DNA from: Sulfurimonas indica
Lineage (GTDB): Bacteria; Campylobacterota; Campylobacteria; Campylobacterales; Sulfurimonadaceae
Direction of reading: 5' to 3'
NCBI RefSeq assembly: GCF_009192995.1
Contig: NZ_SDID01000018.1
Location: 1-47,736, forward strand
Length of the DNA stretch: 47,736 nucleotides
Made by a program: the position numbers and the translations under genes. The notes below the pieces were generated by a model that ran no database searches, was not told the DNA's origin, and saw only the letters and a program-made list of their open reading frames with translations. Positions within the stretch are counted from its first letter, which is position 1, and every line of letters begins with the position of its first letter. Of this stretch, positions 1 through 47,736 are shown one piece after another.

Positions 1-64
1 ACTCACTTCCTTTAGTGCCAATTTTAGCAGTTCGTTTGACACTAGGCTAAGAGTGAGTTTTTTT
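1..64 (+). terminator. Nested stem-loop followed by a T-run at the window edge
   Basis: The outer arms ACTCACT (1-7) and AGTGAGT (52-58) are perfect complements. Inside them TAGTG (13-17) pairs with CACTA (40-44). Seven T residues follow at 58-64. This fits an intrinsic terminator, or the 3' end of a structured RNA, belonging to a gene that lies off the left edge. The long loop makes the assignment uncertain. Confidence 0.4.
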
Positions 65-284
65 CTCATTGTGATTCTCTTTTTTTATGATTTTATGTTG
101 TATTTTACCCCCCCCATTATAAGAAAATGCTTAATACATCATTTCTCTTATTCCCATGTTCTGCGCGGGAACGCATACAGAGTAATATTCAAGGATTATG
201 GGGCAGAAAACCAAAATTATTGTAAATTTATTTCCTTTTAATAAGGAAATGATACAATACACTACACAAAAAAATGGATAATTT
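65..284. other. Intergenic stretch with a C8 tract and a small hairpin
   Basis: No convincing gene is seen here. A run of eight C residues lies at 108-115 inside very AT-rich DNA. A hairpin ATTTCCTT/AAGGAAAT (230-237/243-250, 5-nt loop) lies about 35 bp before the next start codon. It could be part of the leader of the downstream ATPase gene, but no function can be assigned from sequence alone. Confidence 0.3.
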
Positions 285-1349
285 ATGGAAATTTTACTTG
301 AAGAGTTTTACAAAACCGACCTACAACTTGAAAAGTATCACCAAAGAAAAGTCTATATTGATGATAAATCCTACCAGATAAACGGCATCACGCAGAGCGG
401 CAAGACAAAACTGATAAAAAACTATCTGCTCTCTTTAAAAAAAAGCTCCTATCTCTACATCAACTGTGTAGATATACGCATAGAATTAGAGCCTTTTAAT
501 GCGGCACTTGCTGATTTTTGCAATGCCAACAAAATCGATGTTCTTGCATATGACAACTATCGGGAGGGTTTTATATTTCCAAATGTCACACAGTTGCTAG
601 TTGCTTCCCAAAAACACTATAACATTCCTTTTTTAAAAACACTACAACTCTATCCACTTGATTATGAGGAGTTTTTAGCCTATGAGCATAAATATGACTC
701 TTCTGCACTCAAGCACTTTGTCCAGCTTGGCGGATTTGCTGCCATGCATACTATCAGTGCTGATGAGCGCATATATTTCTTACAAAATATACTGCAAAAC
801 AGCTTGGACTCCGTTGAGTTTGACATTATGCGTCTGTGTGCAAAGTTTCTCTCACAAAAGCTCTCTGCTTTTACCATTTATGAGCGTCTCAAACAGAGTC
901 GTAAAATCTCCAAAGACAAACTCTACAAATCTTTTGAAGCCCTGCGTGAGAAAAACTATATTCATTTATTAGAAAAGTTTGCTCACGCAAAAGCCACAAA
1001 AAAAGTCTATCTCTGCGATACATCGCTTAAAGCTGCCCTCTCAGTAGAGAAAAATTTCGGTCGCCTTTTTGAAAATATGATATTTTTAGAGCTTTTTAAA
1101 GCTTCCAAAAAAGTTTATTATGAAGAGGGGGTTGATTTTTATCTGCCAGATAATGATGAGATTATCCTCTCCAAACCTTTTGCGGATGAGCGGCGTCTGT
1201 TTAAAAAACTGGAGAGTATTGAGGCCTTTATCTTTAGCTATGGTGTGCGAAAAATCACAGTTGTCACTATGAATAAAGAAGGAAACATTGCGCATCCTCT
1301 CTCTCAAGTTGATATAATACCTTTTGATATTTGGGCTTTGGGAGATTAA
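285..1349 (+). CDS. P-loop ATPase of the AAA_14/DUF4143 type
   Basis: This 354-residue protein has a Walker A-like motif GITQSGKT near residues 34-41. It also has the LYPLDYEEFL segment around residue 122 that is typical of AAA_14 ATPases. A C-terminal region beginning GRLFENMIFLEL (about residue 259) resembles the DUF4143 domain that usually follows AAA_14. The cellular role of these proteins is poorly known. The start at 285 is the first in-frame ATG; an ATG at 274 is in a different frame. The stop lies one base before the rnhB start codon, so the two genes are probably co-transcribed. The family assignment rests on motif recognition only. Confidence 0.6.
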   Translation: MEILLEEFYKTDLQLEKYHQRKVYIDDKSYQINGITQSGKTKLIKNYLLSLKKSSYLYINCVDIRIELEPFNAALADFCNANKIDVLAYDNYREGFIFPNVTQLLVASQKHYNIPFLKTLQLYPLDYEEFLAYEHKYDSSALKHFVQLGGFAAMHTISADERIYFLQNILQNSLDSVEFDIMRLCAKFLSQKLSAFTIYERLKQSRKISKDKLYKSFEALREKNYIHLLEKFAHAKATKKVYLCDTSLKAALSVEKNFGRLFENMIFLELFKASKKVYYEEGVDFYLPDNDEIILSKPFADERRLFKKLESIEAFIFSYGVRKITVVTMNKEGNIAHPLSQVDIIPFDIWALGD

Positions 1350-1350
1350 A

Positions 1351-1902
1351 ATGGACAAGCTGTGTGGCATAGATGAAGCGGGTCGTGGACCGCTTGCTGG
1401 TGATCTGGTAATGGCGGGATGTATCTTGCGTGAGACTGTGACAGGGCTCAATGATTCCAAAAAACTCACAGAGAAAAAAAGAGAAGCACTCTATAAAGAG
1501 ATAATCAAATGCTCTACTTATCATATAGTTAAATTTTCTGCCGCTGCAATTGACGCCAATGGTATATCTCACTGTCTGCGTGAGGGGCTGAGGGAGATTA
1601 TGCAAAATCTTGAAGCCCAGAGTTATCTCTTTGACGGAAACTCAAACTTTGGGGTGCAAGGTTTGGAGACTATGATAAAGGCCGATGGAAAAGTTGCAGA
1701 GGTAAGTGCTGCTTCCATTTTGGCAAAAGTAACCCATGACAGAGATATTTTAGAACTTGCAAAAGAGTATCCCGAGTATCAATTAGAAAAACATAAAGGG
1801 TATGGAACAAAACTCCATATTGAAATGATTAAAAAATATGGTTACTCACCAATTCACAGAAAATCTTACAAAGTAAAAGCACTTGAACCTACTCTTTTTT
1901 AA
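1351..1902 (+). CDS. rnhB: Ribonuclease HII
   Basis: RNase HII cleaves the RNA strand of RNA-DNA hybrids and nicks at misincorporated ribonucleotides, using metal ions held by acidic residues. The N-terminus CGIDEAGRGPLAGD carries the first catalytic Asp-Glu pair. The later KADGKVAEVSAASILAKVTHD region carries further conserved acidic and Ser/Ala positions. The ATG at 1351 was chosen because the family starts shortly before GIDEAGRG; the upstream in-frame ATG at 1324 would overlap the preceding gene. At 183 residues it is of normal length for Campylobacterota. A probable promoter for the next gene (TATAAT, 1913-1918) follows directly. Confidence 0.95.
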   Translation: MDKLCGIDEAGRGPLAGDLVMAGCILRETVTGLNDSKKLTEKKREALYKEIIKCSTYHIVKFSAAAIDANGISHCLREGLREIMQNLEAQSYLFDGNSNFGVQGLETMIKADGKVAEVSAASILAKVTHDRDILELAKEYPEYQLEKHKGYGTKLHIEMIKKYGYSPIHRKSYKVKALEPTLF

Positions 1903-1912
1903 TTTTTTACAT

Positions 1913-1918
1913 TATAAT
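1913..1918 (+). promoter_or_regulatory. -10 box for the DUF2628-like gene
   Basis: A perfect TATAAT lies 28 bp before the ATG at 1947, in the short gap after rnhB. No -35 box is evident, which is usual for sigma-70 promoters in Campylobacterota. Confidence 0.5.
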
Positions 1919-1946
1919 ATGTGAAATTTAACCTAAAAGGCTCTCA

Positions 1947-2423
1947 ATGGAAGAAAAAGATTATGAAAATGCAATGATAGAAGCATTTGTAAACAAGTCC
2001 GAAAAAACATTGTGGTATCAGAATGCTTTTTCAAAGTTCAATATCAATGGTATTGATTCAATGAAATGGGTATGGAGCTGGTGGGCCTTCTTTGGAGGTT
2101 GGGCATTTTTGCTCTACAGAAAACAGTACATTCCTGCACTTGTACTTTTCATCATCTCTCTTTTAGCTGGAATTATTCCTTTTGGTGGTCTTCTTATTGC
2201 AGTTTTAGCCGGTGGTTTTTCTACATACTTTATCTATAAAGGCTATAAACATAAAAAAGCAGAGGTTGAAGCAAATATTGATGATATTGACAAACGAATT
2301 GAGACAATGCGTGCAGTTGGTGGCTACAATCAATGGGTAGTATGGGTATATGTTATCTTTGTTGCGTTGATGTTTTTTTACATCTTTAGTATGGTTATGG
2401 CCTCAATGGCTTCCATGAACTAA
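1947..2423 (+). CDS. DUF2628-like inner-membrane protein
   Basis: This is a 158-residue membrane protein. A soluble N-terminus of about 45 residues contains the WYQNAFSKFNI segment. It is followed by a tryptophan-rich WVWSWWAFFGGWAFLLYRKQY stretch, at least two hydrophobic segments (about 45-90) and a third near the C-terminus (about 131-153). A charged linker with EANIDDIDKRIE separates the second and third. The aromatic W-W-FFGGW core followed by YRK matches the DUF2628 family, whose function is unknown. It appears to be transcribed on its own from the TATAAT box at 1913. Confidence 0.6.
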   Translation: MEEKDYENAMIEAFVNKSEKTLWYQNAFSKFNINGIDSMKWVWSWWAFFGGWAFLLYRKQYIPALVLFIISLLAGIIPFGGLLIAVLAGGFSTYFIYKGYKHKKAEVEANIDDIDKRIETMRAVGGYNQWVVWVYVIFVALMFFYIFSMVMASMASMN

Positions 2424-2495
2424 TACTTTCTCTACATATGCATTGTTGCATATGTATTGCCTCATAAATATACAATAACTTTTTACAAATAGTGC

Positions 2496-2501
2496 TATAA
2501 T
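2496..2501 (+). promoter_or_regulatory. -10 box of the polysaccharide-type operon
   Basis: TATAAT lies 28 bp upstream of the TTG start at 2530. An AGAGGAG ribosome-binding site lies at 2517-2523. This is the only obvious promoter before the four co-directional genes 2530-7027. Confidence 0.5.
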
Positions 2502-2529
2502 ATTCATAACTTTGACAGAGGAGACAGCC

Positions 2530-3885
2530 TTGAAACAGATAGCCGTCTTTAGTGATTCTTCGATTGATACTGAATATGATATTGTTACATTTAAAAGCTG
2601 GGAAGAATTTTCTAACAATAAAACTACTATTGCAGGGTTCTATATTAGTGCTTCATGTAGTGATATAGCAGATGAGTTAATAAAAGAAATTCGTTCCTCT
2701 GAATTTTGGTACTATCTTGTATATACAGAAGATCTTATACAAAACAGACTTTTTGATGGTGAAAAATCCCTCAAAGATGCGTTTAAAAGCTTTAAGTTTT
2801 CACAAGAGTTACTCTCTAAATTAAAACTTAATATAAAAGCATTAAAAAGAGAAGAAAAACTTCTTCTTTATCTTTATCTGCGGGAAGATTATGAACTGAT
2901 CCCCGAATTTCATCCAAAAACAAAAAAACTCTACAAATATCCTATTTTAGAGTTCATTTCTCAAACGTCTAATGATTCTTGGGTCTATGAGCTTACAGCA
3001 AAAAGTCTACTTACATTTTCTAAAATTGTAGACAGAGTGCGCTTATGTAACCAATGCCAAAGTGCACATCTCTATTTTATCGATTTATGTCCGCAGTGTA
3101 AGAGTATCAATATAAAAGAGTCAAAAATTCTACACTGTTTTTCATGCGGTTATGTGGATGAAGAGAAGCAATTTCAAAAAGATGCAGGTCTGGTCTGTCC
3201 AAAATGTCTCACGCAGCTTAAGCTTATAGGCGTTGACTATGACCTCCCTGCTTCTGAGTACAAATGTTATGACTGCAGCTATATATTTAAAGAGCCTTAT
3301 GTTGTTGCACGATGTATGGACTGTTCTGCTGAGAATGAACCTGACAAGTTAAATATAGAGGAGTTTCATAAACTCAAGCTTTCACTGCAGGGGCAGGAGT
3401 ATCTTCTGTTGGACCAAAAGAATGTCATCTTCTCAATGTTTGCAGAGAGTCTCAAACATATTAAGATAGATGAGTTCAAACTCTTCCTCAACTGGATGAC
3501 TTCTGTTTTTAAACGAGATAGCACTTTTCATTTTCTAGTAGTTCTTTTAGAGTTTGATAATATGCATAAATTTATCAACTACTACGGTTTTACAAAAACA
3601 AATGAGATTATGGAGGAGCTCTCACGCAGAATCTTAGAACTTCTGCGTGAGACAGACATGCTCTCAATGGATGATGAACACAGACTCTGGATACTGTTGC
3701 CGACGACATCGAAAAAAGGAATAGAAGAGAGACTTTTAAATATTCTGCATGAGCTGAAGATAGAAAACGGACCGCAACTCTCTGTAAAATTAAAAACATT
3801 CTATACCATTAAAAATCCACTCAAAGAGAAAAGTAATGCAAAAACCATAATGAATGATTTATTACAAAGTGAGGAAAATAAATAG
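2530..3885 (+). CDS. TackOD1-like zinc-ribbon protein with degenerate GGDEF domain
   Basis: This protein of about 451 residues starts at a TTG codon, chosen for the AGAGGAG site 6 bp upstream; the in-frame TTG at 2512 has no such site. Six CxxC pairs lie between residues 173 and 265 (CNQC, CPQC, CFSC, CPKC, CYDC, CMDC), so several zinc ribbons are likely. This pattern resembles the TackOD1 output domain. Residues about 310-440 look like a diguanylate cyclase fold, with FHFLVVLLEFDN and GIEERLLNILHEL, but DEHRLW stands where GGDEF should be. Cyclase activity is therefore unlikely. As the first gene of the polysaccharide-type operon it may be a regulatory or c-di-GMP-linked component. The domain names are my pattern judgement. 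Confidence 0.65.
   Translation: MKQIAVFSDSSIDTEYDIVTFKSWEEFSNNKTTIAGFYISASCSDIADELIKEIRSSEFWYYLVYTEDLIQNRLFDGEKSLKDAFKSFKFSQELLSKLKLNIKALKREEKLLLYLYLREDYELIPEFHPKTKKLYKYPILEFISQTSNDSWVYELTAKSLLTFSKIVDRVRLCNQCQSAHLYFIDLCPQCKSINIKESKILHCFSCGYVDEEKQFQKDAGLVCPKCLTQLKLIGVDYDLPASEYKCYDCSYIFKEPYVVARCMDCSAENEPDKLNIEEFHKLKLSLQGQEYLLLDQKNVIFSMFAESLKHIKIDEFKLFLNWMTSVFKRDSTFHFLVVLLEFDNMHKFINYYGFTKTNEIMEELSRRILELLRETDMLSMDDEHRLWILLPTTSKKGIEERLLNILHELKIENGPQLSVKLKTFYTIKNPLKEKSNAKTIMNDLLQSEENK
3621..3651. repeat. 11-bp inverted pair of the TGCGTGAG octamer
   Basis: CTCACGCAGAA (3621-3631) and TTCTGCGTGAG (3641-3651) are perfect reverse complements separated by 9 nt. They lie inside the coding sequence of the zinc-ribbon protein. 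The arms contain the octamer that recurs through the chromosomal half of the window. Confidence 0.75.
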
Positions 3886-3888
3886 CAA

Positions 3889-5208
3889 ATGATAAATGCA
3901 CTACTTGAAACACTTTTTGACATTTTACAGTCACACTCGACATTTGCAGATTTTTTGTTGCTCTTTACTCCTTTTATACTGCTACTGGAACTACCACTAC
4001 TCTTTATGGTTATTTTAGGCATGTTTATCTGGGCAAAAAAAGAGCAAAAAAGAGTAGCTTTTCCAAAAAATATGCCAAAAGTCACTTGTACTCTTCTATG
4101 CTATTCTGAGGGTGAAAATATCATTGAGCCTATCTACTCCTTAGCTCATCAACTCTATCCAGGTGAAATAGAGATACTTGTCGTTATTGATGGCGCACTT
4201 GCAAATAAAAAGACTCATAATGTCGCTCTTCATTTAAAAAATGAGATTAATGCCTTGCAAAACCGTGAACTTAAAGTCATTCCAAAGTATAAAAGAGGCG
4301 GACGAGTTTCATCGATGAATCTTGGTATGCAATTAGCCAGTGGGGAAATCTTTATGGCTCTTGATGGTGATACGACTTTTGATAATGACATGGTCATTAA
4401 AGCTGTACAAAACTTTGATAATCCTGATGTAGTTGCAGTAGCTGGAAACTTACGCGTTAAAAATGCAAAAGAATCTTTGGCAACACGCTTGCAAGCCATT
4501 GAATATATGCTCTCTATCACAGCAGGAAGAACAGGGCTGTCTTCTTTTAATATGGTTAACAATATCTCCGGTGCTTTTGGTATCTTTCGTATTGAAATTT
4601 TAAAACTGCTTATGGGATGGGATAGTGGTACTGCTGAAGATTTTGATATAACAATGCGACTCAAAGAGCACTTTGCTATGTATCCAAACTGGCGTATAGT
4701 TTTTGACCCGCATGTCATAGGGCATACAGAGGTCCCCAGTACGCTTCTTGGATTTTTTCAACAGAGAATTCGCTGGGAAGGAGATCTTTTTTATATACTT
4801 ATTCGAAAATATATAAACAATATCCGACCGAGTCTTCTTGGTGGGCTTAACTATCTCTTCACCCTTGTTGGTGTCTATTTCTTCCAAATCATCATGCCCT
4901 TTGTCATTACACTTTATACAATTCTGATGCTGATATTTGTACCATTTAATTATCTTCTAGGATTGAGCATTATTGTCTATGCTTTTTACTTTATGATGCT
5001 TCTGATTTTTTATATACTTTATATCTTTTTAATCAGTGAACGTCCTAAAGAGGATTTAGAGTACGTATTATATCTTCCTCTTTTTCCTATCTTTACCTAT
5101 ACAGCGAGAATAAATGCCGCACTGGCACTGCTTCACTCTATAATCAACAAATCACATCTTGATTCAAATATGGCACCATGGTGGGTACTCAAAAAAGGAA
5201 ACTACTAA
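3889..5208 (+). CDS. Membrane-bound family 2 glycosyltransferase (processive polysaccharide synthase type)
   Basis: This 439-residue inner-membrane protein probably polymerises or transfers sugar from a nucleotide donor. A membrane segment (about 22-50) precedes the GT-A domain. The catalytic motifs are visible: D101 in VVIDGAL, the DxD motif D159-x-D161 in ALDGDTT, ED at 250-251 in TAEDFD, and QQRIRW at 291-296. These correspond to the D,D,D,Q(Q/R)xRW set of cellulose-, hyaluronan- and alginate-type synthases. At least three hydrophobic segments follow (about 312-400). It starts 3 bp after the preceding gene. Its neighbours are a glycosidase-like protein and an HlyD/Alg44-like protein, which suggests export of an exopolysaccharide. 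The sugar cannot be told from the sequence. Confidence 0.85.
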   Translation: MINALLETLFDILQSHSTFADFLLLFTPFILLLELPLLFMVILGMFIWAKKEQKRVAFPKNMPKVTCTLLCYSEGENIIEPIYSLAHQLYPGEIEILVVIDGALANKKTHNVALHLKNEINALQNRELKVIPKYKRGGRVSSMNLGMQLASGEIFMALDGDTTFDNDMVIKAVQNFDNPDVVAVAGNLRVKNAKESLATRLQAIEYMLSITAGRTGLSSFNMVNNISGAFGIFRIEILKLLMGWDSGTAEDFDITMRLKEHFAMYPNWRIVFDPHVIGHTEVPSTLLGFFQQRIRWEGDLFYILIRKYINNIRPSLLGGLNYLFTLVGVYFFQIIMPFVITLYTILMLIFVPFNYLLGLSIIVYAFYFMMLLIFYILYIFLISERPKEDLEYVLYLPLFPIFTYTARINAALALLHSIINKSHLDSNMAPWWVLKKGNY

Positions 5209-5210
5209 AT

Positions 5211-6014
5211 ATGCTGCAAAAAACAATCCTTCTTTTTCTCTTTACACTTTCTCTTTGGAGTTCAGAGTTTAAGCTTGACTGGTATAGCTGGGAAGGATTT
5301 TGCAACTACAAAAAAGCGCAAACATCTTTTTTTAGCAAACTCACTCCAACAAAAAGAATCTTCCTCTCTTTTAGTGCTCAGGAGATCTTGCAACTCAAAA
5401 ATAACGCATATGAGAGAGCACTCTTAAAAGACTTTTTTCATGATGCAAAACAAAATGACATTCAAATTGAACTGCTTCTTGGTGACGAGAGCTATATCTA
5501 TCCTCAAAATCACGAAAAACTCCTTGCACTCATAGATTTTTTTCAAAACTTTCCTTTCAAAGGAGTTCAGCTTGATATTGAACCCTCAGCTCTTCCAAAA
5601 GAGCAGCATCCACTTTGGAGAGATGAGATCATAAATCTTGTTCATAAAGTCAAGCAACATACTCCTTTAGCTCTTGGTCTCTCTATAAATCATAAAATAG
5701 CGAGCCATTCTCTATTACAAGAACTCCATACCGCAGGTCTTAATGAAGCGGTCATTATGTACTACAGTATCAACCAAAAAAAGGTAGTTCAAAAGCTCAA
5801 AAATCTCTTAGAAAACAATCAAAAGCTTCACTTCTCTCTTGCACTCTCCATAGAACCTTTAAGCGTTCTCTATCAAGATGAAACGTACGCACTTTATGGG
5901 AAAAAAAAATCTTTACAAAAATGGTATACAATAGCAAATGAGCTCTCATCTTATAATAATTTTGTAGCTGTTGTGATACAATCTCTTAAAGCATTTAATA
6001 AGGCAAAAAAATGA
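5211..6014 (+). CDS. Exported glycosidase-like protein
   Basis: This protein of about 267 residues begins with the hydrophobic stretch LQKTILLFLFTLSLWSS, a likely signal peptide, so it probably acts in the periplasm or is secreted. The ATG at 5211 follows the glycosyltransferase stop by 2 bp and has AAGGAAA upstream; the in-frame ATG at 5178 would hide the signal peptide. The segment GVQLDIEPSALP resembles the catalytic strand of TIM-barrel glycoside hydrolases of the GH18 kind, where a glutamate ends a DxxDxE-like run. The polymer it may cut could be the product of the neighbouring synthase. The family is not firmly recognised. Confidence 0.5.
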   Translation: MLQKTILLFLFTLSLWSSEFKLDWYSWEGFCNYKKAQTSFFSKLTPTKRIFLSFSAQEILQLKNNAYERALLKDFFHDAKQNDIQIELLLGDESYIYPQNHEKLLALIDFFQNFPFKGVQLDIEPSALPKEQHPLWRDEIINLVHKVKQHTPLALGLSINHKIASHSLLQELHTAGLNEAVIMYYSINQKKVVQKLKNLLENNQKLHFSLALSIEPLSVLYQDETYALYGKKKSLQKWYTIANELSSYNNFVAVVIQSLKAFNKAKK

Positions 6015-7027
6015 ATGTACAATTTAATAAACCGCCATCTTCGGATGATGAAGTTCGAGGTCTAAAAGTAAACTATGCACCGGCACGAAGACCCTTTGCA
6101 AAATGGCGTTTTCGTCTAGTACTTCTTCTCTTTCTTTTTCCTTTTGTCACTTATGTTGCTTATCTCATCTATCATTATATCGTCATTATCGAACCTGGAT
6201 TTGTTCTGTTAAAAGAGTTGAAGATAAAAACCCCTGCTGATGGTCAAGTTGTTACGCTCAAAGAGACAGGTGAAGTTGTCACAAAAGGCGATACGCTAGC
6301 AATCCTAAAAAATGATTTTCTTGAAGCAAAATACAACAATTACCTCAAAAAACTAGAGTTCAACCAAAAGAACATCATGGAAACCATCAACAACAATCGT
6401 ACAGCTTTAAGAATTGCCAAAAATGCATATAACTATAGAAATGAAGATTATAAACGTATCAAAAAACTTAAAGAAAAAGGGAATGTCACACAGCTGGATG
6501 TCTCCAATGCGCTCATTCAACTAGAGAGTGCTAGACTTGCTTACACAAATGCAAAAGAGAGTCTTGAAAATAGTAAACTTGCCCTTAAAGATGTTCTGAA
6601 TGACAAACTCGAACTTTATGAGATAAAAGAGAAGCTCAAATCATTGACTATTATTGCTCCGGAGAATGGAACGATTACTTCAAATGTGGCAAGAGAAGGT
6701 GAACTCGTACAGCAATATGATGAACTCTTGGTGATTGATCTGCATGCCAATCCAACAATGGAAGTCTTTTTAAATCCTAAAAATGCACAGTATGCAGAGG
6801 TTGGGAAAAAAGTAAACGTTATTTTTCCAAATAAACAAAAAATCAATGCTACTGTTTCAAAAATTCAAATGCGAGCTATCAAAACACCGCTCTCACTTAA
6901 CAATATATTTCACAAAACACCCTACTCAATCGTCTTAGAGCTTAAACTTGAAAAACCTCTACCGAAGCGTTTTATGATAAACTATTTGCCAATAAAAGTA
7001 CGTTTCAATCTCTTTGATAACCATTAG
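6011..7027 (+). CDS. HlyD/Alg44-like membrane-fusion protein
   Basis: This 338-residue protein has a short cytoplasmic N-terminus of about 30 residues and one transmembrane segment (about 34-58). A biotinyl-lipoyl-like half follows (KTPADGQVVTLKETGEVVTKGD), then a long alpha-helical coiled coil (about 110-215) and the second lipoyl half (TIIAPENGTITSNVAREGELV). This is the layout of HlyD/EmrA adaptors and of the periplasmic part of Alg44. It overlaps the preceding gene by 4 bp, so translation is probably coupled. In context it likely carries polysaccharide across the envelope. Its end overlaps the convergent galE gene by 23 bp. Confidence 0.8.
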   Translation: MNVQFNKPPSSDDEVRGLKVNYAPARRPFAKWRFRLVLLLFLFPFVTYVAYLIYHYIVIIEPGFVLLKELKIKTPADGQVVTLKETGEVVTKGDTLAILKNDFLEAKYNNYLKKLEFNQKNIMETINNNRTALRIAKNAYNYRNEDYKRIKKLKEKGNVTQLDVSNALIQLESARLAYTNAKESLENSKLALKDVLNDKLELYEIKEKLKSLTIIAPENGTITSNVAREGELVQQYDELLVIDLHANPTMEVFLNPKNAQYAEVGKKVNVIFPNKQKINATVSKIQMRAIKTPLSLNNIFHKTPYSIVLELKLEKPLPKRFMINYLPIKVRFNLFDNH

Positions 7028-8018
7028 GATTCATAGACTGCCATCTCCATGAATCCTCACACATCTCACCCAAACTCTTCTTGGCACTCCACCCAAGCAT
7101 CTCTTTTGCATAGCTTGTGTCTGCATAACATTTTGTAATATCTCCTGCACGTCTTGATACTATCTTGTAGAGTATCTTTTTACCTGAAGCCTGTTCATAA
7201 GCATCAACCATCTCTAAAACAGAATATCCTTTCCCCGTTCCAAGGTTTACTGTAAGTACATTCTCTAGAGTATCAATTTTTTGGAGTGCTTTTACATGTC
7301 CTTTTGCCAAATCGACAACATGAATGTAATCTCTCACACCTGTGCCATCTTTGGTCTCATAATCGTTCCCAAAAATACGTAACTCTTTTTGTTTACCAAC
7401 TGCAATCTGGGCAATGTATGGCATCAGATTGTTTGGTAGACCATTTGGATCTTCTCCAATCAGTCCGGATTCATGTGCACCTACAACATTAAAATAACGT
7501 AACAATACAATCTTCCATTTATTATCAGAGACAAAAAGATCACGCAACATCTCTTCTGTAAAAAGTTTACTGCGTCCATAAGGATTTGTAGCACTCAGAG
7601 GAAAATTTTCTTTTATAGGTGTTGTATGCGGGTCACCATAAACAATGGCAGAGGAGCTAAAGACTATTTTTGTACACTCATTTTTCTGCATCACTTCACA
7701 CAAAGACATTGTTCCATAGACATTATTGTCATAATATTCTAATGGTTTCTCAACAGACTCACCAACAGCCTTTAGTCCTGCGAAGTGAATGACAGAGTCG
7801 ATATCGTACGATTTAAAAACAGACTCTAAAGCCTCTTTATCCCGAATATCACCCTCTACAAATATTATACTTTTGCCAATAATCTTCTCAACCCTCTTTA
7901 ATGCCTCACGTGAGGAGTTGGAGAAGTTATCATAAACAAGAAAGTCATATCCCGCTTTCGCTAATTCTATACAGGTGTGCGTTCCAATGTAGCCTGCACC
8001 ACCAGTAACAAGTACCAT
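7005..8018 (-). CDS. galE: UDP-glucose 4-epimerase
   Basis: GalE interconverts UDP-glucose and UDP-galactose in the cytoplasm with a bound NAD+. The 337-residue protein starts MVLVTGGAGYIGTHT, the NAD-binding glycine motif. It has FSSSAIVYGD with the catalytic Ser, and NPYGRSK with the YxxxK pair. The length is normal for the family. The gene is the last of a leftward run from moaD and lies 3 bp after the preceding gene. It can supply UDP-sugars for surface polysaccharides, including the product of the convergent operon. It could also act on UDP-GlcNAc, as some GalE/Gne enzymes of this phylum do. Confidence 0.93.
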   Translation of the reverse strand: MVLVTGGAGYIGTHTCIELAKAGYDFLVYDNFSNSSREALKRVEKIIGKSIIFVEGDIRDKEALESVFKSYDIDSVIHFAGLKAVGESVEKPLEYYDNNVYGTMSLCEVMQKNECTKIVFSSSAIVYGDPHTTPIKENFPLSATNPYGRSKLFTEEMLRDLFVSDNKWKIVLLRYFNVVGAHESGLIGEDPNGLPNNLMPYIAQIAVGKQKELRIFGNDYETKDGTGVRDYIHVVDLAKGHVKALQKIDTLENVLTVNLGTGKGYSVLEMVDAYEQASGKKILYKIVSRRAGDITKCYADTSYAKEMLGWSAKKSLGEMCEDSWRWQSMNPNGYQRD

Positions 8019-8021
8019 CTC

Positions 8022-8567
8022 TTATCCTGCAGCGTTCATAGCTAACTGTGCCATTTTTTGCACATACGCTTCAACAGACTCACCTGCATTTAAAACTTTT
8101 TGCAGTTCATTGATAAAGTACTCTTTTGTTCTCTCATCTGCAATATTAAAGGTATAGAGTACCCATTCTGCATTAAGGGCTATCTTTTCACCATTTTTTT
8201 CTACTTCAAATGTTCGATAAAGATTGATATCGGTAGATGAAAGCAGTTCTAAAACCTTTTGATAAAAGTCATTGACCTCATAGCTAATGAGTGTAGAGAG
8301 CTCTTCTTTTGGGATTTTAACCTCCATATCATCAAAATCAAATCTCCCAAGTATCAAAGCATCTCCTAAAACAAGCTGCTCACCTATGAAATAGGCTCTT
8401 TTCTTTTGGCTTAAAGCATTTGCATCTGTATAGATGACATGTTCGTTTATTGACTCTAACTCATCGATAAGGATTGAGCTAAAAAAAGTATAGACCGTAT
8501 TTGCTTTCATCTCGATATCTATCTCAGATATCTCTTGTGTTTGTGGGTTTAGTGCAAGTGCTTTCAT
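8022..8567 (-). CDS. Hypothetical protein, DUF3846-like N-terminus
   Basis: This 181-residue soluble protein is not assigned a function. The N-terminus MKALALNPQTQEI, and the pattern NALSQKKRAYFIG followed by LGDALILGRFD, faintly resemble DUF3846. The last 55 residues (NGEKIALNAEWVLYTF and on to MAQLAM) align with the small hypothetical protein at 22054-22326. This suggests a shared short helical domain. The gene overlaps moeA by 1 bp and precedes galE by 3 bp, so it is part of the same operon, but nothing shows a role in molybdopterin synthesis. Confidence 0.6.
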   Translation of the reverse strand: MKALALNPQTQEISEIDIEMKANTVYTFFSSILIDELESINEHVIYTDANALSQKKRAYFIGEQLVLGDALILGRFDFDDMEVKIPKEELSTLISYEVNDFYQKVLELLSSTDINLYRTFEVEKNGEKIALNAEWVLYTFNIADERTKEYFINELQKVLNAGESVEAYVQKMAQLAMNAAG

Positions 8568-9793
8568 TAAAATTCATCCAGTAGTATTACAGAGACATAG
8601 GTACCTGCTTCTAAAAATTTATCATCTTCACCGGCAATCATCAGTGCCGAATTATGTAGCATATTTGTAAGAATCGCTGAGCTTCCTACTTTTTTGCCTT
8701 CAAAGTTCACAAAGTACTCACCATCTTCTATAACAACATTACAGGCAGTAAATTCTGTAAATCTACTACGCTTCTTAAACTCTTCCTGGAGTTTTGCCGC
8801 TACCATTTTATATGGTTTTTCTTTGCCAAGCATCTTTGCAATGAGTGGTAAGGCATACAGAATTGCAGTCACTGTTGAAGAGTAAGCAAAACCAGGAAGT
8901 GCCAAGATAAACTTGTGTCCACGCTGTGCAACTAAGATATGACGACCCGGCTTAATCCCGACACCTTTATAAACCACTTCAGCACCAAGACGAGGGATAA
9001 TATCTTTGACAAAATCATAGTCCCCGACACTCACACCTCCGGTACTGACAAGGATATCTGCAGACTCAAGCGCATTTTCAAAAGTCTTCATTATGGCATC
9101 TCTATCATCAGGAGCCGTTCCAAGCTGAATCACCTCTGCACCAGCTGACTCAAACAGTGCTGCTAGTGTGTAGTTGTTTGAGCTTCGAATTTGAGCCGGA
9201 TTGTCAGAGTTTTCTCCAAGATCAAGTATCTCACTTCCTGTTGCAATAACTGCTACACGAGGACGAAGTGCTACTTTTACCATCACACAGTTCAGCCCTG
9301 CCATTACACCGATTTCGGCAAAACCGATCTTCGTTCCTTTTTCAATAAGAATCTCACCAGCTCTATAACCCTCGCCTACAGGACGAACAGCATTCCTGCG
9401 CTCTACCATCTCATTGATAGTAATCTTGCCATCGGAAAATGTAACATTCTCTATCTGGATAAGTGTGTCACTCCCTTCTGGCATCATTGAACCGGTAAAG
9501 GTCTTAATAGACTCACCTTCACCTAAAACTCGGCGCTCATCATGTCCTGCAGGGTTATCTCCAAGGACAACAAGTTCACCTTTTTGTAAGTCTTCATGTT
9601 TTACAGCATAACCATCCATCGATGCCGTAGGAAACTGCGGGTCATTATAAACGGCTACAATATCCTCTGCCAAAACACGTCCAAGTGCACTGCTCAGTGG
9701 TACTCTCTCATAGCGATGGTTATTAACCTGCAGAAGGTCCAGCATATTCTGGCTTGTCTCGTAAGAGATAAAATCTGCTCCTGTTATACTCAT
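8567..9793 (-). CDS. moeA: Molybdopterin molybdenumtransferase
   Basis: MoeA inserts molybdate into adenylylated molybdopterin in the last step of molybdenum cofactor synthesis. The 408-residue protein shows the expected N-terminal DPQFPTASMDGYAV segment, the ATGSEI strand and the STGGVSVGDYDFV motif of the MoeA/MogA domain. It also shows GVGIKPGRH and LPGFAYSS. The length is normal. It overlaps moaE by 4 bp, so the pair is probably translationally coupled, and it sits with moaE and moaD as a cofactor block. Molybdoenzymes such as nitrate reductase would be the clients, though none is in this window. Confidence 0.95.
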   Translation of the reverse strand: MSITGADFISYETSQNMLDLLQVNNHRYERVPLSSALGRVLAEDIVAVYNDPQFPTASMDGYAVKHEDLQKGELVVLGDNPAGHDERRVLGEGESIKTFTGSMMPEGSDTLIQIENVTFSDGKITINEMVERRNAVRPVGEGYRAGEILIEKGTKIGFAEIGVMAGLNCVMVKVALRPRVAVIATGSEILDLGENSDNPAQIRSSNNYTLAALFESAGAEVIQLGTAPDDRDAIMKTFENALESADILVSTGGVSVGDYDFVKDIIPRLGAEVVYKGVGIKPGRHILVAQRGHKFILALPGFAYSSTVTAILYALPLIAKMLGKEKPYKMVAAKLQEEFKKRSRFTEFTACNVVIEDGEYFVNFEGKKVGSSAILTNMLHNSALMIAGEDDKFLEAGTYVSVILLDEF

Positions 9794-10236
9794 TGGTTTG
9801 CTCCTAGAATTCCACTGCCTTTTATCGCAGTTGAGCGGTCTTTTGCATAAACACGTTGTCCATCTATGAGGTCATACTTCCAAATCGGTGCACTTGCTTT
9901 AAAATCTTCTACAAATTCATCTATAAATTCTAAAGCGACACGACGCTTTGGTGAAAATACTGCTGCAATATAAGAAGACTCATGCAGCATAACATCTCCA
10001 CGTGAATGAGCCATTTTAATGATTGCGCCTCTTTCTTGTGCCTTTTTCTGCCATGCCTCATACCAAGACTCTAAAATCGGCTCATAAATATCAAAACTAA
10101 GCCCGTCAATACCGTCTTCACTGCGAACAGTCCCTACAAATGGAATGTAAGCACCATAGTTGCTTTGTGCTTCTGCGTCATACCACTCTTTTAAAATTTT
10201 TGGCACATCCAAAGCACCATCATAAAGGCTTAGCAT
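9790..10236 (-). CDS. moaE: Molybdopterin synthase catalytic subunit
   Basis: MoaE, with thiocarboxylated MoaD, converts cyclic pyranopterin monophosphate to molybdopterin. The 148-residue protein has the family features: GAYIPFVGTVRSED near the N-terminus, then MAHSRGDVMLHESSYIAAVFSPKRR with the catalytic core, and APIWKYDLIDG near the end. It lies 3 bp after moaD and overlaps moeA by 4 bp, as expected for one operon. Confidence 0.95.
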   Translation of the reverse strand: MLSLYDGALDVPKILKEWYDAEAQSNYGAYIPFVGTVRSEDGIDGLSFDIYEPILESWYEAWQKKAQERGAIIKMAHSRGDVMLHESSYIAAVFSPKRRVALEFIDEFVEDFKASAPIWKYDLIDGQRVYAKDRSTAIKGSGILGANQ

Positions 10237-10239
10237 CCA

Positions 10240-10461
10240 TTAACCTCCGCAAACAGGTGGCAGAAGTGAGATCTTGTCTCCATCTTGCAGTACTACATCC
10301 AAAGAAGAAACCATTGTATCATTTACGGCAACTGCAGAGTTTTGCAGCCACTCAGAGAGCTCTTTATCTTTTTGTAAAATCTCTGCTAACTCATTTAAGT
10401 TTGTTATCTCAAGTTCCAGTGCATCTTTTTGTATCGGTCCTAAAAATTCTACTCTTACCAT
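10240..10461 (-). CDS. moaD: Molybdopterin synthase sulfur carrier subunit
   Basis: This 73-residue ubiquitin-like protein starts MVRVEFLGPI and ends in the Gly-Gly tail (LPPVCGG) that is thiocarboxylated to carry sulfur to MoaE. It is slightly shorter than usual but complete. It is the first gene of the leftward moaD-moaE-moeA run, with a TATAAT on the minus strand at 10490-10495. Confidence 0.92.
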   Translation of the reverse strand: MVRVEFLGPIQKDALELEITNLNELAEILQKDKELSEWLQNSAVAVNDTMVSSLDVVLQDGDKISLLPPVCGG

Positions 10462-10489
10462 CTTTACTACCTTGTAAAATATTGTTCAA

Positions 10490-10522
10490 ATTATATCTAA
10501 GATAAGTTAAGTGCGCTATAAT
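10490..10522. promoter_or_regulatory. Divergent promoters for moaD and mqnA
   Basis: ATTATA at 10490-10495 is TATAAT read leftward for moaD. TATAAT at 10517-10522 serves mqnA rightward and ends only 5 bp before its ATG. The transcription start expected 6-7 bp after the -10 box would fall on or next to the start codon, so the mqnA mRNA may be leaderless. Confidence 0.55.
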
Positions 10523-10527
10523 TTCGC

Positions 10528-11178
10528 ATGATTTTTGGAAAAATAGAATACCTCAACCTCCTCCCATTTCATGTTTTTATGAAACGCTTTGCCAAAAACT
10601 CTCAAGCAAAAGCCATCATGAATTATAAAAAGAATGTACCTGCCAAAATCAATCAAGAATTTATCAACAATCGTGTTGATGCCGCTTTTATATCAAGTAT
10701 CGCAGCACAACAATACAAGTACATTAATCTTGGAATCATTGCAAAAAAAGAGGTACGCAGTGTTTTGGTTATTCCCTCACGCAGAGATAAAAATGATATA
10801 GAGTCCGCCTCTTCAAATATTTTGGCAAAAATACTAGCGCAAAATGGAGAGATACTCATCGGAGACAAGGCTCTGCGTTACTCTCTGAAAAACAGTGACT
10901 ATGTAGATTTGGCAGAGCTCTGGAGCAAAAAACACCAACTCCCTTTTGTTTTTGCACTTTTATGCTATCACAAAGATAAAAAAGTCTATAAAAAAATCGA
11001 GAGAGAGTTTTTAAAAAAGAAGCAAAAGATTCCTGCCTATCTTTTAGAAAAAGCAGCAAAAAAAACGGCAGTAGACTCAAAAGAGATTTTAGACTATCTT
11101 GAGCTTATTTCCTACAAACTTGATAACAAAGCAAAACTTGGACTCAAAAAGTTTTATAAAGAGGCCAAAAAGCTCTAG
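10528..11178 (+). CDS. mqnA: Chorismate dehydratase (futalosine pathway)
   Basis: MqnA dehydrates chorismate to 3-[(1-carboxyvinyl)oxy]benzoate, the first step of the futalosine route to menaquinone used by Campylobacterota. The 216-residue protein has the MqnA start FGKIEYLNLLPFHVF and the segment NNRVDAAFISSIA. It also has IGDKALRYS, matching the substrate-binding loop of the periplasmic-binding-protein-like fold. It is shorter than many homologues, mainly at the C-terminus. No ribosome-binding site precedes the ATG, in line with a leaderless message. Its stop overlaps the end of the convergent malic enzyme gene by 4 bp. Confidence 0.85.
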   Translation: MIFGKIEYLNLLPFHVFMKRFAKNSQAKAIMNYKKNVPAKINQEFINNRVDAAFISSIAAQQYKYINLGIIAKKEVRSVLVIPSRRDKNDIESASSNILAKILAQNGEILIGDKALRYSLKNSDYVDLAELWSKKHQLPFVFALLCYHKDKKVYKKIEREFLKKKQKIPAYLLEKAAKKTAVDSKEILDYLELISYKLDNKAKLGLKKFYKEAKKL

Positions 11179-12479
11179 ATTTTTCCATCTAAATGCTCAG
11201 CTAAACGCTGTAGTTTCACTCTGTAAGCATCTATATCAAAATCTTTCTCGCGTGCTACACCATCTTCTATGGCAGCCTCTGCAACAGCTGATGCAACATA
11301 TACAAGTACACGTCTGTCAAACGGTGAAGGGATGATATAGTCCGGACCAAACTCCATAACATCTCTATTGTGTGCAGCTTTTACATGATCCGGTACTTCT
11401 TCTTTTGCTAAACGTGCAAGTGCACGAGCAGCAGCGAGTTTCATATGTTGTGTGATTTTTGTAGCTCTTACATCAAGTGCACCACGAAAAATCTGAGGGA
11501 AACCAAGAACATTATTTACCTGATTTGCATAATCACTACGTCCAGTACCGATGATAATATCCGGGCGTGCTTTTTTGGCTACATCCGGTTTTATCTCAGG
11601 ATTTGGATTGGCGCAGGCAAAGATAATAGGGTGCTCATCGCTCATTGACTGTACCATCTCAGGAGTTATCAAGTCAGGGCCGGAGAGTCCAAGGACCATA
11701 TCGGCACCATTCATCGCATCTTCTAAAGTTCTATCTTCTGTTTTAAGTGCAAAGCGTTTTTTGTATTTATTGAGATCTTCCCTTCCATCATGAATAACAC
11801 CTTTGGAATCAAGCATAATTATGTTTTTTACACCAAGCTCTCTGTACATATTACCACAAGCGATTCCGGCAGCACCCGCACCAATGATAACAACTTTAAG
11901 ATCAGCAACATTTTTACCGCTCATCTCTAGAACGTTCATAAGTCCAGCTGTTGTAATCACAGCTGTTCCATGTTGATCATCATGAAAAACAGGGACATTA
12001 CAAATCTCTTTAAGACGGCTCTCTACCTCAAAACACCTTGGTGCTGAAATATCTTCTAAGTTAATACCGCCAAAACTATCCGCTATCGCAGATACAATTG
12101 TAATAATCTCCTCTGTATCTTTTGTATTGAGCTCAATATCTACTGCATCTACATTGGCAAATGCTTTGAACAAAACACCTTTACCTTCCATAACAGGCTT
12201 ACTTGCCATATGACCGATATCACCTAATCCCAAAACTGCTGTACCATCGCTAATGACAGCGACAAGGTTACCTTTATCTGTATATTCATATACCTTTTTC
12301 GGGTCCTTTTGAATTTCCAGACACGGATAGGCAACACCTGGAGAGTAAGCCATTGAAAGCTCCTCTTGGGTATGGCATGGTTTTGTTAAAAGTGTCGCTA
12401 TTTTCCCATTTCCATCAAACTCATCTTTTGCTCTATGATAATTTAGAGAAGCCTCTTTAAATGATAAATTTTTTGACAT
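11175..12479 (-). CDS. Malic enzyme (malate dehydrogenase, oxaloacetate-decarboxylating)
   Basis: The enzyme decarboxylates malate to pyruvate while reducing NAD(P)+. The 434-residue protein has AYSPGVAYPCLEI, the VISDGTAVLGLGDIG motif, FHDDQHGTAVI with metal-binding acidic residues, and the dinucleotide fold VVIIGAGAAGIACGN. It matches the short MaeB-type form without the C-terminal phosphotransacetylase-like domain. Cofactor preference cannot be fixed by eye. The gene is preceded by AAGGAT and appears to be transcribed alone. Confidence 0.9.
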   Translation of the reverse strand: MSKNLSFKEASLNYHRAKDEFDGNGKIATLLTKPCHTQEELSMAYSPGVAYPCLEIQKDPKKVYEYTDKGNLVAVISDGTAVLGLGDIGHMASKPVMEGKGVLFKAFANVDAVDIELNTKDTEEIITIVSAIADSFGGINLEDISAPRCFEVESRLKEICNVPVFHDDQHGTAVITTAGLMNVLEMSGKNVADLKVVIIGAGAAGIACGNMYRELGVKNIIMLDSKGVIHDGREDLNKYKKRFALKTEDRTLEDAMNGADMVLGLSGPDLITPEMVQSMSDEHPIIFACANPNPEIKPDVAKKARPDIIIGTGRSDYANQVNNVLGFPQIFRGALDVRATKITQHMKLAAARALARLAKEEVPDHVKAAHNRDVMEFGPDYIIPSPFDRRVLVYVASAVAEAAIEDGVAREKDFDIDAYRVKLQRLAEHLDGKI

Positions 12480-12527
12480 AACAAATCCTTATTTTTCTAT
12501 TAAAAATTATATAACTAAAATAAACGT

Positions 12528-13787
12528 TTAGATTTTATTTAAAAATAAAACACTGTTTCCTTTGGCATTATAATAAATCCCCATAGAGTTCTTGCGTGAG
12601 ACAAAAACTCCGCGTCCGTTGAATTTTTTCGAATTTCTAAAAATCTGACTGAGTATGTGGGTATCAAACCCATCTCCCTCATCATAAATTTTTGTAACAA
12701 TATATTCACTTGCAGACTCTTTGAACCTGTAAACTTCTACAAAGATCTTTTTTGAACAATCTTTTTCTAATTCATTTAACTTTTCAAAGTAAATATCTTT
12801 TTCTAGAAAATCATGTTTTGTTTGAGAATCAATACCCAAATTTCCATGCTCATAAGCATTCATATAGAGCTCTGTAAAAACAACACCTGCCTTGTAAGCC
12901 TCTTTCATATCAACATTCAACTCTTTCCAAAGCATCTCATACCAAGCAGAAGCACTCTCTACATCTTGTAATGATGTTGCAAACTCTTTCTTGCCAATAA
13001 GAGTCTCTTCTCGCATATCAAGGCTGTTAATAAATATAAGTGTCAAATCATCCTCTTGCTCTTTTATACGAGAGTTAAACTTATCTTTAAAATCTTCTCT
13101 CGTAAAAGATGTTTTAAAGTCCTCCTCTATAAAGCTCCCGTAAGATTGTTTCCCATCTTGTGTACTGTTTTCAACAATGCCGTCACTGTAAAAAAGAAAC
13201 TTGTCAATATGTTGTACTTGATAATGATCTATTCTATACTCTCTCTGCCATTTACTCATCGGAGTATTGTTTGATTTAATTTTGATAATATTGTCTTGCT
13301 TGTCTTGAAGAAGAAAAGGAGGCATTGCAAACTTTGCATATTCTAAGAGACCAAAATAACTGTCAAAACATATATAGTCTATAGCTAAAACTTCATCATC
13401 AAGCAAAATTGGTCTGATAAACTCCATAGACTCACTAATAATGATATCTAAACTAAAACTGTCATGTTCAATCATCTTATCAATCAGATGATTGATAAAA
13501 GTCGTCATAATAACTGTTGTAAATGAAGCAGAGATCCCTTTGCCCATACCATCTACAAGAAGATAAAAGGTTCTGTGTTCATCGATTCTTCGGGCACTGT
13601 AAGCATCACCACTCAAAGTATCAAGTGGTCTGTAAAGAAAGTCTACTAAAGATGTTGTTTTTGAGTCTATCATCTGATAGTAAAAATCATTTCGAAGAAT
13701 ATTAAGTTCTTTTTCAAATGCCAGTTCTGCTTGATAGGAGGCATAAGCCTCACTCTTCTCCAAGAGTTCTAGTCTATCTTTGAACAT
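12528..13787 (-). CDS. PP2C/SpoIIE-type phosphatase fused to a GHKL (anti-sigma kinase type) domain
   Basis: This 419-residue cytoplasmic protein has two parts. Residues about 50-260 form a SpoIIE-like PP2C phosphatase, with GDAYSARR, LLVDGMGKGISAS, FYSDGIVENS and DDLTLIFI as metal-binding landmarks. Residues about 290-419 form a HATPase_c_2 domain: FTELYMNAYEHGN is the N box, YDEGDGFD the G1 box and NGRGVFVSRK the G2 region. Such fusions can both phosphorylate and dephosphorylate STAS proteins in partner-switching systems. Its start overlaps the chemoreceptor stop by 1 bp, and a STAS gene heads the same operon, so the STAS protein at 15767-16054 is the likely substrate. Confidence 0.85.
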   Translation of the reverse strand: MFKDRLELLEKSEAYASYQAELAFEKELNILRNDFYYQMIDSKTTSLVDFLYRPLDTLSGDAYSARRIDEHRTFYLLVDGMGKGISASFTTVIMTTFINHLIDKMIEHDSFSLDIIISESMEFIRPILLDDEVLAIDYICFDSYFGLLEYAKFAMPPFLLQDKQDNIIKIKSNNTPMSKWQREYRIDHYQVQHIDKFLFYSDGIVENSTQDGKQSYGSFIEEDFKTSFTREDFKDKFNSRIKEQEDDLTLIFINSLDMREETLIGKKEFATSLQDVESASAWYEMLWKELNVDMKEAYKAGVVFTELYMNAYEHGNLGIDSQTKHDFLEKDIYFEKLNELEKDCSKKIFVEVYRFKESASEYIVTKIYDEGDGFDTHILSQIFRNSKKFNGRGVFVSRKNSMGIYYNAKGNSVLFLNKI

Positions 13788-15763
13788 TAAATTTTAAACT
13801 TGCTTAGTTCTGATTGTAATTTTTTGGCATCTCGTGTCAATGAATCCACTGCATTTTCTACTGTTGTTCTGAGTTCACTATTTTTCGATGCAACGTCAAT
13901 AATCTCATCCATTGTTGTAATAAGTGTTTTTGTTTTTGTAGCAATAAGGACACTTTGATGCATTACATCTGTCGATTTATCTTTGGTATTCAAGAGATTC
14001 TCTTTAGTCTCATTTGAAGAGCTTATAAGCTCTTGCGCAGAGTCTGCTATCTCATTCATACTTTCTGATGTTTTATCTGTCTCTTCAGAGATCTCTACAA
14101 CATTTTGTGTAATAAGATTTACATTTGCACTGATTTCAGAAAGTGATTTTTGTGTACGCTCTGCTAACTTTCTTACCTCATCAGCAACCACGGCAAAACC
14201 ACGTCCATGTTCACCCGCACGTGCTGCTTCAATAGCAGCATTCAGTGCAAGAAGATTCGTCTGATCTGCAATATCAGAAATAATAGCGAGTACATCTTTG
14301 ATATTTTTTGCCTGTTCTGTTAAAGATGCTACTTTGTTGACAAGATCTTGTTGCTGTTGGCTTCCATTTTCAATCGATGTCACAACTGACTCTAGTTTTA
14401 CAATGAAAGTATCAAGCACATTAAAAGTACTATCTAAATCCTCTGTCACAACAATTGTGGACTCTTCAACAATGTCAAGTTTCTCACCAATTTCAGCAAT
14501 TAAACCATTAACCTCTTTAATTTTATTCTCTTCAATCTGACTATTTTGTCTTAAAGTATCTATAACACTATTAAGCTTATGACTCTCTCTTGTCGTAGCC
14601 GTTGCCACATCCTGTGTATTATAAACACTCTCTTTAAATGATACAATCATTTTATGAAGTGCTCGTGAGATTTGAGAAATCTCATCATCTCCTTCTACAA
14701 CCACATTACATGTCAAGTCTAAATCATTCGATACACAGCTGATCTTGCTAAGTGAGCTCTCAACACTTCTGTTTACACCACGTGCAATGATTAAGATAAT
14801 AATAAAGACCGCAATTGCAAAGATACTGTATCCTAGCAGTGCAATAAGTGTATTTGTTTTATACTCTGCTTCAATATTTGCAAGTAGTTTGTCATTCTCT
14901 TTAGCTAAGTTATCATCCACTTTTTTAAGTAAATTGATCTTTTTTGTAATTGTTTTAAACCAGACAACACCATCAACACCAAAACCACCTTCATTTGCTT
15001 TAGCAACAGCAACTTTACGCATATTGTTCACTTCTGTAACAACAGATGAATTCATAATACGTTTATACATATCGACTGAATCTTTTGGAGCGATGCTCAC
15101 AAATGCATCCATATAAGCATTCTGTTCTGCCATAAGCGTGATAAATTTCGCAAACATTCCAGAACCAAATTTGTCAGCAGAAAAAGTCGCACTCATAACA
15201 GCTCTCTCAATTCCGGCACGCTCTTTTGATTTTAAAAAGTTTGTATAGGCACTGAGTGCTTTTACAAGCTCTGGAGTATCAGCTAACTTCGCTGTAAGAG
15301 AAATCACGTGCAAAATATCTCTGTTCACTCCTGAATAGTAACCGACCTCATCTTTAACCGAGATTGTAAAATTATCAACACGGGAACGGATGTTTTCAAT
15401 TCTTCCCATCCCATTCATAACAGCTTGAATACTTTTACGTAAACTCTCCTGATAATTTGTCAAATCAAGAGAGTTCACGTACATTTGAAGTTCTTTGAAA
15501 CGACCATCTGTCAAAACTCTCTGCTTCTTTAAGATCTCACCGAATTTCTTTCCATTTGAGCCGAGAAAACCTGCACTCGCGCCCCTCTCTTTTTGTGTTT
15601 CATGTATAAGAAGAGAAAGTTTCTGTGAAAGTATATTTAACTCTTGTGCTTGTGTAATGACAGCTCTTTTTTCCAATGCTTTATTAATAGTCAACACCAT
15701 GATTACCAGTGCAAAAGAGACGACAATAGCTGTAATGAGTTTGAGTTTGTTTTTAATAGTCAT
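13787..15763 (-). CDS. Methyl-accepting chemotaxis protein with NIT-type sensor
   Basis: This 658-residue receptor has a first membrane segment near residues 10-27 and a periplasmic domain of about 275 residues. That domain starts with [20 protein letters not shown], the mark of the nitrate/nitrite-sensing NIT domain. A second membrane segment lies near 303-327, followed by a HAMP-like linker and the MCP signalling tip ([19 protein letters not shown]). It lacks a C-terminal methylesterase-docking pentapeptide. It lies between a STAS gene and a phosphatase/kinase gene with 3-bp and 1-bp spacing. It may therefore feed a partner-switching output as well as, or instead of, the flagellar motor. 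Confidence 0.9.
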
Positions 15764-15766
15764 AAT

Positions 15767-16054
15767 TTATACCTTCTTCACTTTAAAGAGTGTTACTAAA
15801 TTTAAATCGTCAAAAAGTTCAAAAAGACTACTGTCTCCGACTTTTATAGAGAGATCAACGCCTTCTTTTTGCACCAGCTTTGTCAAATAACCGATGATGG
15901 AAGAGGTAATTGAAATAGAGTTTTTAATCGTAAGAATTATACTTTCATGTGTTTTTTTCACTTCATCAAGCATATCTTTTAAGATTTGATAGTCTCTGAC
16001 TGATTTTATATTTCCGTGAATAATTATATTATTTCCTGATGATGAAATATCCAT
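15767..16054 (-). CDS. STAS-domain protein (anti-anti-sigma type)
   Basis: This is a single-domain 95-residue protein. The alternating strand-helix pattern and the segment NSISITSSIIGYLTKL fit the STAS fold. The Thr/Ser cluster there sits where SpoIIAA-like proteins carry their phosphorylated serine. It is the first gene of a tight leftward trio with the NIT-type receptor and the PP2C/GHKL protein. The likely role is a phospho-switch read by a partner elsewhere in the genome. Sequence divergence makes the assignment moderate. Confidence 0.65.
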   Translation of the reverse strand: MDISSSGNNIIIHGNIKSVRDYQILKDMLDEVKKTHESIILTIKNSISITSSIIGYLTKLVQKEGVDLSIKVGDSSLFELFDDLNLVTLFKVKKV

Positions 16055-16106
16055 TTTTACCTCTGTTTATAGAAAATTAAAGTCTCTAATCATATCTAAT
16101 TTAACC

Positions 16107-17282
16107 TTATTTAACCAAAAAAGCAAGCCAATCTTTCATCTTTTTCTCATAACCTATCTCTTTAAGATCAACAAAATGCAATGGTTTTGTTAAATAATTC
16201 TGCTTTACATAACCACCAAAATCATGCGGATATAAATATCCCTCATTTTGCTGTCTGATGTTCTTTGGAATCTTTAAAATTGCACCATCTTTAACAGCTT
16301 GAAGCGCTTTATTTATCGCTAAATATGCCGAATTAGACTTTGGCGAAGCACAAAGATAGATAACAGCCTGTGCTAAAATAATCCTTGCTTCGGGATAACC
16401 AATCTGTTTTACGCTTGTCAGTGTTGAAGTTGTAAGTGTTAAGGCTTGAGGATTGGCATTGCCCACATCTTCACTCGCAAGTATGACCAAACGGCGCGCT
16501 ATAAAATCAGCACTCTCCCCTCCATCAATCAGCCTTGCAAGATAGTAGATGGCGGCATCAGTGTCACTGCCTCGAATCGATTTGATAAGTGCTGAAGCCA
16601 AATCATAATGCACACCCGCTTCGCTGCTTCCAGCCTGCAGGGCATTGGGACGTAAAGATTTCAGTAAATCCAGTGTTACCTCTGTACTAATGGCAGTTGC
16701 AAACTCCAGAAGTTTTAACATAGCCCTTGCATCACCACCGCTTGAGGCTATTAGATACTCTTTTGCATCTTTATCAAGTGTCAATTTTTCTCGATTTATA
16801 GCTTTGTCCAGAAGTTTTTCAAGCCCTGTGTGAGATATAGGACCAAGCTCAAAAAGCATAGAGCGGGAACGAATAGCGGAAGTGAGAGAGAAAAACGGAT
16901 TCTCTGTAGAAGCACCGATAATGAGTACAGAGTTATTCTCCATTACAGGAAGCAGTACCTCTTGCTGATTTTTAGAGAGTCTATGCACTTCATCGATAAA
17001 TATCAAAGGTTTCTGCAAAGCATTGGCATACTCTTTAAATATTTTTCGCAGCTCTTCAATCTTGAGTGAAGTCGCATTCATCTCATAAAAAGGCATATCC
17101 AGTGTTGTGGCAATTATTCGTGCGAGTGAGGTTTTTCCAACTCCTGCCGGTCCATAAAAAAAGCTATGACCAAGTGCACTCTTTTCACATAGTGTTCGAA
17201 GCGGGGCACCCACTTGCGTGAGATGTTCCTGCCCTACCATATCATCAAAAGATGCAGGTCGAAGCAGATAGGTAAAATCCAA
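16107..17282 (-). CDS. rarA: Replication-associated recombination protein A
   Basis: RarA (MgsA) is a AAA+ ATPase of the clamp-loader/RuvB group that acts at stalled replication forks. The 391-residue protein has FYGPAGVGKTSLARI (Walker A), LIFIDEVHRLSKNQQE (Walker B) and GASTENPFFSLTSAIRSR (sensor 1 and arginine finger). It also has the ISSGGDARAMLKLLE sensor 2 region, and the C-terminal tetramerisation domain is present. It is followed 3 bp upstream by rluB in the same direction. Confidence 0.93.
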   Translation of the reverse strand: MDFTYLLRPASFDDMVGQEHLTQVGAPLRTLCEKSALGHSFFYGPAGVGKTSLARIIATTLDMPFYEMNATSLKIEELRKIFKEYANALQKPLIFIDEVHRLSKNQQEVLLPVMENNSVLIIGASTENPFFSLTSAIRSRSMLFELGPISHTGLEKLLDKAINREKLTLDKDAKEYLIASSGGDARAMLKLLEFATAISTEVTLDLLKSLRPNALQAGSSEAGVHYDLASALIKSIRGSDTDAAIYYLARLIDGGESADFIARRLVILASEDVGNANPQALTLTTSTLTSVKQIGYPEARIILAQAVIYLCASPKSNSAYLAINKALQAVKDGAILKIPKNIRQQNEGYLYPHDFGGYVKQNYLTKPLHFVDLKEIGYEKKMKDWLAFLVK

Positions 17283-17285
17283 GTT

Positions 17286-18086
17286 TTACTCTTTTTCTTT
17301 AGAAACTCTAGCCTTCTCTTTTGCCTTTCGTTTCTCTTCTTTTAAAAATTTATGTAGAGCTGAGTACTCACTGCGTGAGAGATAGCGGGTTTTACCTGTT
17401 GGAAGATTATTAAGCTCAATCTCTGCAAAACTCAGACGCTTTAGGTCAACAACTTCAGCTCCAAAGTGCGCAAAAAAACGACGCAGTTCTCTATTTTTCC
17501 CTTCTGAGAGTGCCACTTTCAACACTGAGTAATTTGGCTGATTTTTCTGAATTTTATACCCGATAAAAGGTTTAAATTCCATCGATTTGATCTTAGAATG
17601 TGAATGCGCACCAGCCGTTGCATCTTCCAGATAGATACCATTAAGCATCACATCTTCCATATCGGGAGTCACTTCTCCTTTGATTTTAATCTTATAGATT
17701 CTCTCTAAATCTGACTCCATCAAAGCCGTTGCCACATGAGAAGCATCTGTTAAAAGAAGCAGCCCTTCTGAAGCAAAGTCCAAACGCCCAACTGGAATAA
17801 AGTGACGAAAATCTTTATGAAGTGAATCGTAAATCGTTCTTCTTCCTTTTGGGTCTGACTTTGTAACGAGTTCCCCTTTTGGCTTGTTATAAACTATAAC
17901 TGTATATTTTTCTTGCGGACTTACCTGTTTTCCACTGATATAGACAATATCTCTACCCTCTTCTACCTGTGTGGCAGGGTTCATCTCTATCTCGCCGTTA
18001 ACACGGACATAACCATCTTGAATGGCACGGTCAGCCTCTCTGCGTGAATAGGTTGAGTAGTGTGCTATGTATTTATTTAATCTCAT
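17286..18086 (-). CDS. rluB: RluB-type 23S rRNA pseudouridine synthase
   Basis: This 266-residue enzyme has an N-terminal S4 RNA-binding domain (MRLNKYIAHYSTYSRREADRA). The RsuA/RluB catalytic domain follows, with the nucleophilic Asp in VGRLDFASEGLLLLT. The C-terminus is a lysine- and arginine-rich tail (EEKRKAKEKARVSKEKE). It isomerises a uridine in ribosomal RNA, by family most likely 23S rRNA. The exact target cannot be told apart from RsuA/RluE relatives by eye. The gene lies 4 bp from kdsD. Confidence 0.88.
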   Translation of the reverse strand: MRLNKYIAHYSTYSRREADRAIQDGYVRVNGEIEMNPATQVEEGRDIVYISGKQVSPQEKYTVIVYNKPKGELVTKSDPKGRRTIYDSLHKDFRHFIPVGRLDFASEGLLLLTDASHVATALMESDLERIYKIKIKGEVTPDMEDVMLNGIYLEDATAGAHSHSKIKSMEFKPFIGYKIQKNQPNYSVLKVALSEGKNRELRRFFAHFGAEVVDLKRLSFAEIELNNLPTGKTRYLSRSEYSALHKFLKEEKRKAKEKARVSKEKE

Positions 18087-18090
18087 TATT

Positions 18091-19053
18091 TTATGAAATT
18101 CCTTTTTCTATCAGGGTATGAATATGAAGTACCCCTTTTATCTTTTTATTTGTATCTGTTACAACCAAAAGCTGTATCTTTTTTTCTTCTATTAAAACAA
18201 GTGCATCGCTTGCAAGCATCTCCTCATCATCGATAGAGAGCGGATTTTTTGTTGCATATTTAAGAACACTATCATCAAGTGAAAAATTTTCACTGAGCAG
18301 TGCCCGACGGACATCGCCATCACTCATCAGTGCTACAAGTCGTCCCTTTTTATCAACTATAAGTGCCGTACCGAGTCGTCCTTCACTGATAGTTAAAATC
18401 GCATCTTTTACTTTTGCATCTTCACCGATAAGCGGAAGATTCTCTGTTCGCATCAGGTTCTTTACTTTTACAAAAAGTTTTTTACCCAAAGCACCTCCAG
18501 GATGAAAAGAGGCAAAATCAGACTTTTGAAAATCACGTGCCTTCATCAAACAAACTGCAAGTGCATCACCAAGAGCAAGTGTCAGTGTCGTTGAGCTTGT
18601 CGGTGCAATATTAAGCGGACAGGCCTCACGCTCAACCGAAACCTTTATGACTAAGTCACTATATGTTCCAAGTGTTGAGTTCTCATTACGAGTCATCCCG
18701 ATAAGTGGTACATCAAAACGTTTGATATGAGGAAGTATGGAACTGAGCTCTTCACTCTCTCCCGAGTAGCTAATCGCCAGTACTACATCATCACTTCCAA
18801 TCATCCCCAAGTCACCATGAAGTGCTTCAGTTGGATGCAGAAAAAAACTCGGTGTTCCAGTTGAAGCAAAAGTAGCAGCCATCTTCGCACCGATGAGCCC
18901 GCTTTTACCGACACCACTTACTACAAGTTTACCTTTGCAGTTTAAAATCATCTCTACTGCTTTATCAAATTCATTACCGATTTTTTTCGAAGCTTCTTGA
19001 AGTGTTGAGGCTTCAATATCAAGTGTCTCTTGTGCAATTGTTTTATAATTCAT
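18091..19053 (-). CDS. kdsD: Arabinose-5-phosphate isomerase (KpsF/GutQ/KdsD family)
   Basis: The enzyme converts ribulose-5-phosphate to arabinose-5-phosphate, the first step to KDO for lipopolysaccharide. The 320-residue protein has a SIS sugar-isomerase domain: VVSGVGKSGLIGAKMAATFASTG, FFLHPTEALHGDLGMI and SYSGESEEL. Two CBS domains follow (about 200-320). This is the full-length architecture. Its TATAAT (minus strand, 19060-19065) lies 6 bp from the ATG, so this message may also be leaderless. Confidence 0.92.
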   Translation of the reverse strand: MNYKTIAQETLDIEASTLQEASKKIGNEFDKAVEMILNCKGKLVVSGVGKSGLIGAKMAATFASTGTPSFFLHPTEALHGDLGMIGSDDVVLAISYSGESEELSSILPHIKRFDVPLIGMTRNENSTLGTYSDLVIKVSVEREACPLNIAPTSSTTLTLALGDALAVCLMKARDFQKSDFASFHPGGALGKKLFVKVKNLMRTENLPLIGEDAKVKDAILTISEGRLGTALIVDKKGRLVALMSDGDVRRALLSENFSLDDSVLKYATKNPLSIDDEEMLASDALVLIEEKKIQLLVVTDTNKKIKGVLHIHTLIEKGIS

Positions 19054-19059
19054 AGGCGT

Positions 19060-19092
19060 ATTATACCTTTTTTACCATCAAGAAGATATAAT
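19060..19092. promoter_or_regulatory. Divergent promoters between kdsD and the ATPase gene
   Basis: ATTATA at 19060-19065 is TATAAT on the minus strand, 6 bp before the kdsD start. TATAAT at 19087-19092 faces right and lies 27 bp before the ATG at 19120, which has an AAGGAAG ribosome-binding site. Confidence 0.5.
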
Positions 19093-19119
19093 AAACAAAA
19101 ACGATTTAAGGAAGTGGCT

Positions 19120-19854
19120 ATGAGAGATACTATTGGAAAATACCTTGATACGATTGATGAGTTAAAACTTGAAGAGAGAATGCTTTGTCACAACACACTT
19201 ATCTTGGGTGAGCAAGGTTCAGGGAAAACAAATCTTGCATGTAAGATACGAAACTACGTTATTGACAATGAAGTTCCAACACTTTACATGGACTTTGCAA
19301 ATTCTCATGAAGATGAGGTTGAACTTCGCTATAAAGATGAACACTTTAACTATATTCGCTTTGAAGAGAGTGAAGCTTTTGATAAAGAGTTCTGTAGACT
19401 TGTTGCAGAAAAAAAACATATCTATATGGCAGTTGATCCAAAATATTTTGCAAAAAAGAGAGACGAAAGAAGTAAACTTTCAAAAATAATCTCAAAGCAA
19501 GAACTACTTGATGATTATTACTATTTTTTCCATGATATTGAAAATCTCAATGGTTTTTATACACAGTTTGAAGATTTTCTTCTCTATATGCTCTCTTTTG
19601 CCAACCTGCAAAAGTACGGTTTTACATTTTTGGCACAGCCACATGAGACATTTGAGAATCCACACCTTAAACTACTCTTCTCATTCCTCTTTCTTGGAAA
19701 GTGTTCTAATGCCAACTACTACAACACGGCAATTTTAAAAACACTCAAGAAAAACAAGTTCCTCTACCAGTACAGAACAGCTTACCCAACACTACTCTTT
19801 AATGAGATAGTAAGCTCCATGGTAAAAATAGACGAGTACGTACCAGAGCTTTAA
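19120..19854 (+). CDS. P-loop ATP-binding protein of unknown role
   Basis: This protein of about 244 residues has the Walker A motif LILGEQGSGKTNLAC near residues 28-42. A hydrophobic strand ending in Asp (HIYMAVDP) may serve as Walker B. The overall look is that of a small HerA/FtsK- or DUF87-like ATPase, but the family is not firmly recognised. The ATG at 19120 was chosen for the AAGGAAG site just upstream; the in-frame ATG at 19030 would overlap the kdsD start and its promoter. It ends 1 bp before the nnrD/nnrE gene, so the two are probably co-transcribed. Confidence 0.65.
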   Translation: MRDTIGKYLDTIDELKLEERMLCHNTLILGEQGSGKTNLACKIRNYVIDNEVPTLYMDFANSHEDEVELRYKDEHFNYIRFEESEAFDKEFCRLVAEKKHIYMAVDPKYFAKKRDERSKLSKIISKQELLDDYYYFFHDIENLNGFYTQFEDFLLYMLSFANLQKYGFTFLAQPHETFENPHLKLLFSFLFLGKCSNANYYNTAILKTLKKNKFLYQYRTAYPTLLFNEIVSSMVKIDEYVPEL

Positions 19855-19855
19855 A

Positions 19856-21226
19856 ATGCAAAATCTTTTTGAGGAGGTTGGCTCACTTGATGTGAGATGC
19901 TATGAGGAGTTTGGGCTTACTGAAGATATCTTGATGGAACATGCTGCTGATGGAATGGCAGCATACATTCGAGCTAACTTCCCAACAAACTCCAAAATCA
20001 TTATTGTCGTTGGTAGTGGGAATAACGGAGCAGATGGTATTGCCCTCTCAAGACTACTACATGGTGACTATCAAGTAAGCCTGCTTCATGCAAAAGAGCC
20101 AAAATCTCCAATGGCACAACTACAAAAAAAACGTGCCGATGCTATTAATATTCCAACAACAAAAGAACTTTTTGAGTGCGATGTAATAGTTGACGCTATC
20201 GTAGGCACTGGATTTAGTGGGAACTTCAATGAAGAGCTCACGCAGCTCATCGCGAAAATAAACACTACAAAAGCTTTTAAAATTGCCTGCGATATGCCAA
20301 GCAGTGGCTTTTTTGCAGATATTACATTGACAATGGGGGCACTTAAAAAAGCACTCTTTTTAGATGCGAACAAAGATGCAGTTGGAAAAATTCAAGTAAT
20401 TGATTTAGGCATCTCACGCAAGGTTTATGAAAAAGAATCTAACTGGCAACTTCTTGATATAGAAGATCTTAAACTCCCTCACCGCCTGCGTGAGGATAGC
20501 CATAAAGGCAGTTACGGACATCTTGCAGTTATTAGCGGTGAAAAAATCGGAGCGAGTCTGCTTTGCGCAGAAGCTGCACTACGTTTTGGGTCTGGGCTTG
20601 TTACACTTGTAGGCTTTGAAAAAGAGCATTTTTTACACATTCCTCACGCATTGATGTATTCACATACGCTTCCAAAAAATACAAGCGCCCTTGCACTGGG
20701 TATGGGTTTTGGTGCTGAGTTTAGCACGAATGAACTTCTAAACTTTTTAGATAACGGTCTCCCTTTGGTAGTAGATGCCGACCTTTTTCATATGGAAATT
20801 ATCAAAGATATTCTCAAACGAAAAAACATCGTCCTCACACCACATCCACGAGAGTTTGTTGCACTCTTAAAGCTCACGCATTTGGCAGATATAACAGTAG
20901 ATACACTACAAAAGAAACGTTTTTACTATGTGGAACTCTTTTGCGAACATTATCCTCACGCAACACTGCTTTTAAAAGGGGCTAATGTTATCATTGGCCA
21001 AGATGAGCAATTTTTCGTCAATCCTCACGGAAGTGCAAAACTTGCAAAAGGTGGCAGTGGAGATGTACTCTCCGGACTTATTGCAGGACTTTTGGCACAA
21101 GGATACAAACCACTAGAAGCCACCATACATGCTTCACTGGCACATACAAAACTGGCAAGTAATTACAATGGTGCTGATTTTTCTCTTACGCCAGATGATT
21201 TAATAGCAGGTATTGGTAATCTATAA
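19856..21226 (+). CDS. nnrD: Bifunctional NAD(P)H-hydrate epimerase / ADP-dependent dehydratase
   Basis: This 456-residue protein repairs damaged NADH and NADPH hydrates. The N-terminal half is the NnrE epimerase (YjeF_N), with HAADGMAAYI, VVGSGNNGADGIALSR and VDAIVGTGFSG. The C-terminal half, from about residue 215, is the NnrD dehydratase of the ribokinase fold. It has GSYGHLAVISG, LTPHPREFV, LLLKGANVII and the LAKGGSGDVLSGLIAG nucleotide loop. The single-chain fusion is the usual bacterial form. Seven copies of the octamer CTCACGCA/TGCGTGAG are scattered in this gene, counting both orientations within 20237-20962. Confidence 0.92.
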   Translation: MQNLFEEVGSLDVRCYEEFGLTEDILMEHAADGMAAYIRANFPTNSKIIIVVGSGNNGADGIALSRLLHGDYQVSLLHAKEPKSPMAQLQKKRADAINIPTTKELFECDVIVDAIVGTGFSGNFNEELTQLIAKINTTKAFKIACDMPSSGFFADITLTMGALKKALFLDANKDAVGKIQVIDLGISRKVYEKESNWQLLDIEDLKLPHRLREDSHKGSYGHLAVISGEKIGASLLCAEAALRFGSGLVTLVGFEKEHFLHIPHALMYSHTLPKNTSALALGMGFGAEFSTNELLNFLDNGLPLVVDADLFHMEIIKDILKRKNIVLTPHPREFVALLKLTHLADITVDTLQKKRFYYVELFCEHYPHATLLLKGANVIIGQDEQFFVNPHGSAKLAKGGSGDVLSGLIAGLLAQGYKPLEATIHASLAHTKLASNYNGADFSLTPDDLIAGIGNL

Positions 21227-21277
21227 GATTGCTTATGTTATAAATCAATAATTAATATAAATATAGGAAACACTATA

Positions 21278-22057
21278 ATGGATAACAAACTAAAAATTGG
21301 AAAATATGAACTAGGCAGTCGTCTTATCGTTGGAAGTGGGAAGTATGACACATTTCAGATGACCAAAGAGGCAACACTGGCATCGGGAAGTGAGCTTATC
21401 ACTGTTGCAGTACGCCGCTTAAACATCACTGACCCGGACAAAGAGAACTTACGTGATACTTTTGCAGGGACAAATGTGAAATTCTTACCAAACTCTGCAG
21501 GGTGTGTAACAGCTGAAGAGGCAATCACTACTTTTCGTCTTACACGTGAGGCAACAGGCATTGATCTTATCAAGCTTGAAGTTATCGGCGATACGCAAAA
21601 AACACTCTATCCTGATGTGTTAGAGACTATCAAAGCATGTGAAGTACTTTATAAAGACGGTTTTACAATTATGGCATACACTTCAGATGACCCGATCATG
21701 GCAAAACGCCTCGAAGATGCAGGGGCTCACGCTGTTATGCCTCTGGCAGCTCCTATTGGAAGTGGGCTTGGTGTACAAAACCCTTACAATGTTGTTTTTG
21801 TACGTGAAGCGGTAGATGTTCCAGTAATTGTGGATGCGGGAATCGGATGTGCAAGTGATGCTGCCTATGCTATGGAGCTTGGTGCTGAAGGAGTTTTAAC
21901 AAACACAGCAATCGCACAGTCTTCAGACCCAATAGCTATGGCTGAAGCAATGAAGCATGCCGTTATTGCCGGCCGTATGAGTTATCTCGCAGGAAGAATT
22001 CCTAAAAAACCTTACGCTACGGCATCTAGCCCTGTTGATGGACTCATTCAGTTCTAG
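21278..22057 (+). CDS. thiG: Thiazole synthase
   Basis: ThiG forms the thiazole phosphate of thiamine from 1-deoxyxylulose-5-phosphate, dehydroglycine and sulfur carried by ThiS. The 259-residue TIM-barrel protein shows [12 protein letters not shown], the TVAVRR strand, [10 protein letters not shown] with the Schiff-base lysine, and [19 protein letters not shown] for phosphate binding. It is preceded by AGGAAA. No other thi gene is adjacent. Its last 4 bp overlap the convergent hypothetical gene. Confidence 0.95.
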
Positions 22058-22326
22058 ACGTTAAACTTCTTTGAGAGATGGGTCATCAGAAGAAGCTGTC
22101 CCATCCCCTCAAAAAACTTCTCGATCCCCATCTCTTTTGCCTCTAGTGACTTTTTCAAAGCCGAATAAAAAACAAGTTGTGACTCATTTGAAGCCTGCAT
22201 ATAGGTATCGATAATATAATCTAGTGTCAATGTAATCACTTCACCATTGACTTCAAAATCTATACTTGATGCAGGATTGACTCCCTCTTGGGCTAAAATT
22301 TCTCGGCACCCTTTTGCGATATCCAT
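22054..22326 (-). CDS. Small hypothetical protein
   Basis: This 90-residue, mostly helical protein has no known function. The stretch [16 protein letters not shown] through MGQLLL aligns with the last 55 residues of the hypothetical at 8022-8567. The two share NGE, then I.L, T, F, L.K.L.A, E, M and QL at matching spacing. It abuts the NSS transporter gene with no gap, so the pair is probably one transcript. A helper of the transporter is possible but not shown. Confidence 0.6.
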
Positions 22327-23664
22327 CTAAATAATCCCCATAAGTGAAAGCATTACTACAAACATCGCAACAGGTGTGATGTAGCGAAGTGAAAAGTACC
22401 AAGTTCCATAAGCCCAGCCAAGCTGTGGCTTGACAACTTTTTTAACTTCGCTCTCAGGAATGATATAACCGACAAAAACAGCCATAATAAGTCCGCCAAG
22501 TGGCAGCATAATAGCCGCTGTCACATAATCAACCCAGTCAAAGAAGTTCTTGCCTCCCCAAGTAAGCATCTCTTTAGCACCATCTATATTTGAGAGAATC
22601 GCAAAAACACCAAAAAACCAAAAGAAAAAGCCCATAGAGAGTGAAGACTTCATACGACTCCAACCAAATCTATCTATAAAATACTGTACCATTGGCTCAA
22701 CAAGTGAAACCGAAGATGTAAGTCCGGCGAATGCAAGTGCTAAAAAGAAAAGAACAGCAAACACATTACCAATGATTCCCATCTCATAAAAAGCAGCAGG
22801 CAATGAGATAAAGACAAGTCCGGGACCTTTTGCAGGGCCTGAGCCATATTGGTACAAAAATGTAAAGAGCATAAGCCCTGCCACAATGGCAATGGCCGTA
22901 TCTAAAAAAGCAACCCAAAAAGCACTCTTAACTAAGCTCGCGCCCTTTTCAAGAGAAGCTGCATAGGTCATAATAGCACCCATACCAAGACTAAGCGTAA
23001 AGAAGGCATGCCCAACAGCCACAACAAATGCTTCAGAGTTTACTTTGGACCAATCTGCATAGAACATAAACTCAACAGCTTGGGAAAATGCCCCAAGTGT
23101 TGTTGCATAAGCGAACATAGCACCCAAAATAAGCATTAAGGCAGGCATCAGATAAAAATTTAACTTCTCAATCCCGCCTTTAATCCCTCTGTGAACAACA
23201 TAGGTAATAAATAAAAATGAGAGTGTATGGTAAAAAAGCTGTGTCAAAAAATCGGAATGAAGCATTAAGGTAAATGTTGTCTCAGCCTCTTTTACCGTCG
23301 CAGGTAAAGTTGTTAATGACGTAGCAATATAGTTAAAGATCCATCCAATAACAACAGAGTAAAATATCATAATAAAAAGACCAGCTAAAGCTTGAAACCC
23401 GCCAAACTTCCAAAGTTCTTTATTTTTTGGTGCTAATTCTTCAAACGATGTAACAGCATCACGACGCCCAAGATACCCGATAAGCATTTCCGCTATCAAA
23501 ATAGAAAAGCCGATAAAAAGAACTGTAAAGAGATAAATAAGTACGAATGCTCCGCCACCATATTCGCCGGTAATGTATGGAAATTTCCAAATATTTCCAA
23601 GTCCAACAGCAGATCCTGCCGCAGCTAAAATAAACCCTATCCTACTAAATCTTGCTATCTTCAT
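22327..23664 (-). CDS. NSS-family sodium-dependent amino acid (neurotransmitter:Na+ type) symporter
   Basis: This 445-residue inner-membrane transporter has about 11-12 hydrophobic segments. The N-terminal SAVGLGNIWKFPYITGEYGGGAF is the NSS signature, containing the unwound TM1 substrate and sodium site. The Arg of the usual NIWRFP extracellular gate is Lys here. The family imports amino acids with sodium. The substrate is not predictable from this reading. Confidence 0.9.
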   Translation of the reverse strand: MKIARFSRIGFILAAAGSAVGLGNIWKFPYITGEYGGGAFVLIYLFTVLFIGFSILIAEMLIGYLGRRDAVTSFEELAPKNKELWKFGGFQALAGLFIMIFYSVVIGWIFNYIATSLTTLPATVKEAETTFTLMLHSDFLTQLFYHTLSFLFITYVVHRGIKGGIEKLNFYLMPALMLILGAMFAYATTLGAFSQAVEFMFYADWSKVNSEAFVVAVGHAFFTLSLGMGAIMTYAASLEKGASLVKSAFWVAFLDTAIAIVAGLMLFTFLYQYGSGPAKGPGLVFISLPAAFYEMGIIGNVFAVLFFLALAFAGLTSSVSLVEPMVQYFIDRFGWSRMKSSLSMGFFFWFFGVFAILSNIDGAKEMLTWGGKNFFDWVDYVTAAIMLPLGGLIMAVFVGYIIPESEVKKVVKPQLGWAYGTWYFSLRYITPVAMFVVMLSLMGII

Positions 23665-23760
23665 ATATAACTTTCCCTTTTTCTTAGGCTAATTATACTT
23701 AAAAAGATCATTTTTTTAAAGAAATTGAGAAATACTATTGACAAATGAAGCGTTATTGAC

Positions 23761-23766
23761 TATAAT
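23761..23766 (+). promoter_or_regulatory. -10 box of the tRNA operon
   Basis: TATAAT lies 43 bp before the first tRNA. An upstream TTGACA (23748-23753) is too close to act as its -35 box. The five tRNAs run in the same direction with short spacers and may be one transcript. Confidence 0.5.
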
Positions 23767-23809
23767 TTCGCCTCATTAATCAGCATAACTGCTTGTTTAA
23801 TGTGTAGGT

Positions 23810-23887
23810 CGGGGTGTAGCTCAGTATGGTTAGAGTACTTGGTTTGGGACCAAGGGGCCGAAGGTTCGAGTCCTTTCACCCCGACCA
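23810..23887 (+). tRNA. tRNA-Pro(UGG)
   Basis: Cloverleaf with acceptor CGGGGTG/CACCCCG. The anticodon stem CTTGG/CCAAG encloses loop TTTGGGA, giving anticodon TGG. The T-loop is TTCGAGT and CCA is encoded. Confidence 0.95.
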
Positions 23888-23934
23888 TTTTTTTTCAAAT
23901 CACAACTTTTTATATTTAAAGATCAATAAAAGAT

Positions 23935-24012
23935 GGTGGGATTAGCTCAGTTGGTTAGAGCACTAGTTTGTGGCACTGGGGGCCGCGAGTTCGAATCTCG
24001 TATCCCACCCCA
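23935..24012 (+). tRNA. tRNA-His(GUG)
   Basis: Acceptor GTGGGAT/ATCCCAC with the extra G(-1) typical of tRNA-His encoded at 23935. The anticodon loop TTGTGGC gives GTG, and CCA is encoded. Confidence 0.95.
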
Positions 24013-24051
24013 TGAATTTTAAATATAAACAAACATATAACAATTATTGAC

Positions 24052-24128
24052 GCGTCCGTGGCTCAACTGGATAGAGTTTCGGATTTCGGCTCCGAGGGTT
24101 ATAGGTTCGAATCCTATCGGGCGTACCA
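24052..24128 (+). tRNA. tRNA-Arg(UCG)
   Basis: Acceptor GCGTCCG/CGGGCGT with two G-U pairs. The anticodon stem TCGGA/TCCGA encloses loop TTTCGGC, giving TCG. CCA is encoded. Confidence 0.93.
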
Positions 24129-24186
24129 CTTTATGATTTGAATGCACTAAAGCAATTTGACTTAGATTGTTCAACTGATAACATGA

Positions 24187-24263
<77 letters not shown>

Positions 24264-24305
24264 CTTAATATTGTTTGTCAGAAGTGACACTAAAAACTTA
24301 ACCAC

Positions 24306-24390
24306 GCGGACGTGGTGAAATTGGTAGACACGCCAGACTTAGGATCTGGTGCCGCAAGGTGTGGAGGTTCAAGTCCTCTCGTCCGCACCA
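24306..24390 (+). tRNA. tRNA-Leu(UAG), integration target of the island
   Basis: Acceptor GCGGACG/CGTCCGC. The anticodon stem CCAGA/TCTGG encloses loop CTTAGGA, giving TAG. A class II variable arm is present and CCA is encoded. The last 56 bp are repeated at 47542-47597, so the 3' half of this gene now belongs to the integrated element. T-stem positions 50 and 64 are G and C here but A and T in the repeat. Confidence 0.95.
24335..24390 (+). repeat. attL: 3' end of tRNA-Leu
   Basis: It matches 47542-47597 at 54 of 56 positions. The first 29 bp are identical. The two differences (24364 G to A, 24378 C to T) are paired with each other in the T-stem. Confidence 0.9.
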
Positions 24391-24453
24391 TTAGCCTAAA
24401 TTAGGCACTTTCAAAGCTTTTAAACTTTATTAAAATCTCGCTTTAAAAAAACC

Positions 24454-24472
24454 AGGGTACTGTATAGGGTAC
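24454..24472 (+). repeat. Candidate integrase arm sites, left end
   Basis: AGGGTAC occurs at 24454-24460 and again at 24466-24472, a 12-bp period, 64 bp inside attL. The right end has the same layout with AGGGTAT. Confidence 0.5.
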
Positions 24473-24584
24473 GGTTTCAGTTTTTCTAAATTTTATATAA
24501 AATATATTATCTATTTATCATATTTAAGTAACTTTCTTTTCTGAACTCACTTTTTACAACTCGATATAACTTCATATATCTCCA

Positions 24585-24590
24585 TATAAT
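24585..24590 (+). promoter_or_regulatory. Possible -10 box before the structured element
   Basis: TATAAT lies about 65 bp before the helix-rich element at 24655 and is correctly oriented to transcribe it. No -35 box is seen. The region between attL and this box holds only the arm-site repeats and AT-rich DNA. Confidence 0.3.
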
Positions 24591-24654
24591 AAAAATCTAC
24601 CTATTTACTCTTTATGGACACTCATTATTTTTAGCTGTATCATTACCTCGTTTA

Positions 24655-24750
24655 AATTATTCAACGGGGTACCAAGTGTTTTCACTCCCAAGTGAAGGAA
24701 GCTAACTTTGGCTTCCCGTTGAGTAATTCAATACAGGAACACTTGGTACC
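24655..24750. ncRNA. Candidate structured RNA or recombination element with interlocked inverted repeats
   Basis: Four helices fill almost every base. Stem A pairs 24655-24668 with 24715-24728 (14 bp, one G-U). Stem B pairs 24668-24680 with 24738-24750 (13 bp, perfect). Between them lie hairpin 24681-24685/24692-24696 and hairpin 24697-24702/24711-24716. A and B interlock as an H-type pseudoknot and their left arms are contiguous. As RNA this would be a compact pseudoknot. As DNA it could be a cruciform, replication or recombination site. No known family was recognised. The strand is not known. Confidence 0.4.
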
Positions 24751-24863
24751 TGTTCCTCACTCAATCACATTCCAATGTTAAAACTACAAATGATAGGCGT
24801 ATTATCAAGCGTCTGGTGAAGTAGATATATCATTTATGAGTAATATCATAGTTAAAAGGCATA

Positions 24864-25094
24864 ATGGGTACCTGGTATATTGAACAAAAAGTAGAAATTG
24901 ATACAGTTGCGGCTGGTTCTCACAGGGAAACTAAAAGAGGAATCGACTACACGCAGATTTGGGCGCTGTGGATGATACTATGCTCTCATCACCTTCTCAT
25001 ACCCGACCTAAACCAAAAACTCTCACATATTTGGCATGGAACAAGCTGTACAGCACAACCGACAGCTGATGGTATGCTCTTACTGAGCGTGTAA
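24864..25094 (+). other. Doubtful 76-codon open frame in an unexplained GC-richer patch
   Basis: The stretch 24751-25259 has no supported gene. It contains a frame opening at ATG 24864 with no ribosome-binding site, encoding a Trp- and His-rich peptide with no recognisable domain. The patch (about 24900-25140) looks less AT-rich than the rest of the island. That suggests a remnant of other origin. It is most likely not translated. Confidence 0.2.
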
Positions 25095-25182
25095 AAGGCA
25101 AAGAGGCACAAATCGACCGACCGATCGAAGTGACGGAATTATAACATATTTTTTACATATGGAAAAATCGAGAGCCTAGAAG

Positions 25183-25207
25183 TCTGCCCAAGTTTTTGGC
25201 AGATTTT
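25183..25207 (+). terminator. Weak terminator-like hairpin
   Basis: TCTGCC (25183-25188) pairs with GGCAGA (25198-25203) across a 9-nt loop, followed by TTTT. It could end a transcript from the structured element or the doubtful open frame. Confidence 0.35.
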
Positions 25208-25259
25208 AAGCCCAAACTACAGTTTCTCACTCCCTTCTCGTTCTGGAATTCAACCAATA

Positions 25260-25511
25260 TCATATAAACTTATTTATTGCAATCTTCGCTAAAGCACTAA
25301 TGCTTATCCCTAGTTCTTTCGCAGCAGATTCAATCTTCGCTTTTTCATCTTTAGTAACATTAATAAAAATCTGTTCGCTTGCTTTTTCATTTGCATCTTT
25401 TTTAGGTCTGCCACCTTTGTTCTTTTTTCCTTTACTCATGTCAGCAGATTTTATAAATTTATTCTCTTTGTCTGTTATTTCTAAATCATCAAGGTCTTTA
25501 ATTTTAGCCAT
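25260..25511 (-). CDS. ParG-like ribbon-helix-helix protein
   Basis: This is an 83-residue basic protein. A flexible charged N-terminus contains the AT-hook-like KGGRPKK. A C-terminal ribbon-helix-helix follows: one strand (QIFINVTKDEKAKI) and two helices (ESAAKELGISISALAKIAINKFI). In type Ib partition systems a small ParA (ParF) is followed by such a protein (ParG), which binds the centromere and represses the operon. It lies 41 bp downstream of the ParA gene in the same direction, which fits that role. Confidence 0.7.
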   Translation of the reverse strand: MAKIKDLDDLEITDKENKFIKSADMSKGKKNKGGRPKKDANEKASEQIFINVTKDEKAKIESAAKELGISISALAKIAINKFI

Positions 25512-25552
25512 GTTCTTTCCTTATTTATTATTAGTATAAAACCTATAAAAAA

Positions 25553-26206
25553 CTATTTATTAAGTAGTTTATATATCTCTTTTACAAGTTGTTTGATTTC
25601 TACTTGAGCAGCACCTTTTTTATTGTACTCTTTTACTGTAAGCCCTTCACCATAACTATTTTTATAATCTGCTCTTGTGTGAAGCGTAGTATCTAATAAA
25701 TTAAAATAGTTGCTTTTATCTTTTATATACTCTCGTAAATCTTTGAGCTTGTTTTTTGATCGACTATCTACATTGTTAAGGAGTACATTGGTTTTTATAG
25801 TCTTACCCAGTGCTTGACTTGCCTCTTTGAGGATTTTTCTAAATTTTTGAAGACCAAAAATCTCTATTTGTGAAATGCCTACCGGTGTAATAATAAGGTC
25901 AGCTTTAATCAAAGCAGCTCTATTAATATCACTATCATACCCACCACTATCAATTATAAGCAAATTGTTTTTATTTTTGGAGTAAGTACTGATCAATTCT
26001 TTAAAATCTATATCTTCATCTTTTATACATTTAATACAAGGAAGATTTTCCTGCTCGCGTAATTGATTAAAAAGAATAGCGGAGTTTTGAGAGTCCAAAT
26101 CTAACAAAGCCAGATCTTTATATTTCTTTTGTATTTGATATGCGAAGTTGATCGCAATGGTACTTTTACCAACGCCACCCTTTTGATGACCAAATAGTAC
26201 TATCAT
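25553..26206 (-). CDS. parA: ParA/ParF-type partition ATPase
   Basis: This 217-residue Walker-type ATPase has the deviant Walker A motif HQKGGVGKSTIAINFA at the extreme N-terminus and LLIIDSGGYDSD as Walker A'/B. It has no N-terminal helix-turn-helix, as in ParF-like (type Ib) enzymes. With the ribbon-helix-helix protein downstream it probably segregates the excised or plasmid form of the element. A relative acting in conjugation (VirC1-like) cannot be ruled out. The ribosome-binding site is inside the hairpin at 26211-26233. Confidence 0.85.
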   Translation of the reverse strand: MIVLFGHQKGGVGKSTIAINFAYQIQKKYKDLALLDLDSQNSAILFNQLREQENLPCIKCIKDEDIDFKELISTYSKNKNNLLIIDSGGYDSDINRAALIKADLIITPVGISQIEIFGLQKFRKILKEASQALGKTIKTNVLLNNVDSRSKNKLKDLREYIKDKSNYFNLLDTTLHTRADYKNSYGEGLTVKEYNKKGAAQVEIKQLVKEIYKLLNK

Positions 26207-26210
26207 AATA

Positions 26211-26233
26211 AATACTCCTTTTAATAGAGTATT
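26211..26233 (-). promoter_or_regulatory. Inverted repeat covering the parA ribosome-binding site
   Basis: AATACTC (26211-26217) and GAGTATT (26227-26233) are perfect complements with a 9-nt loop. Read leftward, one arm includes part of the AAGGAG site of parA. Further AGTATT/AATACT copies lie just upstream. It could be an operator for the ribbon-helix-helix protein or an RNA hairpin that hides the ribosome-binding site. Confidence 0.45.
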
Positions 26234-26427
26234 ATATATGTTTTATACTTGAATAATACTTATTAATATTAAAAAGATCTATATTTAATTATAGTAATAC
26301 CATAATACAAATTATAAAAACAATTTTGAAGAAAATGCTTTCCTAGAGAAGTATATACATTGAATAAATAGAATGAAAGAATTTAGGATATAGAGTCCTT
26401 ATATAACTCCTACAAACGACTTTTTGA

Positions 26428-26433
26428 TATAAT
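26428..26433 (+). promoter_or_regulatory. -10 box before hsdM
   Basis: TATAAT lies 44 bp before the hsdM start. It is the most likely promoter for the long rightward defence operon. The 26234-26427 stretch is AT-rich and holds no other recognised site. Confidence 0.45.
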
Positions 26434-26477
26434 AAATAAAAATAAAATTTGTTATACAAAAAAGGTCACAATCAATC

Positions 26478-28046
26478 ATGACAAAAGCTAAAGCATCGAA
26501 AAAACAAAAGAGTATGGAAGAGACTCTTTGGGAGAGTGCAAACAAACTTCGCGGTACTGTAGAGTCCAGCGAATATAAACATATCGTTCTTGGGCTTATC
26601 TTTTTAAAATTTGTTAGTGATAAGTTTGAAGAGAGAAAAGAACAACTCATAGCTGAGGGAAAAGAGGTATTTGTAGATATGGTGGAGTTTTACACTATGG
26701 AGAATGTTTTTTATCTTCCTAAAATCTCAAGATGGTCGTACATAAAACAACATGCCAAACAAGATGATATAGCCCTCAAAATAGATACTGCATTAGCAAC
26801 CGTTGAGAAAAATAACCCATCGCTTAAAGGTGCTTTACCAGATAATTACTTTTCAAGGCTTGGACTTGATGTGAGCAAACTCTCATCTCTTATAGATACT
26901 ATCAACAACATTAACACAATAGAAGACAAGTCACACGATATAGTTGGAAGAGTGTACGAGTACTTTTTAAGTAAATTTGCCATAGCTGAGGGAAAAGGTA
27001 AAGGGGAATTTTACACTCCAAAATCTATAGTAAACCTTATAGCCAATATGATAGAACCATATAAAGGTAAGATATACGATCCTGCTTGTGGAAGTGGTGG
27101 TATGTTTGTGCAGTCTATGAAGTTTGTAGATGCACACAATGGGAACAAAAAAGATATATCTATTTACGGACAAGAATATACTGCAACTACTTACAAACTG
27201 GCAAAAATGAACTTAGCTATCAGAGGAATATCTGCAAATCTTGGAGATGTACCAGCCGATACATTTCACAAAGACCAACACCCTGATCTAAAAGCTGACT
27301 TCATCATGGCAAATCCTCCATTTAATCAAAAAGATTGGCGAGGGGAAAATGAACTACTAGATGATCCACGATGGGCAGGGTATGAAGTGCCTCCAAAATC
27401 AAATGCAAACTATGCTTGGATACTAAACATGGTATCTAAACTATCTGTTAACGGTGTAGCTGGATTTATCTTGGCAAATGGAGCATTAAGTGGTGGTGGT
27501 GAAGAATATAAGATACGAAAAAAACTTATAGAAAATGACTTAGTAGAGGCTATTTTAATACTTCCTCAAAATATGTTTTATACAACCAATATAAGTGTAA
27601 CTCTTTGGATACTAAATGCCAATAAAAAAGAGAGAACTTTTGAGCAAAATGGTAAAACTAAAACTCATAGAGATAGAACTAATGAGATACTTTTTATGGA
27701 CTTACGACAAAAGGGAGTGCCTTTTGAGAAAAAATATATTCAATTTGATGAAGAGACCATCGAAGAAATAGCATCTACTTATCACACTTGGCAAAGTGAT
27801 AAAAAAGTATATGAAGATATACCAGAGTTTTGTTACTCTGCTTCTAAAGAAGAAGTAGCAAAAAAAGATTACTCACTTGTTCCTAGTAAATATATAGAGT
27901 TTATAAATCGTGATGAAAATATAGACTTTGATACAAAAATGAAAAAACTACAAAGTGAGTTTAAAACTCTGTTAGAAGAGGAAGAAAAATCTAAAAAAGA
28001 ACTATTAACAGTATTTGAAGAGTTGGGTTATGAAATCAAACTATAA
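26478..28046 (+). CDS. hsdM: Type I restriction-modification DNA methyltransferase subunit
   Basis: HsdM is the S-adenosylmethionine-dependent adenine methyltransferase of a type I system. The 522-residue protein has the N-terminal HsdM helical domain (about 10-150, starting ESANKLRGTVESSEYK). The SAM-binding motif DPACGSGGMFVQ starts at D201, and the catalytic NPPF is at 279-282. It also has FILANGALSGGG. All key motifs are intact. It overlaps hsdS by 17 bp and heads an operon running to mcrC. Confidence 0.96.
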   Translation: MTKAKASKKQKSMEETLWESANKLRGTVESSEYKHIVLGLIFLKFVSDKFEERKEQLIAEGKEVFVDMVEFYTMENVFYLPKISRWSYIKQHAKQDDIALKIDTALATVEKNNPSLKGALPDNYFSRLGLDVSKLSSLIDTINNINTIEDKSHDIVGRVYEYFLSKFAIAEGKGKGEFYTPKSIVNLIANMIEPYKGKIYDPACGSGGMFVQSMKFVDAHNGNKKDISIYGQEYTATTYKLAKMNLAIRGISANLGDVPADTFHKDQHPDLKADFIMANPPFNQKDWRGENELLDDPRWAGYEVPPKSNANYAWILNMVSKLSVNGVAGFILANGALSGGGEEYKIRKKLIENDLVEAILILPQNMFYTTNISVTLWILNANKKERTFEQNGKTKTHRDRTNEILFMDLRQKGVPFEKKYIQFDEETIEEIASTYHTWQSDKKVYEDIPEFCYSASKEEVAKKDYSLVPSKYIEFINRDENIDFDTKMKKLQSEFKTLLEEEEKSKKELLTVFEELGYEIKL

Positions 28047-29202
28047 ACCAATCGGGGAATTTATACAACTTGTTGATAATCGAAATAGTGAACTTAAAAA
28101 TCTTCCATTAATTGGTGTAACAGTAAATAAAAAGTTTATTCCATCAGTTGCAAATACTGTCGGTACAAATATGAAAAACTATAAGTTGATTAAAAAAAAT
28201 CAATTTGCCTGTAGTCTTATGCAAGTTCGAAGAGATGGTAAAATACCAGTAGCACTCATGGAAGATGAAGAAGCAATTATCTCACAAGCCTATCCCGTAT
28301 TTGAGATAATAGATACTAATAAATTATTACCTCAATATTTGATGATGTGGATGAGTAGAAGTGAGTTTGATAGAGAAGCATGTTTTTATGCTGTTGGTGG
28401 AGTAAGAGGAAGTTTAGAGTGGGAAGACTTTTGTGCTATGCAATTACCAGTCCCATCAATAGAAAAACAAAGAGAGATGGTAAAAGAGTACAAAACTATC
28501 ACAGATAGAATCAAACTCAATGAACAACTTAACAAAAAGCTAGAAGAGACTGCACAAGCTATCTATAAAGAGTGGTTTGTGGATTTTGAGTTTCCAAATA
28601 AGGATGGTAAGCCTTATAAATCTAATGGTGGGGAGATGGTTTATTGTGATGAGTTGGATATGGAAATACCTGTTGAATGGAATTATACAGAACTTACAAA
28701 GCTTTCAGATATAACAGCTGGTGGTGATAAGCCTACAAATGTAACACATGTACAAAGTAATAATTTTAATATTCCAATATATGCAAATAGCACCGAAAAA
28801 GAAGGTTTATATGGTTTTACTAATCAAGCAAAAATAACAAAAAAAGCAATAACAATTTCAGCTAGAGGTGCAATCATTGGTTATACAGTACTACGATTAA
28901 GCCCATTTGTACCAATTGTAAGGCTAATCGTTATTGTTCCAAAAAAGGAGGAACTAACTAATTATTTATACGAGACAGTTAAAAACTTTACATTTCATAA
29001 TGAATCTTCAGCTCAAGGACAACTGACAGTACCTAGTATTTCATTATATAAAATATTAAAACCAAATTCTCGTACTTTAAAAAAATTTCAAAACTTAACA
29101 AATGTACTTATAAATATTAAAGAGAATCATAAATTTGAAATAGACTATTTAAAGAAATTCAAGGCAGTATTACTTTCAAAAATGGCAACTATTCAGGATT
29201 GA
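28030..29202 (+). CDS. hsdS: Type I restriction-modification specificity subunit
   Basis: HsdS recognises the bipartite target. This protein of about 390 residues has two variable target-recognition domains (about 1-150 and 200-360). The first ends in LPVPSIEKQREMVKEY, and the central conserved helices run LNEQLNKKLEETAQAIYKEWFVDFE. The second domain ends with a shorter helix pair. The ATG at 28030, inside the end of hsdM, is preferred; a TTG at 28015 is in frame upstream. Target sequence cannot be predicted. The second domain is very AT-rich, consistent with domain swapping. Confidence 0.9.
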   Translation: MKSNYKPIGEFIQLVDNRNSELKNLPLIGVTVNKKFIPSVANTVGTNMKNYKLIKKNQFACSLMQVRRDGKIPVALMEDEEAIISQAYPVFEIIDTNKLLPQYLMMWMSRSEFDREACFYAVGGVRGSLEWEDFCAMQLPVPSIEKQREMVKEYKTITDRIKLNEQLNKKLEETAQAIYKEWFVDFEFPNKDGKPYKSNGGEMVYCDELDMEIPVEWNYTELTKLSDITAGGDKPTNVTHVQSNNFNIPIYANSTEKEGLYGFTNQAKITKKAITISARGAIIGYTVLRLSPFVPIVRLIVIVPKKEELTNYLYETVKNFTFHNESSAQGQLTVPSISLYKILKPNSRTLKKFQNLTNVLINIKENHKFEIDYLKKFKAVLLSKMATIQD

Positions 29203-29235
29203 TGCAATAAAATCTATTATAGGAGACAAAAAGAG

Positions 29236-31293
29236 ATGAGTGTTAAAACAAACCTACATGGACGATTAAGAAATACACCTTTACCTGTTAATCAAGGACT
29301 AATGCCTCTTTTTGAAGCTGTTGTAAACTCTATTCATTCTATAGAAGAGTATGGAGAAAAAAATGGACGTAATATCCGTGATAGAAGTATTGTTATTGAC
29401 ATCGCGAGAAAAACTCAAACTGTAGCAGACTTAGATGATACTAAAACAAAACGAGGTGTTAATGCTCAAAGTGAGATTACAGGGTTTAAAATAACTGACA
29501 ATGGAATAGGTTTCAACGATGATAATTATCAATCGTTTGAGACATTAGATAGTGAATATAAGATTGATAAAGGTTGTCGAGGTGTTGGGCGTTTATTGTG
29601 GTTAAAAGCATTTGATACTGTAAGTGTTGTAAGTATTTTTAAAAATCATAGAAAGATGACAAAAAGGACTTTCACTTTTGATGCACATTCTGGAGTTAGT
29701 GATCCAATAGATGAAACTGTATCTAATAGTGAAATCAAAACCATAGTGACATTAAATGGGTTTCATAAAGATTATAGAAAAGCTTCATCAAAAACTACAT
29801 ATAAAATTGCAGAAAGTTTACTAGAACATTGTCTTTGGTATTTTGTACGAGAGAGAGGTGTTCCTAAAATTGTAATACGGGACAAGGAAGAAAGTATATC
29901 TTTAGATGATTTATATGAAGAATATATGACTGCTTCAGCAGTTCCTGATAGTATTACAATAAAAGAGCAAAAATTCGATCTAATTCATATAAAATCAAAG
30001 CCCTCTTCAAATAAAGTACACTCAATTTCATATATTGCGGCGAGTCGATTTGTTAAAGAAGAAAGCATAGAAAAAAGTATTCCTGGTTTGTATGGAAAAT
30101 TGAATGATGGAACAAACGACTTTATTTATAAATGTTATATAAGTTCAGAGTTTTTGGATGAAAGAGTGCGACCAGAAAGAACTGGTTTGGATATTGTGGA
30201 TAATTCTGAAGGTTTAATATCTGAGTTTGAAATATCATATAAAGATATAAAAGAAGCAGTGTTGAAAAAAACTGAAAAATTTTTAAAGTCTTATTTAGAA
30301 GATAATTTAAATGCCAGTAAAGAGAGAGTTAATAATTTCGTAGAAACTAAAGCACCTCGTTATCGTCCAATAATGTCAAGAATTCCTGAGAATAAATTAA
30401 ATGTTGATCCTAATATTTCAGACAAAGATTTAGATTTAATTTTACATAAATATTTATATGAAATTGAAAAGGATGTAATAGACAGAGGTCATTCAATTAT
30501 GGTACCTGAAGCACATGAAGACTCTGAAGAGTACCAAAAACGTCTACAAAATTATTTAGGTGATGTTGAGGATATAAAAAAATCAGATTTAGCAAACTAT
30601 GTTTCACATAGAAAGGTGATTTTAGATTTATTGGAAGCTTCAATTCAACGGCGAGAAGATGGTAAATATGCAAGAGAAGAACTTATTCATGATCTTATAA
30701 TGCCAATGCAAAAAGAATCTAATGAATTACGCTTTGATGAGATGAATTTATGGTTGTTAGATGAAAAATTAGCATTCCATAACTATTTAGCTTCAGATAA
30801 AACACTTAACTCAATGAGTATTACAGATTCAAAATCTACTAAAGAACCAGATTTACTTGCATTACATGTTAGAGATAATCCCATACTTGTTTCGGAAGAT
30901 AATAACTCACCTCTAGCTTCTATGGTTGTTGTAGAAATCAAAAGACCTATGAGAAACAATATGAAATCAGGGGAAAAAGATGATCCTATTGAACAAGCAT
31001 TAGGATACTTAAATAGAATCAGAAATGGAAAAGTTACAACTGCTCAAGGACGACATATTCCAAATGCAAATAGATTGCCTGGCTTCTGCTATATTGTAGC
31101 TGACCTTACTGATACATTAGTATATAGATGTAAAATGTCTAACTTAACACCTACTGATGATGGTATGGGTTATTTTGGTTTTAATAAAGAGTTTGAAGCA
31201 TATATTGAAGTAATCTCGTTTGATAAATTAGTTCAATCTGCAAAAGAAAGAAATAGAGCATTCTTTGATAAATTGGGGTTACCAGCAACATGA
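29236..31293 (+). CDS. GHKL ATPase fused to a PD-(D/E)xK-like nuclease (candidate defence protein)
   Basis: This 685-residue protein has an N-terminal GHKL ATP-binding domain. The N box is FEAVVNS with E27 and N31, the G1 motif is ITDNGIGF (D88, G90, G92), and the glycine lid is GCRGVGR (113-119). A central region of about 350 residues has no recognised domain. Near the C-terminus EPDLLALH (D539) and VVVEIKRP (E567, K569) match the PD-(D/E)xK nuclease spacing. It has a good ribosome-binding site (GGAGA) and starts 33 bp after hsdS. It overlaps the next gene by 4 bp. I infer an ATP-controlled nuclease working with the two downstream proteins against foreign DNA. I recognise no named system for it. 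Confidence 0.7.
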   Translation: MSVKTNLHGRLRNTPLPVNQGLMPLFEAVVNSIHSIEEYGEKNGRNIRDRSIVIDIARKTQTVADLDDTKTKRGVNAQSEITGFKITDNGIGFNDDNYQSFETLDSEYKIDKGCRGVGRLLWLKAFDTVSVVSIFKNHRKMTKRTFTFDAHSGVSDPIDETVSNSEIKTIVTLNGFHKDYRKASSKTTYKIAESLLEHCLWYFVRERGVPKIVIRDKEESISLDDLYEEYMTASAVPDSITIKEQKFDLIHIKSKPSSNKVHSISYIAASRFVKEESIEKSIPGLYGKLNDGTNDFIYKCYISSEFLDERVRPERTGLDIVDNSEGLISEFEISYKDIKEAVLKKTEKFLKSYLEDNLNASKERVNNFVETKAPRYRPIMSRIPENKLNVDPNISDKDLDLILHKYLYEIEKDVIDRGHSIMVPEAHEDSEEYQKRLQNYLGDVEDIKKSDLANYVSHRKVILDLLEASIQRREDGKYAREELIHDLIMPMQKESNELRFDEMNLWLLDEKLAFHNYLASDKTLNSMSITDSKSTKEPDLLALHVRDNPILVSEDNNSPLASMVVVEIKRPMRNNMKSGEKDDPIEQALGYLNRIRNGKVTTAQGRHIPNANRLPGFCYIVADLTDTLVYRCKMSNLTPTDDGMGYFGFNKEFEAYIEVISFDKLVQSAKERNRAFFDKLGLPAT

Positions 31294-32777
31294 AATTAAC
31301 TTTTTATACCAGAGATAGAGGCTTTAGGATACCTAAAAGTAGTAACTTGTCCGTATATTTAATAAAGGATAATTGGAATGACTTTAGTTTTAGAACTTTA
31401 TATCAGATTACCCTTTTTGATGACAAAGGAACTGAATATGATTTAGGCTATATCAAGATAGCTAACTTTGGTCAAACTACAGAAGAAAGGTTGGAACTAC
31501 CAACAGAATTTGAAGAACTTGATCAGAGATTCTTTTCATTGGGACAAAGTTCTGAGTATTATGTAACCATACAAAAATTAAATCCACAGTTGAAAGAGTT
31601 ATTCCTAACAAATATTAGAGATATAGTTTTTGATAAAGAATTGCAGTTAAAAGCGTTAGAAGAAGAAGTAACTAGAACATCATTACTTAGAGATACTAGT
31701 ATTGTAACAGTAAAAGAACAGTATTTTAGGATATTGAATGGTGATGCAATTTTAACCCCTTATAATTTTAAGTATAAAACAAGACAGAGTAACACTGAAG
31801 CAGGATATAAATTAACATTTAATGTGGAACCTAAAAGTAATCCTCCAACCAATATTCATATTTTAATTGGCAGAAATGGGGTTGGTAAAACCCACTTACT
31901 TAATAATATGGTAAAAAGCTTTTTACAACTTGATGAATCAAAAGGTAGCTTTCAACAAATAAAAGATGAATGGGAAGATTCGGGAGAGTTTTTTTCCCGT
32001 GTTGTTTCAGTATCATATAGTGCTTTCGACCCATTTCAGCCATATTCAGAGAAGGAATATCCCAATTATTCTTATATAGGATTAAAAAAAACAGATGAAA
32101 ATACAACTAAAAATCATGCTGAATTAGCAGAAGAGTTTTCGAATAGTATAGAACATTGTTTCAGGACGGGGAAAAAAGATAAGTGGCTAAATGCAATGCA
32201 AAGCCTAGAATCATCAACATTATTTAATGAAATCAATATTGCGCATATTGCAGAGGAGTCTGTAAAAGCTAAAAATATTAAGAAAATATTTAAGAGATTA
32301 AGCTCTGGGCATTCCATTGTTTTATTAACACTAACTAAATTAGTAGAAAAAGTAGAAGAAAAAACTTTAGTTTTATTAGATGAACCAGAAGCTCATTTGC
32401 ACCCTCCACTTTTATCAGCATTTATAAGGTCTTTATCAGATTTACTAGTGAATAGAAATGCAGTTGGAATTATAGCTACTCATTCACCAGTAATAGTACA
32501 AGAAGTACCAAAAAGCTGTGTATGGAAATTAAGTAGATTTAGATATGAAGCAAAAGCTGAAAGATTTGAACATGAAACTTTTGGTGAAACAATTGGGAAA
32601 ATTACTCGTGAAGTTTTTGATTTGGAAGTTAATGAATCTGGATTTTATAAGCTACTTAGTGATGATGTAAATGATGGTAAAACTTATGAACAGATTGTTC
32701 AAAAGTATAATGGTCAATTAGGTTTTGAAGCTAAATTGTTGTTGAGAGCCCTATTAAACAATAAAATAGAGAGTTAA
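31290..32777 (+). CDS. ABC/OLD-type AAA ATPase, PtuA-like
   Basis: This is a 495-residue ATPase. A domain of about 180 residues with no recognised relatives precedes the ATPase core. The core has Walker A GRNGVGKT (194-201), an ABC signature-like LSSGH (337-341), Walker B LVLLDEPEAHLHP with D364 and E365, and the switch histidine in THSP (H398). This combination is seen in SMC/OLD/PtuA-type defence ATPases. Its start overlaps the GHKL gene by 4 bp and its stop is 4 bp before the HNH gene, so the three genes are one unit. Pairing of such an ATPase with an HNH protein resembles Septu, but the extra GHKL-nuclease does not. Confidence 0.75.
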   Translation: MKLTFYTRDRGFRIPKSSNLSVYLIKDNWNDFSFRTLYQITLFDDKGTEYDLGYIKIANFGQTTEERLELPTEFEELDQRFFSLGQSSEYYVTIQKLNPQLKELFLTNIRDIVFDKELQLKALEEEVTRTSLLRDTSIVTVKEQYFRILNGDAILTPYNFKYKTRQSNTEAGYKLTFNVEPKSNPPTNIHILIGRNGVGKTHLLNNMVKSFLQLDESKGSFQQIKDEWEDSGEFFSRVVSVSYSAFDPFQPYSEKEYPNYSYIGLKKTDENTTKNHAELAEEFSNSIEHCFRTGKKDKWLNAMQSLESSTLFNEINIAHIAEESVKAKNIKKIFKRLSSGHSIVLLTLTKLVEKVEEKTLVLLDEPEAHLHPPLLSAFIRSLSDLLVNRNAVGIIATHSPVIVQEVPKSCVWKLSRFRYEAKAERFEHETFGETIGKITREVFDLEVNESGFYKLLSDDVNDGKTYEQIVQKYNGQLGFEAKLLLRALLNNKIES

Positions 32778-32781
32778 TATA

Positions 32782-33609
32782 ATGAGAATAATTACAAAAC
32801 CAAGTATTTCTCCTCTTAGAACATATGTGAGGTGTTACTCGAGTTATAGAATTGCTGCCAAAAATAATTTTAGAGCTATTGCAAAATTTATTGATATTCA
32901 ATCTTTAGACTATGATCGAAGAGCCAACAATAAAAACTTATATACATTTTCAGTGCACACTCATGTACATGGGCATATATCAAAAAATGAAATGGTTAAA
33001 TTATATAATGATAAAATGGTAAAACATCCTACAGGACGAAAAATATATGACAAATTAATGGGACTAGCCCCATTGGATCGATGCCCTTTTTGTGGTATTG
33101 GAAGAGTAAAAACATTAGATCACTATTTACCCGAAACAAAGTTTCCAACTTTTTCTGTATTACCTTATAATTTAGTGGCAAGTTGTAGAGATTGTAACAT
33201 CGGCAAATCTACACATTTTGCAAGCACACAAAATACACAAACTATACATCCATATTATGATGACTATACACATGAACAATGGCTATATGCAAAAGTTTTA
33301 GAGTCTATTCCTGTATCGATTGAATTTTATGTTAATCCTCCTAGCCATTGGGATCAAGTAGATAAAGATAGGGTTCAAGAGCATTTTAAGAGTTATGAGC
33401 TAGCTGAAAGATTTTCTATTGAAGCATCAAATGCTTTAGCTGATTTAAGAGAAGAGTTTATACTATACAAGTCTAGCCCTAGTATTATTCAAAAAGAATT
33501 AAAGAAAAAAGCAAAAGTGTATGAAAGTAGATATAAAAACTCTTTTGAAACAGCTATGTACCAAGCATTGTACAAAAGTCAATGGTATTGTAATGGAGGA
33601 TATGCTTAA
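32782..33609 (+). CDS. HNH endonuclease, PtuB-like
   Basis: This 275-residue protein has a zinc-bound HNH core. CPFC lies at 101-104, DH at 113-114 in TLDHYLPETKFPTFS, N130 in LPYNLVAS, and CRDCN at 135-139. About 95 residues precede the core and 130, mostly helical, follow it. In Septu-like systems an HNH protein of this kind cuts nucleic acid when released by its ATPase partner. It ends in TAATG, the ATG being the start of a 23-codon relic frame. Function is inferred from the motif and the operon. Confidence 0.8.
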   Translation: MRIITKPSISPLRTYVRCYSSYRIAAKNNFRAIAKFIDIQSLDYDRRANNKNLYTFSVHTHVHGHISKNEMVKLYNDKMVKHPTGRKIYDKLMGLAPLDRCPFCGIGRVKTLDHYLPETKFPTFSVLPYNLVASCRDCNIGKSTHFASTQNTQTIHPYYDDYTHEQWLYAKVLESIPVSIEFYVNPPSHWDQVDKDRVQEHFKSYELAERFSIEASNALADLREEFILYKSSPSIIQKELKKKAKVYESRYKNSFETAMYQALYKSQWYCNGGYA

Positions 33610-33680
33610 TGACAAAATTTACAGAAGAAAAACTAAAACTATCACTTATAGATTTACTTAAAACAAAATGGAATCAATGA
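33609..33680 (+). pseudogene. Relic of an hsdR 5' end (23 codons)
   Basis: The frame begins with ATG overlapping the HNH stop (TAATG) and reads MTKFTEEKLKLSLIDLLK. This closely matches the HsdR start MSKFTEEKLELAFIKLLE encoded at 34650. It stops at 33678-33680. Shifting frame once continues the similarity for a few residues (QNGINDEY against EQGISYQY). It is either a duplicated or replaced hsdR start left by recombination, or a short coupling peptide: its stop overlaps a possible Fic start as ATGA. Confidence 0.65.
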
Positions 33681-34657
33681 TGAATATCTACACCCCACCA
33701 TATACCATAACTTCAAAAATGTTAACACTTACAAATGATATAAGTGAGATGATAGCTACTATCTCAACTATCAAAAAAGAGAGAAACACTCCTATTCTTC
33801 GTAAAAAAAACAGAGTTCGCTCCATCACAGGATCTTTACAAATAGAGGGCAATACACTTAGTCAAGAGGAGATAACAGCCATTATAGATGGTAAACGAGT
33901 GCTTGGCAGTGTAAAAGAGATAGAAGAGGTAAAGGGTGCTATAGAGTCTTATGAACATATCCACGAGTATGATCCTAAAAAGTTAGAGGATCTCTTGTTG
34001 GCTCATAAGTTAATGATGGGAAATATACTCAATAATGCAGGAGAATTTAGAGCTTCAAATGTAGGAATATATGGCAAAGATGGGGTAAGTCATGTGGCAC
34101 CTCCACCATATAAAGTTCATGATCTGATGAGAGATCTGTTTGATTGGTTGGCGATTACAAAAGAGCATCCTCTTATAGTTAGTAGTGTGTTTCATTATGA
34201 GTTTGAGTTTATTCACCCCTTTAGTGATGGCAATGGTAGAATTGGGCGACTTTGGCAGAGTGTTATACTTGGTAGTTTTAGAGAGATTTTTTATTTTATT
34301 CCTATAGAGAGTGTAGTTAAAGAGTATCAAAGTGAGTATTATAAAGCTTTGGAAGAAGCTGGAAGTTGTGGAGAAAGTACACCTTTTGTAGAGTTTATGC
34401 TAGAGAGTATTCAAAAAGCAGTTAGTGATTTTATAAAAGAGTATCAAAAAAGTGACCCAAAAAGTAGCCTAAAAAGTGACCAGAAAATTTTTACTTTGAT
34501 GTTGCAAGATAGTAAAATTACTATAAAAGAGTTGTCATTAAGACTTGCTATGAGTGAATCAGGTATAAAAAAAGCTATAAACAAACTCAAACAAGAGGGG
34601 AAAATCAAAAGGGTAGGCAGTGCAAAAGGTGGCTACTGGGAAGTGTATGATGAGTAA
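33677..34657 (+). CDS. Fic-domain AMP-transferase with N-terminal inhibitory helix
   Basis: Fic enzymes usually transfer AMP from ATP to a hydroxyl of a target protein. This protein of about 326 residues has the active motif HPFSDGNGRIGR (H180). The inhibitory helix motif SLQIEG (S53, E57, G58) marks class II autoinhibited Fic proteins. The last 60 residues form a winged helix (SESGIKKAINKLKQEG) likely to bind DNA. The start may be 33677, 33680 or 33668; 33677 overlaps the relic frame stop as ATGA. It lies between the HNH gene and hsdR, a position where accessory genes are often found in type I loci. The target is unknown. Confidence 0.85.
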   Translation: MMNIYTPPYTITSKMLTLTNDISEMIATISTIKKERNTPILRKKNRVRSITGSLQIEGNTLSQEEITAIIDGKRVLGSVKEIEEVKGAIESYEHIHEYDPKKLEDLLLAHKLMMGNILNNAGEFRASNVGIYGKDGVSHVAPPPYKVHDLMRDLFDWLAITKEHPLIVSSVFHYEFEFIHPFSDGNGRIGRLWQSVILGSFREIFYFIPIESVVKEYQSEYYKALEEAGSCGESTPFVEFMLESIQKAVSDFIKEYQKSDPKSSLKSDQKIFTLMLQDSKITIKELSLRLAMSESGIKKAINKLKQEGKIKRVGSAKGGYWEVYDE

Positions 34658-37600
34658 ATTTACAGAAGAAAAACTAGAACTAGCATTTATAAAACTACTT
34701 GAAGAACAAGGCATAAGTTATCAATACGGCAAAGATATAGATAGAGATGAGAGTGAAGTCCTTTTAAAAGAGGATCTTAAAGAGTATTTACAAGAAAGAT
34801 ATAAAAAAGAAAATATTACTGAGAGTGAGATTGCTCAGATAGTACGAAAACTAGAAACATATCCAGCTAGTGACCTCTACGATACAAACAAGTCTATCAT
34901 GAAGTTAGTCTCTGACGGATTTATATTTAAAAGAGAAGATGCAACTGCTAAAGATATACATATACAACTTATAAACTACGAAGATGTAGAAGCCAATAAT
35001 TTTAAAATAGTAAATCAGTTAGAGATTGTAGGATACGAAAAACGAATACCCGATGGGATACTGTATATAAACGGTATGCCACTTGTGGTATTTGAATTTA
35101 AAAGTGCCATAAGAGAAGAAGCAACACTTCATGATGCTTATGTGCAACTCACTACTAGGTATAGGAGAGATATACCAGAGCTTTTTAAATACAATGCTTT
35201 TTGTGTCATTAGTGATGGAGTGAACAACAAAGCAGGTTCATTTTTTGCACCTTATGAGTTTTTTTATGCTTGGAGAAAGATAACAGGTTATGAAGAAGAT
35301 GTAGATGGCATAGACTCTATGTATTCTATGATTGCAGGGATGTTTAACAGAGATAGATTGGTAGATATTATCCATAACTTTATCTATATACCAGACAAAG
35401 CAAAAGATGAACAAAAGATAGTATGTCGATATCCTCAATACTATGCTACAAAAAAACTCTATGAAAACATCAAACTCCATCAAAAACCAAAGGGTGATGG
35501 TAAAGGTGGTACATACTTTGGTGCTACTGGATGTGGTAAGAGTTTTACTATGCTTTACTTAACTAGAATGCTTATGAAGAGTGTAGAATTTTCAAGCCCT
35601 ACAATTATACTCATTACTGATAGAACAGACTTAGATGTACAGTTAAGTTCACAGTTTGCAAATGCCAAGGGCTTTATAGGTGATGATGGTGTTGTGAGTG
35701 TAGAGAGCCGTGCAGATTTACGAGAGAAACTCAGTGGTAGAGAAAGTGGAGGAGTATTTTTAACTACTATTCATAAATTTACAGAAGATTTAGAGGTTTT
35801 GAGTGAGCGAAATAACATCATCTGTATATCTGATGAAGCACACCGTAGTCAAATCAACCTAGACCAAAAAGTAAAAATTACTAAAGATGGTGTAAAAAAG
35901 AGTTATGGTTTTGCAAAATATCTGCATGATTCTTTGCCAAATGCTACCTATGTTGGTTTTACTGGAACTCCTATAGATGCTACTTTAGATGTATTTGGAG
36001 ATGTAGTAGATAGCTACACTATGACTGAATCTGTAAGAGATGAGATAACGGTAAGAGTCGTTTATGAGGGAAGAGCTGCCAAGGTAGTACTTGATAACTC
36101 TAAACTTCAAGAGATTGAGAAATATTATGATGAGTGTGCCCAATCTGGTGCAAATGAGTACCAGATAGACGAGAGTAAAAAATCTATGGCAAAGATGAGT
36201 GTTATCTTGGGAGACCCGGATAGACTCAAAGCATTAGCCAAAGATTTTGTAAAGCATTATGAAAAAAGAGTAGAAGAAGGTGCAACACTCAAAGGTAAAG
36301 CTATCTTTGTTTCAAGCAGTAGAGATATAGCCTATAACCTTTTTAAAGAGATAGTGGCTCTTAGACCTGAGTGGAATGAGAAAAAAGTATGTGATGATAA
36401 TGCCAAACTTACTGAGCGAGAAAAAAAAGAGATACTTCCACTTGAAAAAATCAAAATGGTGATGACTCGCAATAAAGATGATAAAAAAGAGTTATACGAT
36501 ATGCTAGGCACGAAAGAGTATAGAAAAACTCTTGATGTGCAGTTTAAAAATGAAAAATCAAACTTTAAAATAGCCATAGTAGTAGATATGTGGCTTACAG
36601 GTTTTGATGTGCCATTTCTAGATACTATCTACATAGACAAACCTATAAGTGAGCATAACCTTATACAGACTATCTCAAGAGTCAACAGAAAATATAAGTC
36701 GAAAGAGAAAGGGCTTGTAGTTGACTATATAGGCATAAAGACAGCTATGAATAAGGCTCTTAAACAGTTTTCTAAGATAGATAGTCAAAACTTTGAAGAT
36801 ATTAATGCTTCTATAGTTGTAGTAAAAGACCAGCTTGATTTACTTGCAAAACTGTTTCATAAGTTCGATACAAGTAGATATTTTCATGGAACTCCTACAG
36901 AACAACTAGAGTGTTTAAATCAAGCGAGTGAATATGTGCAGTTAACCAAAGAGTTAGAATCTCGGTTTATGTATATAGTTAAGCGACTAAAAGGGGCTTA
37001 TGATATATGCTGTGGTAGTGAAGCTTTTACTCAAGATGAAAAAGATCATATTCATTTTTATTTAGCAGTTCGTAGCATTATCATAAAGCTTACTCGTGGA
37101 GATGCTCCTGATACTGCACAGATGAATGCTAAAGTATCGCAAATGATAGCAGAAGCACTTAAAAGTGATGGTGTTGAGGAGATATTTAAACTAGGATCTG
37201 AAGATGAAGCTCAGATAGATATATTTGACGAAGATTATATTAACAAAATAGAAAAAATTAAATTGCCAAATACAAAGATAAAACTTCTACAGCAACTACT
37301 ACAAAAAGCACTAGAAGATTTTAAAAAAGTAAATAAGGTCAAAGCAGTAGATTTTTCTAAAAAGTTTACAGCCTTAGTAGAAAAGTACAATGAAAGAAAA
37401 GAGGAAGATGTTTTAGTCAGTGGAGTCCTAGAGGATTTCACTGATGAGATTATTGACCTCTATCATGCTCTTAGAGAAGAAAAAGCATCCTTTGGAGATA
37501 TGGGTATAGATTTTGAAGAAAAAGCCTTCTACGATATCTTAAAAAGTATAGCACATAAGTTTGATTTTAATTATCCAGAGGAGAAACTAATAATTCTATC

Positions 37601-37793
37601 TCGTGAAGTGAAAAAAGTTGTTGATGATAAAAGCAAATATACAGACTGGAATATAAGAGAAGATATAAAAGCTGAACTTAAAGTTGATCTTATAATGTTA
37701 CTAGCTAAACATGGGTATCCACCAATCACAAGAGATGAAGTATTTAAAGAGATATTTGAACAGGCTGAGAATTTTAAGAAATATAGGGAGTGA
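34650..37793 (+). CDS. hsdR: Type I restriction endonuclease subunit
   Basis: HsdR translocates DNA and cuts it when the target is unmethylated. The protein of about 1047 residues has a PD-(D/E)xK nuclease (D135 in GIPDGI, E149 and K151 in VFEFKSA). The Walker A motif GATGCGKS is near 291-298, the DEAH box starts at D395, and FTGTPID and the later helicase motifs (WLTGFDVP, ISRVNRKYK) follow. A helical C-terminal domain comes last. All parts look intact. The start is ATG 34650 or 34647, overlapping the Fic stop by up to 11 bp. Fic and the three-gene cassette separate it from hsdM and hsdS. Confidence 0.96.
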   Translation: MSKFTEEKLELAFIKLLEEQGISYQYGKDIDRDESEVLLKEDLKEYLQERYKKENITESEIAQIVRKLETYPASDLYDTNKSIMKLVSDGFIFKREDATAKDIHIQLINYEDVEANNFKIVNQLEIVGYEKRIPDGILYINGMPLVVFEFKSAIREEATLHDAYVQLTTRYRRDIPELFKYNAFCVISDGVNNKAGSFFAPYEFFYAWRKITGYEEDVDGIDSMYSMIAGMFNRDRLVDIIHNFIYIPDKAKDEQKIVCRYPQYYATKKLYENIKLHQKPKGDGKGGTYFGATGCGKSFTMLYLTRMLMKSVEFSSPTIILITDRTDLDVQLSSQFANAKGFIGDDGVVSVESRADLREKLSGRESGGVFLTTIHKFTEDLEVLSERNNIICISDEAHRSQINLDQKVKITKDGVKKSYGFAKYLHDSLPNATYVGFTGTPIDATLDVFGDVVDSYTMTESVRDEITVRVVYEGRAAKVVLDNSKLQEIEKYYDECAQSGANEYQIDESKKSMAKMSVILGDPDRLKALAKDFVKHYEKRVEEGATLKGKAIFVSSSRDIAYNLFKEIVALRPEWNEKKVCDDNAKLTEREKKEILPLEKIKMVMTRNKDDKKELYDMLGTKEYRKTLDVQFKNEKSNFKIAIVVDMWLTGFDVPFLDTIYIDKPISEHNLIQTISRVNRKYKSKEKGLVVDYIGIKTAMNKALKQFSKIDSQNFEDINASIVVVKDQLDLLAKLFHKFDTSRYFHGTPTEQLECLNQASEYVQLTKELESRFMYIVKRLKGAYDICCGSEAFTQDEKDHIHFYLAVRSIIIKLTRGDAPDTAQMNAKVSQMIAEALKSDGVEEIFKLGSEDEAQIDIFDEDYINKIEKIKLPNTKIKLLQQLLQKALEDFKKVNKVKAVDFSKKFTALVEKYNERKEEDVLVSGVLEDFTDEIIDLYHALREEKASFGDMGIDFEEKAFYDILKSIAHKFDFNYPEEKLIILSREVKKVVDDKSKYTDWNIREDIKAELKVDLIMLLAKHGYPPITRDEVFKEIFEQAENFKKYRE

Positions 37794-37797
37794 TGAG

Positions 37798-40116
37798 ATG
37801 GAAGAGATAGATTTTAGTGAAATTAGTAGAGAGGATATTATTAAAGCTTTTCATAAATATGATGAATTAAAAGCAAATAACCAAATAAATCCACATAGAC
37901 AAGCGAAAGATTATATATTATTTTGGAATAGTAAAGAATATCCTCAAAAATATATTGTGGGCATTGCTTATGGACTAAAATATGGACAAGACATATTAGA
38001 CAGCTCCTTATATAATGCTACAGGTAATCATAAGGCTGCTGCTCAATGGTGCCTTGAAAGAAATGGATTTGTTTTATATGCTGATAAAAAATATAAAAAA
38101 TATTTAGAAGGAAAATACGACAATCAAACTACTATAAATACCTACTATTCTGATCTTAAAAAAGCGATTAAGATTTTTCAAAATATCGAAAAGCTTAAAG
38201 AAAAAAATCTAAATGAAATTTTTGAAAGTATGAAAAATGGTGAGATTAGTTTTGAAGAATATGATAAAGCACAGAAAGAACTAGGTTTTGATGATAAACA
38301 ACTTTTTAGCACATTAAAGACAAAAGCAAAAACATACTTAGAAGCTTTAAAGGATAGAAGAAAAAAAATTATTGAAGAAGAAGATGAAAGATTTTATCTA
38401 ACATTAGCAAATGAGTTTGAACTCACTACTAGAAAACCACATCTCTCAAGTGGTCGACAATATTTCCAAATCTATCCTAAAAATACTCCAATATCTGAAG
38501 GCACAGGTGGCACTCATTATGAATTTGAAATAAAGGGAGATGATGTTGTACTGGCATTGCATTTAGAAAATAGAATAAAAGATAGAGAAGGTCTGAAAAA
38601 GTATTTAAACATTCCAAACCCAGCATCGTCAAAAAGAGTTTTTTCAGAGACAATAGTTACCAATATGACAGAAAATGAAATCAGAGAAAAGTTTCAAAAA
38701 CTATATAATCAATATGAAGAAAAAATTAATCAATATTATCAGCTTGGCACAACTACAAAGGAAAAAACATTGGAAGAGAAAGAAGTAAATTTACAAGCAT
38801 TAAATCAAATCCTCTATGGTCCTCCAGGAACAGGAAAAACTTACAAAATTAATAAACTTAAAGAACAGTTTATCTATAAAGAAAGTAGTATTAGCGATGT
38901 TGAATGGGTAAAAAAAATCGTAGAAGAGTTGACTTGGTTCGAAGTAGTTTCACTTGTCCTTTATGATTTAGAAAAAGAAGCAAAAGTTCCAGAGATTGCA
39001 AAGCATGAGTTAATTATTGCTAAAGCGGAATTACTGAATAAGAAAAAAGGTGTACCGCAACAAATTTGGGCAGCATTACAAACACATACTATTCTAGAGT
39101 CTACGACAGTGAATTATAAAACAAGGGTTGAACCTTTAGTCTTTGATAAATTAAAAAACTCTATATGGAGATTGATAGATGGTTTTGAAGAAAAAACACC
39201 TGAACTTATTAGTATTTACGATAAATATAAAAATGGAAAGCCTCTTTCTCAAGAATTACATAATTATAAGTTCATTACATTTCATCAAAGTTACGGGTAT
39301 GAAGAATTTGTAGAGGGTATTAAAGCTATTCCTGCTGGGGAAATGGGCAATGAAGATGGTGAAGAGATGATTTACCAAGTAACAGATGGCATATTTAAAA
39401 AAATGGCAGAAAGGGCAAAGAAAAATCCAAACTACAAATATGCACTTTTTATAGATGAAATTAATCGTGGTAACATCTCTAAAATTTTTGGAGAGCTTAT
39501 CACTCTTATAGAAGATGGTAAAAGGCTTGGTCAAGATGAAGGCATGGAAATAGTTTTACCTTATAGTAATAGTTCATTTGGTGTGCCAGATAATTTATAT
39601 ATCATTGGTACGATGAATACAGCAGATAGAAGTATAGCTTTAATGGATACAGCACTCAGAAGAAGGTTTGAGTTTACAGAGATGATGCCAGATTTAGAAG
39701 TTGTTAAAAATGTAAGTGTTGAAGATATTAATGTTTACAAACTTCTTGAAACAATCAACAAAAGAATCGAGTATCTTTATGATAGAGATCATACTATTGG
39801 TCATGCTTACTTTATGAGACTAAAAGAGGAAAATAATTTAGGTACTCTAGCGACTATTTTTAAAAATAAAATTATCCCTCTTTTGCAAGAGTATTTTTAT
39901 GATGATTGGGAAAAGATAAGATTAGTTCTTGGTGACAATCAAAAAAGTGATAAAAGCTTAAAGTTTATTATCCAAAAAGAAGATTACAGTATGAAAGAGC
40001 TGTTTGGTGACAGTGGTTTAGACTTATTAGAGGTTGAAGAAGAATCTAGTGTATATGAAATTAACGAAGTTGCTTTTAATCATCCATTGAGCTACATAAG
40101 AATATATGAAAACTAA
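37798..40116 (+). CDS. mcrB: McrB-type GTPase of a modification-dependent restriction system
   Basis: McrB recognises modified DNA and, with GTP, drives McrC cleavage. This protein of about 772 residues has an N-terminal region (about 1-310) that differs from E. coli McrB and probably sets specificity. Its AAA+ domain has GPPGTGKT (341-348), FIDEINRGN (D553, E554) and the McrB signature MNTADRS (606-612), followed by ALRRRFEF. The ATG at 37798 follows the hsdR stop by 4 bp and has GGGAG upstream; an in-frame ATG at 37711 lies inside hsdR. The large C-terminal part is intact. Confidence 0.92.
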   Translation: MEEIDFSEISREDIIKAFHKYDELKANNQINPHRQAKDYILFWNSKEYPQKYIVGIAYGLKYGQDILDSSLYNATGNHKAAAQWCLERNGFVLYADKKYKKYLEGKYDNQTTINTYYSDLKKAIKIFQNIEKLKEKNLNEIFESMKNGEISFEEYDKAQKELGFDDKQLFSTLKTKAKTYLEALKDRRKKIIEEEDERFYLTLANEFELTTRKPHLSSGRQYFQIYPKNTPISEGTGGTHYEFEIKGDDVVLALHLENRIKDREGLKKYLNIPNPASSKRVFSETIVTNMTENEIREKFQKLYNQYEEKINQYYQLGTTTKEKTLEEKEVNLQALNQILYGPPGTGKTYKINKLKEQFIYKESSISDVEWVKKIVEELTWFEVVSLVLYDLEKEAKVPEIAKHELIIAKAELLNKKKGVPQQIWAALQTHTILESTTVNYKTRVEPLVFDKLKNSIWRLIDGFEEKTPELISIYDKYKNGKPLSQELHNYKFITFHQSYGYEEFVEGIKAIPAGEMGNEDGEEMIYQVTDGIFKKMAERAKKNPNYKYALFIDEINRGNISKIFGELITLIEDGKRLGQDEGMEIVLPYSNSSFGVPDNLYIIGTMNTADRSIALMDTALRRRFEFTEMMPDLEVVKNVSVEDINVYKLLETINKRIEYLYDRDHTIGHAYFMRLKEENNLGTLATIFKNKIIPLLQEYFYDDWEKIRLVLGDNQKSDKSLKFIIQKEDYSMKELFGDSGLDLLEVEEESSVYEINEVAFNHPLSYIRIYEN

Positions 40117-41374
40117 TTTTTCAATTTCAGAATACCACTCTATTTATATAAACAAAGCAGATAGTTATGGATTAGATTCACAAAATAATCTAGCCGTACC
40201 TAAAAAGATTTTTAACGATTTAAAGCAGTTTGTTTTGAAAAATAGTGAGCAAACACTGTTTCTGAAGCCTTCATACAAGAAAGGATTAGGTGAAACCCTA
40301 CAAGCACAAAATTATGTAGGGGTAATACAAACTAAAGATGGTACAACTATTGAGATATTACCAAAGATACAAAGCATTAATGAAGATGAATTAAAAAAAC
40401 TCTTAATAAAGATGCTAAAAACTCTCAAAAAATCACCATTTAAAAATTTTAATATGGCACATCTAAAAAGTTCAAAAATGCCACTTTTAGAAATTTTTAT
40501 TACAATGTTTCTTGATGAACTGCTCAAGCTGATTAAAAAAGGTATTAAATCTGATTACATTTCCAAAAATGAAAATTTAAAATTTCTCAAAGGCAAACTA
40601 AAAATAAACCAACAAATAAAGGCAAACTACATCCACAAAGAAAACTTCTTTGTGGAGTATCAAGAGTTTTTAAGTAATAGAGTAGAAAACAAACTCATTA
40701 AAACAACTCTTGAATTTTTATATAAAAAATCAAGGTCAAATAAAAATCAGCAAAAGATTAGAGAGTTTTTATTTGTTTTTGACTATATTGAAAAATCACA
40801 TAATATAAAACATGACTTTTCAAAAATAAAACTGAATAGGCAAATGAAAGATTATGAAAAAACACTATTATGGTGTAAAACATTCTTACTTAAAAATTCA
40901 TTTACACCCTACAAAGGTAAGGATATAGCTTTTGCATTGCTATTTGACATGAACTTGCTATTTGAATCATATGTAGGAGATTATTTAAAAAAGCAAGGAT
41001 TAAATATTAGTTTACAGGATAAAGGAAAGTATCTTGTAGAGAAGCCTAATAAATTTGCATTAAGACCTGATATTGTTATAAATAAAGATGAACAGCAGCT
41101 TATAGCGGATACTAAATGGAAAATTATTAGAGATGAAAAAGATATTTCACAAACTGATATGTATCAACTGTATGCTTATGGAACAAAGTACCAAGGTTGT
41201 TCACAACTATATTTAATCTATCCATATGAGAACAATCATCTTAATCTAAAATATATATATCAAGAAGAAAAAAACAATAAATTATTATTGAATATATTAT
41301 TTTTTGATTTGACATCTCCAGAGCCGATCTTCTATAAGGATAAAACATTAAAATGTTCAATAGAAACTTTTTGA
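40106..41374 (+). CDS. mcrC: McrC-type endonuclease subunit
   Basis: McrC supplies the nuclease of the McrBC complex. The 422-residue protein ends in a PD-(D/E)xK domain with LRPDIVI (D322) and ADTKWK (D335, K337). The N-terminal part contains YVGVIQTKDGTTIEILPKI, a usual McrC landmark. It overlaps mcrB by 11 bp, so translation is coupled. It is the last gene of the long rightward operon, and a hairpin at 41415-41439 separates it from the convergent relaxase gene. Confidence 0.92.
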   Translation: MKTNFSISEYHSIYINKADSYGLDSQNNLAVPKKIFNDLKQFVLKNSEQTLFLKPSYKKGLGETLQAQNYVGVIQTKDGTTIEILPKIQSINEDELKKLLIKMLKTLKKSPFKNFNMAHLKSSKMPLLEIFITMFLDELLKLIKKGIKSDYISKNENLKFLKGKLKINQQIKANYIHKENFFVEYQEFLSNRVENKLIKTTLEFLYKKSRSNKNQQKIREFLFVFDYIEKSHNIKHDFSKIKLNRQMKDYEKTLLWCKTFLLKNSFTPYKGKDIAFALLFDMNLLFESYVGDYLKKQGLNISLQDKGKYLVEKPNKFALRPDIVINKDEQQLIADTKWKIIRDEKDISQTDMYQLYAYGTKYQGCSQLYLIYPYENNHLNLKYIYQEEKNNKLLLNILFFDLTSPEPIFYKDKTLKCSIETF

Positions 41375-41414
41375 AAAATCATAAGAACATATAATTCATT
41401 TCTATGAAAAAAGT

Positions 41415-41439
41415 TTAAGGTTAATATAGTTTACCTTAA
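41415..41439. terminator. Possible bidirectional terminator
   Basis: TTAAGGT (41415-41421) and ACCTTAA (41433-41439) are perfect complements with an 11-nt loop in the 69-bp gap between the convergent mcrC and relaxase genes. The T-runs are poor. Confidence 0.35.
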
Positions 41440-41443
41440 TTCC

Positions 41444-42550
41444 TTATGGAGAAAAACTGAATCCTTCTATATCATCATGATCTGACGAGGAGTACTTAGT
41501 ACTTAGCTCTTTATCCTTTTTTTCCAATTGTTTAATTTGTTGAAAAGCTTTTTCTAACTCTTTTTTTTGTTGATCTATTATATTTGTCCTTTTTTTAGCT
41601 TCCTCCACTAAAAGCTTCAAAAAAACATGTAATAAATTATTTACCGACATCTTGTTAAATTCCTCTTTCATTAAATGTGGAGGAATTGTTTTTTTTATCT
41701 TCTCGGCAATTACAGTTAATTCTGATTTTAAACTTATATTATTTTCTTTTTGGATTTTTAAATCTTTTTGATATGTTATCTGTTGCTTGAGAGTTATTTG
41801 CTGTAGATCTTGAATCTTATTTTTTAGAATCTCATTTTCTTTTTTGTATTTTTTAATTTCAAGTTTTTTATTCCCATTTTCTTCTTTTAATCTTGAAATT
41901 TGCGTATTCTTTACCGCAATAGCTTTTTCTTGCTGTTCCATAGCTTCTTTGAAATCATAAGTATCCAATCGTTTTCGCTTACTACCCTTTTTCCCTCTTA
42001 TCATCCCTAGTGTTTTTGCTACAAAATCTTGCATTTCTATATAAAAAGACTTATCAAGTCTTTTACGTGTTCTTTTACCATTTTTATCAAAACTATTTTG
42101 TGCAATGGAAATACCATTGCTATCGATGCCCATGATTTCAATATGAGCGTGATAATTTTTAACTTTAATTTTGGTATCAAAGTACTTTATATTTTTATAT
42201 CGTCCTTCATCTTTATGAATCGCTACTTGAAGAATTTTTGTATCTAAATCCTGTTCAATTTTCTCGCAAATTAATTTTAAATCATTGAGTATATGATGTT
42301 GATTCAAGTTAACTATGGCGGACCTATGAGTAACAACATTTTTTTGAAGCTGTTGATTTGTTCTTTTAAAATAAGCTTCAGCTCTAATTTTTAACTCATT
42401 CTTATATATCTTCAATGATTCCTTTGCATTATGTAAAACCTCATTTTCTTCATCCTGAAAAATCGAATTTTTTGTAGAACAACTCCTATCGTTATGACTA
42501 AAATAACTTGAGTTCCCTTTTGCAAAATGTATACTTGATTGTGCTTTCAT
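41444..42550 (-). CDS. MobV/Mob_Pre-like relaxase
   Basis: MobV relaxases nick plasmid DNA at oriT for mobilisation. The 368-residue protein begins with AQSSIHFAKGNSSYFSHNDRS, which resembles MobV motif I. It has IHKDEGRY (H112, D114, E115) and NYHAHIEI (H134, H136), matching the HxDE...HxH metal motif, although the spacing is longer than in classic MobV. Residues about 210-368 form a long lysine- and glutamate-rich coiled coil, as in other Mob/Pre proteins. A perfect inverted repeat lies 20 bp upstream of its start. No coupling protein or type IV secretion genes are present, so it would rely on a helper. Confidence 0.65.
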   Translation of the reverse strand: MKAQSSIHFAKGNSSYFSHNDRSCSTKNSIFQDEENEVLHNAKESLKIYKNELKIRAEAYFKRTNQQLQKNVVTHRSAIVNLNQHHILNDLKLICEKIEQDLDTKILQVAIHKDEGRYKNIKYFDTKIKVKNYHAHIEIMGIDSNGISIAQNSFDKNGKRTRKRLDKSFYIEMQDFVAKTLGMIRGKKGSKRKRLDTYDFKEAMEQQEKAIAVKNTQISRLKEENGNKKLEIKKYKKENEILKNKIQDLQQITLKQQITYQKDLKIQKENNISLKSELTVIAEKIKKTIPPHLMKEEFNKMSVNNLLHVFLKLLVEEAKKRTNIIDQQKKELEKAFQQIKQLEKKDKELSTKYSSSDHDDIEGFSFSP

Positions 42551-42569
42551 TTTTTACCTTTTACCTAGA

Positions 42570-42601
42570 TAGGGTATCAGTGAGTACACACTGATACCCT
42601 A
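42570..42601. repeat. 13-bp perfect inverted repeat, candidate oriT or operator
   Basis: TAGGGTATCAGTG (42570-42582) pairs with CACTGATACCCTA (42589-42601) over a 6-nt loop. It lies between the relaxase start and the small gene upstream. It has no T-run on either side, which speaks against a simple terminator. Its arms contain AGGGTAT, the same heptamer as the repeats at the island ends. Confidence 0.6.
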
Positions 42602-42620
42602 GTCATATATTTCTATTATT

Positions 42621-42797
42621 TTATATACCAAGTTCTTTTTCTAATTCGATGATTTGCTGTTTTATTTTTTTTATTTTTGCATTATGAAAAATAAATTTTT
42701 TTTCAAGTTCATCAAGTTTTTTTAAATTTCTTTTCATCTTTTGTTTTTTTGTTAGTTCTTTTTTTTGTTCCAACTGAAATTTACTATTTTCTATCAT
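42621..42797 (-). CDS. Small coiled-coil protein
   Basis: This protein of about 58 residues is almost entirely charged helix (KKQKMKRNLKKLDELEKKF and so on), with a heptad pattern suggesting a coiled coil. The ATG at 42797 has AAGGTAGG upstream; an in-frame ATG at 42824 would overlap the preceding gene. Its place between an excisionase-like gene and a relaxase gene suggests a mobilisation accessory protein, but there is no direct evidence for that. Confidence 0.5.
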   Translation of the reverse strand: MIENSKFQLEQKKELTKKQKMKRNLKKLDELEKKFIFHNAKIKKIKQQIIELEKELGI

Positions 42798-42814
42798 AAT
42801 AAAACCTACCTTTT

Positions 42815-43042
42815 TTATTTGCATTTTAATAAATTAGATTTACTTATTCGAATTGCGCGGCCAAAACGTTTACCAATAAGCTCACCGTTCAAGAACATTT
42901 GTCTTAATTTTTGATATTCTATACCAGTTAATTTCTCTGCTTCTTCCAAGCTTATAAGCTCATCATTATTGTTCCGAATAGACAATATTTTTAGTATCTC
43001 ATTTTGTATTTTTTTTATTTCCTCTAGCTCATTTGTTTTCAT
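42815..43042 (-). CDS. Excisionase-like helix-turn-helix protein
   Basis: This 75-residue protein has a MerR/HTH_17-type winged helix: ISLEEAEKLTGIEYQKLRQMFLNGELIGKRFGRAIRIS. The form 'helix-turn-helix, then G-x-R-x-x-R-I-S' is usual for Xis-like proteins of integrative elements. It is preceded by an AAAGGAG site. It may direct excision with the integrase at 46216-47376 or control the mobilisation genes downstream. Confidence 0.65.
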   Translation of the reverse strand: MKTNELEEIKKIQNEILKILSIRNNNDELISLEEAEKLTGIEYQKLRQMFLNGELIGKRFGRAIRISKSNLLKCK

Positions 43043-43291
43043 AAGTACTCCTTTAATTTAAATATTCTCAACTTTAACAAAAAAGGTGTTTTGAAAATAA
43101 GAAACTTTTAAAAAATTTCAAAATTTATTATAAATTAAAATCTAAAGAGTAAAAATTACCAAAGAATTCAATTGAAAAACTTTTTGAAGATTAGAGGTGA
43201 TATGTTTATATTTAAAACTATCTATACTATTTGTTTGATTATTATTTGTATATGAAATATGTTATACTTCTATAAACATAAAGGAATTGGT
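43043..43291. other. AT-rich intergenic region with a divergent promoter
   Basis: The gap between the excisionase-like gene and the rightward unknown gene is AT-rich. TATACT at 43263-43268 is a plausible -10 box for the rightward gene, and AAGGAA lies at 43281-43286. No gene is seen. Confidence 0.35.
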
Positions 43292-44101
43292 ATGAAAAAA
43301 CATTCTACTGTAATGTCAGAACTGTTAGAAATTAGCGAAAACTCCTATTTTAGATGGAAAAAAAAAGATCATATTGTTTTAATTGATCTAATTGAAACAT
43401 ATTTCTCTACAGAAGATCTAATTGAGTTTTTAAATACAGGTAAAATTGAAAAATATGAGCAATTAAACTTTTTCAATTTAGTTAAAAAAAAGAATATAAA
43501 CAAATATTTATCTTCTTTTTTACAGGATGGTAGGTATGATAGATTAAGTCTCTCTCATGATATTTTTATTGATTTCTACTTTCAGTTTTTACTTTTTGTA
43601 AAAAATCAATCATATTTTACTTCTCTAGATTTACTTATACAAAAGCACTTACTCTCCTATTGTTTATATACATATCAACCATCTATAATTGAAGACGAGT
43701 TTGAAAAGGATTATACAAACGATAAAAATGAACTTCAAAATATACTTAATAGCCTTAATAAAATAATCAATGAAGATATAATAAATAGAATACAACCACA
43801 CTTTTGTATTTTTCAAAGTTGGGATGATTATATGCTTATAACTTTACAAGACATCATAGATAATCATATGTTTGATTTATTTGATTGTGAAGATAATGAA
43901 ATTACAAGAAAAGAAGCTTTGTACCATATCATAGGGTATCATGTCTATTCTAATATAGACAATAAGCTAAACTTTAATGAAAAGATAAGTCTTATATCAA
44001 AAATCTTTTCTAATTTAAGCTCTACTATTTTCAAAAATAAAGAAGAATTATTTCAGCAGTTAAATAGTTTACAACTGAAGTATTTAGCAGAAATAACCTA
44101 A
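43292..44101 (+). CDS. Unknown protein with N-terminal helix-turn-helix-like segment
   Basis: This protein of about 269 residues is not recognised. The first 50 residues (STVMSELLEISENSYFRWKKK and on to EDLIEFLNTGKI) look like a helix-turn-helix with a recognition helix rich in aromatic and basic residues. The rest is acidic and predicted helical. The ATG at 43292 has AAGGAA upstream; an ATG at 43259 is in frame but has no such site. It stands alone in the island between the mobilisation block and the AbiE-like pair. A regulator or a single-gene defence protein are both possible. Confidence 0.55.
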   Translation: MKKHSTVMSELLEISENSYFRWKKKDHIVLIDLIETYFSTEDLIEFLNTGKIEKYEQLNFFNLVKKKNINKYLSSFLQDGRYDRLSLSHDIFIDFYFQFLLFVKNQSYFTSLDLLIQKHLLSYCLYTYQPSIIEDEFEKDYTNDKNELQNILNSLNKIINEDIINRIQPHFCIFQSWDDYMLITLQDIIDNHMFDLFDCEDNEITRKEALYHIIGYHVYSNIDNKLNFNEKISLISKIFSNLSSTIFKNKEELFQQLNSLQLKYLAEIT

Positions 44102-44410
44102 CTAAATATTGGAGATATCCTATTCATATAGATAGCATATCCGAATTATCTGCTGCTGAATGAATCCTAAAAGTTTTCAGTAAAAAGTACTTGATGAGAG
44201 CATAATTAAAATAGTCTTATGTAAAATCTTTCGCGTTAAGAGAAGTATTTTTATTAATAGTTTAAATCGGTTAAAAGAACAAGATTTAGTTTGAGTTTAT
44301 TCCTTCATATCACAATTATTATAATTGTATTTAATGAAATAAAGAATTAAATTTGTCTAAATCTTATAAAATGTTACATTATCAATTTTTTTCTCAAATA
44401 TATATTTGAT
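44102..44410. other. Non-coding AT-rich gap
   Basis: No open frame or recognisable element was found between the unknown gene and the operator of the AbiE-like pair. A decayed gene cannot be excluded. Confidence 0.3.
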
Positions 44411-44469
44411 ATTATCATAAAAATACAATATTATCAACACTATTGATAAAATAATATTTTTATGATAAT
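44411..44469. promoter_or_regulatory. Nested palindromic operator before the AbiE-like pair
   Basis: ATTATCATAAAAATA (44411-44425) and TATTTTTATGATAAT (44455-44469) are a perfect 15-bp inverted repeat. Inside, TTATCAA (44431-44437) and TTGATAA (44443-44449) form a second perfect repeat with the same centre (44440). GATAAT at 44464-44469 may be the -10 box, which would put it inside the right arm, 8 bp before the ATG. This layout suits autorepression by the antitoxin. Confidence 0.6.
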
Positions 44470-44477
44470 ATAAGTTT

Positions 44478-45497
44478 ATGAAAAAGAAAAATAAAGAGCT
44501 TTTAAATACTATAAAAGACAAGTTTAATCTGTCTATATCATTTATTAAAACAAAGCATAATGTAAAATTACCACCTATAATAAAGATGGACTATGAAATA
44601 TTTACAATCAAAATAGAATTTATTGATTTTGTTCTTATAACGCCAAAGCATCAAGAGTCCGAATCCATAAAGCGTATCAACATAATACAAGAGAAATACA
44701 ATTTACCCTTATTGTATTTAAGCGAGAACATTATATTACCTCTACAACAACAATTTTTGAAGTCACGTATATCATTCATATCAGAACAAATGATTTATCT
44801 TTATCCTCTTCTATTACTTAAAAAAGAGAAAGGAGAAATTATTAATAAAAGGAAAAGTATACCTATATCTATACAGCCTTTAATACTATATATTTTGTAT
44901 AATTATAAATACTATGAATATTTTGATATTGAAACAATTCAATCAGAATTAGATTATAGTACTCCTAGTTTATATAGGCATATAAAAGATTTAGAAGACT
45001 TATCCCTAATAAGTGTCAAAAAAGATGGGAGAACTAAACATTTTCAATTGAATAAAAAAATTTCTTTTAAAGATATGATTAAATTATTACACTCACCGAT
45101 AAAAGAAACAATTTTTATTAAAGATGAAGATTTTCAACATATAAATAAGAATCAAATATATTGTATAGCAGGGAAAAGTGCTTTAAATCAATATAATTTA
45201 GCAGTGAGTGAACAATGCTATGCAGTTTTTTATAAGGATACACAAGAAACTGCTTGGGATAAGCTCAACTATTCCTCCCGTTATTATGACGAATATGATG
45301 AAATACAAAAATGGTATTATGACCCAAAAAGTATTATTCGGATGATGAAAGATGTACATACTTATAATCAAAATAATGTTGATCCAATATCACTATATTT
45401 AAGCTTAAGAAATAGTAGTGATGATATCAGAGTTGGAGATGCAATAGAAATGTTATTTGAAAATATTGAAAGGATATATGGATGGCAAACGATATAG
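44478..45497 (+). CDS. AbiEi-like antitoxin (type IV toxin-antitoxin)
   Basis: This 339-residue protein has a winged-helix segment around residues 140-200 (ETIQSELDYSTPSLYRHIKDLEDLSLISVKKDGRTKHF). The region IYCIAGKSALNQYNLAVSEQCYAVF resembles the C-terminal domain of AbiEi antitoxins. It is longer than typical AbiEi because of about 130 extra N-terminal residues. It overlaps the nucleotidyltransferase gene by 16 bp, the usual antitoxin-toxin arrangement, and has a palindromic operator upstream. It would repress the operon and counter the toxin. The family match is from pattern only. Confidence 0.6.
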   Translation: MKKKNKELLNTIKDKFNLSISFIKTKHNVKLPPIIKMDYEIFTIKIEFIDFVLITPKHQESESIKRINIIQEKYNLPLLYLSENIILPLQQQFLKSRISFISEQMIYLYPLLLLKKEKGEIINKRKSIPISIQPLILYILYNYKYYEYFDIETIQSELDYSTPSLYRHIKDLEDLSLISVKKDGRTKHFQLNKKISFKDMIKLLHSPIKETIFIKDEDFQHINKNQIYCIAGKSALNQYNLAVSEQCYAVFYKDTQETAWDKLNYSSRYYDEYDEIQKWYYDPKSIIRMMKDVHTYNQNNVDPISLYLSLRNSSDDIRVGDAIEMLFENIERIYGWQTI

Positions 45498-46201
45498 TGC
45501 AAGGATTAACTCATTTTTCTGATTTTTTTAAAGACTATAAAGATGATTATATAATTATTGGTGGTGTTGCAACAGCATTAAATCAACGAAGATTTGGTGT
45601 TACTTCTAAAGCTACATTAGATATTGACCTTATAGTTTTAGATGATGAAAAAAAATCTGGATTTGTAGATAGAATGGTTTCATATATAAAAAAAGTAGGT
45701 TATCGGCATTGTGGAAAATATAAAGAAGAATCTAGAATATTATATCAATTTAAAAGTCCTAAAGATAAAGAAGCACCAGAACAAATAGAACTTTTCACCA
45801 TAGATGATATTAAAGATGATGAATTAAACTTTATACGTTTAGAAGGTAGCGAGCATTATTATTATATAAGTGCAATAGTTCTTGATAATGATTATAAAGA
45901 GCTTATCGATCAGTTTAAGTTGGACTATTATAATTTATCCATAGCTGCACCTGAAGTTTTAATAGCATTAAAAGCTTTAGCATATGTAAATTTAGGAAAA
46001 GAAAATTCTTCAAGAGCTAAAAGGGATCAACAAAAACATCTTCAAGATATAAAGGAATTAATAGGTTTTATTGAAGAAGATGAAGTAAAGATTAGTACAA
46101 AAATACTCGATCAAATTACTACAGTTCTAAATGAAGTAAAAAAAATTAGAGGCAAAGAAGAAGCTGTGGAAAATGCTTTAAAAGTATATGTAAAAAAATA
46201 G
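45482..46201 (+). CDS. AbiEii-like nucleotidyltransferase toxin
   Basis: This 239-residue protein has the nucleotidyltransferase core DYIIIGGVATALNQRR (GG at 27-28) and LDIDLIV (D47, D49 as metal ligands). The helical part (APEVLIALKALAYVNLGKENSSRAKRDQQKHLQDIKEL) matches the nucleotidyltransferase AbiEii/DUF6036 group. AbiEii-type toxins transfer nucleotides to tRNA or other targets and cause abortive infection. The 16-bp overlap with the AbiEi-like gene supports a two-gene system. Confidence 0.75.
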   Translation: MANDIVQGLTHFSDFFKDYKDDYIIIGGVATALNQRRFGVTSKATLDIDLIVLDDEKKSGFVDRMVSYIKKVGYRHCGKYKEESRILYQFKSPKDKEAPEQIELFTIDDIKDDELNFIRLEGSEHYYYISAIVLDNDYKELIDQFKLDYYNLSIAAPEVLIALKALAYVNLGKENSSRAKRDQQKHLQDIKELIGFIEEDEVKISTKILDQITTVLNEVKKIRGKEEAVENALKVYVKK

Positions 46202-46215
46202 AATATTCTGCATAA

Positions 46216-47376
46216 TCAGGAATCAAGACTATCTTCCAAATAACCATTTAACAATCTATCAGCAGTTTCAAGAGTTGTTTTAGCATATCTTTTTGTAACT
46301 GCTATTGAACTGTGACCTAATACTTTACCAATATTTTCTAAACTTTCACCATTATTGACAAGTGTATTCCCAAGCAAGTGTCTAGTATCATGTATACGCA
46401 TATGCTTAATTCCTGCATTCTGAATCACTTTTTCCCAATGATGTCGAAATGTATTTTTTGTTACATGTTTAGTCTTTTCCCCTTTAAAAATATAGCCATT
46501 ATTACTAGAACCGTATTCTTCTAAAAAGTCTTGTAATGGTTTTAGTAAAGGATATTCTTGCCGTCTTCTAATTTTAGAATATACATCTTCAATAGTATAA
46601 GTCATTTGATCAAAATTAATATTTCTCCACTGTAGGGTCAATACTTCATTTAAACGTCTACCAAAGTATAAAAAAAGCATTATCCCTCTATATTTTTTAT
46701 ATGGATATTCTAAAATTGCGTGATATAAATCTGTTCTTTTATCATCAGAAAGCTCAAAGTTTACTGTATTGTCATATGAAGGAATATTGACCTTGACTGC
46801 TGGATTAATTTGTACAATTTCTAGATCAATGGCATAATTAAATAAAGGTCTCAAAATTTGCTTAATAGTTTGTGCTGTTCTCGGTTTTTTACCATCTTTG
46901 AGCATTTTATTTACAATTTTTTGAATATCAGATGTTTTAATATTTTGTATTGAAACATTCCCTAATACTTTTTTAATCCATTTACTATAGGTTACTTCCA
47001 TATTGTAGATGGTTTCATCTGATAGTGTTTTTGATTTCAGCTCTTTATATTCAATAAATAAATTATGCAAGGAAACAAAATGTTTTTTTTCAAGCATGCC
47101 ATTTTCTTCTAATTCTTCCCTAAGTTCTATACGCTTTGAAATTGCTTTTTTCACTGCTTGCAAGCCAGTTATATTATTATATTTAACTGTCTTCTTCATT
47201 TGTTTATTTCTAAAGTAAAATTTTATAATGATAGACATAAAGGTATAGTCAAGTTTTTTCAAATCACTACGACTAAGTTGTTTTTTTGAGAAAATAGACT
47301 TGCTATCTTTATAATAAAGTCCAGTTGTGTCCAATCCATCTATACTAATTTTAATTAATTTATCTTGTAATGCCAT
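46216..47376 (-). CDS. int: Tyrosine recombinase (integrase) of the island
   Basis: This 386-residue integrase catalyses site-specific recombination between attP and the tRNA-Leu gene. It has an N-terminal arm-binding region, a SAM-like core-binding domain (about 100-190) and the catalytic domain. The catalytic residues are R241 in YFGRRLNEVL, H329 and R332 in HDTRH, H355 in LGHSS and the nucleophile Y364 in TKRYAK. All are present. It is transcribed leftward, away from the right end, and its start is 30 bp from the right-end AGGGTAT repeats. Confidence 0.95.
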   Translation of the reverse strand: MALQDKLIKISIDGLDTTGLYYKDSKSIFSKKQLSRSDLKKLDYTFMSIIIKFYFRNKQMKKTVKYNNITGLQAVKKAISKRIELREELEENGMLEKKHFVSLHNLFIEYKELKSKTLSDETIYNMEVTYSKWIKKVLGNVSIQNIKTSDIQKIVNKMLKDGKKPRTAQTIKQILRPLFNYAIDLEIVQINPAVKVNIPSYDNTVNFELSDDKRTDLYHAILEYPYKKYRGIMLFLYFGRRLNEVLTLQWRNINFDQMTYTIEDVYSKIRRRQEYPLLKPLQDFLEEYGSSNNGYIFKGEKTKHVTKNTFRHHWEKVIQNAGIKHMRIHDTRHLLGNTLVNNGESLENIGKVLGHSSIAVTKRYAKTTLETADRLLNGYLEDSLDS

Positions 47377-47404
47377 AATAAAGAAATTTTAACATAATAA
47401 ACTT

Positions 47405-47423
47405 AGGGTATGGTTTAGGGTAT
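47405..47423 (+). repeat. Candidate integrase arm sites, right end
   Basis: AGGGTAT occurs at 47405-47411 and 47417-47423, 12-bp period, in the same orientation as the left-end AGGGTAC pair. It lies between the integrase start and attR. The remaining sequence to 47541 is AT-rich with no gene. Confidence 0.5.
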
Positions 47424-47541
47424 GGTATTAGATATAATTTGATATATTTCTATATATATTATAGAACAAATAGTATTTATAAAACCCCTATTTTAAGCTC
47501 TACAGACAACTCTATATAATTTAATATAAGTTATATAGTCT

Positions 47542-47597
47542 AGACTTAGGATCTGGTGCCGCAAGGTGTGAAGGTTCAAGTCCTTTCGTCCGCACCA
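47542..47597 (+). repeat. attR: displaced 3' end of tRNA-Leu
   Basis: It copies tRNA-Leu from the anticodon stem to CCA but lacks the 5' half, so it cannot make a tRNA. The two differences from attL turn the T-stem pair G50-C64 into A50-U64. Beyond it, 47598-47736 is chromosomal flank without a recognisable gene. Confidence 0.9.
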
Positions 47598-47736
47598 TCA
47601 AATAATTAAATCTCTTAAAACTACCAAAACAACGAAATTTTAAAGACTTTAAGAAAACTCATAAATAATTTTTCTAACCTATTTCTAACCTTGAATTGCG
47701 CCCATTCAACCAATAAATGCAATTTCCACCTCTTAA

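Follow-up and report, generated by a model that had tools for sequence, protein, structure and literature searches.

The window analyzed here, a 47,736-nucleotide stretch of the Sulfurimonas indica genome, contains many copies of one octamer, CTCACGCA, along part of its length and a genomic island that has none. This distribution raises the question of what kind of signal CTCACGCA is and why the island lacks it.

Occurrence of CTCACGCA in the window and the genome

We found 17 copies of CTCACGCA in the window, nine on the forward strand and eight on the reverse strand, each at the position given for it in a preliminary description (Table 1). Dinucleotide shuffling of the window yielded a mean of 0.41 copies (largest 3; none of 100 shuffles reached 17), consistent with the earlier estimate of less than one copy expected by chance. 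Both arms of a proposed inverted pair at 3621-3651 were also confirmed, but as the pair lies inside an open reading frame (ORF), a terminator role does not look likely.

Table 1. Copies of CTCACGCA and island features in the window
Feature	Position	Strand	Basis
Motif copy 1	943..950	-	CTCACGCA match
Motif copy 2	982..989	+	CTCACGCA match
Motif copy 3	1427..1434	-	CTCACGCA match
Motif copy 4	1577..1584	-	CTCACGCA match
Motif copy 5	3208..3215	+	CTCACGCA match
Motif copy 6, inverted pair arm 1, within ORF 2512-3885	3621..3628	+	CTCACGCA match
Motif copy 7, inverted pair arm 2	3644..3651	-	CTCACGCA match
Motif copy 8	10776..10783	+	CTCACGCA match
Motif copy 9	12593..12600	-	CTCACGCA match
Motif copy 10, within rarA-like gene 16107-17282	17215..17222	-	CTCACGCA match
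Motif copy 11	17372..17379	-	CTCACGCA match
Motif copy 12, within ORF 19856-21226 (NAD(P)H-hydrate dehydratase/epimerase-like)	20237..20244	+	CTCACGCA match
Motif copy 13, within ORF 19856-21226	20413..20420	+	CTCACGCA match
Motif copy 14, within ORF 19856-21226	20487..20494	-	CTCACGCA match
Motif copy 15, within ORF 19856-21226	20643..20650	+	CTCACGCA match
Motif copy 16, within ORF 19856-21226	20873..20880	+	CTCACGCA match
Motif copy 17, within ORF 19856-21226, final copy before island	20955..20962	+	CTCACGCA match
tRNA-Leu (anticodon tag), attachment gene of island	24306..24390	+	
att direct repeat, left, 57 nt, 3' part of tRNA-Leu	24335..24391	+	
att direct repeat, right, 57 nt, 96% to left copy	47542..47598	+	
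Genomic island without motif, GC 0.297	24392..47541	.	att repeats, gene content, motif count
Phage-type integrase of island	46216..47376	-	PF00589 E 8.5e-24

In the 2.09-Mb genome, CTCACGCA occurs 757 times (388 + 369) versus 23 times for the reversed word (17 + 6). It was the top-ranking octamer in a 431-kb sample, with 150 copies against 8.3 expected from a second-order Markov model, and counts are thus far above the expectation with which the preliminary description had proposed to compare them. The base following CTCACGCA is mostly G or A, and one-letter variants at positions 7-8 are still in excess (5.2-fold for CTCACGCG, 3.4-fold for CTCACGTA, and 2.4-fold for CTCACGGA).

After shuffling of synonymous codons with proteins and codon usage kept, 11.1 copies were expected and 146 were observed (maximum of 19 in 60 shuffles), with enrichment of 9.9- to 60-fold in all five frames that hold the word. 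The same shuffle applied to the named relatives L001-L005 gave 36 observed copies against 2.4 expected. Since every containing frame was enriched, these results uphold the earlier view that protein coding does not explain the copies, and together with the Markov excess they show neither near-random counts nor an enrichment confined to one frame.

A strand bias had been suggested as a means of separating Chi- or KOPS-like signals from uptake-like ones. Using local GC skew, we did not find polarity of CTCACGCA (74/76), nor did we find it relative to gene strand (70/78) or in a 180-kb stretch, where 36 of 72 copies were on the forward strand. Orientation was also mixed in 20-kb samples of G134, G007, and genomes rich in AAACGCAG, with a 2-to-8 lean in one of the G134 samples. 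Only 2 of 150 copies lay outside ORFs, where 9.0 were expected by length. Copies were distributed across the sampled contigs with no regular spacing (coefficient of variation [CV] of 0.92 against a null of 0.82-1.21, no more even than random), and neighbors lying within 100 bases of each other were few, with eight pairs of mixed orientation. We did not detect AT-rich flanks in the 40 bases on either side of 148 copies, where A+T content was about the background of 0.64 and dipped beside the word.

The island lacking CTCACGCA

The island inserted at tRNA-Leu is real and bounded, and its 23,150 bases contain no copy of CTCACGCA, although the genome-wide density predicts 8.4 (P = 2.3e-4). The partial word CTCACG follows the same pattern, with 24 occurrences in the native 24.3 kb and none in the island. 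The description of a motif-free island thus stands with one refinement, as copies are also lacking from the native DNA over the 3.4 kb that lead up to the island. The cargo comprises type I restriction-modification, PtuA-like and Fic-like defense genes, a McrBC-type gene, and the integrase. Island G+C content is 0.297 versus 0.375, and lower G+C content alone would also cut chance copies. Three other long stretches of the genome lack CTCACGCA and are mixed in content; one of them carries some 5 kb of ordinary genes, which counts against an uptake function.

CTCACGCA and other enriched words in Sulfurimonas

Among 120 genomes of the genus, CTCACGCA is present at 621-962 copies in 7 and at no more than 99 copies in the other 113. 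Outside the genus, 23 genomes of the same order were examined and none stood out in this way (highest count of 132 versus 63 for the control). At 65-82% local identity, CTCACGCA sites were kept in 24 of 50 cells in relatives with the same motif, compared to 9.9% for G+C-matched control words, and in 2 of 154 cells in the other relatives, compared to 6.2% for control words. The restriction to 7 of 120 genomes, the enrichment at the DNA level, and the absence from a bounded island bear out the proposal of a lineage signal.

Ranking of words elsewhere in the genus, for which we used samples of mostly 10-80 kb, revealed other enriched words. AAACGCAG reaches at least 500 copies in 11 of the 120 genomes, with a maximum of 2331 in the 2.6 Mb of G123, or one per 1.1 kb. 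AAACGCCA occurs 693 times in G074 and 636 times in G009, and ACGC is common to CTCACGCA, AAACGCAG, and AAACGCCA. A weaker word, TTGATGCAG, has 310 copies in G001 and 336 in G018 versus 21-106 in the remaining 118 genomes. CTCACGCA sites aligned with AAACGCA in 6 of 68 genome-site cells from genomes using AAACGCA, all from just two positions, and in none of 145 cells from other genomes without CTCACGCA. Other candidates were set aside: AGATGCTA in G091, about 4-fold over codon shuffles (27 versus 6.2), was not counted as a dialect, and AAATGCAG in G003 was weak, at 10 copies in 20 kb. We also rejected TACATGTAG as a strand-polar word; its two strands were nearly equal in most samples of six genomes because the word in its complete form, CTACATGTAG, is palindromic, and TACATGTAG is set apart from the uptake-like words.

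On a phylogeny of one marker gene, comEC, from 49 genomes, the CTCACGCA group required 2 changes, where shuffles averaged 5.8 and none of 500 came down to 2. The AAACGCAG group, present in two deep clades, required 5 against a shuffled mean of 7.6, with 6 of 500 shuffles at 5 or fewer. The TACATGTAG and intermediate AAACGCAG classes did not cluster on this tree, since 138 and 172 of the 500 shuffles, respectively, needed no more changes than the data. comEC itself was found in 110 of the 120 genomes and in 71 of the 72 good ones. In two of the seven CTCACGCA genomes, the draft G013 and the nearly closed G134, the comEC match crosses one in-frame TGA, and the gene looks interrupted. We did not find a strong motif in 20-44-kb samples of several comEC-bearing genomes, including G012, G031, and G085, so that comEC is no predictor of a tag.

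Pseudopilin genes adjoin priA and comEC. We looked for a receptor among the priA-linked pseudopilins of 20 genomes and did not find one, as pseudopilin class does not sort cleanly by motif: G022 is separated from the remaining four CTCACGCA genomes, and those with AAACGCAG are scattered over several places. The pseudopilin tree required 8 changes over all motif groups against a shuffled mean of 11.7, a difference that relatedness alone can give. Two genomes that carry AAACGCAG but belong to different comEC clades, G119 and G016, are united on this tree with a support of 99.

Proposed uptake role and alternative functions

The preliminary description had proposed an uptake or recombination signal that the island has not gained. 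Our analyses support this proposal and lean toward uptake. We consider it probable that CTCACGCA, usually followed by G or A, is a self-recognition tag, a DNA uptake sequence, of one Sulfurimonas clade, a role suggested by the sequence signature of an uptake sequence with dialects. With somewhat less assurance, we favor a broader model in which this would be a third, independently evolved uptake-sequence system, located in Campylobacterota, and Sulfurimonas would be split into the sexual dialects CTCACGCAG, AAACGCAG, AAACGCCA, and perhaps TTGATGCAG, with a shared A-Y-G-C core, each dialect being on core genomes and not on mobile DNA, and with a putative receptor. In such a system, ComEC would import one strand of DNA and tagged fragments would recombine, leading to the spread and maintenance of tags. 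Mobile DNA entering by conjugation or an integrase would arrive without tags, and shifts in receptor specificity would give rise to dialects. Several observations count against uptake: the in-frame TGA in comEC of two CTCACGCA genomes, the pseudopilin result, the lack of clustering of the TACATGTAG and intermediate AAACGCAG classes, the genic location and few close pairs of CTCACGCA, its spacing, the comEC-bearing genomes with no strong motif in their samples, and the use of a methylated six-base motif by C. jejuni of the same phylum (PMC10046745).

The DNA uptake sequence (DUS) of Neisseriaceae shares several features with the words found here: copies that number in the hundreds or thousands and lie on either strand, a single predominant word in each lineage, sister lineages with related words built on a retained core, and absence from recently acquired DNA (PMC3630211, PMC2397512). 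Neisserial dialects are consistent with phylogeny; here the CTCACGCA and AAACGCAG groups cluster on the comEC tree and the other two classes do not. The neisserial DUS is a 10-12-mer with a 5'-CTG-3' core, as given in PMC3630211, compared to 8-9 letters and an ACGC core here; the sequences are unrelated and the phyla differ. Neisserial copies are often intergenic and paired as terminators, whereas CTCACGCA is almost wholly genic and shows no sign of terminator pairs. The DUS raises DNA uptake and transformation in Neisseriaceae. The minor pilin ComP is the receptor there, whereas the candidate class here is present without a clean match to motif. The uptake signal sequence (USS) of Pasteurellaceae, as outlined in PMC12616744, is likewise about 9 letters long with lineage-specific types and many copies. 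However, its 5'-GCGG-3' core is absent from either strand of CTCACGCAG, and its AT-rich downstream segment has no counterpart within 40 bases of the 148 CTCACGCA copies.

Chi sites are over-represented octamers tied to recombination. As a Chi-like hotspot, CTCACGCA would tell an AddAB-type helicase-nuclease to halt degradation and load RecA. Such a function would suit a nonpalindromic octamer that is chromosome-wide and missing from foreign DNA, and PMC3630211 presents Chi both as an over-represented octamer and as a word that varies among species. A possible enzyme is also at hand. All 12 genomes tested encode a PDDEXK_1 nuclease domain (PF12705) in an AddB-sized frame of 644-793 codons, and 5 of the 12 have a second, weaker match nearby in an AddA-sized frame of 904-938 codons; we infer the AddAB names from domain and size, and the Gram-positive AddB model TIGR02773 matched in none of the 12. 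However, the AddB-sized frame was found alike in carriers of CTCACGCA, of AAACGCAG, and of TACATGTAG and in genomes without a known word, so the enzyme would need several target switches within one genus. The density reached by AAACGCAG in G123 also speaks against Chi, as does the lack of polarity of CTCACGCA by GC skew or genes, which is by itself not decisive. Considering this lack of polarity and the related words in sister lineages despite an AddB-sized gene in every genome tested, we lean toward uptake as the predicted function and regard a Chi-like role as unlikely.

Several methyltransferase types fit nonpalindromic words of this length. CTCACGCA could then be the target of an orphan methyltransferase, with the mark and not the bare word read in self/non-self defense or at uptake, as happens in C. 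jejuni with CtsM and RAATTY. The precedent comes from the same phylum, as C. jejuni takes up only RAATTY-methylated DNA (PMC10046745). The mark in C. jejuni is methylation of a six-base word, whereas in Sulfurimonas the word is longer, shows enrichment in its own right, and varies by lineage, and the excess of the variants at positions 7-8 counts against a methylated target. A typical methyltransferase site is stricter than CTCACGCA with its tolerated variants, and restriction-modification normally leads to avoidance rather than enrichment. A methylation-coupled signal appears quite unlikely.

It is very improbable that CTCACGCA is a chromosome-architecture site similar to KOPS or to SlmA, Noc, or HIP1 sites. 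The high copy number, over-representation, and spread across sampled contigs would fit, but KOPS need strong strand polarity toward the terminus, and polarity is absent along local GC skew in this draft genome, and HIP1 and SlmA sites are palindromic, unlike CTCACGCA. Codon-pair or peptide use has next to no chance of being the source of the word: 75 of the 148 coding copies are in the LRE-type antisense frame (mainly LRE, MRE, and VRE), but codon or peptide bias as a cause is refuted by the synonymous-codon shuffles, in which this frame was 9.9-fold enriched and the others more so (12- to 60-fold).

A search of open-licence PMC papers did not turn up any description of an uptake sequence from Sulfurimonas or Campylobacterota, or any uptake or transformation experiment on these bacteria; PMC12616744 gives two families only, Neisseriaceae and Pasteurellaceae, as those from which uptake sequences have so far been described. 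If CTCACGCA and its related words are uptake sequences, such tags would have originated a third time, in a different phylum, and several dialects would exist within a single environmental genus for which more than 100 genomes are available, so that a comparative test of how tags arise, spread, and switch would become feasible. The words would also aid in finding the receptor, offer a tool to transform Sulfurimonas, and serve as a simple marker of recently acquired DNA in these genomes.

Abundance and reading frame of the octamer

All 17 copies of CTCACGCA or its complementary form TGCGTGAG that the preliminary description had counted in the window's first half were found, nine on the forward and eight on the reverse strand, and its claim that the second half contains none was borne out. 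Shuffles that preserved dinucleotides gave a mean of 0.41 and a maximum of 3 copies for the window. Across the 2,093,483 bases and 52 contigs of the window's genome, CTCACGCA numbered 388 + 369 copies vs 17 + 6 for the reversed word, a control that is crude for words with coding bias such as TTGATGCAG. Against a Markov model, CTCACGCA was the top octamer in a 431-kb genome sample (150 copies vs 8.3 expected), with ranks 2 to 4 taken by overlapping forms or variants of it.

Single-letter variants at positions 1 to 6 occurred at 0.3 to 2.1 times their expected counts, and some variants at positions 7 and 8 retained a larger excess (CTCACGCG, 5.2-fold; CTCACGTA, 3.4-fold). CTCACG is thus the firm part of the word, and its last two letters form a softer end. 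CTCACGTG was enriched too (67 vs 7.6 expected). Over 149 copies, the preceding base was A in just 6% and the following base was G in 53% and A in 31%; over 40 bases to either side, A+T was near background, with no AT-rich flank. We also observed enrichment of the palindrome CTCACGTGAG, composed of two overlapping CTCACG halves, in the genome sample (24 over both strands, or 12 places, vs 0.55).

With ORFs called by a simple longest-ORF rule in a 428-kb sample, 148 of 150 copies lay within ORFs of at least 80 codons (9.0 expected outside by length), and the frame reading LRE, MRE, or VRE took half of the copies. ORFs of at least 120 codons contained 146 copies vs 11.1 (sd 3.3, maximum 19) in 60 shuffles that exchanged synonymous codons while preserving each protein and codon usage, supporting the earlier contention that coding does not explain the copies. 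The excess was 9.9-fold in the LRE frame, 12-, 21-, and 48-fold in three sense frames, and 60-fold in a fifth (3 vs 0.05); in the sixth, CTCACGCA would place a stop codon inside the gene. Since all five possible frames exceed the shuffle, protein coding is ruled out as the cause of CTCACGCA abundance.

Copies showed no polarity relative to GC skew in the 428-kb sample (74 same, 76 opposite), and 36 of 72 were on the forward strand in one 180-kb stretch. Relative to gene strand, 70 copies were on it and 78 opposite. Regular spacing was likewise absent (CV of 0.92 over 99 gaps, null of 0.82 to 1.21). A Chi-like role, the main rival to a function in uptake, is compatible with an AddB-sized nuclease frame in 12 of 12 genomes, but the absence of polarity argues against it.

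Lineage range, conservation, and uptake genes

By the rarA-like protein of the window, the closest named relatives were Sulfurimonas metagenome assemblies (loci L001-L005, 91% to 83% identity), one labelled merely Epsilonproteobacteria bacterium, followed by more Sulfurimonas, Sulfuricurvum, and Sulfurovum. We examined 120 genomes labelled as the same genus (genus genomes), drawn evenly from a wider set; the window's own is one of the 120, and most of its relatives are draft assemblies. Seven (G000, G007, G013, G020, G022, G027, and G134) contained 621 to 962 copies of CTCACGCA; G076 came next with 99 (control, 8), and the other 112 were lower. Elsewhere in the order, 23 genomes belonging to other genera included none that stood out for CTCACGCA; the highest was G046 with 132 vs 63 for the control. 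We built a comEC tree from 49 genomes, labelled from whole-genome counts and including the six of seven CTCACGCA genomes with comEC long enough. The CTCACGCA group required 2 changes on it (shuffled mean of 5.8; none of 500 shuffles as low), and G022 had a long branch.

We aligned the window's genome to relatives at 65 to 82% local identity, with CG-containing words of like G+C as controls. Relatives of CTCACGCA type retained the word in 24 of 50 aligned cells, at 12 of 17 positions, vs 340 of 3430 for control words, and other relatives retained it in 2 of 154 cells, at 2 of 53 positions, vs 1613 of 26029; these counts were unchanged once double counts were removed. Counted more widely, the word was retained in 34 of 64 cells (control, 17%) in the first group and in 2 of 218 (control, 8%) in the second. 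AAACGCA stood at the aligned CTCACGCA place in 6 of 68 copies in genomes strong or intermediate for AAACGCAG, another genus word, and in none of 145 in all other genomes. Because these matches rest on two positions, one inside comEC, they are a hint and not proof of word replacement; at the comEC position, one tag may have been rewritten into another.

Of the 120 genus genomes, 110 had comEC, as did 71 of the 72 good-quality ones. In G013 (G013:C74) and G134 (G134:C1), both of CTCACGCA type, the comEC match crosses one in-frame TGA, which may reflect recent loss or sequence error. The pilin N-methylation signal had nine matches in the window's genome. Three adjoin priA and are ~7 kb from comEC, a type II secretion-like cluster contains four, and two are elsewhere; gene names in these clusters were read from translations. 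Over 20 genomes, the priA-linked pseudopilin class did not sort cleanly by word. The putative lipoprotein beside the type II secretion-like cluster may be a substrate of that cluster.

Features of the window and of loci L221 and L222 in the window's genome
Feature	Position	Description
Island with its repeats	window 24335-47598	integrated at tRNA-Leu, with defence cargo
att direct repeats	window 24335-24391 and 47542-47598	57 nt; exact island ends
Island cargo		integrase; type I restriction-modification (hsdM, hsdS, hsdR); PtuA/PDC-M01A-like ATPase; Fic-like protein; McrBC-type gene; ParA-like ATPase
dnaB adjoining comEC	L221:5758-8235	apparent intein, by eye from translation
Position inside comEC	L221:9371	CTCACGCA in window's genome; AAACGCA at the orthologous site in five AAACGCAG-type genomes
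Putative lipoprotein	L222:12172-19155	2327 residues, repeat-rich, by eye; directly adjoins type II secretion-like cluster

Stretches lacking the octamer

The four longest CTCACGCA-free stretches in the sample were the window's end, two 20-kb samples over their full length, and the first 17 kb of a contig. The island in the window held 0 copies vs 8.4 expected. A second stretch carried a polysaccharide-type cluster, where 7 of 10 tested proteins had family matches, each to a family of sugar or polysaccharide type. A third contained a YopX-type protein, helicases, and uncharacterized genes; of 8 proteins tested there, 5 had no family. The fourth, with 10 proteins tested, opened with ~5.6 kb of conjugation-type genes and closed with ~5 kb of ordinary genes, showing that native DNA too can be without CTCACGCA over several kilobases.

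Words of sister lineages and a probable role in uptake

The top octamer differed in other genus members ranked in samples. Additional words were found in samples of ~10 to 80 kb, and genome-wide counts were then made for five words. AAACGCAG reached at least 500 copies in 11 of 120 genus genomes, including G123 (1187 + 1144; control, 83) and G016 (1822; control, 116); the window's genome had 45 (control, 25). In the nearly closed CTCACGCA-type genome G134, AAACGCAG occurred 111 times forward and 30 reverse, perhaps as a repeat array. G074 contained 693 copies of AAACGCCA (control, 13) and G009 contained 636 (control, 24), and several genomes were intermediate for both words. TTGATGCAG was common genus-wide (21 to 106 in 118 genomes), with 310 and 336 in G001 and G018. 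Codon shuffles were exceeded by AAACGCAG in G123 (20 vs 1.6), G139 (15 vs 1.1), and G016 (17 vs 1.4) and by AAACGCCA in G074 (10 vs 0.45) and G009 (26 vs 3.1). Several genus genomes had no strong word in the samples examined.

ACGCAG is common to CTCACGCAG and AAACGCAG, AAACGC to AAACGCAG and AAACGCCA, and a looser A-Y-G-C core to the words. The genomes richest in CTCACGCA (at least 600), AAACGCAG (at least 500), and TACATGTAG (at least 400) did not overlap. The AAACGCAG group required 5 changes on the comEC tree (shuffled mean of 7.6; 6 of 500 as low) and was split over two deep clades. Clustering was absent for the intermediate and TACATGTAG groups (172 and 138 of 500 shuffles as low), and all word groups together required 17 changes vs a shuffled mean of 26.4. 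By these counts, agreement between word and phylogeny is well supported for CTCACGCA and fairly supported for AAACGCAG; for the intermediate, TACATGTAG, and other groups, it may or may not hold.

The palindromic CTACATGTAG was strongly enriched in G006, G032, G078, G084, G115, and others, with up to 769 matches of TACATGTAG over both strands vs 34 for the control; CTACATGTAG could be one of the uptake-like words or separate from them. In 20 Sulfuricurvum loci (L018, L023, L025, L026, L028, L030-L036, L038-L042, L062, L070, and L072), GAAGCGGT was enriched (91 vs 18 in codon shuffles) and, in contrast to the Sulfurimonas words, strongly biased in gene strand (78 sense vs 13 antisense). AAGCGGT occurs both in GAAGCGGT and in the Apl-type USS, an uptake sequence of Pasteurellaceae given in PMC12616744; GAAGCGGT may be Chi-like or of another kind.

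A Chi-like role for CTCACGCA would further require the target to change within a genus that retains the enzyme. A methylation-coupled version of the signal is possible. Uptake is the most likely reading given the lineage-specific, nonpolar, DNA-level enrichment of CTCACGCA, its conservation only within its clade, its absence from recent foreign DNA, and the related sister words. This set of features matches the uptake sequences of the two known families as presented in PMC12616744 and PMC3630211, and we infer that CTCACGCA probably functions in DNA uptake.
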